This document shows positions 1 through 64,000 of a stretch of DNA of 64,000 nucleotides, one piece after another. The notes under the pieces are model-generated. The model was given only the letters and a program-made list of their open reading frames with translations, was not told the origin of the DNA and made no database searches. Source of the DNA: Fusarium oxysporum f. sp. lycopersici 4287. Lineage: Eukaryota; Ascomycota; Sordariomycetes; Hypocreales; Nectriaceae. The position numbers were made by a program, and so were the translations under genes. Within the stretch, counting starts at the first letter, position 1; each line of letters opens with the position of its first letter. Location: assembly GCF_000149955.1 (NCBI RefSeq), contig NC_030998.1:880699-944698 (forward strand), read 5' to 3'.

Positions 1-1252
1 GAGCATCTGAGTCAAAAACAGTGAGAAATTGGGTTTCTCCCCCTCATTTCCCCAACCTTTGCCCCCACAAGATCCTGAATCTTACTCCAACCAATGCGCC
101 CTGTTGTTCTGGAGGGCGCGAAGCTGGGCGAGTTAGGGTTTGGATGCAGGAAAGTGAGGCGTCTTACTTTCTAGAACACGTAGGATGCTGATCAGTCTCC
201 CCTCCCACCAAAAAGTACATACAGTACCCGTCATGGATCCTCCTCTTATCAAGATAAACGGGAATAAACTCACCGGCACTTCTCAAGTCCGCCCGACCAG
301 AATCTTACGATACGTGACCACGGACAGACCGTCCGCCTCAATGGCGATAGACTCAACACAATTACAGTACCACCGAGACTTTTTTTTATCTCTCTCCAAT
401 AGCAATACATCTATTGCGCCGGTGTCGGATACTACGGCATGTTGTAAAAGACTGGGCGACTCCACAAAATGGCCAATGCATGTGTCAAAACAAGCTATTT
501 TTCGCGTAACGGAAATGCTGAACCATTTTTTACGTTGAATACCGCCGGCAGATTTCCAACAAGGTTTTTTTTCCGTCTCTCTTTTGCTCCGAGACCGTAT
601 GAGGCGGAAATAAGCTTGTTACTTGGCGTCCGATTTAGCCGTGTGCTAGACCGAATCTTTCACCTTGAGCCAGGACTCGAGAGCCTCATTTCAACGACGA
701 CTACTCTCCAGCAGAACATATTTACTGAGCACTTTAGACAATTGATGCAAGACACCGTTAAATCAACCATGCAATTCTTATCTCCGTTCCACCTCATACT
801 GGAGATCTCTTGTTCATCTCGTTTGACCAACCAATTCTCATTGAGCAAAGATCGCTGACACATAACGTAACACCAACTCCATTTTATTTTTTCTTAATCC
901 ACGGCCCCGTTTCTTTTCGCTCGGCCCTGGGACATTCCAATGACCTGATGGTTTTTGAAGATTTGCTAACTTTTACGTGAGAGACTCACGTTCCCCCATG
1001 GGGCTCCGCGAGTCTTTTTTCTTCCGTGCAAGAGATAACGAGACGAGGGTTTTTCAGAAGGTCTCCACGGAAGATAAACATCTGGAGACTTTTGGGCTTG
1101 GCGGATGTATATAAGATTTGGTATCGCCCGATGTTGAGTTGAGATTGGTCTTCATCTCGTCAAACTGTCGCTGATCATAACCCGCCACTATACACCTTCT
1201 TACCTCGCATTGAGGTTTTATTACTGAGTACGGTTATTTTGTTTTATTGAAT
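1..1252. other. Intergenic, no supported gene; upstream region of the permease
   Basis: No reading frame here shows a recognisable domain, signal peptide or splice pattern; the open frames at 185-538 and 469-858 look like chance. The last 150 bases, with a TATA-like element and a CT-rich stretch before the ATG at 1253, look like the permease promoter. Confidence 0.6.
1108..1114 (+). promoter_or_regulatory. TATA-like element upstream of the permease
   Basis: TATATAA lies about 145 bases upstream of the ATG at 1253 and is followed by a pyrimidine-rich tract, a common fungal core-promoter arrangement. Position and sequence are the only evidence. Confidence 0.4.
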
Positions 1253-2716
1253 ATGGGCGCTGAAGATAAGGCGACAAAGACTCAGCCTGAGATGGCTCAG
1301 CCCGAGCATCACCGCACTGCATCCATTCGCGGCATCGACGGCGATGAGATCAACACTATCAACGATGGCGGCGACATCATGGACACCAAGGAGCAATCCG
1401 ACGAGCCCGTGCAAAACATCTTCAACCAAGGCGGCAAGAACTACAGAACACTCGGCAAATGGGACACAGTCTTCGTCCTCGTCACCAACCAAGTCGGTCT
1501 TGGTGTATTGTCCCTCCCCGGTTGTCTCAAGGTCCTCGGCGTCGTCCCCGGCATCATCGCCATCATTGGTCTCGGTTCCCTCTCTGCCTACACTGCCTAT
1601 GAACTCCTCCAATTTTACAGAAAGTATCCCCACGTCGTTAACGTCGTTGATATGTGCGGTATCATTGGTGGTAGACCGCTTGAGGTCATTGCGGGTATTG
1701 GTTTGATGATCAAGGTTATGATGACCTGTGCATCTGCCAGTGTAACATTATCGGTTGCTTTCAACACCCTGAGCAACCATGCCTTCTGTACCGTCAGCTT
1801 CGTTATCATCGCCGTCGTCGCTTGCTGGGTCCTTTGTCTGCCTCGAACCGTCAAGTTCGTCTCACAGTCTGGTATCCCCTCCACAATCAGTATTCTAGCC
1901 GCCGCTCTTGTCGTCATGATCAGCTTGGGTGTCGACACTCCCTCCCAGGCCCCTCCCGGATGGGATCGCGAGATCCAGGTCATCGGTAACCCAACTTTCC
2001 GACAAGGCCTCAATGCCTGTCTCAAGATCTGCTACGCCTATGCCGGAAACATCAGCTTCGTCTCGTACATGGCCGAGATGAAGAATCCCAGCCGTGATTT
2101 CCCCATGGCTCTGGCTTGCCTCGAAGTCTTCTCCATTACCCTTTACACCATCGTCGCCGTCGCCATTTACTGCCTTGCCGGCGACTATACTACCTCTCCC
2201 GCTCTTGGATCCGCGCCCCGAATCCCCGCCAAGGTTGCCTACGGCGTCGTACTTCCTTGCGTGTTCGCGACAGCCATGGCTTTCGGTCATACCGGTATCA
2301 AGTACATGTATGTTGTCGCCATGCGATCCATCAAGGCTACCCACCAAGTCACCGACCGAAGTGTCAAGTCTTGGAGCATCTGGGTTGCCTGTGTGACCCT
2401 TTACTGGATCATTGTCTTTGTCATTTCCAACGCCATCCCCATTTTCGACTCCATCCTCTCCATCTCCTCCGCCACCACGATCGCTTGGTTCACCTTCGGT
2501 CTAAGCGCCATCTTCTGGTTCCACATCAATAAGGGCCAGTATACCAAGAACTGGAAGAAGATTGCCCTTTGCATCATTAACGGCATGCTTATCGTCCAGT
2601 CATTGTTCATGAACGGTGGAGGCTTGTGGTCTTCCATCACCGAATTGTTGAACATCTTTGAGAACGATAAGAGCTCCATTCGTGGCGTCTTCTCATGCGG
2701 TGACAACTCCATTTAG
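1253..2716 (+). CDS. AAAP-family neutral amino acid permease (Mtr-like)
   Basis: An intronless 487-residue protein. After a hydrophilic cytosolic N-terminus of about 65 residues it has a long series of hydrophobic helices, about eleven, beginning at GKWDTVFVLVTNQVGLGVLS. That start with the following glycine-rich helix is the hallmark of the amino-acid transporter family (PF01490), whose fungal members such as Neurospora mtr import neutral aliphatic and aromatic amino acids at the plasma membrane. The ATG at 1253 is used; the frame extends two codons upstream only through a TTG. Length is normal for the family and no lesion is seen. The substrate range is inferred from the family only. Confidence 0.93.
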   Translation: MGAEDKATKTQPEMAQPEHHRTASIRGIDGDEINTINDGGDIMDTKEQSDEPVQNIFNQGGKNYRTLGKWDTVFVLVTNQVGLGVLSLPGCLKVLGVVPGIIAIIGLGSLSAYTAYELLQFYRKYPHVVNVVDMCGIIGGRPLEVIAGIGLMIKVMMTCASASVTLSVAFNTLSNHAFCTVSFVIIAVVACWVLCLPRTVKFVSQSGIPSTISILAAALVVMISLGVDTPSQAPPGWDREIQVIGNPTFRQGLNACLKICYAYAGNISFVSYMAEMKNPSRDFPMALACLEVFSITLYTIVAVAIYCLAGDYTTSPALGSAPRIPAKVAYGVVLPCVFATAMAFGHTGIKYMYVVAMRSIKATHQVTDRSVKSWSIWVACVTLYWIIVFVISNAIPIFDSILSISSATTIAWFTFGLSAIFWFHINKGQYTKNWKKIALCIINGMLIVQSLFMNGGGLWSSITELLNIFENDKSSIRGVFSCGDNSI

Positions 2717-3694
2717 ACACGAAAGTCAAGAACTTTATAGATATAGATATTATGCAGCAAGTATATAGCGATTGAATGATATATGATGATATTATTAGTA
2801 CTGCTTCTTCCGTTACAAAGTTGTTAAGACTGGATTAAAGATCTGCATCCACTGAGTCCACTGAGAAAATAATCCGATGAGTATGTGGCTACTCAAACCA
2901 TTCATGAAGCCTTGCCAGCATTTCAACCCGACAATTCTAAGCTCGTACCAAGTTGCACCTTCAGTTCTGGGGTCCATGCTTATTTAGCAGCGTGAAGAGA
3001 GACAGCGACAGGCATTGCGAGGCTTGCCACAATGATTGACTACCACGGTATGGACCAGCTAGACAACGTGATAAAACTTGACCAGCAAAGTGGAGCTGGG
3101 AAGATCTCGCGATGCTTCGGGCCGACCAATGAAGGACGAGAGTGGCGAGGCGGCATCTCCAGATCTGAAGTGGCCAGACCAAGCTCCGGCGCCGCAAATC
3201 TGAGTCACTGTCATAGGGCTGAAGCCAGCCATTACGTTGAAGATTGCTGAGAGTTCTCAGGCCCTTGAAAGCTCATTCTTGATTTCTTTATTTTAGTGGT
3301 GCTCTGGCTGATTGGTCGCTTTCAAACGTGGAAACGAAAGTTTGAATGACATCGCAAATATGGGGCGTGACGCCTAATTTCAATGAGACTTGATTATTTC
3401 GGTCAATCTCAATGGATTCAATTATATTGAACATGGCAACAATCCTTCCTTGGGTAAGTTCGTTTTGACATGAGGGCATACTACTCCGTGAAAGTGGGGT
3501 CAAATACGCGATACGAGCGATACGGGATACGAAGGCTGACTTGATCAGCCTGTCTATTTAATAACAGTGGCTGGTCTCCGGTATTATATTGTCAGTTCGT
3601 CAGTATTAGCAGTCGAAAATCTTCCGCTATTTCAATTGCTCTTCTAGTTCCTTGATTTCACCAGAGCCAGACGGCCCAACCGTTGGCCTACATC
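2717..3694. other. Intergenic, nothing recognised
   Basis: The first ~100 bases are AT-rich and look like the permease 3' end. The short open frames on both strands (for example 3032-3250 and 3288-3503) have no family signature. The last ~60 bases are the CT-rich leader of the small gene at 3695. Confidence 0.6.
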
Positions 3695-4024
3695 ATGATC
3701 ACCATCGCTTCCATTCGACCTCGTGTGTCGACCTTCCGCTCACTTCAAAGACTTTCAACCATCCAAACCATCAACATTTCGTCAAAATCACCGCTTGATC
3801 AAAGGTGGATAACAGAGGAGCGCAGAAAAAGCAAGGCTCCGCAAAATGAGAGTTCAGGGCCCAATCCCTCCTACCCAGCTTTTAGTCTCAACTCTCTGGG
3901 TCTTAGCAAAAGAACCAAGGTAGTCGTAATGGTAGTTCTGAGCATCTTTGGTACTATTGAGACTTGGGTCTGGTGTAAAGCCATCTGGCAATGGAGAAAG
4001 GGTCGTCAAGAAGCAGAACAGTGA
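3695..4024 (+). CDS. Small mitochondrial-type membrane protein, uncharacterised
   Basis: A 109-residue protein starting at the ATG at 3695; a nearby upstream TTG is not needed. The first ~40 residues are rich in Arg, Ser, Thr and Ile with no acidic residue, as in a mitochondrial presequence. Near the C-terminus one hydrophobic segment (VVVMVVLSIFGTIETWVW) is followed by a basic, polar tail. This one-pass layout with a Trp-rich end recurs in short conserved fungal proteins of unknown function. No catalytic motif is present. A function cannot be assigned; mitochondrial inner-membrane location is inference. Confidence 0.6.
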   Translation: MITIASIRPRVSTFRSLQRLSTIQTINISSKSPLDQRWITEERRKSKAPQNESSGPNPSYPAFSLNSLGLSKRTKVVVMVVLSIFGTIETWVWCKAIWQWRKGRQEAEQ

Positions 4025-5889
4025 CCCTCTTCCGGCCATGCATCATAGATATCAAACTTTGATTGCTTCTTCCTTGCCCTAGCCATAGGCATGTATTCAT
4101 GCCTAGATAGGGTTGTGTGCTATCACTAGCACTAGCTTCCGAGAATAAACAGTCTGCCATCCTCGGGAATGCATGCAGACGCATAACCATTGTTACAAAT
4201 AGTACGAAATTGTTGACGCTCATTCCCTTGGTTTTACATATACTTTCAGAGCCGAATCTAAGACTGTCATGTCGATTTTGTGGACATGAAGCTGACTGTC
4301 ATTGCGTAAACATCGGTCTTTTATCATTTTCTTTTTTGACAATTTGGCATGATTCTCCTTAACACAAGAAAGCAGCTTTGGGGCGAGGGATACGAGATGA
4401 AAGCATCTTTGATACATGACAATATTCCACAAGTAGTTTGGAAGCTACAGTATCAACGTCGTACTCTAGCTACGCAGCTCCTTCTCAACTTTTGAAATTG
4501 GCTGAAGGGATGAAGCCGAGATCTCTAGGGCGCTGAACTGGCGCATCTCGGTTGACTCAATTAAATGATCCTTTGCTCGGAGCAGGGTTCTGGGGAAGTG
4601 GTGATGTAGCCGAGTTAGGGTTGCAGCGGTGGGATAGCGAGGGACTGCCGGTGCGAGTTGGTAGAGATGTTGAAGCAACGCGCGCGAAACTCAGACGGAA
4701 TGACATGTCGATAGTAGAAGTCTGTGTATGCTATAGACCTGCTGGTATTGCCTTGGCTGGCAACGTACATCCTGTGCTCTTCCTTTCCCTTGATATGCAT
4801 ATTATGTCACGGCCAAATCTGCCACAATTGGCCTTACCCTTGTATAGCGTCGGCTCATCCAAAAACCCTCACTGGTGAGTTTTGGACCAGCGCAGGCCTG
4901 TTGGCCTTCCGTTCCTCGTATCCCATGCTGTTCATCCTCCCATGGCAAAATTGGGAGATAAGGAGCAGATAAACTGACATATGACTAGCTGCTCAAATCT
5001 TAAAGTTTCCTTTGCCGCTAGGGTAGTTATAAAATCAGAGATTTGTCCTCTGTAGGGTACATCAATGTCTCTTATTTTCACAATTGGCCATTTCGAAACA
5101 TCTGACTGGTATTTTCCGGGTGCGGGCCACGCGTAATTTAGACGCCCGTATTTCTCAGTGATTCTATACGACAACAATGGGCTAAGCCTCCTCCTTGACG
5201 GTAAAACAGCACCGTAACTAAGATTAACCGCCAAAAATGAGACATTAATTAAACGAACTTTAATCTTAAGAAGTTGTCTGGTATTTAGGTATTGCATTGA
5301 CCACTGGACTTGATCTACTGCATGGCTCTCCCTGGTGAAATGATAAGTCCAAGGGCATTGTTAAACAGCGTCGCAAGAGACGTGAGCTTGTGAATGACTC
5401 GCCCGATGATGGTCTTTTAGGGAGAAGGGAGAACCTTATAAACTGGAAATGAGGGTCGAGTTTAGACTTGCTTGACCCATGCTACCTATTTCCCCGGCAT
5501 CTAAGCGAATCCATAGCGCAAGGATTGCGTAATCCGTGCTCTCGCTTCCTCGTGTTTATTGCTTCGCCTCCTTTGACCTGAATTTCCTGAAGCAATTTTT
5601 CGGCCCCGTTCCTGGACTAACCAATACTGCGCCTCGTTGCTAGCCGGTTAACCCCTTTTGACAGATAATTCGTCATTTAATTCAGGAGAGTGTCTCAGTC
5701 AATACGAAGAGCTCTTGCTCGCTCAAATTATCGCGTATACGTTTTTATAAAACTCATGAGCATTTTGGACTTGATACCAGACCTCGCTGTTCGATCTTGC
5801 TCCGTGGATGAAGAGATAAGGAGTCGAGTTGAGTCTTTCCTCCGGGCTAGCGCTAAAGTCTATTCCCCGCTTGACGTTCATTGGGCGAG
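4025..5889. other. 1.9-kb intergenic stretch, nothing recognised
   Basis: Several open frames of 60-120 codons occur on both strands (for example 4552-4878 and 4932-5297), but none shows a domain, a signal peptide or splice-linked continuation. No repeat array or structural RNA was seen. The last part is the upstream region of the GH76 gene. Confidence 0.55.
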
Positions 5890-7375
5890 ATGAAAGCCTC
5901 CTTAGTCAAAACGGTCGCTGTAACTTCGGCCTTAGCAGCTGTTGTTCACGGCATTGATGTATCATGGGACGACGACAGTAAGTCAACAGGTCTCTTCATT
6001 TTCGCTGCCCAGTAACTTACCATATCCAGAGTCTGTCAAAGAAGCTGCTAGTGTTGTTGCGTATGGCTTAGTAAAATACTATACTGGCAACAATACCGGT
6101 GATACACCAGGCAACCTGCCAGATCCCTATTATTGTAAGTCATGATGAGGAGGAATACATGTGGATTTCAGCATCTGATTCGAAACAGGGTGGACAGCAG
6201 GGGGTATGTTCGGTACATTGATCGACTACTGGTGGCTTACTGGCGATGAGAGCTACAACAAGATTACTACACAGGCTATGCTGCATCAGGTCGGAACAAA
6301 TGACGACTATATGCCCGATAACCAGACCATGACAGAAGGCAATGATGACCAAGGATTTTGGGCAGTGGCTGCTATGTCGGCAGCTGAGCATAAATATCCT
6401 GACCCGCCAGCAGACCAGCCGCAATGGCTAGCACTAGTTCAGGCTGTTTTCAACGAATATGTTAGTCGCTGGGATACAGAGCACTGCGGCGGTGGAATGC
6501 GATGGCAAATATTCACCTGGAACGCGGGATATGATTATAAGAATTCCATCTCGAACGGTTGCTTCTTCAACATAGCTGCGCGTCTCGCCCGCTATACTGG
6601 CAATACCACTTACGCGGACTGGGCTGAGAAGGTCTGGGACTGGGAAACCAAGATCGGACTCATCAACAGCGCATACCAGGTCCGAGATGGTGTCCATTTC
6701 GAAGGGAAATGCCCCAGCTCCATGGATACCAACCAATGGACCTACAATAGCGGTGTTTACCTTTATGGTGCTGCTGCCATGTACAACATGACCGGGAAAG
6801 CTTCGTGGAAAACCCGAGTAGACGGTCTACTGGGGGACATAAAGAATAGGTTCGTGAAAAACGGTGTTATCTATGAGCAATTCTGCGAGGAGCATAAGCT
6901 ATGCAACCTCGACCAACAGACCTTCAAAGGCTATCTCAGCCGTTGGATGGCAGCTACCGCACTGGTAGCTCCCCATACCTCCGAATACATCACACAGACG
7001 TTGCTATCGACTGCAAAGAAGGCCGCAGCTTCGTGTTCAGGATCACCCGCCTCAGGCTTCGCAGGCAAGGCAGGCACGGCTTGCGGCTTCACATGGTTAA
7101 ACAACGGGTTCGATGGGATCGTTGGAGTCGGACCGCAGATGAGCTCTCTGCAAGCTATCATGTACACCCTCGGTGAGAAGGCGAGACCGCCAGTGACAAC
7201 GAAGACTGGAGGAACGTCAAAAGGAAACCCAGGTGGTGGCCAGACGAGCATGGATGTCGACGTGTCGAAACCGAAATATGCAAAGATAACAATGATGGAC
7301 AGGATAGGGGCGGGCGCGATAACATGTATGATTTTAGCCAGCATTATTGGGGGTTCTGTCTTTGCTACTATCTAA
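5890..7375 (+). CDS. GH76 mannan endo-1,6-alpha-mannosidase, GPI-type (DCW1/DFG5-like)
   Basis: Model: exons 5890-5977, 6030-6134 and 6189-7375, giving 459 residues; both introns (52 and 54 bp) have GTAAGT donors. A signal peptide (residues 1-21) precedes the GH76 catalytic domain. The first conserved block (YYWWTAGGMFGTLIDYWW) is rebuilt across the second intron, and the catalytic Asp pair is Asp117-Asp118 in NDDQGFWA. A low-complexity Thr/Gly-rich stretch and a C-terminal hydrophobic tail of about 20 residues indicate GPI anchoring. Family members (yeast Dcw1, Dfg5) are thought to cut the GPI-mannan core and attach glycoproteins to the wall. No lesion is visible. Whether it acts as hydrolase or transglycosidase cannot be told. 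Confidence 0.93.
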
Positions 7376-8125
7376 GTATTTCTTGTCAAATCAATTTTCC
7401 TCTGCTTCTATTCATCATAAGACTGAATAGCCTCTAGCTTCGTGTCACGGCTCGCGTAGAACTGAGAAGGTAGTCATTCCGCCGAACCATGGTAAGGCAT
7501 TTTCCCCCATCCTTCTTCGCCCTCATATTATCTTGTGAAGCAGCGCGCGGCTAGGATATGTTGCAGAGTCTATAAGTGTAAACTCACTAGGCCTAGTCTT
7601 CAGTTATGCTTTCTGGGGCCCGTATAGATATACCTTCCAGCACTAATATATTTAGACAATCTCTGTTTAGCTGCCAACTGGTAGAAATGCGGCAGAATTT
7701 GGCACGCACTGTCTGAACCAATTGACGTGATTTAAAAAAGGTGTAGTACCCATACATTGAATTGAGAAGATCCATGTTCCTTAATTCTTACTAAATGTGC
7801 AGCAGGGCAATCACTGTTTATATATGTACAGGCACGTTCTCTTATCGAATGTTCCTCCTTCTTGCTCACATCGCTACCAACTTGGTCTCCGAACACTATA
7901 AGGGGCAGCACGCTTAGCGATTGCTAATATTAATAAGCCCTCCTTCCAATAAGTATGTTTCTTTATCTATCAGACGCTAAACCTTTATTTCTTTGGTCCT
8001 GCCGTAACTATCACAACATAGAGAAATAGACATCCACCAGGGAACTCTGCTACGGCCTTATCTGTAAAGCACCCAGGAAAGGCCGGCATACAAGTTCATG
8101 TCGTCTCGATTCAATCGTTCGGTGA
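7376..8125. other. Intergenic between convergent genes, nothing recognised
   Basis: AT-rich sequence with no frame longer than 60 codons and no recognised motif; it separates the 3' ends of the GH76 and RTA1 genes. Confidence 0.6.
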
Positions 8126-9271
8126 TCATCCACTCCTGTGTGTCGACGACAGTTCGAGTGTCTCAAATGCCACTGATCGGCCATGCCACCACTTGACCTT
8201 GGCGGATGGAAAGTTGGCACCAGGACCTTTCAATACCTGACCAGGATGCACCACGTTCAGCAAGACCAAAGCGATGAGCATCGGCAAGGCATCAAGGTAG
8301 AGCTGGAACTCCTCGTGTCGAAGTACCACATTGTTGCTATTTGCACCACCACCGAATTCGACGAGACGAAAGATAACTCGCACCTGGTCAAACCAAATCA
8401 GCTATGGGGCGCAAACCTGGTATATGGGATACTTACCACGATGAGGACAAGGACTATGTAGACAACCCAGCAGAGAGGCTTCAACCACCGGGTCCGAGTC
8501 TCTTGCTTGCCTATACGAGCATTAAGAGAAAGCTCGCGATAGAAAAGGCCGTGAATAACAAGAAAGACCACGACGCAGCCAAGCTGGATGCCAATGCCAA
8601 CCATATAAATATGCTGCCCCAGTTTAGATGTATCTGCGTTGTCCGAGGCGAGCATGCCCCCACCAGCAGCCTGGATGATGAAGCACATGACATCGAAGAT
8701 GACGAAAATTTTGGCGAGCCATTGTGCGGAGATGCCGGCCACGCGGCGCTGCGGAATGACGAGATGGACAAGACGGGCGACTATCATGTATATGAATGCA
8801 TTAATCCCTGAGTACCGTATTAGCTGAGCATCGTACTTCCTAGATAGAGAACGTACAAATCGGTGCAAGTAGAAATAGAAGAGTCGAGACGGTGACGTAG
8901 GCCGCTTGCTGCTGGTCCCTGGCACCTAGGGCGCGAGCGATGAAACAGATACACTCCCAAGATGCTCCCATCACGATGACCCAACAGAATTTCTAGTTAT
9001 GTCAGTCTGTTATTCCTCCAAGGCATAAGATGGAAAGTACCTGTTTGAGAATGATTGCTTGGGCCAGGTGAGCCACGGTGGACAAGCCAAAGGCAACCGC
9101 AAAGGCTGTGTTGTCTTCCCAATTGGGGTAGAATCCATAATTGGCGTTGCAAGAGTCCGGAGGGACATAGCCGTACTTGTCGGGCGCTGCAGTTGTGCAC
9201 GAGGGTGTCGCTGATGCGACAATTGAAGACGCAGGGGCAAGTGTAGTGAGAGTCGGTATGATGGTAGCCAT
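8126..9271 (-). CDS. RTA1-family seven-helix membrane protein
   Basis: Model on the minus strand: exons 9041-9271, 8857-8992, 8807-8437 and 8126-8401 (337 residues); the introns are short with GTACTT, GTACGT and GTAAGT donors. The N-terminal extracellular part carries Cys and Pro residues and the YGYVPP signature. About seven hydrophobic helices follow, with the RTA1 landmarks LLFLLAPI, INAFIYM, and the late block RVIFRLVEFGGG followed by HEEFQLYLDALPM. The family (PF04479; yeast RTA1, RSB1) is tied to resistance to 7-aminocholesterol and to sphingoid-base translocation. The precise ligand is unknown. It lies 540 bp downstream of a Zn2Cys6 regulator on the same strand, so joint regulation is possible but unproven. 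Confidence 0.9.
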
Positions 9272-9812
9272 TGTAGGTATAGAATAGGCGTTCGTAAGAG
9301 GTATTCGATGTTGAGATTTGGCTGATAGCTATAGAGAGTAGAGAAAATAAGGTTGGCCCTGCAGCTTCTTCTCGTGTCTTTATAACAACTCGCTCAACGC
9401 TGTTATTTGGGAGCCTCGCCAGGAGTCGTAAGCCATGTTGCAAATCGGCCCCTGACCCAGCATGATGGCACAACAATGCGTCGTTTTGAAGAAGGAAAGC
9501 GAGAATTAGTTACGCGTTCAGATTAACATGACACGAGAGGTGAATTCCAATAGGTTATGGACTGTAGTTAAGTGTCTAGGCTTTTGACTGTTGCGCACCG
9601 ACCATCTGAATTAAGGGCCTGTGATTGGCTCGTTCGTCGCTTTCGTCGCTTTCTCAAAATAAGATCAAGAATGAGGGGCATCGAATTAGACCGAGCGCTA
9701 CTAATTCCATTCTAGGCTGCACTCGTTGCAGCTTCCAGGAGGCTGCGTTTGATTTTTTCCCAATTCACCTCGTCCTTCAGTTCTATAGCCCTTTGAAACA
9801 TCTCAACCGAGT
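9272..9812. other. Promoter region of the RTA1 gene, nothing else recognised
   Basis: 540 bases between the stop of the Zn2Cys6 regulator and the ATG of the RTA1 gene. No recognisable gene or repeat. Confidence 0.55.
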
Positions 9813-11059
9813 CTAAACAGCAAGATCTCTTGCCTGACCCAAAGGCCACATCATGTATCTCTGTAACCCGTCAGGCAAACGTCTCCCGATATTCAAGATC
9901 CAGGACTGGGTGATGTTCTTAGAAAAAGAGAAACGCCTGCTCCTAGTGCCAAGAAAGCATTCTTCTAGCATATGGTTTAATACCAAGAAGTGCGCAAGAA
10001 GGATCTGGGCTCCGTAGTTGGAAGGGTCTGTGAAGCTGGCGTAGTCTTCATCGGTCATCTTATTTGTCAGAGCGTAGCAGAATACCATTTCCAAGAGTGC
10101 TGTTACTGTTAGTTAAGGTTTTAATGGTAAAGAGAGAACGAAAACAAACCATCTCGTGGTGATGTTTTGCTCAGTAGAGCTAATCTCTCTAGTCTTGAGA
10201 GATACTGCAGCTCAGCGTGTCCTCGAAGTAATGGTTGAAGTATTCTGAGGGATGCGAGGAAGTCTTTAGTTACTATATCATCAGTGACTCCGTGCTGCTC
10301 CTCCATATACTTCTCCATACTTCCAACCCACGACTCGCGCGTGAATTGACGGAACATGGATGTCCGATGGTCAGTTACCAGAGTAGTAGAGATGAGCATC
10401 CATCCACGCATCATGGCTATAAACTCCATCAAGCCGTCTGGCATGTAGGTAGACTGGAAGGTGAGGCCGATGATTGCAGCATAACGGGCGTCTGAATCGG
10501 CTGCGGTATGACAAGGTTGCGATAGGGCATCATTTAAGCCTCTGATAGCTGAGATTCTGAGATTTAGAGCTTGTACAGAGTAGTCGGCTTTAGTGGACAC
10601 AGTCAGGTGCTGAGCAGCAAGAGCTAGTATGCTTGAGGCCAGGAACTCATACTGTGGATTCGAGTCAGACACGTCATCTAGAGCCAGATTGACGACGAGA
10701 CTTACCTTGTGTGAGAGCGCAGCCACATCTTGCCACACAGCCGAGGCACCATACGGATGCGGTGGATATGCTTCGGCGAGGAAATGATGGAAAAACCGAA
10801 GATGATCGAGGCATACTTTTACTGTAGGCGCAGAAGGAACTGTCTGAGGATCAGGCAAGACAGCTGCGGGATAAACGCATGGTAAGCGCATGCGGCGACA
10901 GCCTTGACACTCGGGCCGGTGCTCAGAACACTTGACACGACGCCGCTTGCAATTGAAGCAGCCGCGCCGAGTCTTCGGAAAGCCTCTGCCAGGGACGGGT
11001 TTGCGCCGTGGAGGTCTTGATGGCGAGGAGGGCCTATCGTTAATGAGAGGCGAAGTCAT
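9813..11059 (-). CDS. Zn(II)2Cys6 fungal transcription factor
   Basis: Model: exons 10150-11059 and 9813-10099 (398 residues); the single 50-bp intron joins residues SPRD to ALLEMVF. The N-terminus holds the binuclear zinc cluster with cysteines at 34, 37, 44, 51, 54 and 61, flanked by Arg/Lys-rich sequence, followed by a helical C-terminal region typical of fungal trans domain 2. It would be a nuclear DNA-binding regulator recognising CGG-type half-sites. Its target is unknown. The nearest candidates are the downstream RTA1 gene or its own locus; it is about 10 kb from the metabolite cluster and need not belong to it. Confidence 0.9.
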
Positions 11060-12004
11060 GTTACCTGGATGCAGTGTGCCTCGCGATAGAGAATATGCTG
11101 TTTTGGCCAGGGACGGACAGCTGCGGAGTAGATACTCAGATTATGGAAGCCTTGAGGAACCAAAGGCCCTTTAAAAGCGCTGCTAGCCCGCCACTTTTCC
11201 CCTTTTAAAATCTCTGTCCCTCCTAAAATCCCTGCTCCACATTGGCTTGAACAGGGATCTAGTACTTAATTAATATTCTTTATAAAACCTACAAGCGCCA
11301 ATAAAGAGCCTTTATTAATATTACTAAATTAAACAAATGTTATATTTCTTAGTATATTTCTATTTCAATCTTTTAAATCTATTTATTTAAAATGTTCTTT
11401 TTTATTAAGAGTGACCTTTATTCGGATGCTATAGTCCTTATAAAATTCAAGAGGCAAGAATATGTATAGCTTGAGGGTCCAAAAATAAACAGAAATGACA
11501 GCGGCCGTTAGCTCTGATTAGCGAGAGGGGTTATCAAAGCAGACGGGCGTCGCTGAACAGCTGAACCCAAGTTATGCGAGTAGGCGAGAGGGCTTGAGAG
11601 CGGCTATCTGTAGAAGGGTGTATCTTGCTTGAATGCATCTTATGATGCCAATGAACTAGCACAACAGCATTTCGTTCTTGTAACGAGAAGAATCGGTAGA
11701 ACGGCCAGGTGGTGAAATACTCATGGCATGGATGGGCACCAAAGAACAGCTTCAGAGCCGAAAAGAGCTCATATTTCAGGAACGCCCTTAAGAAAAGGCA
11801 TCTCTCCCACGGCTCTAGAGATAAGAAAGTTATCCGACTGCGATGTAGCTGGTGTAGCTTCCAGGGTTGGAAACTCGTATTAGAACGAGCCCAGGAATCG
11901 TTGACGGGCCATTCAGCTCTTCCCGGTACTCGGTTTTTCCATCTTATCTTATACTCGTGTGAAGACCAGGAGCGGCCATATTTGAGGGAAGGATTATTGA
12001 AAGG
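11060..12004. other. Intergenic with an AT-rich island
   Basis: Upstream region of the zinc-cluster gene. It contains an AT-rich island at about 11265-11410 with no coding frame. The remainder has no recognised gene. Confidence 0.55.
11265..11410. repeat. AT-rich island, possible degraded repeat
   Basis: About 145 bases of strongly AT-biased sequence dominated by TTTATT and ATTAAT words, in contrast to its surroundings. This is what remains of RIP-mutated repeats in many ascomycetes, but no terminal repeat or transposase frame is visible, so the origin is unproven. Confidence 0.35.
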
Positions 12005-12560
12005 TTATGACAGCCTGAAGGTCTTAGAGTGTTCTACCCCTCTCCTGTAGTCTCCGATGTGGATGATCATTCGAGAAATGAGCTGATAGAGCCTCAGCTG
12101 GGTCGGTTTCTCGGAATTGTTGAGGGGGCTGGGGAAGTCTTGCTTTTTGTAATAACGAAGAAAATCATATTCCTGTTCGTCCCAATGAGTGGAATTAATT
12201 GAGCAAAATTGACCGCGTGGATTGTATGACAATTGACGTTTACGTTTTTGTCTTGGGTAACGTCTTGGGTCAAGGTCAGCGAGTTAGAGGAGAGCCATCG
12301 CGTCCTGGAGAAGACCTCCAGTTTTGTCAAGACTGGTAAGTTTCCTGAGCATCCCCCACACGACGATGTGGCGATCAACAGTATACTGTTGGAGCATGGT
12401 GGGAGATGCTCTGATAAGTGACCTGATGCAGGCTGGTGACCCAAGATCGATGAGGATTTGTGTTCGGATAGGTGCTGGTAGCCTCGAAAGGAAGTCCACC
12501 CTGAGTTGTGGGTGCAGGAAGAGAGATGCGATGGTTATCGAAGAAAGATTTAAGTGTGTT
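12005..12560 (-). pseudogene. Relic of an F-box-like fungal gene
   Basis: On the minus strand a stretch near 12500-12320 reads RLPAPIRTQILIDL, then SPACIRSLIRASPTMLQQY and LLQDAMALL. This resembles the N-terminal F-box-like segment of a large family of uncharacterised Fusarium-type proteins (LP.E.R..IL, a Leu-rich helix, then an IRASP block). It then stops, and apparent continuations lie in two other frames (NVNVNCHTIHAVNFAQ, then PTQLRLYQLISRM). The frame changes are not bridged by convincing introns. I read it as a decayed gene; assignment to the F-box-like family is by pattern only. Confidence 0.35.
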
Positions 12561-13323
12561 AAAAAAAAGTAGGATAATGTAAATAGTGAGTTACTAGTAT
12601 AGCAAGAAATTTTGTAGGCGAGCCCTAATTGTTTGGAATAAAGTTCGCCTCGCGCAATCTTCCCTCTCACGGTAGGGTTCTCTGTGAACTTAATACTTTG
12701 CATGTGATGACGCTCCTCAGCGCAGCCCTCAGTAACTCTAATATGTAATGGCGCTTCATGATTCATCTGTATTCGCAGTGGAACGATCAGGTGGGGTTTT
12801 GTCAAATCGCAGAAAGGGTCAACACCAAGGCATCGCAATTATTCCGTCGTAAGTTTCTAAGCTAAGGTTATGTAAATCATATAAATATCGTAGCGGCACC
12901 GGTCAAGGCAACCCCTCAAGCTGCTATACTCGTGACGCTGAAAAAGAAAATTAAAGGCCGCCAGCGTTGTATCGATTGGACCATGGAAACGGCTCCGATC
13001 AATTGTTGGTCAGACTTCCTATCTGATCTAGGTTTTCCTCATATCAGAATTTTATGCTGTAGCGATTGGTCAAGCATTTCGGTATAATGTCTAAGTTGTG
13101 AGCCAGATGTGTTACATGCAGTTGAGACTTGTGGCTGAGAGCTTATATCACCACAGAGAACTCGACTCCTCCTTTCGAACGTTTCCCCTCACAGTAAGAC
13201 CAATTCATAGATCTTATAAAAACACCTGTCTTGACGGGATAACGGACCCCTCGTTGTTCAATTCCATTCCTTTCACTGACTACTCACGTCTTCTTGTCTT
13301 GCTCCTAAACGCTGCTCTTCAGC
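12561..13323. other. Upstream region of the GH7-like gene, nothing else recognised
   Basis: No domain-bearing frame. A TATA-like box lies near the 3' end, with a CT-rich leader before the ATG at 13324. Confidence 0.5.
13215..13220 (+). promoter_or_regulatory. TATA-like box of the GH7-like gene
   Basis: TATAAA, continuing into further A residues, lies about 105 bases upstream of the ATG at 13324. Placement fits a core promoter; no functional evidence. Confidence 0.4.
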
Positions 13324-14776
13324 ATGAACCGCGCTATCCTCCTTGGCGCGTCGTTGTTCGCTTCAGTGTATGCGCAATGGCCATGTGGCAATATAGAGGA
13401 GAAACATCCACCTCTCACCTGGTATCACTGTGATCAAAAGCCTTGCCAGAAGTTCTACGGTGCCGTCGTTCTGGACTCCACGCTACGTGAAACAAATTGC
13501 TGCGCCGGTAGCTTCAACATCAAGGATTTACACAGAACAGACTGCAAAAAGAAGGACAAAGACACCTGCCCCGTGGATTGCTGTATCGAGGGCGCTGACT
13601 ACCAAGCTCATGGCATATCGACCGACGACACTAGCCTGACACTGGACCTTGGCGCCAGCGCCCCTCATACTCCGAAAGATCTGATTCGGGTGTTTACTTT
13701 GAAGGAGGACGAGCGTTACCTGGCACCTCGTTTGATCGACCAACGCGATTCAGAGTATACTTTCGATCTGGAGATTCGAAACGTCCCCCCAGGTTACAAG
13801 GCCAGAGTGTCACTTAATTGGATGTGGCCAGATGGCGGTAAATCGGAGGCAAAGGGCGACAAAGCCGGTGCCAGGTACGGAACCGGGTATTGCGATGCTA
13901 CATGCAACCTAGGCCAAAGGTTCGTCGAGGGAAGAGCCAATTACGATGGATGGGTTCCTTCAAAGCACGACCCAAAGTTGGGCAAAGGGCGTCTCGGTGC
14001 ATGCTGCGCCTCTTTTGTGCTATGGGAGGGAAACATAGAGTCTACGGATTTCAGCTTTAGTCCATGCCTTCCCCCGTGGTATCATACATGCAAGGATGAA
14101 AAGTGCTCAACAAGGTGTTTCGCGTTCGGTTGCAGCTGGAACCCTAATGGGAACCGCCAGAAACCGTTCTTCGGTCCTGGGCCAACCAACACTATCGACT
14201 CGACAAAGAAGTTCAGCGTTGTGAACCAGTGGTTCGCACAGCAGACACCAAGAGTAATTGCTATCCTGAAAACTAGGGCCACGTACTATATCCAAGATGG
14301 GAAGCTTTACCGCAGCGCACCATCTGACTACAGACCCAACGGTGCGCTGTTTAATACCATGAATAAAGGTTTCTGTAAAAAGATGGCTTCGGATTTCAAG
14401 TGGGGCAAGCGGTGGAGAAGAGCTGGTACATGGTGGCAGCGAGGTCGCGGCAACCAATACATGATGGTGCCTGTCTTCAGTTTATTCCGAGATGTCAGTG
14501 TTTTCTTCCAAGCTATACTGTGGACAAGACTAACCCTCTGAGTAGCGAGAGTATGACAAGATCTATCGTTTGGAGAATGATGGGAAAGAATTTGACGACC
14601 TACCTCGCAACGCATCTGTGACTTTCTCCAACTTCAGGATCGGCACGATTAACCAGACTTTTGTTGATATGCTTGACCCAGAACTGCGGCCAAAGGACTT
14701 GCCTCATCGGCGTGGTATCACATTTCACGAAAAGGATCAACCGAAGCCTACAGGTTGGGGAGAAGACCAGCTTTGA
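13324..14776 (+). CDS. GH7-fold secreted protein, predicted catalytically dead
   Basis: Model: exons 13324-14493 and 14546-14776 (466 residues). The 52-bp intron has a GTCAGT donor and a CTAAC branch point and rescues an apparent frame change. A signal peptide (1-17) is cleaved before Gln18, as in GH7 cellobiohydrolases. GH7 landmarks follow in order: HPPLTWYHC, the Cys-rich CPVDCCIEGADY, AGARYGTGYCDATC, GWVPS, GACCASFVLWEGN, and a late ASVTFSNFRIG. In active enzymes the last-but-one block reads E-x-D-x-x-E; here the nucleophile Glu is Ser230, the assisting Asp is Val232, and only the acid/base Glu235 remains. There is no cellulose-binding module. Length is normal for the core. Likely a non-hydrolytic binding or structural derivative; function unknown. 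Confidence 0.88.
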
Positions 14777-15430
14777 AGCACGCAACAGTGTTGGTGTTGT
14801 GCCTCAAGTTACACCCTTACCTCTATCGCAATTGCGATTTAATGGAAGAACACCAAAGGCCAAAGTTCATTCTGTTACATGATGACAGGCTTTTGTTTCT
14901 GATAGTCAATATGAACAATCTCTCTACTCAGTACTTGGATCCAAGTGACCTATCGCTCTGATGTTCCAAGGCAGATCATTTAACCGAATGCCGAATATTG
15001 TTACCGTGCTATTTATTGTTGTCCACCGATGTCGCCCAAAGAAGCAGGAATAAGCACTCCGCCAAGTTCACTAACAAGGAAGAGTTCTGACCTCTAAAGC
15101 GCCAACAAATGACAAACAGGTCCGAAATACTGGTATTCCGGAGTGCGGGGAATGCTAGTCCAGAAAACGGCCCTTCAACCCAAGAAGGCATTAGCTTCAT
15201 GGGTCAATCCCTGGGGTTTGCGGGGATTCCTTGACATGACGCTTCCGATTTCCTTCCTTGACCGCACAAACCATGACTAGACGCTATCAACAAGGCAAAG
15301 TTTGGCTAAATGTCGGTTGGCCGATGCCTATCCAAGTAACAAACTTCTACATCATGGAGTACAAAAACGCCAGACCTAGCCTCACGTCCGTAGCATGCTG
15401 TAGGCCAAGGACTCGCTGCATAACATCAAC
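14777..15430. other. Intergenic, nothing recognised
   Basis: 650 bases between two co-directional secreted-protein genes. No additional gene, repeat or RNA was recognised. Confidence 0.55.
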
Positions 15431-17019
15431 ATGGCGCTGTTCTTCACCCATCTTCTGTCTGTAGTTCTCTGGCTGCAGTCATGCTTTGTCCTCGCTGTGC
15501 CACAGCAACATGGCTCGGCTGACTTGAGCACCCTTCCGAAGGTGTCTCGGGTGAGAACATTCATTCTTACCGATATCCTCAATGAACCCGATGACTCAAT
15601 GTCAATGGTCCGGTATCTGCTGTACTCAAACGAATTCGACACCCGAGGCCTCGTCGCCGTTACTTCTTGGTCCTTACGAAATGACACCCATCCCAGTGAA
15701 ATCAAGAAGATCATCAAGGCCTATGCTAAGGTTGTTGATAAGCTGAACCAGCATGTTCACCCCGACAATCAATATCCGAAACCCGAGGAGCTATTGAAGC
15801 AAATTTCATCCGGGCCTCGCGTGAGTTTCCCGGCAGTCTAAATAGTCTCGCAAGCTAATCCCATCAGTCATATGGACGAGCGGCCCTCAAGGAGCCCATC
15901 AGCGACGGCGCCAAACTCCTCGTAAAGCGTCTTCAAGAGTCCAAAGAACCACTCCATGTTAGTCTTTGGGGCGGAGCCAACACTTTAGCTCAAGCGCTGC
16001 AGCACATTGAAAAGACAAAGAGCAGGGAAGAAGCTGTCGACCTTCGATCTCGACTAAGGGTTTACTCCATCTCGGACCAGGATGATACCGGCGCTTACAT
16101 TCGCGTCAAATGGCCAGATGTCTTCTTCATCGCCAATGTACACGGTTACCGCGAATATCGACTTGGGACATGGACTGGTATATCTACTGCCGACAATGGC
16201 GCAGCCAACACAACAAAAGTGACAGACGGTTGGCTTACCCCCAACATTCGTCTGGGTCCTCTTGGAGCGGAGTACCCTAAGATTATTTACACAATGGAGG
16301 GAGATAGTCCCAGCTTTATTTGGAACATCCAGAATGGTCTGAACGTCCCTGGTCGACCAGAATATGGAGGCTGGGGAGGTCGATATACTCGTGTCACGGA
16401 AGACACTGACATTAACGAGTATGGCACATCCGGGGATGCTTTGATCAACACCAAGGGTCAAAGTTGGTTTAGTCCTTATGCTACTATCTGGCGCTGGCGC
16501 GATGCGTACCAAGACGACTTTGCTGCTCGTATGCAGTGGACTCTGGTCGATAGTTTTGAAGAGGGCGCTCACCCGCCGAGCATCAACGTCAACGGATCCA
16601 TGGGCAGTGAGCCCCTGCGATTCAAGGTTGGCCTAAGGGACGCCATTTTCTTGGATGCCAGCAATACCGTTGATACCGATAGTCAAGACGACTCATCTGG
16701 GCTTGACTTCGAGTGGTACTCTTATGCGGAGTGTGCATCGCCAATGCTGACCAGTCTTGCGGCGAACTTCTTCTCCGTTGATGCACTGTCGCCGCCAGCT
16801 GGAACAAACGGCACACTCGCTGTGAATGAAGCAGGTTTCAGTAACGTGGTATTGGGGCCAAAGGTCAGGATATCGACAAACTTGACTAGTTGGGAAGAGG
16901 AGCAGCCCAGTTCGGTCGATAAGGAATGGCATGTTATCCTTCAGGTTACCAACAACAAAGGCTCATATCCGATCCGAAGGTATCGACGCGTCATCCTGGA
17001 GCTCCCAGACTCGAAGTAG
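15431..17019 (+). CDS. Secreted Sde182/DUF1593 cellulose-binding-type protein
   Basis: Model: exons 15431-15820 and 15868-17019 (513 residues) around a 47-bp intron with a GTGAGT donor and a GCTAATC branch region. A signal peptide (about 1-22) precedes a nucleoside-hydrolase-like domain starting at RTFILTDILNEPDDSMSMVR, with RYLLYSNEFDTRGLVA, LHVSLWGGANTLAQAL and VYSISDQDDTGAYIR; these are the landmarks of PF07632 (cellulose-binding protein Sde182). The C-terminal ~150 residues form a separate beta-rich domain. The DxxxEPDD motif resembles the metal site of inosine-uridine hydrolases. Secreted; substrate unknown. It sits 650 bp downstream of the GH7-like gene on the same strand, so a shared polysaccharide context is plausible. 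Confidence 0.9.
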
Positions 17020-17091
17020 ACAGAATGTATCTAAGTATCATATCATAATCGTTTATCTTCATCTTCGCCTTTACATCTATTAGTTCGTTCA

Positions 17092-19440
17092 TCAAACGGT
17101 CGGCTGATTATCCTTCTTTTCCTCCAACTGGCCAAATTCACCATCTTCCTTCCAGCGGACTTCTAACTTTCTTCCAGCCTCTTGTAATCTTTCAGTGGCA
17201 GTAGCTTGTTTCAGACATAACCGCAAGTCTTCATCCGGCGCACATGCCAAAGTCGCCAGTATGCTATCTTTCAGTGCCGGCTTCTTCAACTTCTCCGTCT
17301 CCCACATACACAGAACCGCAAACATCATTCCGGCTATGAGACTTGCACCAGGAAACCATAAGTAATTCTATCGCAAACGTGTCACGACTACCATGCTTGT
17401 GGCATTTCCGACCATCGGGCTTACCTCTAGCTCTCGATCTCCTATCCACTTCGTCAAACTGAGAGCGACGTTGTCCAACGTTGCAGGTATGTCGCTTGAT
17501 CGCCCAAGCCCAGACGGGAAACCAACAGTGGACTGATTCATTCCTAATGCTGGGTATAACAGCTTTTTGGAAATTCCATCAACGTAGTTCCCTATAGGGA
17601 GACTTGAGATCGCGGATTCCACCGAAGCCGTCACTCAAGACATTTTGTAGTGCTACAATGGTGGTTTGTGTAATGTTGAAGTACTATTTCCGTAAAGCGG
17701 AGGCTTGTCGCTTGTAGTCCCGGTCTGGAATCTTAATCTGGAGATCGGATAGGTCCACTAACAAAATGCCCATGTCGAGACTATGGTTCGTGTACTTAAT
17801 GAAAGCCTTAAAAATTCTTATCATCGTTTGTGTAAGACCCTGGCTCTCTGTCCGTCCACGAAGACGCCACAGTTCCTTGTAAGACTCCTTGAGAGAGTAC
17901 ATCGTGATACTCGTTCACGCAGAGTGATAGTGCACATTCTAGGGCACCAACTTTCGTGTCTTCCCAAGGAGTCTTGTCATCTAGCCAAGTCTCATTTGAA
18001 ACTAAATACTGTATAGCCATGACAATGGTGCTGAGATTGCCAAACGTCAGGGTCTTCCCTGGATTGGTTGTAACCCGAGCAGATAGACAAGTATCAGGAC
18101 ATTGTTGGGACATTGTTGGGACAAGTCTCGGCACTGACGACTTCCATTGTAGATTGAAATGCTAATATTCAGCTCTGGAATCTCATGTTTGAGGAAAGTG
18201 AAATTCCGGCCGTTTGCCCAATCAAAGTATGGACTGGGGTTGCTCACATCAGGCAGGGTTTCCCCGTGCCCCCAACACCCACGACTGATCATATGGTCCT
18301 GTAGCTTAAATACCTGAGGGGAGTTTCACGGGTCCAGATGACTTGGTAACATATCCTGATATGTCGCGACACTTGGAACAGACAGCGATGGAAGTGAAAT
18401 TGGCCCAGGTACAGTTCCCTGTTGCACAGGCGAATGCTGGCTTCAGGTTTTGCCGTGCTGTGAAGGGTAAAAACCCATTCCACATGGCCGCTTTCATACC
18501 CATATCTTCCTGGATGTTACTTGAGGTGCGATAGACTGAGAAGTTCATAGGCGTATTGTTAGGTCCTGGGAATTGAACGAGACCTACTCCGGCAAAAGCC
18601 CCGGTCCACGATGCGCCATCTAAACGAGTTGATCGGCCGATTGTAGGAACATTGCCATGGGTTTCAAGAGAACCATTACTGGACTGTACTACCTTGTTAT
18701 ACTCTCGGTGGTCTAAAATGACTTCCTTATCTGTTATAACTAAGACAGCTTGGGTAAAGGGTTCGAAAGTCAGAAGGGCAATAGCAGTCAGAGCACCGAT
18801 CGCTATCCAGCGTCTGGCGGTTCACTTAGTGGTAGAGTCAATTACTGGAAAGAAACCACTTACGGTCGACGCACGCAAGATTGCAGCAGACGCAGGCTTC
18901 CCCAAGCTACTCGACTAGCAGTATCGAAACGATCAAAGTCCACCAGTGGCTGTGCAGATCGACTCAGCCAGTTCCATTTGCCCTGGGACACATGCTGATA
19001 GCAAATGCCAGGCAAGCTCTTGATGTTCCAGCCAAGATGGAGACAGCTGTGTTGAGGGAGATATGAGTTTTGGTCCATTTGCATATCGGCTCCCCAGCTG
19101 ACTGGTACAGAAGATAGATCATTAGTCCGAAGGCTATCAGACTGAGAGCCAATGCTGTGATCTCGAGTCCCCATTGGGTTAAGAACTGTAACCATTTACT
19201 GGTACTTTTGCTTTGTTTCTTGGATGTTGTGTCGGGCTTCTCAGTTGGTCCAAGGGGAGAAGATGCCGATGAAGTTGGTTGGGTGTCCAGCAGCGGCTGC
19301 AAGGTAGCCACAGAAACGTTGGCACTGGTAGTTACTGGTCTTTCGTCCATTTTTCTCGGCAGGCACTGGGGGGCGCAAACACCGCCAACCTGTTGTGGCT
19401 TGCTGACTGCAGCGTCGGGGGATACAAGCTGGTAGGACAT
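17092..19440 (-). pseudogene. DUF3176 membrane protein, multiply disrupted
   Basis: Read on the minus strand from an ATG at 19440, this has the order of a DUF3176 (PF11374) protein: a Ser/Thr-rich tail, a first membrane helix in EITALALSLIAFGLMIYLL, the SLNTAVSIL block, KWNWLSRSAQPLVDFDRFDTAS, the helix WIAIGALTAIALLTFEPFTQA, a long extracellular part with CATGNCTW and ECALSLCVNEY, and a last helix near FPGASLIAGMMFAV. The frame is broken at about 18990 (frameshift), about 18310 (TAA), 18101-18122 (11-bp tandem duplication), 17810-17814 (extra base in an A run), 17684-17686 (TAG), about 17620 (frameshift) and 17368-17370 (TAG). No intron bridges these. The family's function is unknown; this copy should give no full-length protein. 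Confidence 0.85.
18101..18122. repeat. 11-bp tandem duplication inside the DUF3176 pseudogene
   Basis: The 11-mer attgttgggac occurs twice head to tail (18101-18111 and 18112-18122). A net gain of 11 bases shifts the frame, and the two flanking coding stretches fall into one frame if only one copy is counted. It is therefore a datable lesion rather than an ancestral repeat. Confidence 0.85.
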
Positions 19441-20665
19441 GACCACTCAGCGAATCCCCATCTTTAGTGGGGAGTGCATTTCATAATAGATGCCTATCGC
19501 GCACTGAGACCTTGCTACCCATATCTTTTTGTAGAAGTCCTCCCTATTATTGGTATTCTTCCACTGCATAAATCCGCTTGGCATCGGGGCTGAGGAGGCA
19601 GTTCTTGGGGTTGCACAAGGCTCTGCCTGAGAGTTGCAAAAAGGGGAACCTCAGCGAGATATTTTACGAGGTGCCTTTTGACTGCTGCAATATGAGGGGT
19701 TAGCAATGATTACCGTTTCAGCTCTGCCTACTTTGGGGCTCTTTGCCCTGAGACATTTGTAGCGCTGCCTGATCACTTTGCATCTGTTTTAAGAATTGAA
19801 TAACCGTGGTTGAGATACTTTAGATATTTTAAAGATATGTAGTGTTTCTTATCCTACTTTACGTATTGTAATGGAGATATCTAATTCTCACGAGCCTCTT
19901 CTAGAGCAGGCCCAGTTGTGATTTTGATCCCGCCTCTGCGACCGCTCTAAAGCCCGGCTCTCCAACAACTTGTCAGACAGGGACTGGGCATGTTTTCGAT
20001 ACATGTTGATGAATTGCTTCTGGTTTGAATGCGGCACTGCACTGAATGACGCCGGAGTCACATCCTGGTGATTTATATTTTTCCGCATCCAATTCATTTT
20101 CCTTACCCTGAGTGGCCTGGCCAAGCACTATCTATTGCTTGTGAAGAACTAGGGGAAGAAAATCAACGGTGTCTTTCTCAATACCTTGCATTATCCAGTA
20201 AGGGATCTTTGTTTTTAGACGTATCCATGTCCTGGCCGACTTCAGCTAAGTACAGCGAACAAGCAGCCTGATCCAGGCGGCCCAGTCACATAAAAAGCTC
20301 GATAGTAACTCAATAAAGCTGAAGCTGAGGCGTCTCTTGATAGATATGCAAGAAAGTATCAGTGCCCCTAGGTCGTCTGCTTCGACAGCAAACACCCCCT
20401 CTTTCTTCGATCTCGGGCCTAAATCAACGACTAAGATTGTCATTGGCTTCTGGATTTTACCAAGACAAACAAGCCGCTGAACTTGTGCTACAGTCTATAT
20501 CGAGTGCTGGCTCAGCGCTGGAAGAGAGTGCAGGGCATACTCGGCGGGTGATAATTTGAGCATCACGAGGAAGCTACAAGAGCAAAGTCAGAAGAGTATC
20601 CTAAGATCCGAGGCAACAAATCGTAGCAATATCCAAGTTCTGTGTTTTTTGCCTTCTACTAAAAT
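19441..20665. other. 1.2-kb intergenic stretch at the cluster edge
   Basis: No recognisable gene. A minus-strand frame at 19888-20124 rich in Arg, Gln and Asn is not supported by any motif. This stretch separates the decayed DUF3176 gene from the first cluster gene. Confidence 0.5.
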
Positions 20666-22457
20666 CTATGATCTCCGCTTGACCTCCAATTGGACTCCCG
20701 GATCGGCGAACAGCTCAAAGCCAAATGGCATCAGCTTCGGTTTATATCCCTCAGCTAGCCGCACATCATAGTCTAGTAAGATGGTAGCAATAGCTGTCTT
20801 CACCTCGGCGATAGCAAAAAATCGCCCTGGGCAAATAGGTTTACCAATACCAAACACGAAATGATCCTCACTCGTGGAAGTAGCCGAGCTAGCATAGATC
20901 CACTTCCCACCCTGCGCACGAAGCTTCACATAGCGGTATGCATCGAAGGTGTCTGGGTTATCATATACCTCGGGGTTCCGGAGCTGCGACATGTAGATTG
21001 AGATAGCTGTCCCTTTGGGTAGGTACTGGCCGTTAGGTAGGGTGACCGGCGATAGGACCTGACGGTCGAGATTGACTATAATATGTTAATGCGTTGATCT
21101 ATAATGCTGGGGCGGGCGTCTTATCGACCTACCTATAACTGCAGAGTTCAATCTCTGTGTCTCCTTGATGACGCTATCGAGCAAGCGCATATTGGTCAGC
21201 GCAGCAGGAGACCATCCATGCTCGGCAACCACGGCTTCCACCTCCTCTCGGAGGGGAGCAACCAGGTCGTGGGCGCATATCTCAATGATCGTCTGCTTCA
21301 ATAGCTCCGAGGTAGTCACCACAGCAGCCATAGACATTCCAAGCTGGGCGGCGACAGGATCATAGCTCTTACCGCCCGCAATCTCGCCAAACCAGCTAAT
21401 GGAATCGTCGTGCTCTTTGTCTTCGGCCGCCCTCTTAGCGAGGTTCTTGTGCAAGACTTCGCGGGCGCGCTGGACTTCTGCTCTGCAACTCTTGCAAGCC
21501 GGGAGGAACCATTGTACAATAGGTCTCAGCAATCGCGGCCATGCTCGCAACGCGCGAGCCGCAAGGAACACGGTCATACCGTAGTTAGTACTGACCTGCT
21601 GCCATGTCTCGTCGCGCGACAGCTCCTCGCCAACAAATACCGACGCGGACATCCGGCTGATAAGGCTGACACCATCCTTGGCCCAGTCGACTGCTTTCCA
21701 ATCTAGCTTGGCCATTAGTTGATGCGCACGGATCACAGGACGGGTAGATGCTGAATATATGCCACACGTACCGTCACTTTGTTCGGGCCAAGCTGCCAGT
21801 AAGTCTTTTCGCACATTATTGTGTAGCTTGCTAACATCTAGAAAGCCTCGAGTCAGCATGATTACATCAATGCGAAGGGAAATGGTCGGGCTCACGAGGG
21901 TTTTGAACGAGCTTCTTCTTGATAACGTTGGCCAAAAGTTTAGACGGGTCCGATATGGCTGCCGTGCCATCAAATCCAGGATAACCTGCAAAGAAATCCT
22001 ATACAAGCAGTTCAGTCAATGTTCAATGGAGCGGCCTAGAAGGCAAGCGTCCGTACCTTGGACACCAGCGGTTGGTGATCAAGATGGGGACCATGGCGTC
22101 TCATCCACTCGAAATGGTCGGCAGGGAGGACTATTCTATCTCCCAGGAGTGTGATCATGCGGAAAGGCTTATTAAACTGGTTTCTTTTTGTCAGCACTCC
22201 TTTTCTCCATTAACCATGGAAGAAGAGCTTTCGCGCACCTTGGCAAACCCCTGTTTGATGAGGCCATCAGCATTAGTGATAAAGGCCATATGAGCCTTGC
22301 TCAAGAACCAGTCGTTAGGATATTTGTTGATAACAGGGATACTGTCTTTCGGCGCGATCAGCATCAGAAGCACGAATGCGACGACGGCGACAAGCACAGC
22401 TCCTCCCAAAGGATACTGTCCCGCAAGTAGCGGGGTGATGTATTTGCTGAGATCCAT
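20666..22457 (-). CDS. Cytochrome P450 A of the cluster (ent-kaurene-oxidase-like class)
   Basis: Model on the minus strand: exons 22239-22457, 22057-22176, 21896-21998, 21772-21837, 21133-21702 and 20666-21075; all phases close, giving 495 residues. An N-terminal membrane anchor (LGGAVLVAVVAFVLLMLI) precedes SIPVINKYPND. The K-helix ETQR lies in VIKETQRLNS, and the haem block is FGIGKPICPGRFF with ligand Cys441. The ...FGxGKxxCPGR form and overall layout resemble fungal P450s of terpenoid pathways such as ent-kaurene oxidase. It should sit in the ER and hydroxylate or oxidise a pathway intermediate; the substrate is inferred from the neighbouring terpene synthase. A 79-bp intron lies in the 5' leader. 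The gene is intact. Confidence 0.92.
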
Positions 22458-22460
22458 TGC

Positions 22461-22539
22461 CTGCAGGATCATGAAGAGTTTTAGCAAGTCGATATGATTA
22501 TGAGAATTCCTCCGTCAAGGGAGATTTGTGACTACTCAC
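22461..22539 (-). other. 5' leader intron of P450 A
   Basis: Minus strand: a GTGAGT donor at 22539 and a CTGCAG acceptor ending at 22461, with a TGCTAAAAC branch-like sequence. The acceptor is three bases before the chosen ATG at 22457. Splicing would remove an upstream in-frame ATG, which supports the downstream start. Confidence 0.6.
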
Positions 22540-23258
22540 CTTTGATTGATCAAGGCAAAGAAAGAAAGACCTTTTGGACAATGTAACAAAGACAGTGAGT
22601 TGTGAAACTCGACGAGATGTGTGAAAAGATGTTAAATACGTCCTAAATCTTGTGACTGGGAACATGCCGTTAGTCATCCCAAGTCCTGCTCTAAAATGAA
22701 CCACCTCCGACCGGAAACTGTCCCAATCTTTTGGGGCTGTGAGGGCTCGGAGCTAGGCCTTGCAAGGATGGCAATCCCGCTGACAGGTTCCGCAACTCCC
22801 CACTGGACCATTGCCCAGTTAGGCAACTGGCTCGGGTAATGTGTGCGCTAGGAGAATTTCCCTTTGGAGACGAACTGGATATGGACATGTCGCTTACACC
22901 GGACGTGGAATCAACTCTCTCGGTTGCGAAGTCCTACGAGTACCCGGGGGCTTTTCTCTCCCAGCATCTATTCCAGCGACGGGTGTGGTCCATCCTCAAT
23001 GTGCACTTGTTTGTTGGTAGCACAAACAGCGCTGATTGCAGGGCACGGCAGAGCGTCATCATGGTAATGGATTTTCTAGCCGTAGATGGAAAAAGTGTAA
23101 TCAACACCAAAAATGCGCTTTGAGCAAGCAAAATAAAAGAAAATAACATAAGACAAAATAGTACTATAGCAGAACATCATTGAGATTTACAAAGCACTAT
23201 CTCCAAGGGACCAGACCATCCTATCTATGCATTCCCTCCCATCTTTCCTTTCCTTTCC
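22540..23258. other. Promoter of P450 A and 3' end of the synthetase gene
   Basis: 700 bases with no recognised gene; the part next to 23259 is pyrimidine-rich, as expected of the A-T-acyltransferase 3' region. Confidence 0.5.
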
Positions 23259-26200
23259 CTATCCCAGAAACTCAGCAAACTGCATAAATTCGTGATCATT
23301 CTTCATCGCATCCAGTTCCTCAGGTAGAGTCCCCAGCAGCAACTCGACACCGCCATCCTTTCTCATCGGCAAAATGAAGAGACTCCTGAACGCTTTATTC
23401 AGCCAATCCATCTGAACCCTCACTGCCTCGGGCGCTTCGAAAATATCACCACCGAAAGGCCCAATATCGCTAGCTTGGAAGAGCATCATGTTATTGAAGA
23501 GCGAGTGTGGGCCGTCCTGGATGCCCTGGCCTAGGAACGCCGTCGTATGGTTTCCTGGGCTGTTATCTTGAATTGTATGTAGTAGACTGAAGGCATCGTG
23601 GACAAGCTCTTGATCGACTCGAGTACGCGCTTCGCGGCAGATTTGGGCAATTTTGTAAAGGGATGTCTGAGAAGAGCAGAGCTCCGAGATGGACATGTGC
23701 TGCCGGTTCATGATGACACAGTTGGCCATGTATGTTGGCGGGAGGTGCGAACTGAAGTAGGGCCGGACGTCAGTGGGCATCTCGATGATGGACATGTCAT
23801 CAGGGGAGGAGTCCTCGTCACGTCGACGGGCCCGGACGGCGGCGCGCCAGAAGAAGGCTTGCAACACATCGCCGAGAGATAGCGACCCCGACTCCTTGCT
23901 AAGACTTTGACTTTCCGGATCCGCAGCTTCGGCAAGCTCGACACTCTTCTGGAGTCTCTCAAGCTTCTCGGCCGAGATGACGAAGGTCGACGCCGCCAAC
24001 GTTCGACCATCCGCCCGCGGCGCGGGCGGCCAATGCTCACAGTTGGGGAGGCGAGGCGGCTTAGGCAGATGGCGAGACAAACGGGCCCTCTTAATGTTGG
24101 GCTCAGTGACATGTCCGTTGACCGCGGCTGCCTCTGTCATGTCTGTGTCTTCCTCTTTCTCCTGCTGCTTGCGCTTCAGCGCCGGATCGGCATATGGCAA
24201 GAAACCCCAAACTCTTGGGTCGACCTCAGACGCCGGCTTCGCGAACCCCTCCAGCTCATACAAGATAGATAGCATGTCACGATTGAGACTCTCTGGGTGC
24301 AGCCACTCGGAAGTCGCAGACTGATCGCCTTGGACGAACCGGCAGCATTCTGCCCATACCGTCAGCGCGATCAACATGCCAATGCCATCAAACGCATGAT
24401 GATGAACGTTAAAGGCCAGCACGCAGCCGCCCTCGACGAAATTGGCCTGTACGTTGAGCACATCCGTGGGCAGGTCGGGAAAAGAGGGACACGTAGTCAG
24501 GAGCTCGTCAGGGTAAGCCGAGGTCAAGAATCCAGAGGCGCGCTGCTCAGCGTAGGATGGCACGAGGGACGAGAGGTCGCGGAAGCGCAATTGTCTTGGC
24601 TCGTCGGAGGGAGAGGTACCCAAGGCCATTGAGGGCAGTGGAGGCAGACTGATGCGAACATCTCCCTTCTTGTATCCAATCTCGTGCTCCGAACAGGGTA
24701 TCACTCTACCCGCGAGAGCCGGCACAATCTCCATGGCGCGAACCAGACCTCGCTGGAGCACTTTGTACGCCTGCTCGAACGAGACGCCTGGACAGAGGGG
24801 AATGAAAACATTAATCCCCTCATACATATTTCCGCCGAAGAGGTCCATTGGGCCCAGCTTGGAGGATAGAAGAGCCTTGTGTCGGTTCATCAGTGCTCTG
24901 ATCTTGGCTTCCTGTGCATCCTGTTGCTGCTGCTCGGTCGACGGCGAGGTAATAGTGCCATTTGCTGTCGTGGCTCTACGCTCGGCAGCCAATCGCACGA
25001 CAGTGGCGGTAATCGCCTTAACTGTCGGCCCAGCATAGAAGTTTCTTGGTAGAAATATGCCTCCCAAGTCTGTAACCGCCGCTACCGCCTTAGTAGCCTT
25101 GAACACAAGCAGAGAGTCGAACCCAAGAGTAAACAGATTAGCATCCACTGGAGCGTCTTTGACCGCAGGCACGATCGAAGCCAGTATATGCCGAACCGCG
25201 CGGGCGGTCGAGTCCAAGGATGCTGTGTCGATTGTCAGCAGCCCAAGCGCCGCAACTTCGGCGTCGCTGTCATCCTCCCCACGCGACTGGTAGAAACGCT
25301 CGATGTAGTCGGCGTACAGCGCCATGGTAGCCCGACGTTTGATAGTGCGCTTGTCGGTACGGATGAATGGCTTCCCTGCTTCAGAAAAGGCGATAAAATC
25401 TCGGTGCAGCTGGTCCTTGTGCAGAGAGAGGGAGTTAGCCCTTTCGACCACGGCCCAGATGCTGCTAAAGAGCGCTTCAGCATCATCACCGTCCCTTTTG
25501 ATGGTTGGGTCTTTCAGCTCGATAAGGAGGCCGGCTTGTGGCTTGCCCGATCCGATCTGTGAGATAAGTTAGCATATCAATCAGCATTATCGATCGGCTA
25601 GTTGCCTGCGGGTTGTCAAACGTCTGAAGGGTCTCTGGACTTACCATCAGACAGCCATCAACAGCCGGGTGGGATGTGACGAGGGCCTCCGTATCGAGGG
25701 GCGAGATCTTGTATCCATTCGAAAGCACCACAACGTCATCACTGCGGCCGTGAGACGCCCATAGACCCGGCTTAGTTGGGTGCTGAACATACAGATCCTT
25801 AAAGTTGAAACTGTTCACATCTTGAAAGGTATGAAAGAGACCTTGAAAGAACTCCGCGTGCTCGTTGCGATGGATCCACTGTTCGTAAAGACCGGGCTCA
25901 ACCATCTTAAACTCGAAACCGGACCAAGGGTGAAAGGCAAACCAGTGCCAATCCTGTCTGTCTACCCACAGGTTGCCGATAAACAAACCTTCCGACGTGC
26001 CGGTCAGGTTCAGAACACGAACAAACTCGTTCACTTTGGAGCCTAAAACATTGCTCACGGGTCCTGGAAAGTAATCATATCTGTTAGCTTACTGACGGAA
26101 ACGGAAAGCCTTGACACAAGGTGATTTGTCGTCGTATCTCAGACATAAAGTACTTGTGCCTTACAACTGAAGTAGAGATCTGTACGTTGGGGACAAATGC

Positions 26201-27402
26201 CTTACCTCCCGAAGCGCAGATGAATTTTGACCTGCTTAGTTTTGGCAAGATGTCGGGGGCTTCGCCAAGCTCGTCAGTGAGCGAAGGAATCATGCTCCAG
26301 ATGTCGATCTTGATGTGGTTCGCCAGGGACGATATGAGTTCCAGATTGGGTATCACGTCCCGAGGCCCGAGGACGCAGTGTAGTCCAAACAGCGGCGATA
26401 TGACCACGTCCATCAAAATCCCCGCTCCCTTGAATACGTGGTCAGCACTAATTCAGACGTGATTGACTGGGACAGCTTCTTACATGGCTCAATGGGAATG
26501 TCGAGTATAGCGTGTCGCCATCATCCCACCCTTTCGCCCAGGGCTCCATACCGTCATGAGAGGGCAGCATCCGGACAGCGTCCACAGTACCAATCAGCCC
26601 GTGTGTCCACGAGATGGGCTTCGAAAGGCCGGTTGAGCCCGATGTATGGAGGATGCAGAACGTGTCGTTTATCGCATCTTCCCAGCGCTTGGTGTAAGGA
26701 AACGGCTCCACATTTTCCAGCTCGCTCTCATCCTCAGGAAGAAGCTCATCCAGCTTGGGCAGCTCCATGACATGCATGGGGCGTTGCTGTAAAAAGTCAT
26801 TCACGAGCTGTGTTGGCCTCTCACCAGCGGGGTTGACCCAGATGTTACAATTTGCCGCCTCGAGGACGGCTAGAGCGCCCTCGGTGCTATTCTTTGGAGA
26901 GAGGAACAAGCCCTGTAGGAATATGTTAGACAAACAGAGTGAAGCTCTGGGAGACACATTCAATGTGGGGAGAAACGAACAGCGCAATTGGCTTTGATAC
27001 AGGCGAATGTCAACAGGATCTGTCGGAGATCATCTAGATGCATGGGTATTGTGTCGTCAGTCAAATGGCTCGAATACACGGGCTCAGAGCCGCCGAGATG
27101 GCGGTACAAGCCCCTAACGATCCCAGGGCGCTTCGCTTTTAGGAGAAAAACTTACGAGGTCCGATATAACCCACGGCGCGGATCTCCGACGTCACTCCTA
27201 GCTCCCGCTGAAGTAGCCAGGCCGTCTTGTCGACCGCTTTCGTAAAGGCACGAGCAGATACATGGCGGAAGCCCTGCGAAAGGTCCGAGGACCTGGCCCA
27301 AGAGTAAATGATGCGATCAGGCTCAGCAGAGGCGAGGTCGTCCAAAATCTGGGGAATTAATCTGTTCCCACAGTTTGCCGGCGTTCCTTTACCGACAGCC
27401 AT
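23259..27402 (-). CDS. NRPS-like synthetase: adenylation - thiolation - BAHD acyltransferase
   Basis: Model on the minus strand: exons 27156-27402, 26981-27033, 26484-26912, 26206-26428, 25645-26063 and 23259-25556; all phases close, 1222 residues. Adenylation domain (~1-535): phosphate-binding loop ILHTSGSTGLSKP (~186-198), NLTGTSEG and GRSDDVVVLSNGYK. Carrier domain: LGFDSL with phosphopantetheine Ser605. C-terminal BAHD-type transferase (~660-1222): catalytic HHHAFDG around residues 842-848. There is no condensation, reductase or thioesterase domain, so the carrier-bound acyl group should pass to an alcohol or amine acceptor, making an ester or amide. Starts at the ATG at 27402. The same A-T-transferase order forms the C-terminal half of the isocyanide synthase CrmA as I recall it. 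Acyl substrate unknown; a neighbouring isocyanide synthase suggests an amino or isocyano acid. Confidence 0.93.
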
Positions 27403-28893
27403 GGCTGCTAGTGCGAGTATGAGTATGAACACGAACAGGCCGGGGAGGAGGAAAGTTCAATTAAGATGAGCCTTGGCAGCGAGGCGAAGAGTAGTGGCAA
27501 GATAAATCGCGACAATGAAAAAGCGTCTTGAGATAGACAAAAGGGATAATCGTCGCACCAGAGAGAGCTATGAAGCTAAAACTGAATATAAGACTCAGGT
27601 TCAGCGCCTACAGGTATGAGTACAATATGGCGTGTGCATATGCAGCACGGGTGGCATGTGGATAGATAGGTACGTTTTGTTTTCTTAGTAACGCCGCGTT
27701 TGTCTCAAAATCCCAGGCTGGCTGAGCTGACTACCTGCATGAGCTGAGTCCCGAAAGAGTAGGTCACCTACTTCTGACTTGCAGACTGGGGGACCAGGAT
27801 GATTGCCCAGGTTGGCTGGCCGCGCTGACGAGGCCAATTCCCCGGGAAACTAGGAGAGTTTCCTTTTTGAGCCCCGGTTCCAGCTGACGGGCTTGTAACC
27901 AGGACCCAGGCTTAGTCAACTCAGGGTTTTTCTAACATCCCCTGCTTACTGACACCCAAAGTTTAACCTGGGGTCCGATTGGTTAGAAAAGGTTCTAAAG
28001 TTAGGTAACTAATCGCTGATTTCTTTTTCAGGAGGGTGTTAAAAAAGCAGGTGATATTATAAAGATCTTTAGTTGACTTATTAGGGACGGACCGTTCGAG
28101 ATGCCCCCACACCGTACAGGGGGTATCTACCTATCCAGATCGGTCGATAACCCGAGAGGTTGAAAGCACACTCCGGAGCGCCAGTGACTTGCCAACACCT
28201 ACTCATACTCGTGGAACAATACCTTTTTCTCCCGACGGCTTGCAATTTGCTAAGCCAACATCTTCTGGCTGGCCTACCCCCAAGGCAGCTAAGTAGGCCA
28301 GGATAGCAAAATCCAGAGCGATCAAGGGTTACATAATAATTTTGGCGTGATTTAGTTCTCTTTTTATGCTTTTCACTCTTGAGATTCTTTATCCCGGTGT
28401 CCAGTGTCTTTGATCCACAGCGGGGAGTAACGGAAACAGTACTGTGATTTATAATTAATTACTTTCAGATTTAAACGTCCATCATATCTCTCCGTTTAAC
28501 TGACTCGAATTGGTGATTCTGGAAATTGCATTTATGAAGAGGTCGATTTCCTGATCCGGCATGCCGCGAGTACAGGGTAGCCAGCAGCCATCCTTAGACC
28601 CTGCACCTCATACTTCAATTAGAGTTGCTTAAAGACATAATAAGCAGTCACAGCAGTTCCCTGGGCGGGTCTTCTGTTTACTTTGTGGACTGGAAAAATG
28701 TATATAATATTCTTCTATAGTAGATTTGATACTCCGGTCTGAGCCTCCTCCACCGAGCATGTATTTAGACAAACCCTCAACACCACTGACCACTTTTTTA
28801 CAAGTGCCTTGCATGAGAAAAAACAAGGGTGACTCTTGATGACATTCAATTTTATAAGGATAACCAAACCAGGTGCAAGTCTAAGCCGGCGCC
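27403..28893. other. 1.5-kb intergenic stretch inside the cluster
   Basis: Promoter of the A-T-acyltransferase gene plus the 3' region of P450 B. No frame over 65 codons with any signature and no repeat array; mildly AT-rich around 28000-28100 and 28330-28500. Confidence 0.55.
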
Positions 28894-30877
28894 TTAGCGC
28901 CTGATGAAGCGCAGGTCGTACGCTGGGGGTGTCAACATGAACTGTTCCGAGCCAGTAGAAGCCCTCACTTTCGCCTGCTCCTGGGTCTCGCCCGGCTCGG
29001 GCACGACCTCCCAGCGGAAGTTCATGATCATATGTGCCAGGAAGCACACCATTGTTACCTCTGCAAAGCGTTTGCCAATGCACTGACGCGAGCCGGACGA
29101 GTAGCCAATGAAGTCTTCGTATGAGACCTGCGTGGTTGGGAATGTTAGTACCTGATTCAAAAGTTTCTTTTCCGTCTGAACAGAGAGAGGAGAGGGGGAA
29201 TATAAACGTACGGTCACCTTCTTGTTGCCGTTCACATCTTCAGTCTCGCGAAGATGGCGTGTTGGGTTGTATGTTTGCGGGTCTTCCCACTTGAACGGGT
29301 TGACCCCAAACGCCGCCGTATCGAGGTGCACGCGCGTGCCCTTGGGAATGGCAACGGTGTGTTGGTGTACCTTGGCCTCAGATGGGTTGGCGGCGTCACC
29401 ATCCCACGTTGTGTAGCTAAGCGTGGTGTCGCGGGAGGCCACGCGCGTCATCTGCATGGCCAGATCGCGCATGCGGAGTGATTCAATAGTAGCTGCAAGG
29501 ACCAGAGGGAAGTTTGCCATTTCCTCGTAACCGAAATACTTCAGTGGCTTCGCGTCGCCCACGCTTTCGTCCTCGTCCAGGGGAAGAGTATCCACCTTAC
29601 TGACCTCGGCATATAGCTTTTCTTGCCAATCGGTGTTCCTGGCGAGCAGTGACAAGACCCAAGTCAGGGTATGAGAGGATGTTTCGTGACCGGTTCTGGG
29701 CGAGCCATGTGTTAGTCAGAGCATACACGATATAATGCAACGTCGAGTGCCTTATAAACTTACACCATGAAAGAGAAAATGTTGCCTTGGACTTCCTTGT
29801 CTGATAGCCCAACATTGGGCGCCACGTATCCCTTCTCGGCCTTCTCAGCCTTCTCCACGTCATTCTGGGAATCGACCAGCGCATCGATGAGGTTCCTGTA
29901 CTTTCTCGGCCGGCCTTGAACCTCGGTGTTATCTTTCATGTCCTCGATTCTTTGCCTTGTCTCAGCCTGCGCATTTTTAATGTGGGCGACGAGGGATCGC
30001 TGCGCCCAGCCAGCGCGACGTAAATACAATGAAGGACTCCATTCCAGGAACCACAGCGGTAGCATGGTCTGTACAAATGGCGAATCCCACACCACTTTCA
30101 GCGTCTCGGCGAATGGCATCAGGTCGCTTTTCGTGTTGCGTTGCGACTCCTCAGCCGGATCCCAGGGTATGTCAATGTCGAACCACGAGGCGCCGATGGC
30201 ACCTAGTGTCACTTTCAGCATGGTTGATTTCATGTCTCGTACAATGGGAGCTGTCTCCGAGTTGGCGGCTGCTGGATAGACGCCCTCTTCTCGGAGCAAA
30301 GCCCGCCACATATTGCACATGTTATGCCACCCGTTCTCCATAAGCTCGTTGTTAAACACTGCTTTAACGACGCGCTTGTGTCTTTCATGCTGGGCGCCGT
30401 TCTGTGTCGAGGCGAGCTGCAGTCCAAAGGTATTCAGCATGCGATAGCGGATCTTCTCAAGCGGCTTGAGAAAGATGTCGCCGTTGCGGCCAATTTCGCG
30501 AAAGATCTTTGGCGATCCAAAGAGGTAGGCGACCCCATTGGGAGACGACTGGTAACGGGATTCCCACGTCAGTACCTGTTCTTTCTAGAAAATCGGGAGG
30601 GGTCACTCACGGCCTCGGTAATGACGATCATGTCGGAGCGCGCATTGGCGAACTTCTTGAAAGGATCCTTGAGGGTAAACTTCTCCATGGGTACCAGGAC
30701 GGGGACGCGAGGATACCATGAGCGAATGACGGACTCGAAGATCATAATGCCGCTGTGTATTGCGGGATGGCCATTGCGGCGGACCTTGAGGACGGTGCGC
30801 GCATATGTCACGAGCCATTGGAGCAGGATGATGATAGGAAGGCCAATAGCGCCGATGAGCAGGAGAGGAGAGGCCAT
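28894..30877 (-). CDS. Cytochrome P450 B of the cluster
   Basis: Model on the minus strand: exons 30611-30877, 29764-30548, 29212-29695 and 28894-29127 (589 residues, phases close). An N-terminal anchor (MASPLLLIGAIGLPIIILL) targets the ER. The I-helix oxygen motif is TGHETSSHT, rebuilt across intron 2; the K-helix is ESLR; the haem block is IGYSSGSRQCIGKRF with ligand Cys528. The usual Phe at the start of the haem loop is Tyr, a minor variant. It is ~60-80 residues longer than a typical P450, with insertions around EKAEKAEKGYVAP and the VHQHTVAIP region. It lies between the synthetase and the regulator gene on the same strand, so a cluster oxidation step is inferred; the substrate is unknown. 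Confidence 0.92.
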
Positions 30878-31697
30878 GGTGAAGTGAAGACTGAGGCTTG
30901 TCTCAGTGACAATGAAGGTGAATCGAATTGGGTCGTCAGCAGTAGTCGATCAGACTTGATTCCTCAGAGGTCTTCGCAAAGGAGCTTTAGATTGTCCTTA
31001 CAAGAATGTTCAGGACTGTTACTTTCACCTTTGGTACGACCAAGACCAGCTGGGCTTTTCTCTCCTGAAGTACTGATATAGTGCCAATGAATATGGATAT
31101 GCCCGAAGTAATGTCGTGCCCAAATATTATCGGTCCCGATTATGCTTATGCTGCTCGTGGCCGTCAGCTGTGTCATCACCAGGCAGGGCGGAGGTCTGCC
31201 CGGAGCAGCAATTTGGAGGAGGTGAGGCGGGGCCAAAGCAACGGGGCGGAAGTGAGCCCGAAGCGGCAAGTGTCCATCGGCCAGCTGCCAGTCTGAACGC
31301 ACTGCCTGTCAGCACTGGATGCGCGTCTGACACCCGGAAGCCGAGAGGCTGTACTCTCACTCACAGCATCCTGCCCAAGACAGACTCTGAAAGTCATGCA
31401 GTACATACGGGCAAGAAGGAGTGTTGGCAACTACAGGGGCCCGACTCAGAACATGTCACCTTGAATTATCTCGTGGCTGTATCAAGCGTTATGGGGTCTT
31501 GATGTTGTACATCGTTGTCCTTGTATAACTACTATGTAACAATATTCTCCCCTCCCCTGGAGAGGGTTTTCTGCATTTGACCTGGCTGTCTGAAATGTCT
31601 ACCGAAATAATTACTCCATGCTTGTCTATTCCAATAGTAGTCCTTTTAGCCAGTCTAAATAAACTCCACACAACTAATTTTATAGTGAGACAAGGCA
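30878..31697. other. Promoter of P450 B and 3' region of the regulator gene
   Basis: 820 bases without a supported gene. Open frames at 31116-31502 and on the opposite strand carry no motif. Confidence 0.55.
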
Positions 31698-33471
31698 TCA
31701 AGGAAAGTGACGAAATGACAAGGAGATAAGAAGTTTGTTAGACCTCTTCCGCAGAGCCTGGACCAGCCTCTCATGCCAAGGCCACGCGTTTGCGCTTATT
31801 GTTCCCTCAGCCATGGTGATCAGATTGCTGAGCCTTGTCACGCGGGACTTGATCAGGCTGATAACCAGTTCCATCTCGTCGTCGTCGTCGATCTGCCATG
31901 CACCCACCCCAGGCTGCAGCAACTGGGACGATCGGGACAGGGATGACACCTCCAGCCCCGCGCGTGATGGTGCTTCCATGGCGTGCATGTCTACGGCAGC
32001 AGCGGTGACGTTGGAACTGATCCTGTTTACGTCATCATCGCTTCTGCCGCAAACAAAACGCTCGACCGCCACCAGACTAGTTAATATGCGATCGCACATG
32101 GTAATTATCAGCATGACAAAGTCCGGGCGGGACCAGCAGGTGCTGCACTGGACAAGGGAGTCGCAACGAAGCAGTATCGTCTTCTGACGCTTCAGGATCG
32201 TTTGCTGGGTCATAAGAGGCGTTGTTGAATGGTATGTTGTCGCGCCTGTCCCTGACTCTGACCCTGACCACGATGGCCCAGACGAGTATGAAGAGCCGGC
32301 TGACGTAGAGTTGGGACTTGATGCCGCCGATGGGCCAGCGATGGGATCGCCCCAGACGAGCTGAGCCTGCATGGCCTCGTAGATGCTCACGGCTGTCATC
32401 ATGCAGCAGCAAGATGAAGATGAAGAGTTGGAGGTGGCAGCTGAGTCTGGTGGTGTTGAGGAATGAGCCGTACTAGGCCGAGCCTCATTTGTGACTCTAT
32501 TACTGCCTTGTGCACTGCTGGGCGCCACCGTTGTAGGGATGTGCGACTCATCCATCAGAAAATCCATCGGGTCAATCCCGTATTCAAAGAGGCTATCTGC
32601 CGACGACGATGAGTATACAGATGTGTGATTGCTCTGCTTGCTACTGTCTCCTCGAGCGGTCAACGCTTCGGCGGTAACACCAACACCGCTGCGGCCTGCC
32701 CGACTTTTCGCGGCAGCCGTAGGCGTGGGACCGGCCACCTTGCCAAAGAAGTCCGGATCGAACTGCGGAAAGACAGCCGGAATCTGTCCAAGGGAGTCCG
32801 GGAAGAGGGTGCTGAGAAAAAGTTGCTGTGCATCTTCTAGGCCCACGTCTGGCCCTGTTGCGATGCTGTTGGTGTTGTTGTCCCGAAGCGAGGGCTGCGA
32901 GGCTGTTACGACCCTTGATTGGTCCTTGGGGGATGATAAATGTGTTGATAATGGCGATGATTGTCTCATTGACTGCGCTCGAGACGAGCGTTTGTGTCTC
33001 CTCGCCTGGTTCGACTGCTTATGTTGGTTGACGACTGTGTTGTTGTTGTTGCCGTCATCGTCGTCATCCTCATCTTCGTTCCGTGACTTTGAACCACCAC
33101 TAGCGGCGCTGGATGTCCGCCGTTGAGGCCTCGAGATGACCAAGTACTCGCATTTCCGGTTCTTGGCAACGCATAGCATACAGCCGTTCTCACCGCTCAC
33201 GCACTTGGACTAAAGGCAACGCAAACGTCAAATCAGTCTCGTTGTCGTCAAGTGAAGATGGAAAAAGAGGTCTCTACGGTTTATCCATCGAGACTCCCCG
33301 CACTGGATAATGATGATGAATGTGAATGGCCGCGATGTGACCTACCTTTTGTCCGCGGCATCTCTCACAAGCAGTGCGCATGGACGTCCTGTCCTTGTCA
33401 AATGGCGGGGCAATCTCCACGCTGAGGAGTCGGTCTCCATCACCAAACGTTTGCCGTAGGGTACTAAACAT
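31698..33471 (-). CDS. AflR-like Zn(II)2Cys6 cluster regulator
   Basis: Model: exons 33346-33471 and 31698-33209 (545 residues). The intron splits the zinc cluster after GQK, and splicing restores cysteines at 35, 38, 45, 52, 55 and 62. The linker is low-complexity, with Asp/Glu- and Asn-rich runs encoded by GAT/GTT-type trinucleotide tracts and Ser-rich stretches. The C-terminal third has the AflR-type helical pattern with LLRCDSLVQCSTC and MLIITMCDRILTSL. Such proteins usually switch on the secondary-metabolite cluster that contains them. Its central position, next to the divergent terpene synthase gene, fits that role. A start at Met31 would also keep the whole zinc cluster. Confidence 0.9.
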
Positions 33472-34702
33472 GATGATCTACAGTCCAGGTAGATTTTCTG
33501 GATAAATTATCGAACAGACAGGATCAGCAGTATATGTAATATGCTGGATCAGGCAATGACTGTGACTGTATACAAGTGGATGGTGGTGAACTTGATCATC
33601 CTCCCCATGCATGCCTGTGTTCCCCACGCCTCTCCCTTGTGCTTTTAGCCGAGCTTACAATTACACACTGGCCTACTGGGTTGCAGATTGCAAAGGATTA
33701 TCAAATAAAGTCGGAGCACGGTTCGCCAAGTTGTCCTGCGCGATTTCGTACTTGCAGATCATGCTCACCTTCCAGATTCCATGAACCAACCTTCTAGACC
33801 CCGAAAATCAAACCCTGAAAAGTTCCCTAGCCCCAAGGGCTGCGGGTCCACCCGCCGGGTGCCAAGTGCCGCCCCATTCAACTTCCGTTTCAGTACACCT
33901 AAGCCCCTGAGTTCGGCAGTGGGTCGCCGACTAGGTGTGCTGAGAGCTTAATCTCACCAATCTGATATCAGCGCGTTTACTCCGTCTAGGGGCGGGAATC
34001 TCTCGATTTCAGTGGACATCCCGGTCGGTACCTGGAGAGGCCTTTTACCCTGTGGCCAATCCAGTATCTAGTTAAAACGGGGCCAACAGGGAACCAAGCT
34101 CCACTGTTGAAGATACAGGGTTTCAGATGTAAGCACTATTCTCTAAGTGCATTCCTGCTCGTATTCCTCTGCACTGCGCCTCTGGGAGAAAAATACACGA
34201 CCCTTGAACGTAGCTTACACGAAATTCACGTGTGATCCACCGATTTCGGGTTATTTTTTATTTTCCCCTCTAGACTTCCTATACGAGTATGTGCCGTTGC
34301 CAGGGACTGATAAGGACCATGCAGAACGGAACATATTGAGGCTCACGTCAGCTGACCGGAGTGTTATTGCTTACGACCTTTCGGGGGTTTGTCCGGCACT
34401 GATAATAAGCAACGGGATCAAGCCTCAAACGGAGGAATTCGTTGCTAGTGCCGGCACATGAACGCTTTCACAACGTTTTCATTCCTTTTCCGTAGAGGCG
34501 GCATATTTCCCAATGCAGACATCAGAGCTCCAGCCTGCATGAGCAGATCCCTCGGCAGACGCCACGCCTTAAATGTACCAGAGATCTGCTGCTGCATTAT
34601 ATGATGCTTCCATACATTAACAATTTTCAGACGCGAGCATGAACTTGACTTGAGATTACTCATTTAGTATAGAACATCCAAATCTAACAACAGAGTGGCA
34701 TC
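33472..34702. promoter_or_regulatory. Divergent promoter between the regulator and terpene synthase
   Basis: 1.2 kb between two outward-facing genes, with no supported coding frame. It holds an inverted pair of 8-mers, CCGGCACT at 34393-34400 and AGTGCCGG at 34447-34454, about 250-310 bases upstream of the terpene synthase ATG. CGG-containing inverted repeats are the usual targets of Zn2Cys6 regulators, but this site is a guess. Confidence 0.4.
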
Positions 34703-35973
34703 ATGGTCAAATTCGATAGTGGTTCTGAGTCCGAGATGACGAACGGGGACGAGCTTCATATCAACGCCAAACATGAGATCAAACCCAGGATGGCCAACGG
34801 GAACGGGGTCCACAACGTCCCCGAACATGACCAATTTCAAGATCATGCCGAGATGGAGGTTCTCATGCTTCCCGACCTCTTTAGCTCACTCATGTCGGTC
34901 CCAGCCCGTGAGAACCCCAACTATGCCAGCGTCAAAGCCGAAGCTGACGAGTGGATTGCCTCGTAAGTTGCACCCCGCGCATCAAGCAGACCTCCTTGAA
35001 GAGTCAACCCTGACTGACTGTGTAAAGCGTGATCAACGCCGATGCCAAGTGGGCCAGCAGAAACAAACGGGTTGACTTCACCTATCTTGCAAGCATCTGG
35101 GCTCCCGACTGCAGCGCATTCGCCTTACGTACGTCAACCGATTGGAACTCGTGGGCCTTCCTGTTCGACGATCAGTTCGACGAAGGCCACCTGTCCAATG
35201 ATCTGGATGGCGCCGTGAATGAGATTGCCAGGACACGTGAGATCATGGAGGGTACTGCCCCGCGGTATACCGCCGACTCAGAACACCCTATTCGGTATGT
35301 GTTCCAGACATTGTGCGATCGCGTGAAGCAAAGCCCAGAAGGTTTCTACGCGGGAAAGCCATCGTCAGACCGCTTCTACAGGCGCTGGATGTGGGCACAC
35401 GAGCTCTACTGGGAGGGGCTGGTTGCGCAGGTTCGGACAAATGTGGAGGGTCGGTCCTTCACACGTGGTCCGGACGAATACCTGGCCATGCGCCGGGGCT
35501 CTCTCGGCGCCTATCCTGCGCTGGTCAACAATGAATGGGCCTATGGGATTGACTTGCCCGAGGAGGTAGCGGATCATCCTTTAGTGTTCGAGATCATGGT
35601 CATCATCAGCGACCAGATCCTGTTAGTCAACGACATTCTCTCCTACGAGAAGGACCTTCGCCTCGGGGTTGACCACAATATGGTCCGCCTGCTCAAGGCC
35701 AAGGGGCTCTCAACCCAGCAGGCCATCAACGAGGTCGGAGTTATGATCAACGACTGTTACAGACGCTATTACAGAGCACTATCGGAGCTCCCATGCTTCG
35801 GCGAGGAGGCCGACCGCGCGCTCCTCGGCTATCTCGAGGTCGAGAAGAACCATGCTCTCGGTAGCCTGCTCTGGAGCTACAAGACGGGCCGGTATTTTAA
35901 GAGTAAGGAGGATGGTGCTCGGGTCAGGAAAACGCGAGAGTTGCTTATACCAAAGAAGATGGCGGTGTTGTAA
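34703..35973 (+). CDS. Class I terpene synthase, probably a sesquiterpene cyclase
   Basis: Model: exons 34703-34962 and 35028-35973 (401 residues), 65-bp intron with GTAAGT donor and TGACTGAC branch region. After a ~70-residue polar N-terminal extension comes the single alpha-helical class I domain. The aspartate-rich metal motif is DDQFD (134-138). The second metal motif is NDILSYEKD (288-296), where the last position is Asp instead of the usual Glu. A C-terminal TGRYF gives the Arg-Tyr pair. There is no class II DxDD motif and no prenyltransferase domain, so farnesyl diphosphate from primary metabolism is the likely substrate. Cytosolic. The product skeleton cannot be predicted. It is intact and centrally placed among three P450 genes. 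Confidence 0.93.
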
Positions 35974-36429
35974 GGTTGCGAGCGAATCGAGATACAATGG
36001 TAGTAGATCAGAGAGATAGCTAGACAGACTTTTCGAATATATTGAGCGCATATGCATATTCCTACTTAGAAGGTTGTTTTGCCAGGTCACTTACGGCAAG
36101 AGGTCGTCTAACGATTCGCCAGGTCCTAATCTTGAGATTGCTTTGGTTTGGAGATGAAGAGACGTAAGATCGAATCATTCACAGCATGTCATATTGGGTT
36201 ATGGTGTGGATAGCTAGTATGCTGCCTGAGGTGTGTTTTGAGAATGTTACTTTGAGTTGATAGACCTGATAGCTAATGGTGGCATTTCGTGCCTTACCTC
36301 GACAGCATGGACATGACTGTTTGGGCGGAAATGTAGTCTTTTTGTAACTGCATTCCTTTCCCAGGTTGAAAGCTCAACAAGCAGACTTGAATATTGCAAT
36401 GCATATCAAGACAATGGTCACACACAAAC
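35974..36429. terminator. Convergent 3' region between terpene synthase and copper ATPase
   Basis: 456 bases between two converging stop codons, AT-rich with no gene. It should contain both polyadenylation regions; exact sites cannot be read. Confidence 0.4.
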
Positions 36430-39400
36430 TCAGCCTTCTATGTTCTGTAATGGCACATACCCAACCTCTTCCTCCTTGCCTCTGCGTCCCGTCATCTCCC
36501 TCACCCAGCCGACGATTCCCCTTCCCCATATCCACCTCTCCGCCTTGGGCTCCCTGCCGCCGTTCTTCGCCACCTCGTTCATCCAAACAGGCCTTGTCCA
36601 GGAGTTGAGCATCAGACTGCTGACCACCACCGTCACACTGCTGAACGCCATCGCAAGACTCGCCATTATAGGATGCACGCTAAGCCCGAACGGAAGGAAG
36701 AAGCCCATGGCAATCGGGAGGCCGATAGCGTTATAGATGCATGCCCATCCGAGGTTTATCTTGATACGGCGGAAGATGGTGCGCGTAAGCGCCAGCGAAG
36801 CAGGTATTATCATAAGCTCTGTCGGCCTCATAAGCACCATATCCGCCGCCTCCATCGCGACATCTGTTCCGCTTGCCATAGCAATGCCCACGTCCGCCGT
36901 TACAAGTGCCGGGGAGTCGTTAATGCCGTCGCCAATCATGCCGACAACCTCGCCACGGTCCTGGATCTCTTGTACGATAGCCTGCTTCTGATCGGGGCTA
37001 ACACCGGCGTAAACATTGTTGACATCGATACCCACGGCAGAGGCGACGGCGAGTGCGGTAGACCGTTGGTCGCCGGTCACTATGGCGGTCTTTATGCCCA
37101 TACGGTGCAGGACCGAGATAGTCGCTGCAGCATCCTCTTTGATTGTGTCAGACAGGCACACATGGCCCGAATAAAGCCCGTCAATGGCAACGAAGATGTT
37201 GGTGGTTCCAGCGCTGCGGGGATTGCTCTTGGCCTGCGATGTGCCCTCGCCAACCGACATGTTAAGCTTCTCGGCGGCCTCTACAGCATCCTCGGGGACA
37301 TCGATACCACTATCCTTCAAGAATATGAGGTTGCCAACCAGTACCATGTATCGTGACCGGTTCGCGATAGCTGGCTCGACAGTCACACTGACACCCTTCC
37401 CCACAACCGCTTTGAAGTCTCCGACGCTGCCATCAATGGTTTCTTCGGGCGCCATACCTAGCTCGTTCTTTGCAGCGCCCAGGATAGCCTTGCCCACAGG
37501 ATGTTCACTCCCCATCTCTGCTAGACCAACGATGGACCACCAAAGTCGTTTACTGACCTCGCTTCTTGTCCATTGCGGGACGAGACCTATGCTGGCCACG
37601 CTCATCTTACCATAAGTTATGGTGCCAGTTTTATCGAGGACAACCTGCGTGACCTTGGTTATACGTTCCAGGACAGCACCGCCCTTTATCAGAATTCCGT
37701 TTTCTGCACCGACTCCGGTGCCAACCATCACGGCCGTGGGCGTAGCTAGTCCAAGAGCACACGGACAAGCAAAGACAATGACGGAGATACACAACTTAAC
37801 GCAGACTACGACCTTGCCGCCGCTATTATCTTCGAGGAAGATCTCCGGAGGGTGGGATAAAACATGACATAGGACCATCCATACAAGGAACGTACCAAGA
37901 CCGAGGATAAGAATCATGGGAACAAAGTAGCCGGCTATTGTATCAACAAGTTGCTGAATAGGGGCGCGAGCGGTTTGTGCGTCTTGCACTAGCTTGACAA
38001 TCTGACTTAGCTGGGTATCATGGCCAGCTCGAGTAACACGGACGTCGACCCGCCCATCACCGTTAACAGTGCCGGCGACGATACTATCACCCATGTACTT
38101 CTGAGCAGGCATAGCTTCTCCAGTAACCATACTTTCGTCAACAAATGTAGTGCCTCGAACCAGAATGCCATCTGCTGGAATTTTGTCACCGGGCCGGATG
38201 ACCACAATATCGTCAACCTCAAGCAGCTCTGTTGGGATGGCCTTTTCCTCCCAAGCAGAGACGCCAGGTTCATGAGTCCGAGGTGTCTTGGGCGTTGGGG
38301 GCTCGTCAGATGATTTTGCCCAGCTCTCTGCTGCCTTTTCCACAGCGATCGGGTCAGCATAGATGGTAGCTTTGGACGGAGCTAGTGACATAAGACGAGA
38401 CAGCGCCTTAGAAGTCTGGCCTTTGGCCCGGTTCTCCAGCCACCGAGACAGTGTGATGAATGTGATGAGCATGGTGCATGTGTCGAAGATCGTGGAAGGT
38501 TTAGAGTGCGGCTCAAGAAGGACGGAGATCAGCATGGAGAAGACGCTAAAGAGGAAGGCACATGATGTGCCGAGAACGACGAGAACATCCATTGTTGGCG
38601 ATCTATGTTTAAGAGACTTATACCCAGAGATATAGAATCGCTTGCCAATGCCGAATTGAACAGGCAATGTGAGAACGAGACATACAATGTCACCCAGGAA
38701 TAGACCAGGTATGAGTTCGAAACGTCCAATGTCTATCACTGAGAAGGCCATAGGAATAATCATGCCGATGAGGAGAACGGGGATCGCGAAGGCAAGTGAC
38801 GTCCTGAACGCTGTCCGCCACTCGGTAATCTCGCGCGTTTTGGCCAGCGACTCAAGCTGCGCGTTGTTATCCTCGCCACTTGCAACGAGGGCATTCAAGC
38901 CCTGCACCTCTATAGCCTCAACAATGCCACGAAGTCCTATAGTCCTGGGCTGGTAGATGACTGTCAGGCGGTCCGTACTGAGGCTGAGAGATGCGGATCG
39001 GATGCCCTGGACTGCAATGAGGCCTTCCTCCAGAAGCTGGGCAGTAGTCGCATCTTTGCAGCCGAAGACCTTGAACTGAGCGCTTGTCGTATCTCCTCCC
39101 TGATGGATCGAGTCGCGCTGCGTCGATAAAATAGTAACATCAAACCCGCGATCGTCGATAATCTCGGCTATCTTCTCCGGCGAAAGCTTCGTCTCGTCAT
39201 AAGTGATAACGGCTCGTTCCGCCAAAAGGCTAATGTTGAACTTGAGCACGCCGGCCACGCCACTGAAGCCAGCTTCAACGGCGGACGTGCAGGCGCCACA
39301 TGTCATGCCCTCTATGGCGAAAGTGGTCGTCGCAGTTGTCGTTGCAGACTCAGCTTCACTCCCAATCGCAGTGCTCTGGTCGGAGAAGTGGTTGTTCAAT

Positions 39401-39778
39401 CGAGTAGTCGCGGGGTTGGGACGATCGGTCGAGAGAACCTCAGCATCAAACCCACGGTCCTCGATGATCTCCTGTATCTTCTCGGCAGGTATGATGTCTG
39501 GGTCATGCGTGACAACGGCGCGCTCCATTACGAGGCTGACGGAGACTGTTCCGACGCCGTCAACGCCTTTGAAGCCGGATTCAACTGCCGACGTGCAAGA
39601 ACCGCATCTGTTGAGGTTACAGAGTTAGCTTTAGAGAACGAAATGAACGAAGGTAAGAGTTGGCGACGCACGTCATGCCGCCGATCTGCAGCGTGGTTGT
39701 TGCCAGATGTGCGCTCGTGGGCGCTGGAAGCCTGCTGGCACTGGCATTTCTGTCATCGCCATCTTCCGGCAGACGCAT
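36430..39778 (-). CDS. Heavy-metal (copper) transporting P1B-type ATPase (Ccc2-like)
   Basis: Model: exons 39672-39778 and 36430-39607 (1094 residues); the 64-bp intron lies within the first metal-binding motif. Two N-terminal heavy-metal domains carry GMTCGSC (Cys37, Cys40) and GMTCGAC (Cys139, Cys142), with a third degenerate domain lacking the CxxC. Then come eight membrane helices, the phosphatase loop (TGEAMP), the membrane CPC ion site (Cys650-Pro-Cys652), the phosphorylation site DKTGT (Asp694), SEHPVG, and GDGINDSPAL. These residues define a Cu(I) pump. Yeast Ccc2 loads copper in the Golgi; CrpA-type pumps export it. The gene is intact, embedded in the cluster and divergent from the isocyanide synthase, which suggests a pathway-specific copper supply or resistance role. 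Confidence 0.95.
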
Positions 39779-40682
39779 ATAGGTTTGTCCCATCGCAGCG
39801 ACAGCGACAACGACAGCAAGCAGTTCTCAGGGCTTTTGGTCGTGGAGTTGGTGTAGTGGAGGGCCTCGCAAGCGCGCCAGGCCACTAGTGTACCAGCTGG
39901 GACGCTAAATGGATCTTCGGGATGCCGTCAGATCACGGTAACTAGGATGAGTACGGGGGTGTCGTTTGCTGAGAGGTGCACTGAGAAGACCGGCTTCTTC
40001 AGGCGGAGAGTAAGCGATGAGGGGATGCGATTGTGAGATTGTAAGCCAGAAGAGAAAGGAGAAGGAGAAAGAGGAGAAATCCTGCTTCTGGGTGACACAA
40101 CAGAAGGTCGCAGGCTGTCCGATAATTGAGATTGGGGGCGGGCGCTTAGGTACCTTAGTCTAAAGAGTACCCCTGTCTCGGTACTGGGGTCCTGTCGCGA
40201 TCCACTTCCATCTCACCTCAGACGCTGCAAGGTAGTTAACGGCAGCGGACCTGAAACGGCAATGTCCCGTCCCGTTGACCCTCTTTGCTTTTTGCGGCGG
40301 CCTGGCTTCCCTAGCTTCCGCCCTACCAAGCCACACGTTCCCTTCCTAGTGCAGTGCCCCCGGCATGGAATTAGCATATGCTACCAAATGACAATGACGG
40401 GCTTTGCCTCACTTGGGTTGGAGTGAGGCAGACATTATCTTCCTTCTTCTGGCATTCTCCCGGATAAAATAAGGCTGAGCATGTCCGCCAATCTCCATTG
40501 TGAAGAACCAAGGCCTCTTACATTGGATCATCTGTCCCAATTGGATAAGTGTTGTACGTGACACTATATGTACAGCTTGTTCTAGATTGCGACTTTTACG
40601 ACACCTCCGCTTCACCCTTATTGCATGTTTATCGTCTATCATTTCATCTTCTGCCATACCATTCATATGTGCTTTGGTCGCC
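39779..40682. promoter_or_regulatory. Shared divergent promoter: copper ATPase / isocyanide synthase
   Basis: 904 bases between the ATG of the ATPase (minus strand) and that of the isocyanide synthase (plus strand). No supported gene. This is a natural site for coordinated, possibly copper-responsive control; I see no exact Mac1-type element. Confidence 0.6.
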
Positions 40683-42112
40683 ATGGCCATCGATATTGAT
40701 CATCAGAACCCCTCCGACGTCTTGAAACTGAAGACACCGGCTGTCACCATAGCTGGATCAGACGTCTCGTTCGACGACACCATGTCGACGAGATCCTCCC
40801 GCTCCAGTGTCCCGAGCGAGATGACGGGCCCTCCCGCCGCAGATGACAAAACGGAAGACTCTGAAGAGACCAAAGTCTCCGAGACTTCCAACAGAATTTT
40901 GGACGTCATTCTAGAATACTCTCTTCACAAGTTCGACAGCACCGAGGAACTGCATAGTGCCGGCAGGCCTAAGTTCCTAGCCGTCGTCTCACGCTTTGTC
41001 AGAGCACGGCAAAAGGTGGTCATGTGTCTACCGGCATTCCCGTTCAAGTCAGCAAATAAGGTCGAAAAGGTTCTGGGTACCCTCCCAGATAAGGCTGAAG
41101 AGTTGGCACTTGCTAGACTAAACTCCATATGTGTCACCATTGGCCAATTCTATGAGCCTGGCGCAGAGCTGACTGTCATCTCAGACGGCCTGGTTTACAA
41201 TGGTTCGTTCATCCTCTGCATTCCTCACTCGAAACAAGGTGACAACTCTCACGGCTACTGGCACATCACTGACACTTCTTCTTGAATCGTCATCTAGACT
41301 TGCTAGGAATTTCTGACCAGGAGACCTGGCGTTACGGGTCGGCGCTACGGGCCATGGCCGAGCGCAAGGCCTTCTCTCATCTCTCATTCTCCCGCCTACA
41401 GGATTTGGTCGCAGTGAAGGGCCTGCCCAATGACCTTAATGAGCTCACGTACGTTGCAAACGCAACTAACTTCCGCCGGACCCTGTTCAACAAGTATGGC
41501 CGGGACGGCGATCTTGACATTGACCATGAAATCGCCACAAATCCGGACACGCTCGGGACGTACAAGGGGTACTGCCGCTTCCTCAAGTCAGATCTGCAGC
41601 ACATTTTCGGCCCAGCTAAGAGCAGTGCCAAGTACAGGAAGGATGTCAAGTACCTCGCCAAGCAAATGCTGATCCGGGGATACGTAAGTTTCAAGTTCAC
41701 TACTTCAGCCAGTCATTTCAATGCCTAGTCGAGTTCCCATAGCTAACAGAATCTCTCTTGTGATTAGGCTTTTGCGGGAGCCGTCAAAGCGCGCTTCCCG
41801 AACTATTTACGTCTCAGTATCCACCAGTCTACTGGAGAGCATAAGATTTCCATCAGCCTGCTCAACACCAAAAGCGGCTTTACGACGCCGTGGCATTGCA
41901 GCGTTGTATTGATGGCAGACGGTGAATGGCTTAGTGGCCTTACGGTCGACTTCAAAGCCGATCGGTTGCTGGAGCTCGTCGAGGAGGATGGCCGGCCGAG
42001 CTACTTCAGGGAGGTCCTCCGTCAGCGACCATACCTGATGGAGAACGCGAAGCCGCGTATAGTTATTCAACAGGAGCCACAGGCCCATAGGCCCAGGATA
42101 CGCGCATCCTAG
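40683..42112 (+). CDS. Isocyanide synthase (PvcA/Dit1 family, PF05141)
   Basis: Model: exons 40683-41202, 41298-41683 and 41768-42112 (416 residues, phases close); the second donor is GTAAGT. A Ser/Asp-rich N-terminus (1-70) precedes the family domain. Its landmarks are CLPAFPFKSANKVEKVLGTLPDK cut at the Pro-Phe-rich start, then the Tyr-Glu-Pro-Gly stretch, VISDGLVYNDLLGISD (SDG at 167-169), and a late segment with KISISLL and TPWHCSVV. Bacterial PvcA and IsnA turn the amino group of an amino acid into an isonitrile using ribulose-5-phosphate; yeast Dit1 belongs to the same family. No oxygenase (PvcB-like) or NRPS domain is fused. Here it would make an isocyano acid from an unknown amino acid. 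Divergent from the copper ATPase. Confidence 0.93.
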
Positions 42113-43585
42113 GTCCACCGAGCGCCTGTGCAGAACGAGTTGTGGTTGAGGTTATAGCTTTGACTGCTGTCATAGCCTGGAGTTGCAGGTGTACTAGGAC
42201 CGCTCACCCTCACTTGTTCAGGACTAACTCCGACTTGAGGAGGCCTTGACGTGAATGGTTTAAGTATTTACGAACTAAGATAAGAACGTACAATTTTATG
42301 GACTTTTAGTAACTTATACAAGAATGAAACGAGATACCTACCCACTTCCGGACGTAGAAGGACACTGAGACGCACCGCCAAATCTCATGTGACATGCGAA
42401 CTGTGGTGCTTATACAGCATGCTGATTCTTCTTGACATCTGTAACGGTAGCAAGTAGGAGACACTGGTCTAAGAACCTTGGCTACCTTGCAACCTTTGAA
42501 TGCCAGACTTGGGTGTCCAAAGCCTGGCAGCTCATGTTGGTGCAGAAGGGCGAGTGATTTTGACCTGGTCGACCCCTACACTTGGAGCCCGCATAGGAGC
42601 CATTGACTATCGTGGCTGAGGGCTTGTATCACTACACAGAGCTTAGACTATCTAAAGCTTTAGCAAATGTCTGGTGTTCTGGAGCAACATGAGACCTTCG
42701 CCATTAAGACTATTCTGAGAATGAAAATGCCCTGATCCAGGCCAGCTTGAGGTCCAACGTCGCCAAACGCTATATCCCCAGCATTTTGGGTAGTCCTCAT
42801 CGAGCACGCTTTTTCCAGTGCTCTGAAGATAAGGGGGCATATTTGGGTGCTGTCGAGAAAATGGATCTGCGGTCTCCTGGCAGTTATCTTGACTATTTAG
42901 GGAATATCTAAATTCAACAGCCATCTCAGCCCCTTTTCAACATCCTAGGTATTGCTAGGAGCAGAGCTGTCATTCCTGACAATTGTAACTTGCCGAATGT
43001 AGTTGATTGCATTCAGGAAGCCGCTGAAATTCCGGCTAAGCTGCTCACGTTGGATCAGTGAAACCGGACGTCCGATATTGTTGGTGATAAGTTTATATGG
43101 GAGGAGTTTATCGAGCTCGTTGAGGACGTCACTGTAACGTTGTCGGCTTATCTTCATGAATACCGTGCAAGCCCTCTGTTGGCTCTACTACAAGCGACGA
43201 ACTTGGCGTCAGGTCTGATTCCTTGCACTCTAATGCTTGATTTTGTTCAAAGTTTAACAGTTTTGATAATAGATATTCTAATGTGAAGGTTCATGTATCT
43301 TTGTCACCTTCTAGCTCTAACTCTTTATAGTTCTTATATACAGTCCTAAACTGTTGCCTGCTGGTACCGTAGAAAATCGCTCCATTGCTTAATCGGGAGC
43401 TTGCCCCTGGACACCAGAGCTAAAGAAATTCCGCCGGCCCACGAGACAACACCATGAGGGGGGCAGGGCAATATGGACACAGTGTCGCCAGGGAGTTCAT
43501 AGTTTGCATAAACTTGCTGGAAGAGATTGCTGTAGCCCTCTTAGATATGGCAAGGCAAGTTGGCGTTTTGATAGTCTTCCGTAAA
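42113..43585. other. 1.5-kb convergent stretch, no supported gene
   Basis: Between the stops of the isocyanide synthase and P450 C. Two minus-strand frames (42652-42924, 42945-43157) have no signature and no shared splice signals; I do not call them genes. AT-rich near 43250-43350. Confidence 0.5.
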
Positions 43586-45578
43586 TCACGCGATCTTGAT
43601 GCGAGTCGAAATGTGTCCTTTCTTCGTCTGCAACACGACCAGGTCATGGTCATACGTGAGGTCCTCAATCGTAGTGTCGAAAAGTTCGGCTTTCGGGATA
43701 ATTCGAAACGCCATCAGGGCGGCCATGATATAGATCTCGCACAGCGCAAGACTGTAAGACACAACTGTCAGTATGAAAATTCCGACTTGGGCTTACCCCG
43801 TCCTAAACACCGGGAAACAATGATAAAACTCACCTCTCGCCAACGCAAACCCTAGATCCCTTCGAAAACGAGATGAGGAATTTTTGCAGCGTGTAATCAG
43901 GCTTGCCGTCGGGCAACAACCACCGCTCAGGGTTGAATGCGTCGGGGTCGGGAAACAGCCGCGTGTCCCAGTGGTTGATCATGGCCGTCATGCTTACAGG
44001 TGTGCCTCGGGGGATCACAAATTGCGTCTTGCCATCTTGACTCTTATAGAAGAGTTCCTCCTCACGGGCAATGCGAGCTGATCGAGCGGCCGCCCCAGGC
44101 TGGTGCCGCAGAGACTCCTGGACGAGGGCCCAGAGGTATGGTCTCTGCTCGAGCTGTGCCCATTTGAGATTATTGGGATCAATGCCTTCCAGGTCTTTCA
44201 TCAGACGAGCGTAGATTTTGGGTTGATGAAGGAGGTGAAACGTCATGACAGTGAGGATAGCCTGTATCGAGTCAGTTAGGTAAATTCGACCAGTCCACCA
44301 TGGTGAGAGAACTGACCGCAGTGGTTTCGGTTCCAGCAACAAGGAAGACAAACCCCTCACCCGAGAGACGATACATGCTCTTCTCTTCCTCGGGCAGGAC
44401 ATTGGAGTTCAGAATCTCGTTAAAGACACGGCCGCCATCGGGATTTGCCAGGGCAGTTTTGATGTACGCTGGGATAACATGATTCATCTGGTGCATTATC
44501 CTCTTGACATCCTCGCCCATATAGTCCGCGAACATGGGGAGGATATCAGCCAGCCGTCTGGCCAGCCCATTGTGGCGCACTGTTCGCCGTCAATTAGCAT
44601 AACTGTCTAGTCGAAAGGGGTTCCACGATCAAGACTATGTTTCTGGGCCTCGCAGGGGCTATTGGTATAGCACAAAGCAGCCCAGAAGATAGATCTGTAC
44701 GCGCGAGACACAACCAAAACAAAGCGGTAGAAAGGGCTCTCTAAAGACGTACTCATGTAAGTGGTTGTCAAGAAGGACGAGGTCCAAGTTCCAAAGTTGG
44801 GTTCCCAGCCCTCCTGCTCGATGAAGCCCATAGGCTCTCCAAATGCGTATTGGGAGAAGACATCGGCGGTATAGCAATTGAAGGCGCCTTTAATTTCAAA
44901 GGCCTCCTTGCCGGTCCAGCGGAGCATTTTCTCAATAGCGAGCTTGGCGTAGTTGTACACTTCGTCCTCGAGCTTGAGCACCTGTCCGCGTGAGAAGAAA
45001 CGTGCATGAGCAGCCCTACGCTTGCGATGTAGCTCGTGCGGCCCAGCCGTGCCAGTTGCCTGTGAGACTGGGCCAGCGCCTGCTATTTTGAGGTGGTGCT
45101 GCCATTTATCGCGGACTAAGAGAAATGTAAGCAGAAGAATTTTATTGAGCCGAGAAGGCTACAAGCGAGGAAGGTAATTGTATAGACATACTTCGGCCTG
45201 GCTTTCCTGTGTAGATCTCATCGGCAAAGAACGGGTCGCTGCAATGAAGTTCATCAGGGCTGACGCGCACGATAGGACCTTCAATGACTATTAGTTACTT
45301 CAAATTTATCAGGAAGTGTTCATCAAGTACTCGCCATACTGCTCATGCATTTTCTCTATCCTCCTGCCATACCGACCCATGAGGATCCAGTCATAGTAGG
45401 CCTCATACACGTAAGATGCGGCGGCAATTTTTGGACCAGGAAACTTGGAGAGTGGGTGGAGAGAGGAAACGTTGTAAAGTGCGAGCGCGACACGATAACC
45501 AAGCCAAAGACCAGTGAGGCCAAAGAGCGCCGAGGGACTCAGCAAACGCTCGAGAGCGATTGAATTGAAGTTGTCCAT
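43586..45578 (-). CDS. Cytochrome P450 C of the cluster (trichodiene-oxygenase-like class)
   Basis: Model on the minus strand: exons 45335-45578, 45192-45278, 44753-45115, 44317-44579, 43834-44261 and 43586-43751 (516 residues). Intron 1 is of the rare GC-AG type (donor GCGAGT), needed to join HEQYG to PIVRVSPDELH; intron 3 is long (173 bp). An N-terminal anchor precedes the Pro-rich hinge LSKFPGPK. Other landmarks are the I-helix VAGTETTA, K-helix ESLR, FNPERW, and haem block FSKGSRVCVGE with ligand Cys458. Overall it looks like the fungal P450s that oxidise sesquiterpenes or act in similar clusters. It is intact and sits beyond the isocyanide synthase, so it could act on the terpene or on the isocyanide; which one is unknown. 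Confidence 0.92.
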
Positions 45579-46548
45579 GGTCGATAAATGATATCCCAGT
45601 AATAATCTCGGGAGAATCGAACCAGACGCCAAAATAGATGACACACCAATAAGGCAACCCACAAATTTAACATCAACGGACTCTATATATCGATCGTGCC
45701 TCTCCACTGAACTGACTCTGCGGGCCAGGCATAGTGTTGGATGCGATCTGTATGCGGCAAACACCCGAAAGCGGGACTTAGGCCTGTGTTTGATCCTAGA
45801 ACTGCAGTGGAGCGGTGTTTAACCACTTTCGGACAGTGCCGGCTCACCACTCACCCCGCGACCCGGCTTACACGGACCGGACCCTGCTGAGACACGTACT
45901 AAATTTAGGAGGTCAGCGTTGATGCCAGGGTCATTAGCTGCTGTCTGAGATAAGGGCTGATTGGGATGGAGGGGCCGCAAGTATGCAAAGCAATAGGGCT
46001 GGCACCGTTGCGGTGTCAGCGTTTGGCATAACTGTCTTCGGAGCTACCTCAAAAGGGCCCATCACGTGTCTAGCCACTGCGCTTAGCAGTAAAATCATGT
46101 AAACATGGTATTATAAGCTAATATAGTAAAGAGCAATTATGAAACCCTTATTCTCTTTTATTTCATTTACTTTCATATTAGTAAAATTAAATATATATAT
46201 AAGCATACGTCTGGTTAAAATTGCTAGTATAAGTAATACTTTCGATTAAACGATTGATAGCTCGTAAACCTCCAAAGATAAACAAGGTCTGTATTTCTGA
46301 AAACAGAGGTTGCGACCCTAGAAAGCTAAGGTACTGGCGTAAAAAGAACTGGACGGGATCCCGTATTCTCTACCAGCTTTGGTCGTATGAAACAACTGAC
46401 GTTGCTGGCACTGCCCCCATGCTCAGCATCAATATCGAACTTCAGTGCCTAATCGTGTCTCGCTTCATCTGTTCTGTTGGCGCTGCTGGGAACGTAAACT
46501 TGTAGCTGCATATTGTCATGATATGTTTCCCTTAGACCCAGAAGTTAA
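45579..46548. other. Upstream of P450 C; AT-rich stretch at the cluster's outer edge
   Basis: No supported gene. AGTGCCGG at 45835-45842 matches the 8-mer in the terpene synthase promoter. About 46085-46250 is strongly AT-rich with ATATAT tracts and may be a decayed repeat marking the cluster boundary. A plus-strand frame at 46254-46505 has no signature. Confidence 0.45.
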
Positions 46549-48435
46549 CTAAGACATGAGCTCTCTCCTGGTCGTATTACACATGGGGCAGCGAGGAAGG
46601 CCGCAGCGTGGACAATTAGCCGCCGTTATTCTCATGCCACCACTTCCACAGCCGCAACATGTCCAGACCCAAATGACCTTTCTGCGTTTGGCCTTCTTCG
46701 ATCTCGATGGACTCTTCCCTAGGGAAATAGTGCTCACTATCGATGGTTCGTCCATCGCAGGTGCCAATATGTGGACTTTCTTGAAGGAAGCAATTTGCTG
46801 ATCCACTCCAACTATGTCTTGATTCGTTTCAGACGCTTGCGCCCGTCGCCAGTATGGGATTAAGCCGTATACCCTGGACATACTTCTCCTTTCCTTGATA
46901 GATGATTCTTTTGCAGGGTTTTTGGGCAGCATGGAGTACGTCAGATCGCACTTCTGACATGAAAATGTTTTCTCATCGCCTATTTTGACTGAACGGCCTT
47001 TGCAACCAGGGCTGGGGCACTTGGCCTCTGATACGTCCTTCTGTTCTGCAATCATCTTTATCGACATTGAAATTTGGCATCCAGGGCGGGCCATTGCTTG
47101 CCAAGCGATCTCAACATTTGAGTTCAGCTTATTTGTTGCCGCATCAGCACCGAGGAAGAAATATTGCTTTTTGGCGATATACTGCTGACCTGGACAGTTC
47201 TCGAACTGTTTATTGAGGAACATATCGACATTCTGGTAAATAGTTAGCTACCATGTGAACATTGCGCTGCAATCTCACTTACCGCCCAGTGCCTGAAGAA
47301 GTCATACTGCAACGTCGTTTGACGCCCGAGCACGTCTTCAAAGCTGATGTTTTCAGCGAGAACGAGGAGAGGTGGCATAGACATTGACGTGCACAGGCGA
47401 GAATAGTGTCTCATTAGCCCTGGAAACAGTAACCAGGCCTTCATAATGAGATTGTGCAGATCTCGTATGACGGCACGAAGACTGGCAACGAGAGGTCAGT
47501 TCATGAAAGGTAGAATTCAGTGGTATTTACCTACAGCTTTGGTAAAAGAGTTTGGGTAGTCTCTTCTTGTTGGCTAGTCATGTCTTGTTGAGGCAAAGTA
47601 CTGGGTTGGTCCCCCAGGGTTGTAGTTGCATTTATGTCGGACTCTTCCACGTCTGCTACTACCGGTCGGTCATTTGTACTCGATTGAGAGTCTTCAATAA
47701 CTTGAGGCGGCGCAGGTGCGTTACCAGGTTGATGCTCATCGTCCTGAAGGTCAAGCAGACTGAGTTGTTCTCGAAGTTCTTCGATGCTAATGATTCGGCT
47801 ACAAAAAGAGTTCAAAGCTATTCACATTCAAAGACTCATAAGTAAGACATACCGCTCTTGGAGTTGTGTTATGACCTGTTCATTCTGGACTTTGATCATG
47901 TTGAGCTGACTATTCAGCTCATCGAGATCGTTACGGTCGCTTGCGTCATAGTCAGCATATGAAGCTGGACAGTCATCGACAGGTCTAGATACTCTTCTTG
48001 TAGTTGAGTGACGAGGTTTAACGTCTGAATCTGTGTCCCAATCCTTGATCGCAGATCATCAACATGCTTCGAATAGACCAGCGCCCATTGCGCCTTTCTA
48101 CCAACACCGCGATACCATGCTGACGATCTTTGAGGACCTAGGCTAGCATCGAATTTGGATATCAGGTCGAGGAAATTTGCTAGTGTAGATAAAGTGAGAT
48201 CTGCTTGTTTCCGCGCATGCTCTGCAAAAGGATTGTTGCTTCTTTGCCTCGTCGCGCCGGTTTGTTGTTGGTGCAGGTGTGACAAAACGTCTTTCAAAAG
48301 GTTCAAATCGGCCAGCACTTGAAGATAATCTCCTGCAGCGCCACCTGTGTTTTTCAACGCTTGGGTGATGTCGACGATTAACTTCAAGGCGCTAACGAAG
48401 TCGCCGGCAGAGAATCCAAAGGCTGGTACAGTCAT
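46549..48435 (-). CDS. STAND-type N-terminal domain protein with ubiquitin-like region and zinc ribbons
   Basis: Model on the minus strand: exons 47993-48435, 47853-47939, 47535-47798, 47283-47481 and 46549-47232 (558 residues, phases close). The N-terminus (AFGFSAGDFVSALKLIVDI) is the helical domain found at the front of fungal STAND and ankyrin receptors. A coiled-coil-prone part (LDELNSQLNMIKVQNEQVI) and a polar linker follow. Then comes a beta-grasp-like segment (ISFEDVLGRQTTLQYDFF and WAVNVDMFLNKQF) seen in fungal ubiquitin-like proteins. Two cysteine-rich zinc-ribbon-like blocks end the protein (CPSPGCKG with FSCQKC, and WTCCGCG with CPRCGLPRCPMC). There is no NTPase domain. Probably an intracellular adaptor or regulator; function unknown. 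Confidence 0.75.
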
Positions 48436-48873
48436 TGTATCGTCTGATGTAGTTTGGAAGGTTATTGACAGAGAGAAGTGACAGGTTTGCGGGGTCTAGA
48501 TGCATTGCGATAAGGAATGGTCAGACTAGAATGCCTTGGGCATGCCTTGGGCGAGGTTGGGCCAATACTATTGATCCTGGGCCATCTTCAGCACGCTGCA
48601 GAGCCCTTTAGTGGTCGCCCTCTCAGCCTGCTTTTCCCGCTTCAATCAATAGGACAAATCGAAGCCCCCCTTCACGAGAACAGGTTCATCTTATTGGGCA
48701 CCAATGCACTTCTTCATTTGCCCGACACCGCCCCTCGCTCTCATAATCCTTCCAGCATAAAAAGAGTGGTGACTAAAGCATTGCAGCATGGCAGACCTAA
48801 CACCACTTAAGGCTTAACATCATTACCAACCCTCCATTGTCGCAATTGATAGATTAAAATAACTGTGGTATCT
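48436..48873. other. Intergenic, nothing recognised
   Basis: 438 bases holding the promoter of the STAND-type gene and the 3' region of the mannosyltransferase gene. No supported frame. Confidence 0.5.
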
Positions 48874-50344
48874 CTATACTGCCCCTTTGAGGGCCACGTC
48901 TACCTCCTTCGCAATCTCAATGCTCTCTCGCAACACGCGCTTCTCCTCATCTGTCAGCTCCAGTACTTCCGTATCAGTCATACAGCTCATATCATCCTTT
49001 GTCCTTCCTTTATGCCATTTCCCATCCATCATCCAGTACTCTGGGACTTCATAGCCATCTGGGTCCACACGTTTGTTCTTCAACAGGCTTCCATTGTACC
49101 ATAACAGCTTATCCTTCTCATCAGTATGAGCAATGACAAAGCTACAAACCATTGTCACATTTGCTCCTTTGCTTTCACCCCAGCCGATCATTGAACCATA
49201 ATGCGACTCAAACTCATAACTGGACCCGCCAAGCTCAAGGCCAAGCCACCAAGACTCCTTGTCCCCGTGACCTTGCCTGTAAGTGACTTCTTCTCGAACA
49301 TCGTATGTGTTCTGCCATGCGACATGTAGAAGACCAACAAGAGTACTTACTCGCGCCTTGTTGAGGACTACTGCACCCGAATCACATTCTTCAGCGTAGT
49401 CTTCTGTCCATACAAGTGATTTGTTCATCTCCGCTGAAGGCTCCTTGATCTGGTCCTTCCACCATTCGTGCCTTTTTTTGAACGCATGTTGCCAAAACAG
49501 TCTGTCGTGGAAGAGTAACGCTCCTTTTTCGATATATGCTGTTTGCGCATACAGCCTTTCCGGTTGTTGAATGAACACAGCATCAGCATCTAGGAGGATG
49601 ACTTCTTCAAAGTGCGATCCGAGTAATGCAAAAGCTTTGATGGCCCATCCTCCGTCTTTGAGCTTCAGACTAGTATCGTCAAAGATGGCGAAGATATCAA
49701 GAAACTCGACATCAGTTGCGCCAGTGAGTTTCGCTATCCTGTCACGTTCCTTTTTGGGCAAGTCATCTTCTCCAGCATATACAATCTGTATAGGCAAGCG
49801 ACAGCCCAAGACTTTGCGCAAGCTCACAATTAAATGGGCCAGCGAAGCGAACTGATTGCTCTCCACCACCAACAGGAATCACAATTCCTCTGGACCCTCT
49901 GTCAAAAGAGTGTCGAAGGTCAGAGAGTGGTGTTTCTGATCCGGGATTCCTTGGTGGATTCCGGAGGAAAGGGAATAGTTGTTGGGCTGTTATCTCCGTA
50001 ACATCCTGGAGCTGCCGCCCAACTTTTGAAGTCGGGTCAAGTTTGTCAGACTTTGACAGCCATTGACTCAACTCTCGTGATCGTTGACCGACCTCCCAGA
50101 ACGTACTTTTATGAGGAGCCTGTACAGGATTTTCGGCATATTCCTTCGCCTTTTGGGAGATGTTCTTCAACTCAGACTCGCTGATTGGTGGCGTCCAGCT
50201 ATAGGATAAGCTGGTTGAGCCCTTCCAGGTGATAAGAATAAGTAAAAGGGAAAGACCGCCGAAGATACTCAATCGAACAAGGGCCCGAGGAGGGTCTCTG
50301 AACATTTGGCCGAGCCGTACTATGAATGCCGATGCCAGCGACAT
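48874..50344 (-). pseudogene. MNN1-type alpha-mannosyltransferase (GT71) with a one-base frameshift
   Basis: Reading from the ATG at 50344, a short cytosolic tail and one membrane helix (LSIFGGLSLLLILITW) indicate a type II Golgi protein. A stem follows, then the GT71 domain start GIVIPVGGGEQSVRFAG. The domain continues in another frame as HLIVSLRKVLGCRL, PIQIVYAGEDDLP, VILLDADAVFIQQP (DxD metal site), WTEDYAEECDSGAVVLNK and WWLGLELGG, to a stop at 48874. The join needs one base less in the GGG run at 49836-49838 (CCC on the coding strand); no intron fits. Everything else is intact, so this is either a recent null allele or a base-call error. If intact it would extend mannan in the Golgi. Confidence 0.85.
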
Positions 50345-51421
50345 GTTCACAGATGGTAGATTTAAGCTCTAGATCGTGTGACGTGATGTACAATTGAGAA
50401 TGGGAAATGGGAGAGCACAGTGAGCGGCACCTAAGTAAGCCTCCGTATGGGCCAGGATGACAGCCCTGGATTCGTGTTGTCAGAGATTTCTGCCTTGGTC
50501 CAACCACCGATGAATGTCACATTACCTACAATCAACAGCATAATGACTGGTAACCAACAAGCCAACCATGGATCAGGCTGCGCCGCCCCCGTTGGCGCAA
50601 GGTCTTGGCTCAGGAAGTCCCAAATCCCAGATCTTCCTCAGCGCAATCTTTCCCAAGTAATATTTCTGTGTTCTCTGAGAGCTTGATACGGATATTATCC
50701 GTCTCATCTTGACTCTGAATGTCATCAATGATAGGGTGCAGCGAAGGTGCGTGAGTTCAGCTATGTGGAGAAATTGCAAGAGCTTGAGATAATCCCTGCG
50801 ACGTCATGCAGGGGCCCCAGGTTTCTCCAGTGGTCTGACTCGCTGATCATTAGCTCTCTCGAGTCGCCCAGTCAGACCAGTCTGCTTGTTAGTTAATGAT
50901 TTAACTGTTGGTAGCAACTCAAGGATCCTAGTTCTAATACCCCCCAGTTAACAATGCACTTCTCTCTGTGCTCTGTTCAATGGCGTATCGGTATTAACTC
51001 TCTGTATGGAATGGAATTGTTAACAACTCAATTTCTCCGGGAACACATGTTGGAGTTGGGTTTGAATGGCTTCACGTCGGTTATCGAGGGGCTAAAAACC
51101 AGATATTAGAGTCTCTCTCCACGAGTAAAGAAGTATCGGCCGAAGTCTTCGCTTAAAAGACAGATCACTGAAGACTGAAGACCTGTAACAGGCCCTTATC
51201 TATACTATCCAATTGAAGTGATCAAACTGTCCCAGGGAATGCAGCCAAGCGAGCAGGGTGTTGAAAACTGGCGGTTACAGAAGTTCCCGGCCACTAACTT
51301 TGATACTGTCTGTTGGTAAAAGCCCAGGATTTCCCCCCGTACTCCTAGTACTCATGCTGCTTCCGCCATCTACCGACTGCTCAGTCTTTCTTCGCCTGAA
51401 GATCTTTCTATATATCCAAAT
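50345..51421. other. Divergent intergenic region, nothing recognised
   Basis: About 1.1 kb between the outward-facing mannosyltransferase and cysteine-rich protein genes. No frame with a signature; presumed promoters at both ends. Confidence 0.5.
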
Positions 51422-52105
51422 ATGCATTTCAGTTTTGTGCTGAGCGTTTCCTACGCCATTTTACAGCCAGCAATGGCTCAAGAGGGCGTGTGCTGGGGTG
51501 TCGACGGCAAGCAGTGGACCAACAACAAACAGTGCCCAGGCTCCTCGGCCTGTTGTGGTGAAGGGGCAACTTGCATGCCAAATCGGCTCTGCAAGAACAA
51601 AGGACAAGGAGAGAATGAGTTTGTTCGAGGCCCATGTGCAGTTGCACCATATGATAAGAAGAAGTGTGCTGCTATCTGTCTTTACGGTTCGTTGTTTTAC
51701 CCGTGTGCTGGTCAATCATGGCATGCTGACATCGACTAACTCTCGCTTCCAGAGGAGAGAAATAACCGATTCCCGCGTGTGAAACGATGCGGCGATGGCA
51801 GCTACTGCTGTTCGGAAGACGATCCTGGATGCTGCGCCGGTAAACGCGGTGTCTTCCTCGACTCAAAAGGCAACATTGAGGATGACGTGACTTCTTCAAC
51901 CGTATCTTTGGTCCAGACCACCTCCTCAGCTGAGACAGTATCATCTACAATCACGGATGCTTCCGTGACGGCATCCTCCGATCCAAGCCCCACGTCAGAC
52001 GAGACGGAAGAAACGAATACTGGGACTCCCGAAAACAGTCAAGGCATGAAGATCGGACTTGGTGTTGGTGTCCCAGCCGCTGCCATAATCTCTGGGCTAT
52101 CCTGA
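51422..52105 (+). CDS. Cysteine-rich secreted or wall-anchored protein, Thr/Ser-rich tail
   Basis: Model: exons 51422-51686 and 51753-52105 (205 residues), 66-bp intron. A signal peptide (about 1-19) is followed by a cysteine-rich domain with CCGEGATC and KRCGDGSYCC, plus CCAG. A Ser/Thr-rich glycosylatable stretch leads to a short hydrophobic end (IGLGVGVPAAAIISGLS). Large families of fungal surface proteins share this Cys domain - Ser/Thr - membrane order. The terminal hydrophobic segment stops early and lacks the usual basic tail, so it may be a GPI signal or a truncated helix. Function unknown; extracellular location is inferred. Confidence 0.75.
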
Positions 52106-52462
52106 AGTCGGTGACCAAAGAAGCAGCAAGTCTCCTCCTACAGTACAAGAGCTCCAAGGGTAATATCGGTGGCTGGCATGTGTCACGTTTGGTGAATATT
52201 ATAATAGTTACCTAAGCTTTAGACAATTTTAGGAATAGTGACCCAAGTTTTATGCGATATTAGAGGCCTTTTATGTTCCATTTTATGAGATCGCGCGCGA
52301 GAGTTTACGCCGGCCACAGCAGATCCACGCGTTGATGAAGGATAAATGACAAATAAAACTTTTACGCCTAAGATCTCAGTCTAATTCACAACCCGAACCC
52401 GGTTTTCACTTCTTGTGCGCTGTCTTTCTCATGGCCGTCCTTCAAATCACCCATCCTTGCAG
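52106..52462. other. Convergent intergenic region, nothing recognised
   Basis: About 360 bases, AT-rich, between two converging genes; presumably both 3' ends. Confidence 0.5.
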
Positions 52463-54466
52463 CTAATTTGAAGCCCGCCCAAGCCAATTGTTCCAAGGTA
52501 GAAGAGACCCGTGCTGGTTCAAGATGTTGTTCACGCTTTCCTTCAGGTCGCACATCTGAGTCTTGATCTCCACAGCCTTGGTTGCCTCATCAATTTCCTC
52601 TTGTTTCTGGGCGACATCCTTTTCAGCTTGCTCCAGTTTGTCGATGATCTCATCATAATGTTCGCGAAGGACCTTTCTGCTTATCTCAGACCCATTGGCA
52701 AAGCTCTGATCCATAAGCGTTTTGCTATATCGACACATGTGGGCAGAAAGCTCTTGCTGGCTGTCAGCTCGCAGACTGTTCAAAGGTTCGAAGCTCCAAT
52801 GACGAGCGGGCTCGGATTTAGTCTCGACAGCAGCGTCCAGGCGAGTCAGTGCCTCGGCCAGAGTATCCTGCTCGATTCGAAGGCGGCTCAACGCGGCCCG
52901 GGCATCTCTCAGACCATCACGGGCGTGGTCCAAGGCAATGGCCGCAAGATGTCTGTCTGTTTCGAGTGACTCGGGTGTCTCTTTTCGGATCGCTTTTAAA
53001 AGCATTTCGTACTCCTGTTTTTTGATGACCTTCTTGACCTCCTGTAGGGGATAATCGACTTCGTCAGATTCCTTGATCTTTCGGATGAAGAATCTGCGCT
53101 CTGCACGCGGGTTGAGCGATGGGGGGCAGGGTTTGTCTGTCAGGACGTGTCGTAGGCAGGATAGCACGTGAATCCCACAGCTGATGTTATCCTGCTGTGG
53201 AGTACAAGGCTATAGAGGTCAGCATGAATCTTTATAGGAAAAGGAGCAACTGACTGCGACATTGATGAACCGCAGCTTGAATTTGTGTCCGACGGTTTCC
53301 TTCCATTTCTGGAAGCTGGCGCAAACCGTATCGAACCGATCCCAGCACGGGCTCGAGTCATGGTGATTGAAAACCATGGATTTCGCATCGTCATCGATGT
53401 CAACGATAGCCAAGGTCCAATGCTTAGGCTTTAGATGATGGATACTGAAGCAAAGCTTGGTATACCCGTCGAGCTTGATGTTGTGCCCAGTAGTTGTTCC
53501 GTCAACCTTGAACCAGAGAGGGTCGAGGACCTTGACCTTGCCTTGTTCCATTGGGTACCAGGAAACGAGAGCCTTTGTAAGGAATTGGAGCGTATCATCC
53601 GTAAGTTTCACATTGTTGGTGAGCTGCTTATAAATAGCAGTGGCTTCGTCAACCCTCTCTTCTTCTCCCTTAGAAGTTTCGGTACGCTTCATGGATCGCT
53701 GTGGGGTCATCGCACTGGATTCTTTTTCTCTTTTGCGCTTGACCGAAGTGGCAGTTGGTGGTTGGGTGAATAGGCGAGAAATGTTCGTTTTTGGGGGTAG
53801 AGGTAGAGAAGGAGCACCCGAAACAGCAGGTCTCTGTTCTGGGGGCTCCTGGTGCCTGAAAGTGGAGATCGAAGAGATTCTCTTGTCGTTGTTGCCAGCG
53901 ACATTGGCTGGCGATTTGACTGACGATCTGGGGGAACCGCCCAAGATGATGCTCGGGCTTCGCGTGGTCTTGAGGACGGGCTCGATATCCTCATTATCGC
54001 TACTGTCGCTTTCAACATGCTCACTTCCGACGTACATACAGGCCTCGGGCTCAGTCTCTCGGGACTCCATAATGACCACCTCTGATGGACCGCCAGCTTC
54101 TTGAGTCCTTTGAGATTGCATGGCTGTCTTGAGCTTGTTAAAGGCAGCTCTCGCGATATCGTTAGTTAATCGGAGAGAGCTTTTAGGATGCTGGCTAACA
54201 CCGGTCCAAAGCACATTGTAAGGTGGTGCCTGACTCCACAGGGATGCCAGCTTGATACCTTTGTCTTGGGCCAATCTAGTGATCTTGACCAGGGAGTCGA
54301 CTGCACCGCCCCCGAGCTCGTTTTGCTTGGGGGGATTTTCATGCGCCTTACGGACGTCGTCGAGGAGCCAAGACTTACCTCCCCATTGTCGGTCAAGCCA
54401 TTTCTCTTGCTGGGCTCTGTTCATCTTGGTGGGTGAAATCGGCATGCTGAGATTACCTGCGCTCAT
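52463..54466 (-). CDS. Ulp1-type (C48) cysteine protease with disordered and coiled-coil flanks
   Basis: Model: exons 53255-54466 and 52463-53209 (652 residues); the 45-bp intron sits just before the catalytic Cys block. The N-terminal ~270 residues are polar and low-complexity. The protease core holds His349 in KHWTLAIVDID, Asp370 in NHHDSS, Gln409/410 and Cys415 in QQDNISCGIHVL, the C48 triad. The C-terminal ~200 residues are charged and strongly helical, with heptad-like coiled coil (LEQAEKDVAQKQEEIDEATK). Classical Ulp1 enzymes remove SUMO in the nucleus. This architecture, with an acidic N-terminus and long coiled coil, is also found in expanded fungal families linked to mobile elements. 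Native substrate unknown. Confidence 0.85.
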
Positions 54467-56533
54467 GATGTTAATGTTAGAACGAAGTCAATAGTTATGA
54501 TGGATTGTGGGAGAAGTGAGAGGACAATTTGTTGAAGGAGGTACAATCGTTTGCAGAATTTATGATGAAGTGAGGGTAAAGAGAGAGTGATGAGCATAGA
54601 GATGAGCAGATAAATAAAAGGGTGAGTGGAGCAGTATCCTAAGTTTAGGTAAAGCTGAACAAAGAAAGGAGGAGTTTAGGCTGCATTTGAGAAAGTGAGA
54701 AGAGTCTAGGGGAAAGGGAGATGAGCATAAACTTATGATAATTTTAGGATTGACGTACCTTAAGATTCGTTGAAGACAGGAAGAATTATTGATGGGTTTC
54801 GAGTAAATAGAGGACCTCAGAAAATACTCTGTTCGTACGAGGTTTCTGTGGCTCCGAAGTTCGATCGATCGTTCAAGTAACTTCCAAAGGTAATATGCAG
54901 GCAGTGATGTAGTGTTGGAGTAAGCAGTTCTGCATTCAGGCAGCGTGGTAGATACTAAGATTCAGTGAGGGTGACGAGTTGAAGTTCTGTACTATGGAGA
55001 TATGCGAAGTCGAAAGTCAAAGCCGAGGTCAAAGGAAATAAAGGGATATTGACAGAACTGTGTGAGGCGATGATGCGACTGCGATCGATTGAGGTGTTGA
55101 TCTGGGTTGGAAGGATGAAGGATGCGGTAGGCCGAAGTGAAACTAGGTATCATGTCAGTAAGAACTCTTACTTTCGTGGTGGAGGGGAGAGCGAGTGCAA
55201 AAAACCTGATATTGAAGATTGACGGTTGAAGGTTGAAGAGTAGAGGTAAAAGTGAAGGCTGGTGGTAGAGAAAGGATAGTTAGGAGTCGGTTTTCTGTGG
55301 ATCACACAATGGTGTTCAAATAGTAGTGATATTGAGTCACTATGCGAGGTCTTGTTCTTGTTGTCGGCCATGTGAGAGACTGCCTGGGCTGTTGCGTCAA
55401 CAAAAATGGTTAATCCTAGTACTGTCCTTCGCAACCTCTCGTGATATCCATTCTATCCGCGGTTTTCACTTGAAACCCGCCAGTAAAAGTGACACTTCAA
55501 GACGAGATCCTCAAGTGATTGTTGTCACTTCGTGTGGCTATGAGCTGAACAAGCCATCCATGGTCGATCGCGCTGGCGACATAACAAAAGAGAGCTCCGG
55601 TCTCAGCGCTTCCGACGTCTTCACTCATCATTTCCTTTTGAATAGACACCATCTGGTGGTCAGTTCACGAATCGGTCGGTTCATGCCCATGATTTTCTCA
55701 GATAGAATCGCCTCTGAGACGTGAGATTGGGCACGAGCTTCGCGGTCAGAAGTCTCGTCGCGATTGTTTTGAAACGCGGACACAGCGATGACCGAGCATA
55801 CGCAGCCATGCCAATATCCCTGCTGATTCTTGTATCATTTCCGTCGTCGCTTGAAGAGAAGAGTATGTTGCGGCCGACAAGTGACTTCATCTGGTCGGCA
55901 GAGTCGAAGTGGTAGGATGATAGTTTCGTGTACCTAAGGCAAGGTAGTCAGCAGTAGTTGAGAGTCTACGGGCATGGCACGGACCATCCCTGCTGCAGGG
56001 TAGCTGGACTCGCGACCTGAAGAAAATGATCGATCGCCAATGGGACAATCATCCCCAATATTGGAGGAAATGTTTTGTGAAAGCTATTGGATGAAGTATT
56101 ATAATGTATTTCTAGGTTCCCAGGAGTACTGAACTGCAGTATAATGCAACTTGGAGGCACTGACAGACCAATGACGATGCAATTGACGATGTTGGATGGT
56201 CATTTTTTCTTGAGTAGTTATTACGCTTTAAAAATGGAGCAACGCTTAGTGGTTTTGACACCAAGATACTGACATAGCTGTTAAGAATGACAGCCAACAT
56301 AATTTAATTAACCGTACTAACCATTCTCATGGTATTTATGCGCTTTTACGCTTCAAGTTATTCGTTTTGTCCTTGTCATGATTGAATCGAAACTGATACG
56401 TTAAACTCAATCTCCAGATGATGAGCAAGACGTTGATTAGCTGACGAAGATGTGTCCCGACACTCCCCTTCTAACAAACAACATCCAACAACATGAGAGA
56501 AAATTGCGAGGCATGGAAAGACCCAATCTGTAG
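54467..56533. other. 2.1-kb intergenic stretch, no supported gene
   Basis: The first ~700 bases (54470-55170) are purine-rich (GA-biased) on the plus strand and contain many short AGATGAGCAG-like words, consistent with a long leader or promoter of the Ulp1-type gene. A plus-strand frame at 55326-55724 has no signature. Nothing else is recognised. Confidence 0.5.
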
Positions 56534-58429
56534 CTACGCTATATCACTGTTGCTTTTGTCACCATTATTACACGCACGGCCGCGCAGGTCATCCAGTTGC
56601 TCCCTCAAAACCTTCACAGCCTCTCCTTCAAGCAAGACCCCATTTTCAAGCGATCGACCTTGATGAATCATGTTTCTTTGTGTTGGCCAGAAGTACGATG
56701 TGCCGAGATACGCGAGACTGTCATCTGCGATGATCGCGTTGTAATGGGGGCGCGGCTCCCACCAGCTGACATCTTCAACGGACAGCCGCTTTCCGTAGCG
56801 TCGCGTCGCTTGGGTAAGAATTCTTGATGATACCGCGTCTATTTCACGGACTTGTATCGTTACCGTCACGCCGTTGGCTGCCCGTCTCACCAAGAGTTTC
56901 GTGATTTTCGGATCAACGAGTTCTGAAACACTGACGAGGAGGTCGCGACGAGCACCTCGGAGAAGTGTATGTTGCGCGCGACTGATGTAGGTCAAACTCG
57001 CAATGGGGTCATTTATTATGACGCCTAGGCTAGCGAGCTGTGAGCCAAGATGAGCGCGACGCTCATTGCTCACGCCACCAAGGATGGCTTCTTGCATGTA
57101 GACCTGAAAAGCTTTGGCTGCCGTGGGTGGAAGCTCGATGGAAAAGTCGGCCTTGTCAATTGGCTTGGTATCTACGATGGCACCAGTGCTGAAGAGTGTC
57201 CTGTCGTCGATGACTATCGCTTTGGCGTGAACGACTTGGCGCGTTGGACCATCAACGCCAGTGAACATATCGATGTGGATTCGGTTGCGCTCAAGAAGCT
57301 TGACATACTCCCTGCAGGCTGGTGTATCTTGATAAATCGTAGGTCCTAGTTTCGATACCACGACAGACATGATTGCATCTGGCTTTTGCTCTCGAAAGTC
57401 AATTAACGCGTCGACTACGATCTTGGCGTCACCTTGATCGCACATCGACAGGTTGAGTATTGTCAATCGCCGTTGCTGAGGTGTCTTTGGAGAAGGAATT
57501 GTGCAGTCTCGGATGAACTTCTCAAAGACGACAAGATGGTCCAAACCGTTGGTGAGAAGTGGTACTGGACCTCGTGATAGCGTCCCGAACATAGGATCGC
57601 GATCGCTCGTGGGTAATCTCATCGCTCTGATTGCTTTGACACTGGTAGCCCGACATCGAAGCTTATCCTCGCAGTAAAGAAACGCGTCGATGTCGAAGCA
57701 ACCACCAAAGTCAGGACAATTGACCCTTACATATGAGGGCGCTATCTGATGGGGCTCAATGGTGAATTTGATAAGACAGAATCCGTCCAGAACGTGCTTG
57801 GCTACCAGTTGGCCATCTTTCTTGGCCTCGATCTGGAACGGGCCGTAAAGCTCACGACCTCGTAACCGAGCCTCGAAAGTTATCCCAGGAAGCAATGGCT
57901 TGTGAATTCTCTGTCGAGATGCGGTTGGGATCATGCGTACAATGCCATGCTTAATCGGGCCGAGCATATGTTTTCCTTTTGAGCCTGGGAAAATTGCTCG
58001 AAGATTGTCTGGTTCGTCAATGACTTTCTTTATCTGACCCTTTTCAGTCCATCGCTTGAGATGAAGGACACGCCGGGGCGGTTTGGTGAAGTTTAGGGGA
58101 TCGGGAATGGCCTCTAGGTAATCGACTTGCCATGGCACACCGTCCCAGATGGCGGCACGTCCAGCGAAACATTCGATGCAAATGTCCAGGTGTAACGCGC
58201 ATTGATCTCGTAGGATGAGCTGTTGGCGAGAGTTCACGCCAACTAGATCATATATATGGCCGTTATGCTCAATGGGTGTTGGTGCTCTGGCTCGCTCCCT
58301 TCGAGACCTTGCATATACAGGCGATAATGGATCGAGGGAGTCAAGTTGCCATTTCGACAGAGGGCTATCGTTATAAAGGCACCTATTATTACTTGGTAGC
58401 CTTGGCTTGATGACGTTGTTGTATCTCAT
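56534..58429 (-). CDS. PLD-fold (HKD) protein with one intact and one altered active-site motif
   Basis: An intronless 631-residue protein starting at the ATG at 58429. The N-terminal ~270 residues are a conserved region of unknown fold (CALHLDICIECFAGRAAIWDG, GPFQIEAKKDGQLVAKHVL). The C-terminal part has two phospholipase-D-type halves: VVHAKAIVIDD (His401, Lys403, Asp408, a proper HxKx4D) and HYNAIIADD (His562, with Asn564 in place of Lys), followed by AYLGTSYFWPTQ. PLD-fold enzymes include lipases and nucleases. The long N-terminal region and absence of a membrane signal fit a nuclease-like or regulatory role better than lipid turnover, but this is inference. The altered second motif may lower activity. 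Confidence 0.8.
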   Translation of the reverse strand: MRYNNVIKPRLPSNNRCLYNDSPLSKWQLDSLDPLSPVYARSRRERARAPTPIEHNGHIYDLVGVNSRQQLILRDQCALHLDICIECFAGRAAIWDGVPWQVDYLEAIPDPLNFTKPPRRVLHLKRWTEKGQIKKVIDEPDNLRAIFPGSKGKHMLGPIKHGIVRMIPTASRQRIHKPLLPGITFEARLRGRELYGPFQIEAKKDGQLVAKHVLDGFCLIKFTIEPHQIAPSYVRVNCPDFGGCFDIDAFLYCEDKLRCRATSVKAIRAMRLPTSDRDPMFGTLSRGPVPLLTNGLDHLVVFEKFIRDCTIPSPKTPQQRRLTILNLSMCDQGDAKIVVDALIDFREQKPDAIMSVVVSKLGPTIYQDTPACREYVKLLERNRIHIDMFTGVDGPTRQVVHAKAIVIDDRTLFSTGAIVDTKPIDKADFSIELPPTAAKAFQVYMQEAILGGVSNERRAHLGSQLASLGVIINDPIASLTYISRAQHTLLRGARRDLLVSVSELVDPKITKLLVRRAANGVTVTIQVREIDAVSSRILTQATRRYGKRLSVEDVSWWEPRPHYNAIIADDSLAYLGTSYFWPTQRNMIHQGRSLENGVLLEGEAVKVLREQLDDLRGRACNNGDKSNSDIA

Positions 58430-59205
58430 AGTTGCTGATAATATTAAGAAACTCGAAATGGTGTCCAAGCTCAATCTAGGATGGGCATAACGTCAAGTAA
58501 AGTATCTGCTCGCGTGTGCACTAAATGACTTTGCTTTACCGATTTTCGACGTCGCCCAAAGAGCGGCCCGAGATCAACACCGGGAGCTAGAAAGTGGGTT
58601 ACACAGAAGATCGTATATGTCATTTTCTTCACCTCTCGTCTCTCGTTGGTCAGACAAATCCCGAAGAGGCTTTAGCTGAACGAGCTGAACTATTGGAAAA
58701 TCCTATTCGGTGTTTCGTTTCATTCGCTCCGCATTACCGGGACTGATCAATATTGACGTGAGAATTGTCGACATTGGATGGCATGTAAGACAAGATCGGC
58801 AGTACCCCACAACATGGCGTTCGAAGCCACCGCTTCGAACTGGGAAGTACCGGTTTTAGCTGCATCCCTGTGTCGATCACTTTACGCCAGTTTCGGAGGG
58901 CGGGCTCTGTTTGGGGCATGAAGACGGCAGGATCGGAGAAGTTCAGCCAGCCTCTTCGTGTGAAGATCACACACGGGAGATGAGCTGGTAAACACGGGCA
59001 TGCAATATGTTGGTGAGAGGTATGACAATTGTCTCATAATACGAGGCCGTCTTTCAAGATTCTCTGTCAGTGCTACAGGTTGTCTCAGAACAGAGCCGAA
59101 AAAGCAATAGGAGCATTTCGCACATCCAGGATCCCATAACGCGGCGAACATTGTGAGGCGTTTCAGGAAAATTGTTTGCTCTGAAGTTAAGACTCTAAGC
59201 ACCAA
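58430..59205. other. Intergenic, nothing recognised
   Basis: About 780 bases between the PLD-fold gene and the NACHT gene 3' end, with no supported frame. A minus-strand frame at 58882-59205 has no signature. Confidence 0.5.
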
Positions 59206-62200
59206 CTACTCATAGTTACAGTCCAGAAATTCCAATAAAGTGTCCCTGTTAGGCCAGTCGGTAAATGCAATCCATTCCCGAAATAAGAACTCTTCTGTGA
59301 AGCCCTTGTCCCAGTCGACTAGGGGTTTTCTTCTCAACGTCAAGCATCTTTCAATGACCTCTTTCACAACAGGACCGAATACCAAAACTGAAGAATGGCT
59401 TGGGACGACATGGCAAGTCTTCCATTCTCGAAAACAAATTGTCATAGATACTCTGGTTTCTTCATATACAACCAGAATGCGACAATATGGGTCAGCCCCT
59501 TGTTTTAGAAATCGTTCGATGACGTTTCCATGGTCATCAACTAATCCGTAGAAATACCATTGAAAATTCAGAATGATATAGGTTAAGAAGAATTGCCAGG
59601 CCGACAAGGTAACTGGGTCCGGCACAACCCAGTTATCGTTGCTCCAATCTTGCAGTATTGTAGCTGGAATTAAGGGTATTGTGGGATCCATTGTAAAGAT
59701 GCTTTTCTCAAAAAATATTTCCCAATGCTTCGACATAAGAAGAAACTGACCAACTAAGGCTCTCTTGGCCGAGTTGTTCAAAACATTTGCATCATTCATG
59801 ATTTTCCACTCCATGTAATCGATATGACCAGAAAGCGCTGCAAGACACATATTGTTGCGGAGTTGTCTCGGGTTGTTATCACCGATAGGGCCGCTCCATA
59901 AGGTCTGATATATAGATACGGAGCCCAGGGAAGGTTAGGCAAGAAGCATTGCCACTTTGCGTGACTGTCGTCCAGCCACTCATCATTAGCCCAGGAACCA
60001 ATATACTCCAGGAAAGAGTACGGTGGCTTGTCAAGTCTGTTTTTGAGCCGCATGAGTACTATTGAATTACAAGCAAACCTTTCAGTGTTTTCTGTGCCCT
60101 TTTGACCTGAAAGACGGAAGGTAGCGAAGCAGACATGAGAGACAACATCAATAGTATCTGTATCACCAAGGGCAATTTTCATTTGCACAGAGAGTTCTGA
60201 GCGTTCTGTATCCTTGTAGAACATATCGGGGACTGATCGGTGAACAAACTCAAGAACCTGCAATCTCTCATACTGCCTGCCCTCATGGCATTCTATCAGG
60301 CCACCGCAGGCACCACGAAGCTGTGCTTGGAGAAGTTCCTCGTCCGGGATAGGCTCGTCCTCGAGACCGTCTCGTAATGAGAATTCTAAGTCTTTATCAT
60401 ATTCATCTAGAAGGGAGAAAGCAAGCAGTGGTAGCTCTAAATGGTTAGATTTGGCAGTCTGAAGTGAATCTATAATCCGGAAAGTCTTTCTCTCATCATC
60501 TGGTTCAAGTTGCCGAAGGATATGATGAAAGAGTGACTCAAGACCTCTAGGTAAGGTTTTTAGGTGTTTCCTCAACGATTCACTGGTGACTTTGTGTGTC
60601 ATTTTGTTCCGTATCGTTTTGACAACAAGATAGGTCCAGAGAAAGATTCCCGAGGACTTTTCGGGGATTTCAGTAGCGAGATCACTTTTGAGTCCTTCAT
60701 CCTTTAGGTTACTTAGGCGACTGCGGACATAAATTTGCATGTCGAATCTGGTTAAGTCCTGGAGTCGAAAGCCAGGGTCACTTTCATATTCATCCATGAA
60801 TACACCCTCTTCTCTACTTGAAAGGCAGAGCTTTAGGTTCCCGTCGGCATGAATCGTCCATTGTCGAAGGACATTGACTAAGTCAATGTAATCCAATCCA
60901 TCTTGAACACCAGGCTCAAACTCGTCGAGGCCATCAATAAAGATGCAGAACTTGTGTTGCTGGTACAGTTTATCGTTTTGAAGGAGTCTTTCCAGAGCAT
61001 TCTTGATGACAGGCGATGAGATTTCTTGACGGTTGTCAACCTTCCAGGGAGTTTGTTTCGCTTGATTCCAGTGACCAGGAAAGACTTCGTGTATGAGATC
61101 AGGCCTCTTTCGAAGTACGTCGTGAAGCATTGAGCGACAAAGTCCGTCTAGTGACTTCTGCGGCTTTGAGCCATTCCGCCAAAAGAAGAACGAAGTGAAT
61201 GCTAGCTTCTTTGCACCTTTCAGATAAATTAGCTGACGATGTCATATAAGATAAAATACTCATTTACCAGCCCATTTAGTTAGTATCTCTTCCGTCTTCT
61301 GATGAGAGCATAGAAATTTCATCAGTGTTGATTTTCCGGATCCCAATTTTCCGGAAATGTGAAAGATTGGCGATGATGACTCTTCTGATACGAGCCACCC
61401 CAAGAATCTCTCTCTTGATTTGAGTTGCATCTGTGGAGCGCACTGCCGTCAGCTCAGCCCGTTGATAGAATATTCCTGCTAATACCTTAAGCGCTTCTCT
61501 TTGTATTCGTTCCTCGTAGGTCAAGTCATGCTCCTCCACGTCAAACCAGTTGTCATCTTTGAGAGACAAGTAATCATCTTTCTCAATAGTCTCAATTGGC
61601 TCATAAATCCATTTGAACGTATCTTCATGAGCACTGTGAACTGCGTCAAATCTCTGATGCATTTCATCGAACTTGAGGCTTTCCAGAATGAAATCTTGAT
61701 ACATTGATCGACGGGTCTCGTCGTCGACCATCAGTAGCCGCTGAAACTGGATGCAAGCTTGTGTGTTGAAAATAGAATCAGGCGCGGAAAGTTGCGAGTG
61801 GCGTAGGTGCTCTATGGCCTGGGTCAACCTTTTCAACGTAGCCTCGTTGTCTTGGCAAGTGAGATTAGTTCACTGAAGCCATCTTCTGCCTCAACTCTAG
61901 GTGTAAATTAACTACAGCCTCTCTCATGACTGGCGAAATAGGTTTACCTTGAGAATTCAACCAGTGCGAGAATGAGCTGATCACGGTAGTCTTTCAACTG
62001 GTTCTCCAGCTCAGAGATATCCTTCGCTTTGATCTCTGCCTTGACGGCATATCGCAACAATTTGAAGGGATTGGACGAGCTCTGCTTTGGTTTAACTTGA
62101 TTCAAGGCCTTGACTAAGTCCGTTGAAGTCGCCTTGCACTTCCTGGCAAGATCCGAAAGTGACTCTTGCTCGGGAGTCAAACGGGCGTTGTCTGCCACTT

Positions 62201-62375
62201 CAAGCCTCAGAGCTGCTTTGCTAACTTCGCTGGTGACATTTTCGCAGTGTCTGTTGTCGTCTAGGACACCATCAAGAGAGTTGTGTATGTTGTAGGCTAT
62301 TTTTACGAGCTTGAGACCCGCTTCAACGAAGGTCAAGATCCCAGACGCCAATCCGATCGCCGAGACGGGATCCAT
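59206..62375 (-). pseudogene. NACHT/STAND receptor-like gene, frame disrupted
   Basis: Read on the minus strand from the ATG at 62375 (an in-frame ATG at 62471 is also possible). N-terminal STAND-associated helical domain: MDPVSAIGLASGILTFVEAG. After a first intron (GTAAAC donor at 61947) the next exon does not join in frame with any AG acceptor I can find. Then comes HLRHSQLSAP..., a clear 55-bp intron, and the P-loop HISGKLGSGKSTLMKFLC; another intron leads to AFTSFFFWRNG. The Walker B is FCIFIDGLDEFEPG, and the sensor region is LKLCLSSREEGVF. Near 59930 the frame changes from NLPWAPYLY to NNPRQLRNNMCLAALSGHIDYM without a possible intron. Length and domains are those of a fungal NLR-like receptor for self/non-self recognition, but this copy seems damaged or the sequence has indels. 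Confidence 0.75.
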
Positions 62376-63251
62376 GATAAGAGAAATGTGGGATTTAGAG
62401 GGGAATCCCAGGAATCGACGGATAGATCGACTAGAGAGTTCAGAAAGATGAAGGTCGGATGATTTTGTCATTCCACAGAATGCTCAGCACAGCCTCAGAG
62501 TCAGCCTGAATGACGGTAAGGGGAAATTGTAAAATCATGGTCTTGTTGGCGACCTCACATCACAGCCTGATTATGCAAAGTCATCCAATAGTCTATGCTG
62601 CTGCATTGCGGCCTAAGGTATTAAATATTCCCCATTCCCACCGCGTCCTCTGGTTTGCCAATGTTCTTCACAATATTTCAGCTGGGTGTAACACGCGCGG
62701 AATGGTTATTTTCACCCGACGAGGGCGCACTTTCCAATCTAGAGCGCAATTATTGACTTGTCGCATCGGAATAAGCTAATTGCTAGATAATTTAGGGGAT
62801 AATATTCTTCCGCCTTTTCTAAAATAATTGCTGAATGACGTGACAGCGATTGGCCCTATCGCCATCGCTAGAAGCTCTCACGCCATACCCCATGAACATC
62901 TAAATAGTGCTCTTATCGCCTATCACAAGCCCAAATTTTCCAAAGTATACTAGAAATGATATAATTAAGATAGGACGAAGGGACTAGATCGCGGAATTCG
63001 GAAGATATCCGGTCTGGCGGAACTCCATCGACTAATGAGATCTCCCGCTGACCTCCACGGTTCATCAGATTGATGCCCGGCAGTTATCTAGCAAATGATA
63101 GCCCATTGCATCATCAAAGCTATACAAACGACATGGATTCGTGCCTGCCGATCGCCAAACATATAGCTATCACACGGACCCCCAAGCTTAAAATGCCGAG
63201 ACGTCAAACCGAACTGCTGGATCTTTCACTTCCCCAAGATTCTTGGCCAAA
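62376..63251. other. Divergent promoter region, nothing else recognised
   Basis: About 880 bases between the NACHT gene and the urea transporter gene. The open frames at 62510-62779 and 63070-63366 show no signature; the second overlaps the transporter's first exon in another frame. Confidence 0.5.
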
Positions 63252-64000
63252 ATGTCGCTTCACGTTCGGGCAGATGCAAGCGAGAATGGCATTGAGCCAC
63301 CGCTTTCTCAAGCCGTCGGCTATGTCGTCGTTATCGCGATTGGTTTCCTTATCGCGTTTATCATGATGTTTTTGACGCATATCTTGAAGAAGACTGTCGG
63401 TGAAGATAACAAGACAACTGAGATGTTCATGACAGCCAATCGAAGTGTTGGCACTGGTTTGACTTCGTCTGCTGTTATTTCGTCTTGGCTTTGGAGTACG
63501 GCTATGCTTGGAAGTACTCTTGTTGGATACAATTTTGGTGTCGCTGGGCCGTTCTGGTTTGCAGCTGGGTATGTACCCTTCCTCCGCGATTATTTTCGGT
63601 AGTTGTTGACCCTTATCAGATGCTCACCCATGATCGTCTTCTTCGCTCTACTTGGTATCTCCTGTAAGCTCAGAGTACCCGAAGCACATACCCTACTCGA
63701 GATTGTCCGTATACGATATGGTACCTCGGGCCATATTGTCTGGATTGGTCTATGCTTGATCAACAACATCATCGCTATTGCAAACATGTTGCTGGGTGCA
63801 AGTGCTGCGATCTCTGCCTTGTAAGTCTTCTCTCTTACATATTGAGTGGTCCACTTACTCGATCAGATCTGGTATCCATATCATCGCCGCTACGTTCTTG
63901 TTACCTGTTGGCGTGGTGCTGTATACCTTTGTTGGGGGCATCAAAGCGACCTTCCTGACTGATTACTTCCATACCTTTGTGATCACTATCATCATATGTT
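63252..64000 (+). CDS. DUR3-type urea/polyamine transporter (SSS family), 5' part only
   Basis: Exons 63252-63568, 63620-63820 and 63867 to the window end, with intact phases; the start is the ATG at 63252. About 225 residues are visible and the family usually has ~650-700, so the gene is cut by the window. An extracellular N-terminus leads into VVVIAIGFLIAFIMMFLTHIL, then MFMTANRSVGTGLTSSAVISSW and STLVGYNFGVAGPFWFAAG; later comes FLLPVGVVLYTFVGGIKATFLTDYFHT. These are the signatures of DUR3 sodium/proton:urea symporters of the plasma membrane, normally induced under nitrogen limitation. Substrate and control are inferred from the family. Confidence 0.9.

What the first reader, a model, noticed from the sequence alone, without database searches (positions are those of the whole stretch)
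20666..45578. Sesquiterpene cluster that also carries the two halves of a CrmA-like isocyanide pathway as separate genes
Seen: a stand-alone isocyanide synthase (40683-42112) and a stand-alone adenylation-thiolation-BAHD transferase (23259-27402), with a class I terpene synthase, three P450s, a copper ATPase and an AflR-like regulator between or beside them. Known (from memory): Aspergillus CrmA is one protein with an isocyanide synthase domain followed by A-T-transferase, and it makes isocyano-acyl esters. Inference: the pathway esterifies an isocyano acid, or a free amino acid as in aculene-type proline esters, onto an oxygenated sesquiterpenol. I know of no described product joining a fungal isocyano acid to a sesquiterpene.
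Basis: partly seen in the sequence, partly recalled or inferred. Interest (0 to 1): 0.9.

Follow-up and report, generated by a model that had tools for sequence, protein, structure and literature searches.

The report
Fusarium isocyanide and guaiane gene cluster
A plant-associated Fusarium fungus carries side by side the genes to make a guaiane terpene and the genes to make and attach a reactive isocyanide acid; the cluster family is already catalogued, but what it makes when both halves work together is unknown.

Summary
The locus (Fusarium oxysporum) holds open genes for a single-domain isocyanide synthase (ICS), a stand-alone adenylation-thiolation-BAHD protein (ATB), a class I terpene synthase, three P450s, a Cu-ATPase and a Zn2Cys6 regulator, at the stated coordinates. 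ICS and ATB match the two parts of CrmA (58% and 49%). Split pairs on one contig occur in several other genera. Among the proteins compared, all but one fused CrmA-type protein form one clade nested among split ones, so the split is the likelier ancestral state. The terpene synthase is 95% identical to a deposited guaia-6,10(14)-diene synthase (PDB 9wf7).

The cluster is in print: as Fusarium-specific 'GCF 8' (Nickles et al. 2023) and as the guaia-6,10(14)-diene cluster with a 'pyoverdine' gene. My searches showed no paper joining the two descriptions or naming a joint product.

Best reading (about 50%): an oxygenated guaiane acylated by an isocyano acid, probably from valine. The same genome has a second split pair set among crm-type neighbour genes, which suggests a division of labour. 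Against: some species keep the ICS gene without the terpene synthase, ICS/ATB relatives outside Fusarium show no close terpene synthase, and no copper-response site was found.

The parts
20666..22472 (-). cytochrome P450 'a' (523 aa model)
   Evidence: gene model; PF00067 E=2.7e-34
23259..27402 (-). stand-alone adenylation-thiolation-BAHD protein (ATB), six exons, 1222 aa; homologue of the C-terminal part of CrmA
   Evidence: model; domains; relatives; active-site columns
28894..30877 (-). cytochrome P450 'b' (589 aa after the I-helix exon boundary was corrected)
31698..33471 (-). Zn2Cys6 transcription factor; by gene order the likely counterpart of FGSG_08182
   Evidence: PF00172; FGSG_08182 described in PMC5148886 passages; the two proteins were not compared
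34703..35973 (+). class I terpene synthase, orthologue of the Fusarium (-)-guaia-6,10(14)-diene synthase
   Evidence: PDB 9wf7 over residues 1-401, 380 of 401 identical
36430..39778 (-). Cu-transporting P1B ATPase, second copy (71% identical copy on contig C1); membership of the cluster uncertain
39779..40682 (.). 0.9 kb divergent region between the Cu-ATPase and the isocyanide synthase
   Evidence: gene models; no CuRE-type match
40683..42112 (+). single-domain isocyanide synthase (PF05141), three exons, 416 aa; homologue of the N-terminal part of CrmA
43586..45578 (-). cytochrome P450 'c' (509 aa model)
   Evidence: gene model; PF00067 E=1e-37

Best explanation
This is the F. oxysporum copy of the Fusarium cluster family described as GCF 8 and, separately, as the guaia-6,10(14)-diene (STC5) cluster. 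Proposed pathway: the terpene synthase makes guaia-6,10(14)-diene (orthology shown; activity of this copy not shown). P450s hydroxylate it (inferred). The isocyanide synthase turns an amino acid, probably L-valine as in CrmA, into an isocyano acid (inferred from homology). ATB adenylates that acid, holds it as a thioester on its carrier domain, and its BAHD domain moves it to a hydroxyl group of the guaiane (inferred from domains, conserved catalytic residues and gene position). The result would be an isocyanoacyl guaiane ester, found partly as its hydrated N-formyl form. Splitting CrmA's work over two proteins is most likely the ancestral state, not a broken CrmA. The second split pair of the genome, on C11, would keep the ordinary crm job.
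For: Both parts are CrmA-related: ICS 58% and ATB 49% to the A. fumigatus protein. ICS and ATB identities rise and fall together over 28 pairs (Spearman 0.79; 0 of 999 permutations). Fused proteins: 37 of 38 in one clade in the ATB tree (support 1.0); 36 of 37 in one clade that also holds two split rows in the ICS tree (0.91). The A core is closer to A. fumigatus CrmA (62%) than the BAHD part (44%); for the C11 pair 69% and 59%. The C11 pair has an alpha/beta-hydrolase and an alcohol acetyltransferase gene beside it, the kinds of gene that accompany crmA in Cochliobolus and its like (PMC9381783 passages), whereas the window pair has a terpene synthase and P450s: different acceptors in one genome would explain two pairs. 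BAHD His and Asp in 120 of 120 rows. Terpene synthase: 9wf7 over its whole length. The order TPS-TF-P450-ATB agrees with FGSG_08181-08184 of F. graminearum. Terpene synthase and 'pyoverdine' gene trees are congruent in Fusarium (PMC6836718 section 16).
Against: Four F. graminearum-complex species kept only the 'pyoverdine' gene of the cluster. Close ICS/ATB relatives in Epichloe, Nemania, Microdochium, Cercophora and a Xylariaceae sp. come without any non-Fusarium terpene synthase above 56%; the same Cercophora isolate has one at 40%, on another contig. The function of CrmA's own transferase domain is unproven: its discoverers ascribe mannitol acylation to a likely unknown acyltransferase (PMC9381783 passages). 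The only STC5 product named in the passages seen is the hydrocarbon. 9wf7 is labelled inactive, and activity of this copy is untested. The lower BAHD identity may be faster evolution only, and the carrier (39% against 36%) and A C-terminal parts (65% against 61%) of the window protein are no farther from CrmA than those of the C11 protein.
Confidence: 0.5

Rival explanations
1. Two pathways share one place: the terpene genes make an oxygenated guaiane, while ICS and ATB separately make an isocyanoacyl ester of mannitol or another acceptor.
For: 'Pyoverdine' gene kept without the terpene synthase in four FGSC species; ICS/ATB relatives outside Fusarium without a close terpene synthase; Nickles et al. 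leave open that such clusters make separate products.
Against: ATB lies between two P450 genes, and the order TPS-TF-P450-ATB agrees with F. graminearum numbering. Terpene synthase and 'pyoverdine' gene trees are congruent within Fusarium. A crm-like role seems already filled by the C11 pair.
Confidence: 0.27
2. ATB loads a free amino acid or other carboxylic acid onto the guaiane, AneB-like in effect, and the ICS product has its own fate.
For: AneB and ThmA esterify sesquiterpenols with free amino acids (PMC10720950 passages); the 'pyoverdine' gene is kept alone in some species.
Against: ATB's nearest relatives are partners of ICS genes and CrmA itself, with co-divergence; its acyltransferase is a BAHD, not a condensation domain.
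Confidence: 0.1
3. The isocyanide is joined to a terpene-derived partner by carbon-carbon bond formation, as in the Strecker-like fumivaline route, and ATB only activates or shuttles the acid.
For: CrmA's valine isocyanide is joined to an ergot alkaloid that way in A. fumigatus (PMC9381783 passages).
Against: No imine-bearing partner is suggested by the cluster's genes (inference); the BAHD His and Asp are present.
Confidence: 0.08
4. The cluster is a partly decayed relic with no joint product in this genome.
For: Independent losses of the cluster across Fusarium; the deposited 9wf7 protein is labelled inactive.
Against: All eight genes have open spliced models; listed F. oxysporum ICS rows are 97-100% identical to the window copy, and two F. 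oxysporum ATB rows 96-97% (uncorrected model).
Confidence: 0.05

Closest known systems
Fusarium-specific ICS gene cluster family GCF 8 (Nickles et al. 2023, PMC10153163)
   Same: Single-domain ICS next to an NRPS-like gene with CrmA-type domains and a terpene synthase, in Fusarium; named closest relative of crm; fusion of separate genes already proposed there.
   Different: No difference found in the features read. The supplementary membership table could not be read, so identity of this locus with GCF 8 is by features, not by accession.
Guaia-6,10(14)-diene (STC5) cluster of Fusarium, including FGSG_08181-08187
   Same: Terpene synthase (380 of 401 residues identical to 9wf7), 'pyoverdine' gene, regulator and P450s.
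   Different: In what I read (section 16 of one paper, passages of the others) the 'pyoverdine' gene is not called an isocyanide synthase and ATB is not discussed. In F. culmorum, F. pseudograminearum, F. kuroshium and F. sarcochroum the tags of ICS and ATB differ by 1 or 2, while here the Cu-ATPase, terpene synthase, regulator and P450b lie between them.
CrmA of Aspergillus fumigatus
   Same: Same four kinds of domain; 58% (ICS part) and 49% (A-T-transferase part) identity.
   Different: Two separate genes here, with a terpene synthase in the cluster; the A. fumigatus crm cluster has an alcohol acetyltransferase, a siderochrome-iron transporter and a copper transporter instead.
AneB / ThmA single-module NRPS
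   Same: Would do the same job: ester of a sesquiterpenol with a carrier-bound acid.
   Different: A-T-C architecture with condensation domain; here A-T-BAHD.
Trichothecene 3-O-acetyltransferase
   Same: Best-scoring solved structure to the BAHD part of the 97%-identical orthologue P0121 (2rkv, E=1.6e-10); acts on a sesquiterpenoid alcohol (recalled).
   Different: Uses acetyl-CoA (recalled), not a fused carrier domain; weak similarity only.

Membership tests
GCF 8 ICS cluster family | single-domain ICS backbone | tested here: met
   only PF05141 in a 416 aa protein
GCF 8 ICS cluster family | co-located NRPS-like gene with crm-type A, T and transferase domains | tested here: met
   A and transferase domains, carrier serine motif in the alignment, 49% to CrmA
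GCF 8 ICS cluster family | terpene synthase in the cluster, Fusarium genome | tested here: met
   PF19086; F. oxysporum matches at 100%
GCF 8 ICS cluster family | listed by its authors as a GCF 8 member | not testable with these tools
CrmA (ICS-NRPS-like hybrid) | ICS, A, T and transferase on one polypeptide | tested here: not met
   two genes about 13 kb apart, opposite strands
CrmA (ICS-NRPS-like hybrid) | belongs to the clade of fused proteins in gene trees | tested here: not met
   window clade separate, support 1.0 in both trees
CrmA-type copper-responsive clusters | copper-dependent expression | tested here: inconclusive
   no match to four Mac1/MacA-type patterns (motifs recalled) in six promoter regions; expression not testable
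AneB / ThmA | A-T-C with NRPS condensation domain | tested here: not met
   TRI-like_N and Transferase hits, no condensation domain hit
guaia-6,10(14)-diene synthase (STC5) | orthologous sequence with Asp-rich and NSE/DTE-type metal motifs | tested here: met
   9wf7 over 1-401; DDQFDE and NDILSYEKD present in both
guaia-6,10(14)-diene synthase (STC5) | makes guaia-6,10(14)-diene from farnesyl diphosphate | not testable with these tools
   enzyme assay needed; 9wf7 is labelled inactive
dit (Dit1/Dit2) | ICS of the dit clade with a Dit2 P450 | not tested
   no yeast Dit1 or Dit2 sequence was put in a tree; ICS is 58% to CrmA

The most novel reading that the evidence does not exclude
The locus makes isocyanoacyl (or N-formylaminoacyl) esters of oxygenated guaianes, a class of fungal hybrid metabolite of which my searches showed no report, by an ancestral two-protein form of the CrmA machinery whose BAHD domain has turned from a sugar alcohol to a terpenoid acceptor, while a second split pair on C11 keeps the crm role.
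Probability: 0.4. Interest if true: 0.75.

Novelty: already known. Interest (0 to 1): 0.43.

Why it matters
Two literatures describe the same Fusarium cluster without, in what I read, meeting. One sees an orphan isocyanide synthase cluster with a terpene synthase; the other sees a guaia-6,10(14)-diene cluster with a 'pyoverdine' gene. Joining them gives one testable product prediction with a defined carbon skeleton and mass. Split ICS/A-T-transferase pairs on one contig also occur outside Fusarium (lichen fungi, Colletotrichum, Oidiodendron, other Nectriaceae), and CrmA is most likely a later fusion, which makes the acceptor choice of this enzyme family an open and approachable question. The F. 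graminearum cluster is reported as expressed in cereal infection and its regulator as contributing to disease (PMC5148886 passages), so its product would matter to plant pathology.

Tried and rejected
Whole-window automatic gene prediction chained 20666-62375 into one false gene and was discarded; genes were modelled segment by segment. The first ATB model (1233 aa) had one wrong intron; it was the query and was corrected to 1222 aa, the length of two listed F. oxysporum orthologues (P0121, P0122). A first try at that correction used a wrong search word and gave no valid model. P450b was corrected. Copper-response sites were sought and not found; Ace1-like matches (7 in six regions, 71 in the window) are near the number expected from length (about 6), and two AflR-like half-strict matches were seen. 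No promoter word was convincingly shared by the cluster genes. P450s were compared with two BOT4-like fusion proteins and showed only weak, general P450 similarity. The idea that the split is a broken CrmA is disfavoured by the trees, which rest on capped lists: the best 120 of 822 ICS hits and the best 120 of 414 ATB hits, 29 of 158 ICS rows left out as near-identical and one short ATB row (P0229) dropped. A protein of F. langsethiae (P0139) has ATB first and ICS second, the reverse of CrmA; it was treated as adjacent genes merged by annotation and left out of the fused count. Linkage in other genomes was read from contig lengths and locus tags only, since no fungal DNA collection was on hand; 52 of 81 non-fused ATB rows could not be matched that way, which is not evidence of being unlinked.
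Full report
WHAT IS THERE. The window lies in a 61 Mb genome (G000:C13:880699-944698). Its isocyanide synthase is 100% identical to listed F. oxysporum proteins, and contig C11 has the same length (2,337,134) as the contig of FOXG_09770 of F. oxysporum f. sp. lycopersici 4287, so the genome is probably that strain. Eight genes fill 20666-45578: P450a, ATB, P450b and a Zn2Cys6 gene on the minus strand, the terpene synthase on the plus strand, the Cu-ATPase on the minus strand, the ICS on the plus strand and P450c on the minus strand. Pfam supports seven and NCBIfam the Cu-ATPase. Of 10 flanking proteins or exons tested by Pfam, two had no hit and eight had hits of general kinds (amino acid transporter, glycosyl hydrolase 76, zinc cluster, nucleoside-hydrolase-like, ubiquitin-like, mannosyltransferase, phospholipase D-like, NACHT-like); the other flanking models were not tested.

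RELATION TO CrmA. The ICS matches the N-terminal part of A. fumigatus CrmA (P0218) at 58% and ATB the rest at 49%. Trees were built from 130 ICS sequences plus an outgroup and from 120 ATB sequences. They rest on the best 120 of 822 ICS hits and the best 120 of 414 ATB hits plus the ICS parts of fused proteins; 29 of 158 ICS rows were left out as near-identical. Proteins over 1340 residues were taken as fused, except P0139. In the ICS tree, rooted on the ICS-TauD protein of contig C4 (its TauD tail confirmed), one split row branches first, then the window clade (26 leaves, support 1.0) separates from the remaining 103 (nodes 0.86 and 0.88). 36 of 37 fused proteins fall in one clade (0.91) that also holds two split rows. 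In the ATB tree, rooted at its midpoint, the 20-leaf window clade has support 1.0 and 37 of 38 fused proteins form one clade (1.0). The exception in both, a Lojkania protein, is a second fusion or an annotation merge. Several deep nodes have low support (0.0-0.5), so the order of the split clades is not settled. Under the outgroup rooting the split is ancestral. This extends the suggestion of Nickles et al. [quoted passage not shown]

SPLIT PAIRS ELSEWHERE. Of 81 non-fused ATB rows, 29 have the same longest-contig length as a listed ICS row. Two of these (P0124, P0189) share one whole chromosome with the same ICS row. In the 12 with tags visible for both genes the numbers differ by 1 in nine, and by 2, 5 and 6 in the others; for the rest only the contig is shown, some of megabase size. 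They include Xylographa, Gyalolechia, Polycauliona, Plenodomus, Colletotrichum, Oidiodendron, Teratosphaeria, Ilyonectria, Thelonectria and Niveomyces. ICS and ATB identities rise and fall together over 28 pairs (26 of the 29 linked rows, the window, and database proteins standing for C11; Spearman 0.79; 0 of 999 permutations reach it). This shows shared descent, not function.

A SECOND PAIR IN THE SAME GENOME. On C11 ATB2 and ICS2 stand head to head, start codons at 3755 and 4682 of L007. Beside them lie an alpha/beta-hydrolase (PF07859) and an alcohol acetyltransferase (PF07247). Won et al. describe just these two kinds of gene beside crmA in Cochliobolus, Leptosphaeria and Alternaria, where mannitol esters are made (PMC9381783 passages). 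So C11 looks like a split crm cluster, and the window pair like a terpene-partnered relative. The C4 gene is of the ICS-TauD type.

THE TERPENE SYNTHASE. PDB 9wf7, deposited as 'Inactive (1R,4R,5S)-(-)-guaia-6,10(14)-diene synthase' (organism not shown), aligns over residues 1-401 with 380 of 401 identical. Next is presilphiperfolan-8-beta-ol synthase (8h6q). DDQFDE and NDILSYEKD are present. Of 99 proteins found, the first 11 (77-98%) are all named Fusarium; the next is an unnamed protein at 56%. PMC10455296 (passages) counts 19 STC5 homologues above 78% in pathogenic Fusarium.

WHAT PRINT ALREADY SAYS. Nickles et al. (PMC10153163, preprint; [quoted passage not shown] whether the extra enzymes join in ICS chemistry is left undecided, and they speculate that some are true hybrids. 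PMC6836718 (section 16 read whole) describes the guaia-6,10(14)-diene cluster with terpene synthase and 'pyoverdine' genes, congruent gene trees, and four species that kept only the pyoverdine gene and flanks. That this gene is the ICS is my inference from the family name PF05141. PMC5148886 (passages) describes FGSG_08181, FGSG_08182 and three P450s as a cluster with expression reported in infection, FGSG_08182 contributing to disease; PMC7075021 (passages) repeats this. PMC3814326 (passage) lists FGSG_08181 as STC5. Reviews (passages) report that lowering Kmt6 in F. fujikuroi induced STC5 and led to guaia-6,10(14)-diene. Passages of PMC3694855, PMC5675463, PMC6480918 and PMC5974471 were also seen. 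The original chemical papers were not read. Searches for a joint product or follow-up (open-licence papers only) showed none in titles and opening lines of abstracts; the hits not named here were not opened.

HOW IT MOST LIKELY WORKS. Shown: gene content, homology, conserved catalytic positions, co-location and co-divergence. Inferred: guaiadiene formation by this copy, hydroxylation, isocyano acid from valine, loading on ATB and transfer to the terpenol. One quantitative hint: against A. fumigatus CrmA the adenylation core keeps 62%, the A4-A5 region 65% and the BAHD part 44%; for C11 69%, 79% and 59%. A similar acid with a changed acceptor would give this, but so would uneven rates; the carrier part (39 and 36%) and A C-terminal part (65 and 61%) show no such difference. 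Won et al. show that CrmA makes valine isocyanide and that mannitol esters depend on CrmA, but ascribe the acylation to a likely unknown acyltransferase, so even the model enzyme's transferase is unproven.

AGAINST A JOINT PATHWAY. The 'pyoverdine' gene persists without the terpene synthase in four FGSC species; an F. austroamericanum ICS is listed at 443 aa (P0037). Non-Fusarium members of the window clade (Epichloe, Nemania, Microdochium, Cercophora for ICS; Epichloe and a Xylariaceae sp. for ATB) have no close terpene synthase among the rows; the Cercophora isolate has one at 40% (P0321) on a different contig. Epichloe is nested among Fusarium in the ICS tree and groups with F. sarcochroum in the ATB tree, which suggests transfer of the pair. 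The Cu-ATPase is a second copy (71% to one on C1) beside the ICS. F. anthophilum tags (ICS 5432, ATB 5437) leave room for the four genes found between them here; in F. kuroshium ICS and ATB tags are consecutive and only two tags lie between ATB and the terpene synthase (15299, 15302), so there the Cu-ATPase is probably not in between. Its membership is uncertain. No CuRE-like site lies in six cluster promoter regions.

VERDICT. By its features the locus belongs to a catalogued, uncharacterised cluster family. The idea of an isocyanoacyl terpenoid ester remains open and is now sharper: the terpene is most likely a guaiane, and the genome's other split pair offers the natural control.

Noticed in passing
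L007 (contig C11, 1069000-1078900): A second split pair, ATB2 (FOXG_09770) and ICS2, head to head about 0.9 kb apart, with alpha/beta-hydrolase and alcohol acetyltransferase genes beside it: looks like a split crm cluster.
   Followed up: partly
L006 (contig C4, 4683500-4693400), 3105-5337 minus strand: An ICS followed by a TauD dioxygenase domain, near a FAD-binding monooxygenase-type gene and an MFS transporter.
   Followed up: partly
P0135, P0049 (Epichloe bromicola); P0045, P0046, P0137: Epichloe ICS and ATB group within or beside Fusarium sequences, and Xylariales relatives are about 77-80% identical: possible horizontal transfer of the pair without the terpene synthase.
   Followed up: partly
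database names: Several Fusarium ICS proteins are named 'ABC1 transport protein' or similar in public databases, a misleading label.
   Followed up: no
window 20000-46000: The cluster block has higher G+C (mostly 0.50-0.56 in 2 kb steps, one step 0.48 and one just under 0.50) than both flanks (0.44-0.50).
   Followed up: no
window 46549-62483: Right flank holds ubiquitin-like-domain and NACHT-like (NPHP3_N) matches of the kind seen in fungal NOD-like receptor regions.
   Followed up: no
P0139 (Fusarium langsethiae): Annotated as one protein with ATB first and ICS second, the reverse of CrmA; probably two adjacent genes merged by annotation, or an independent fusion.
   Followed up: no
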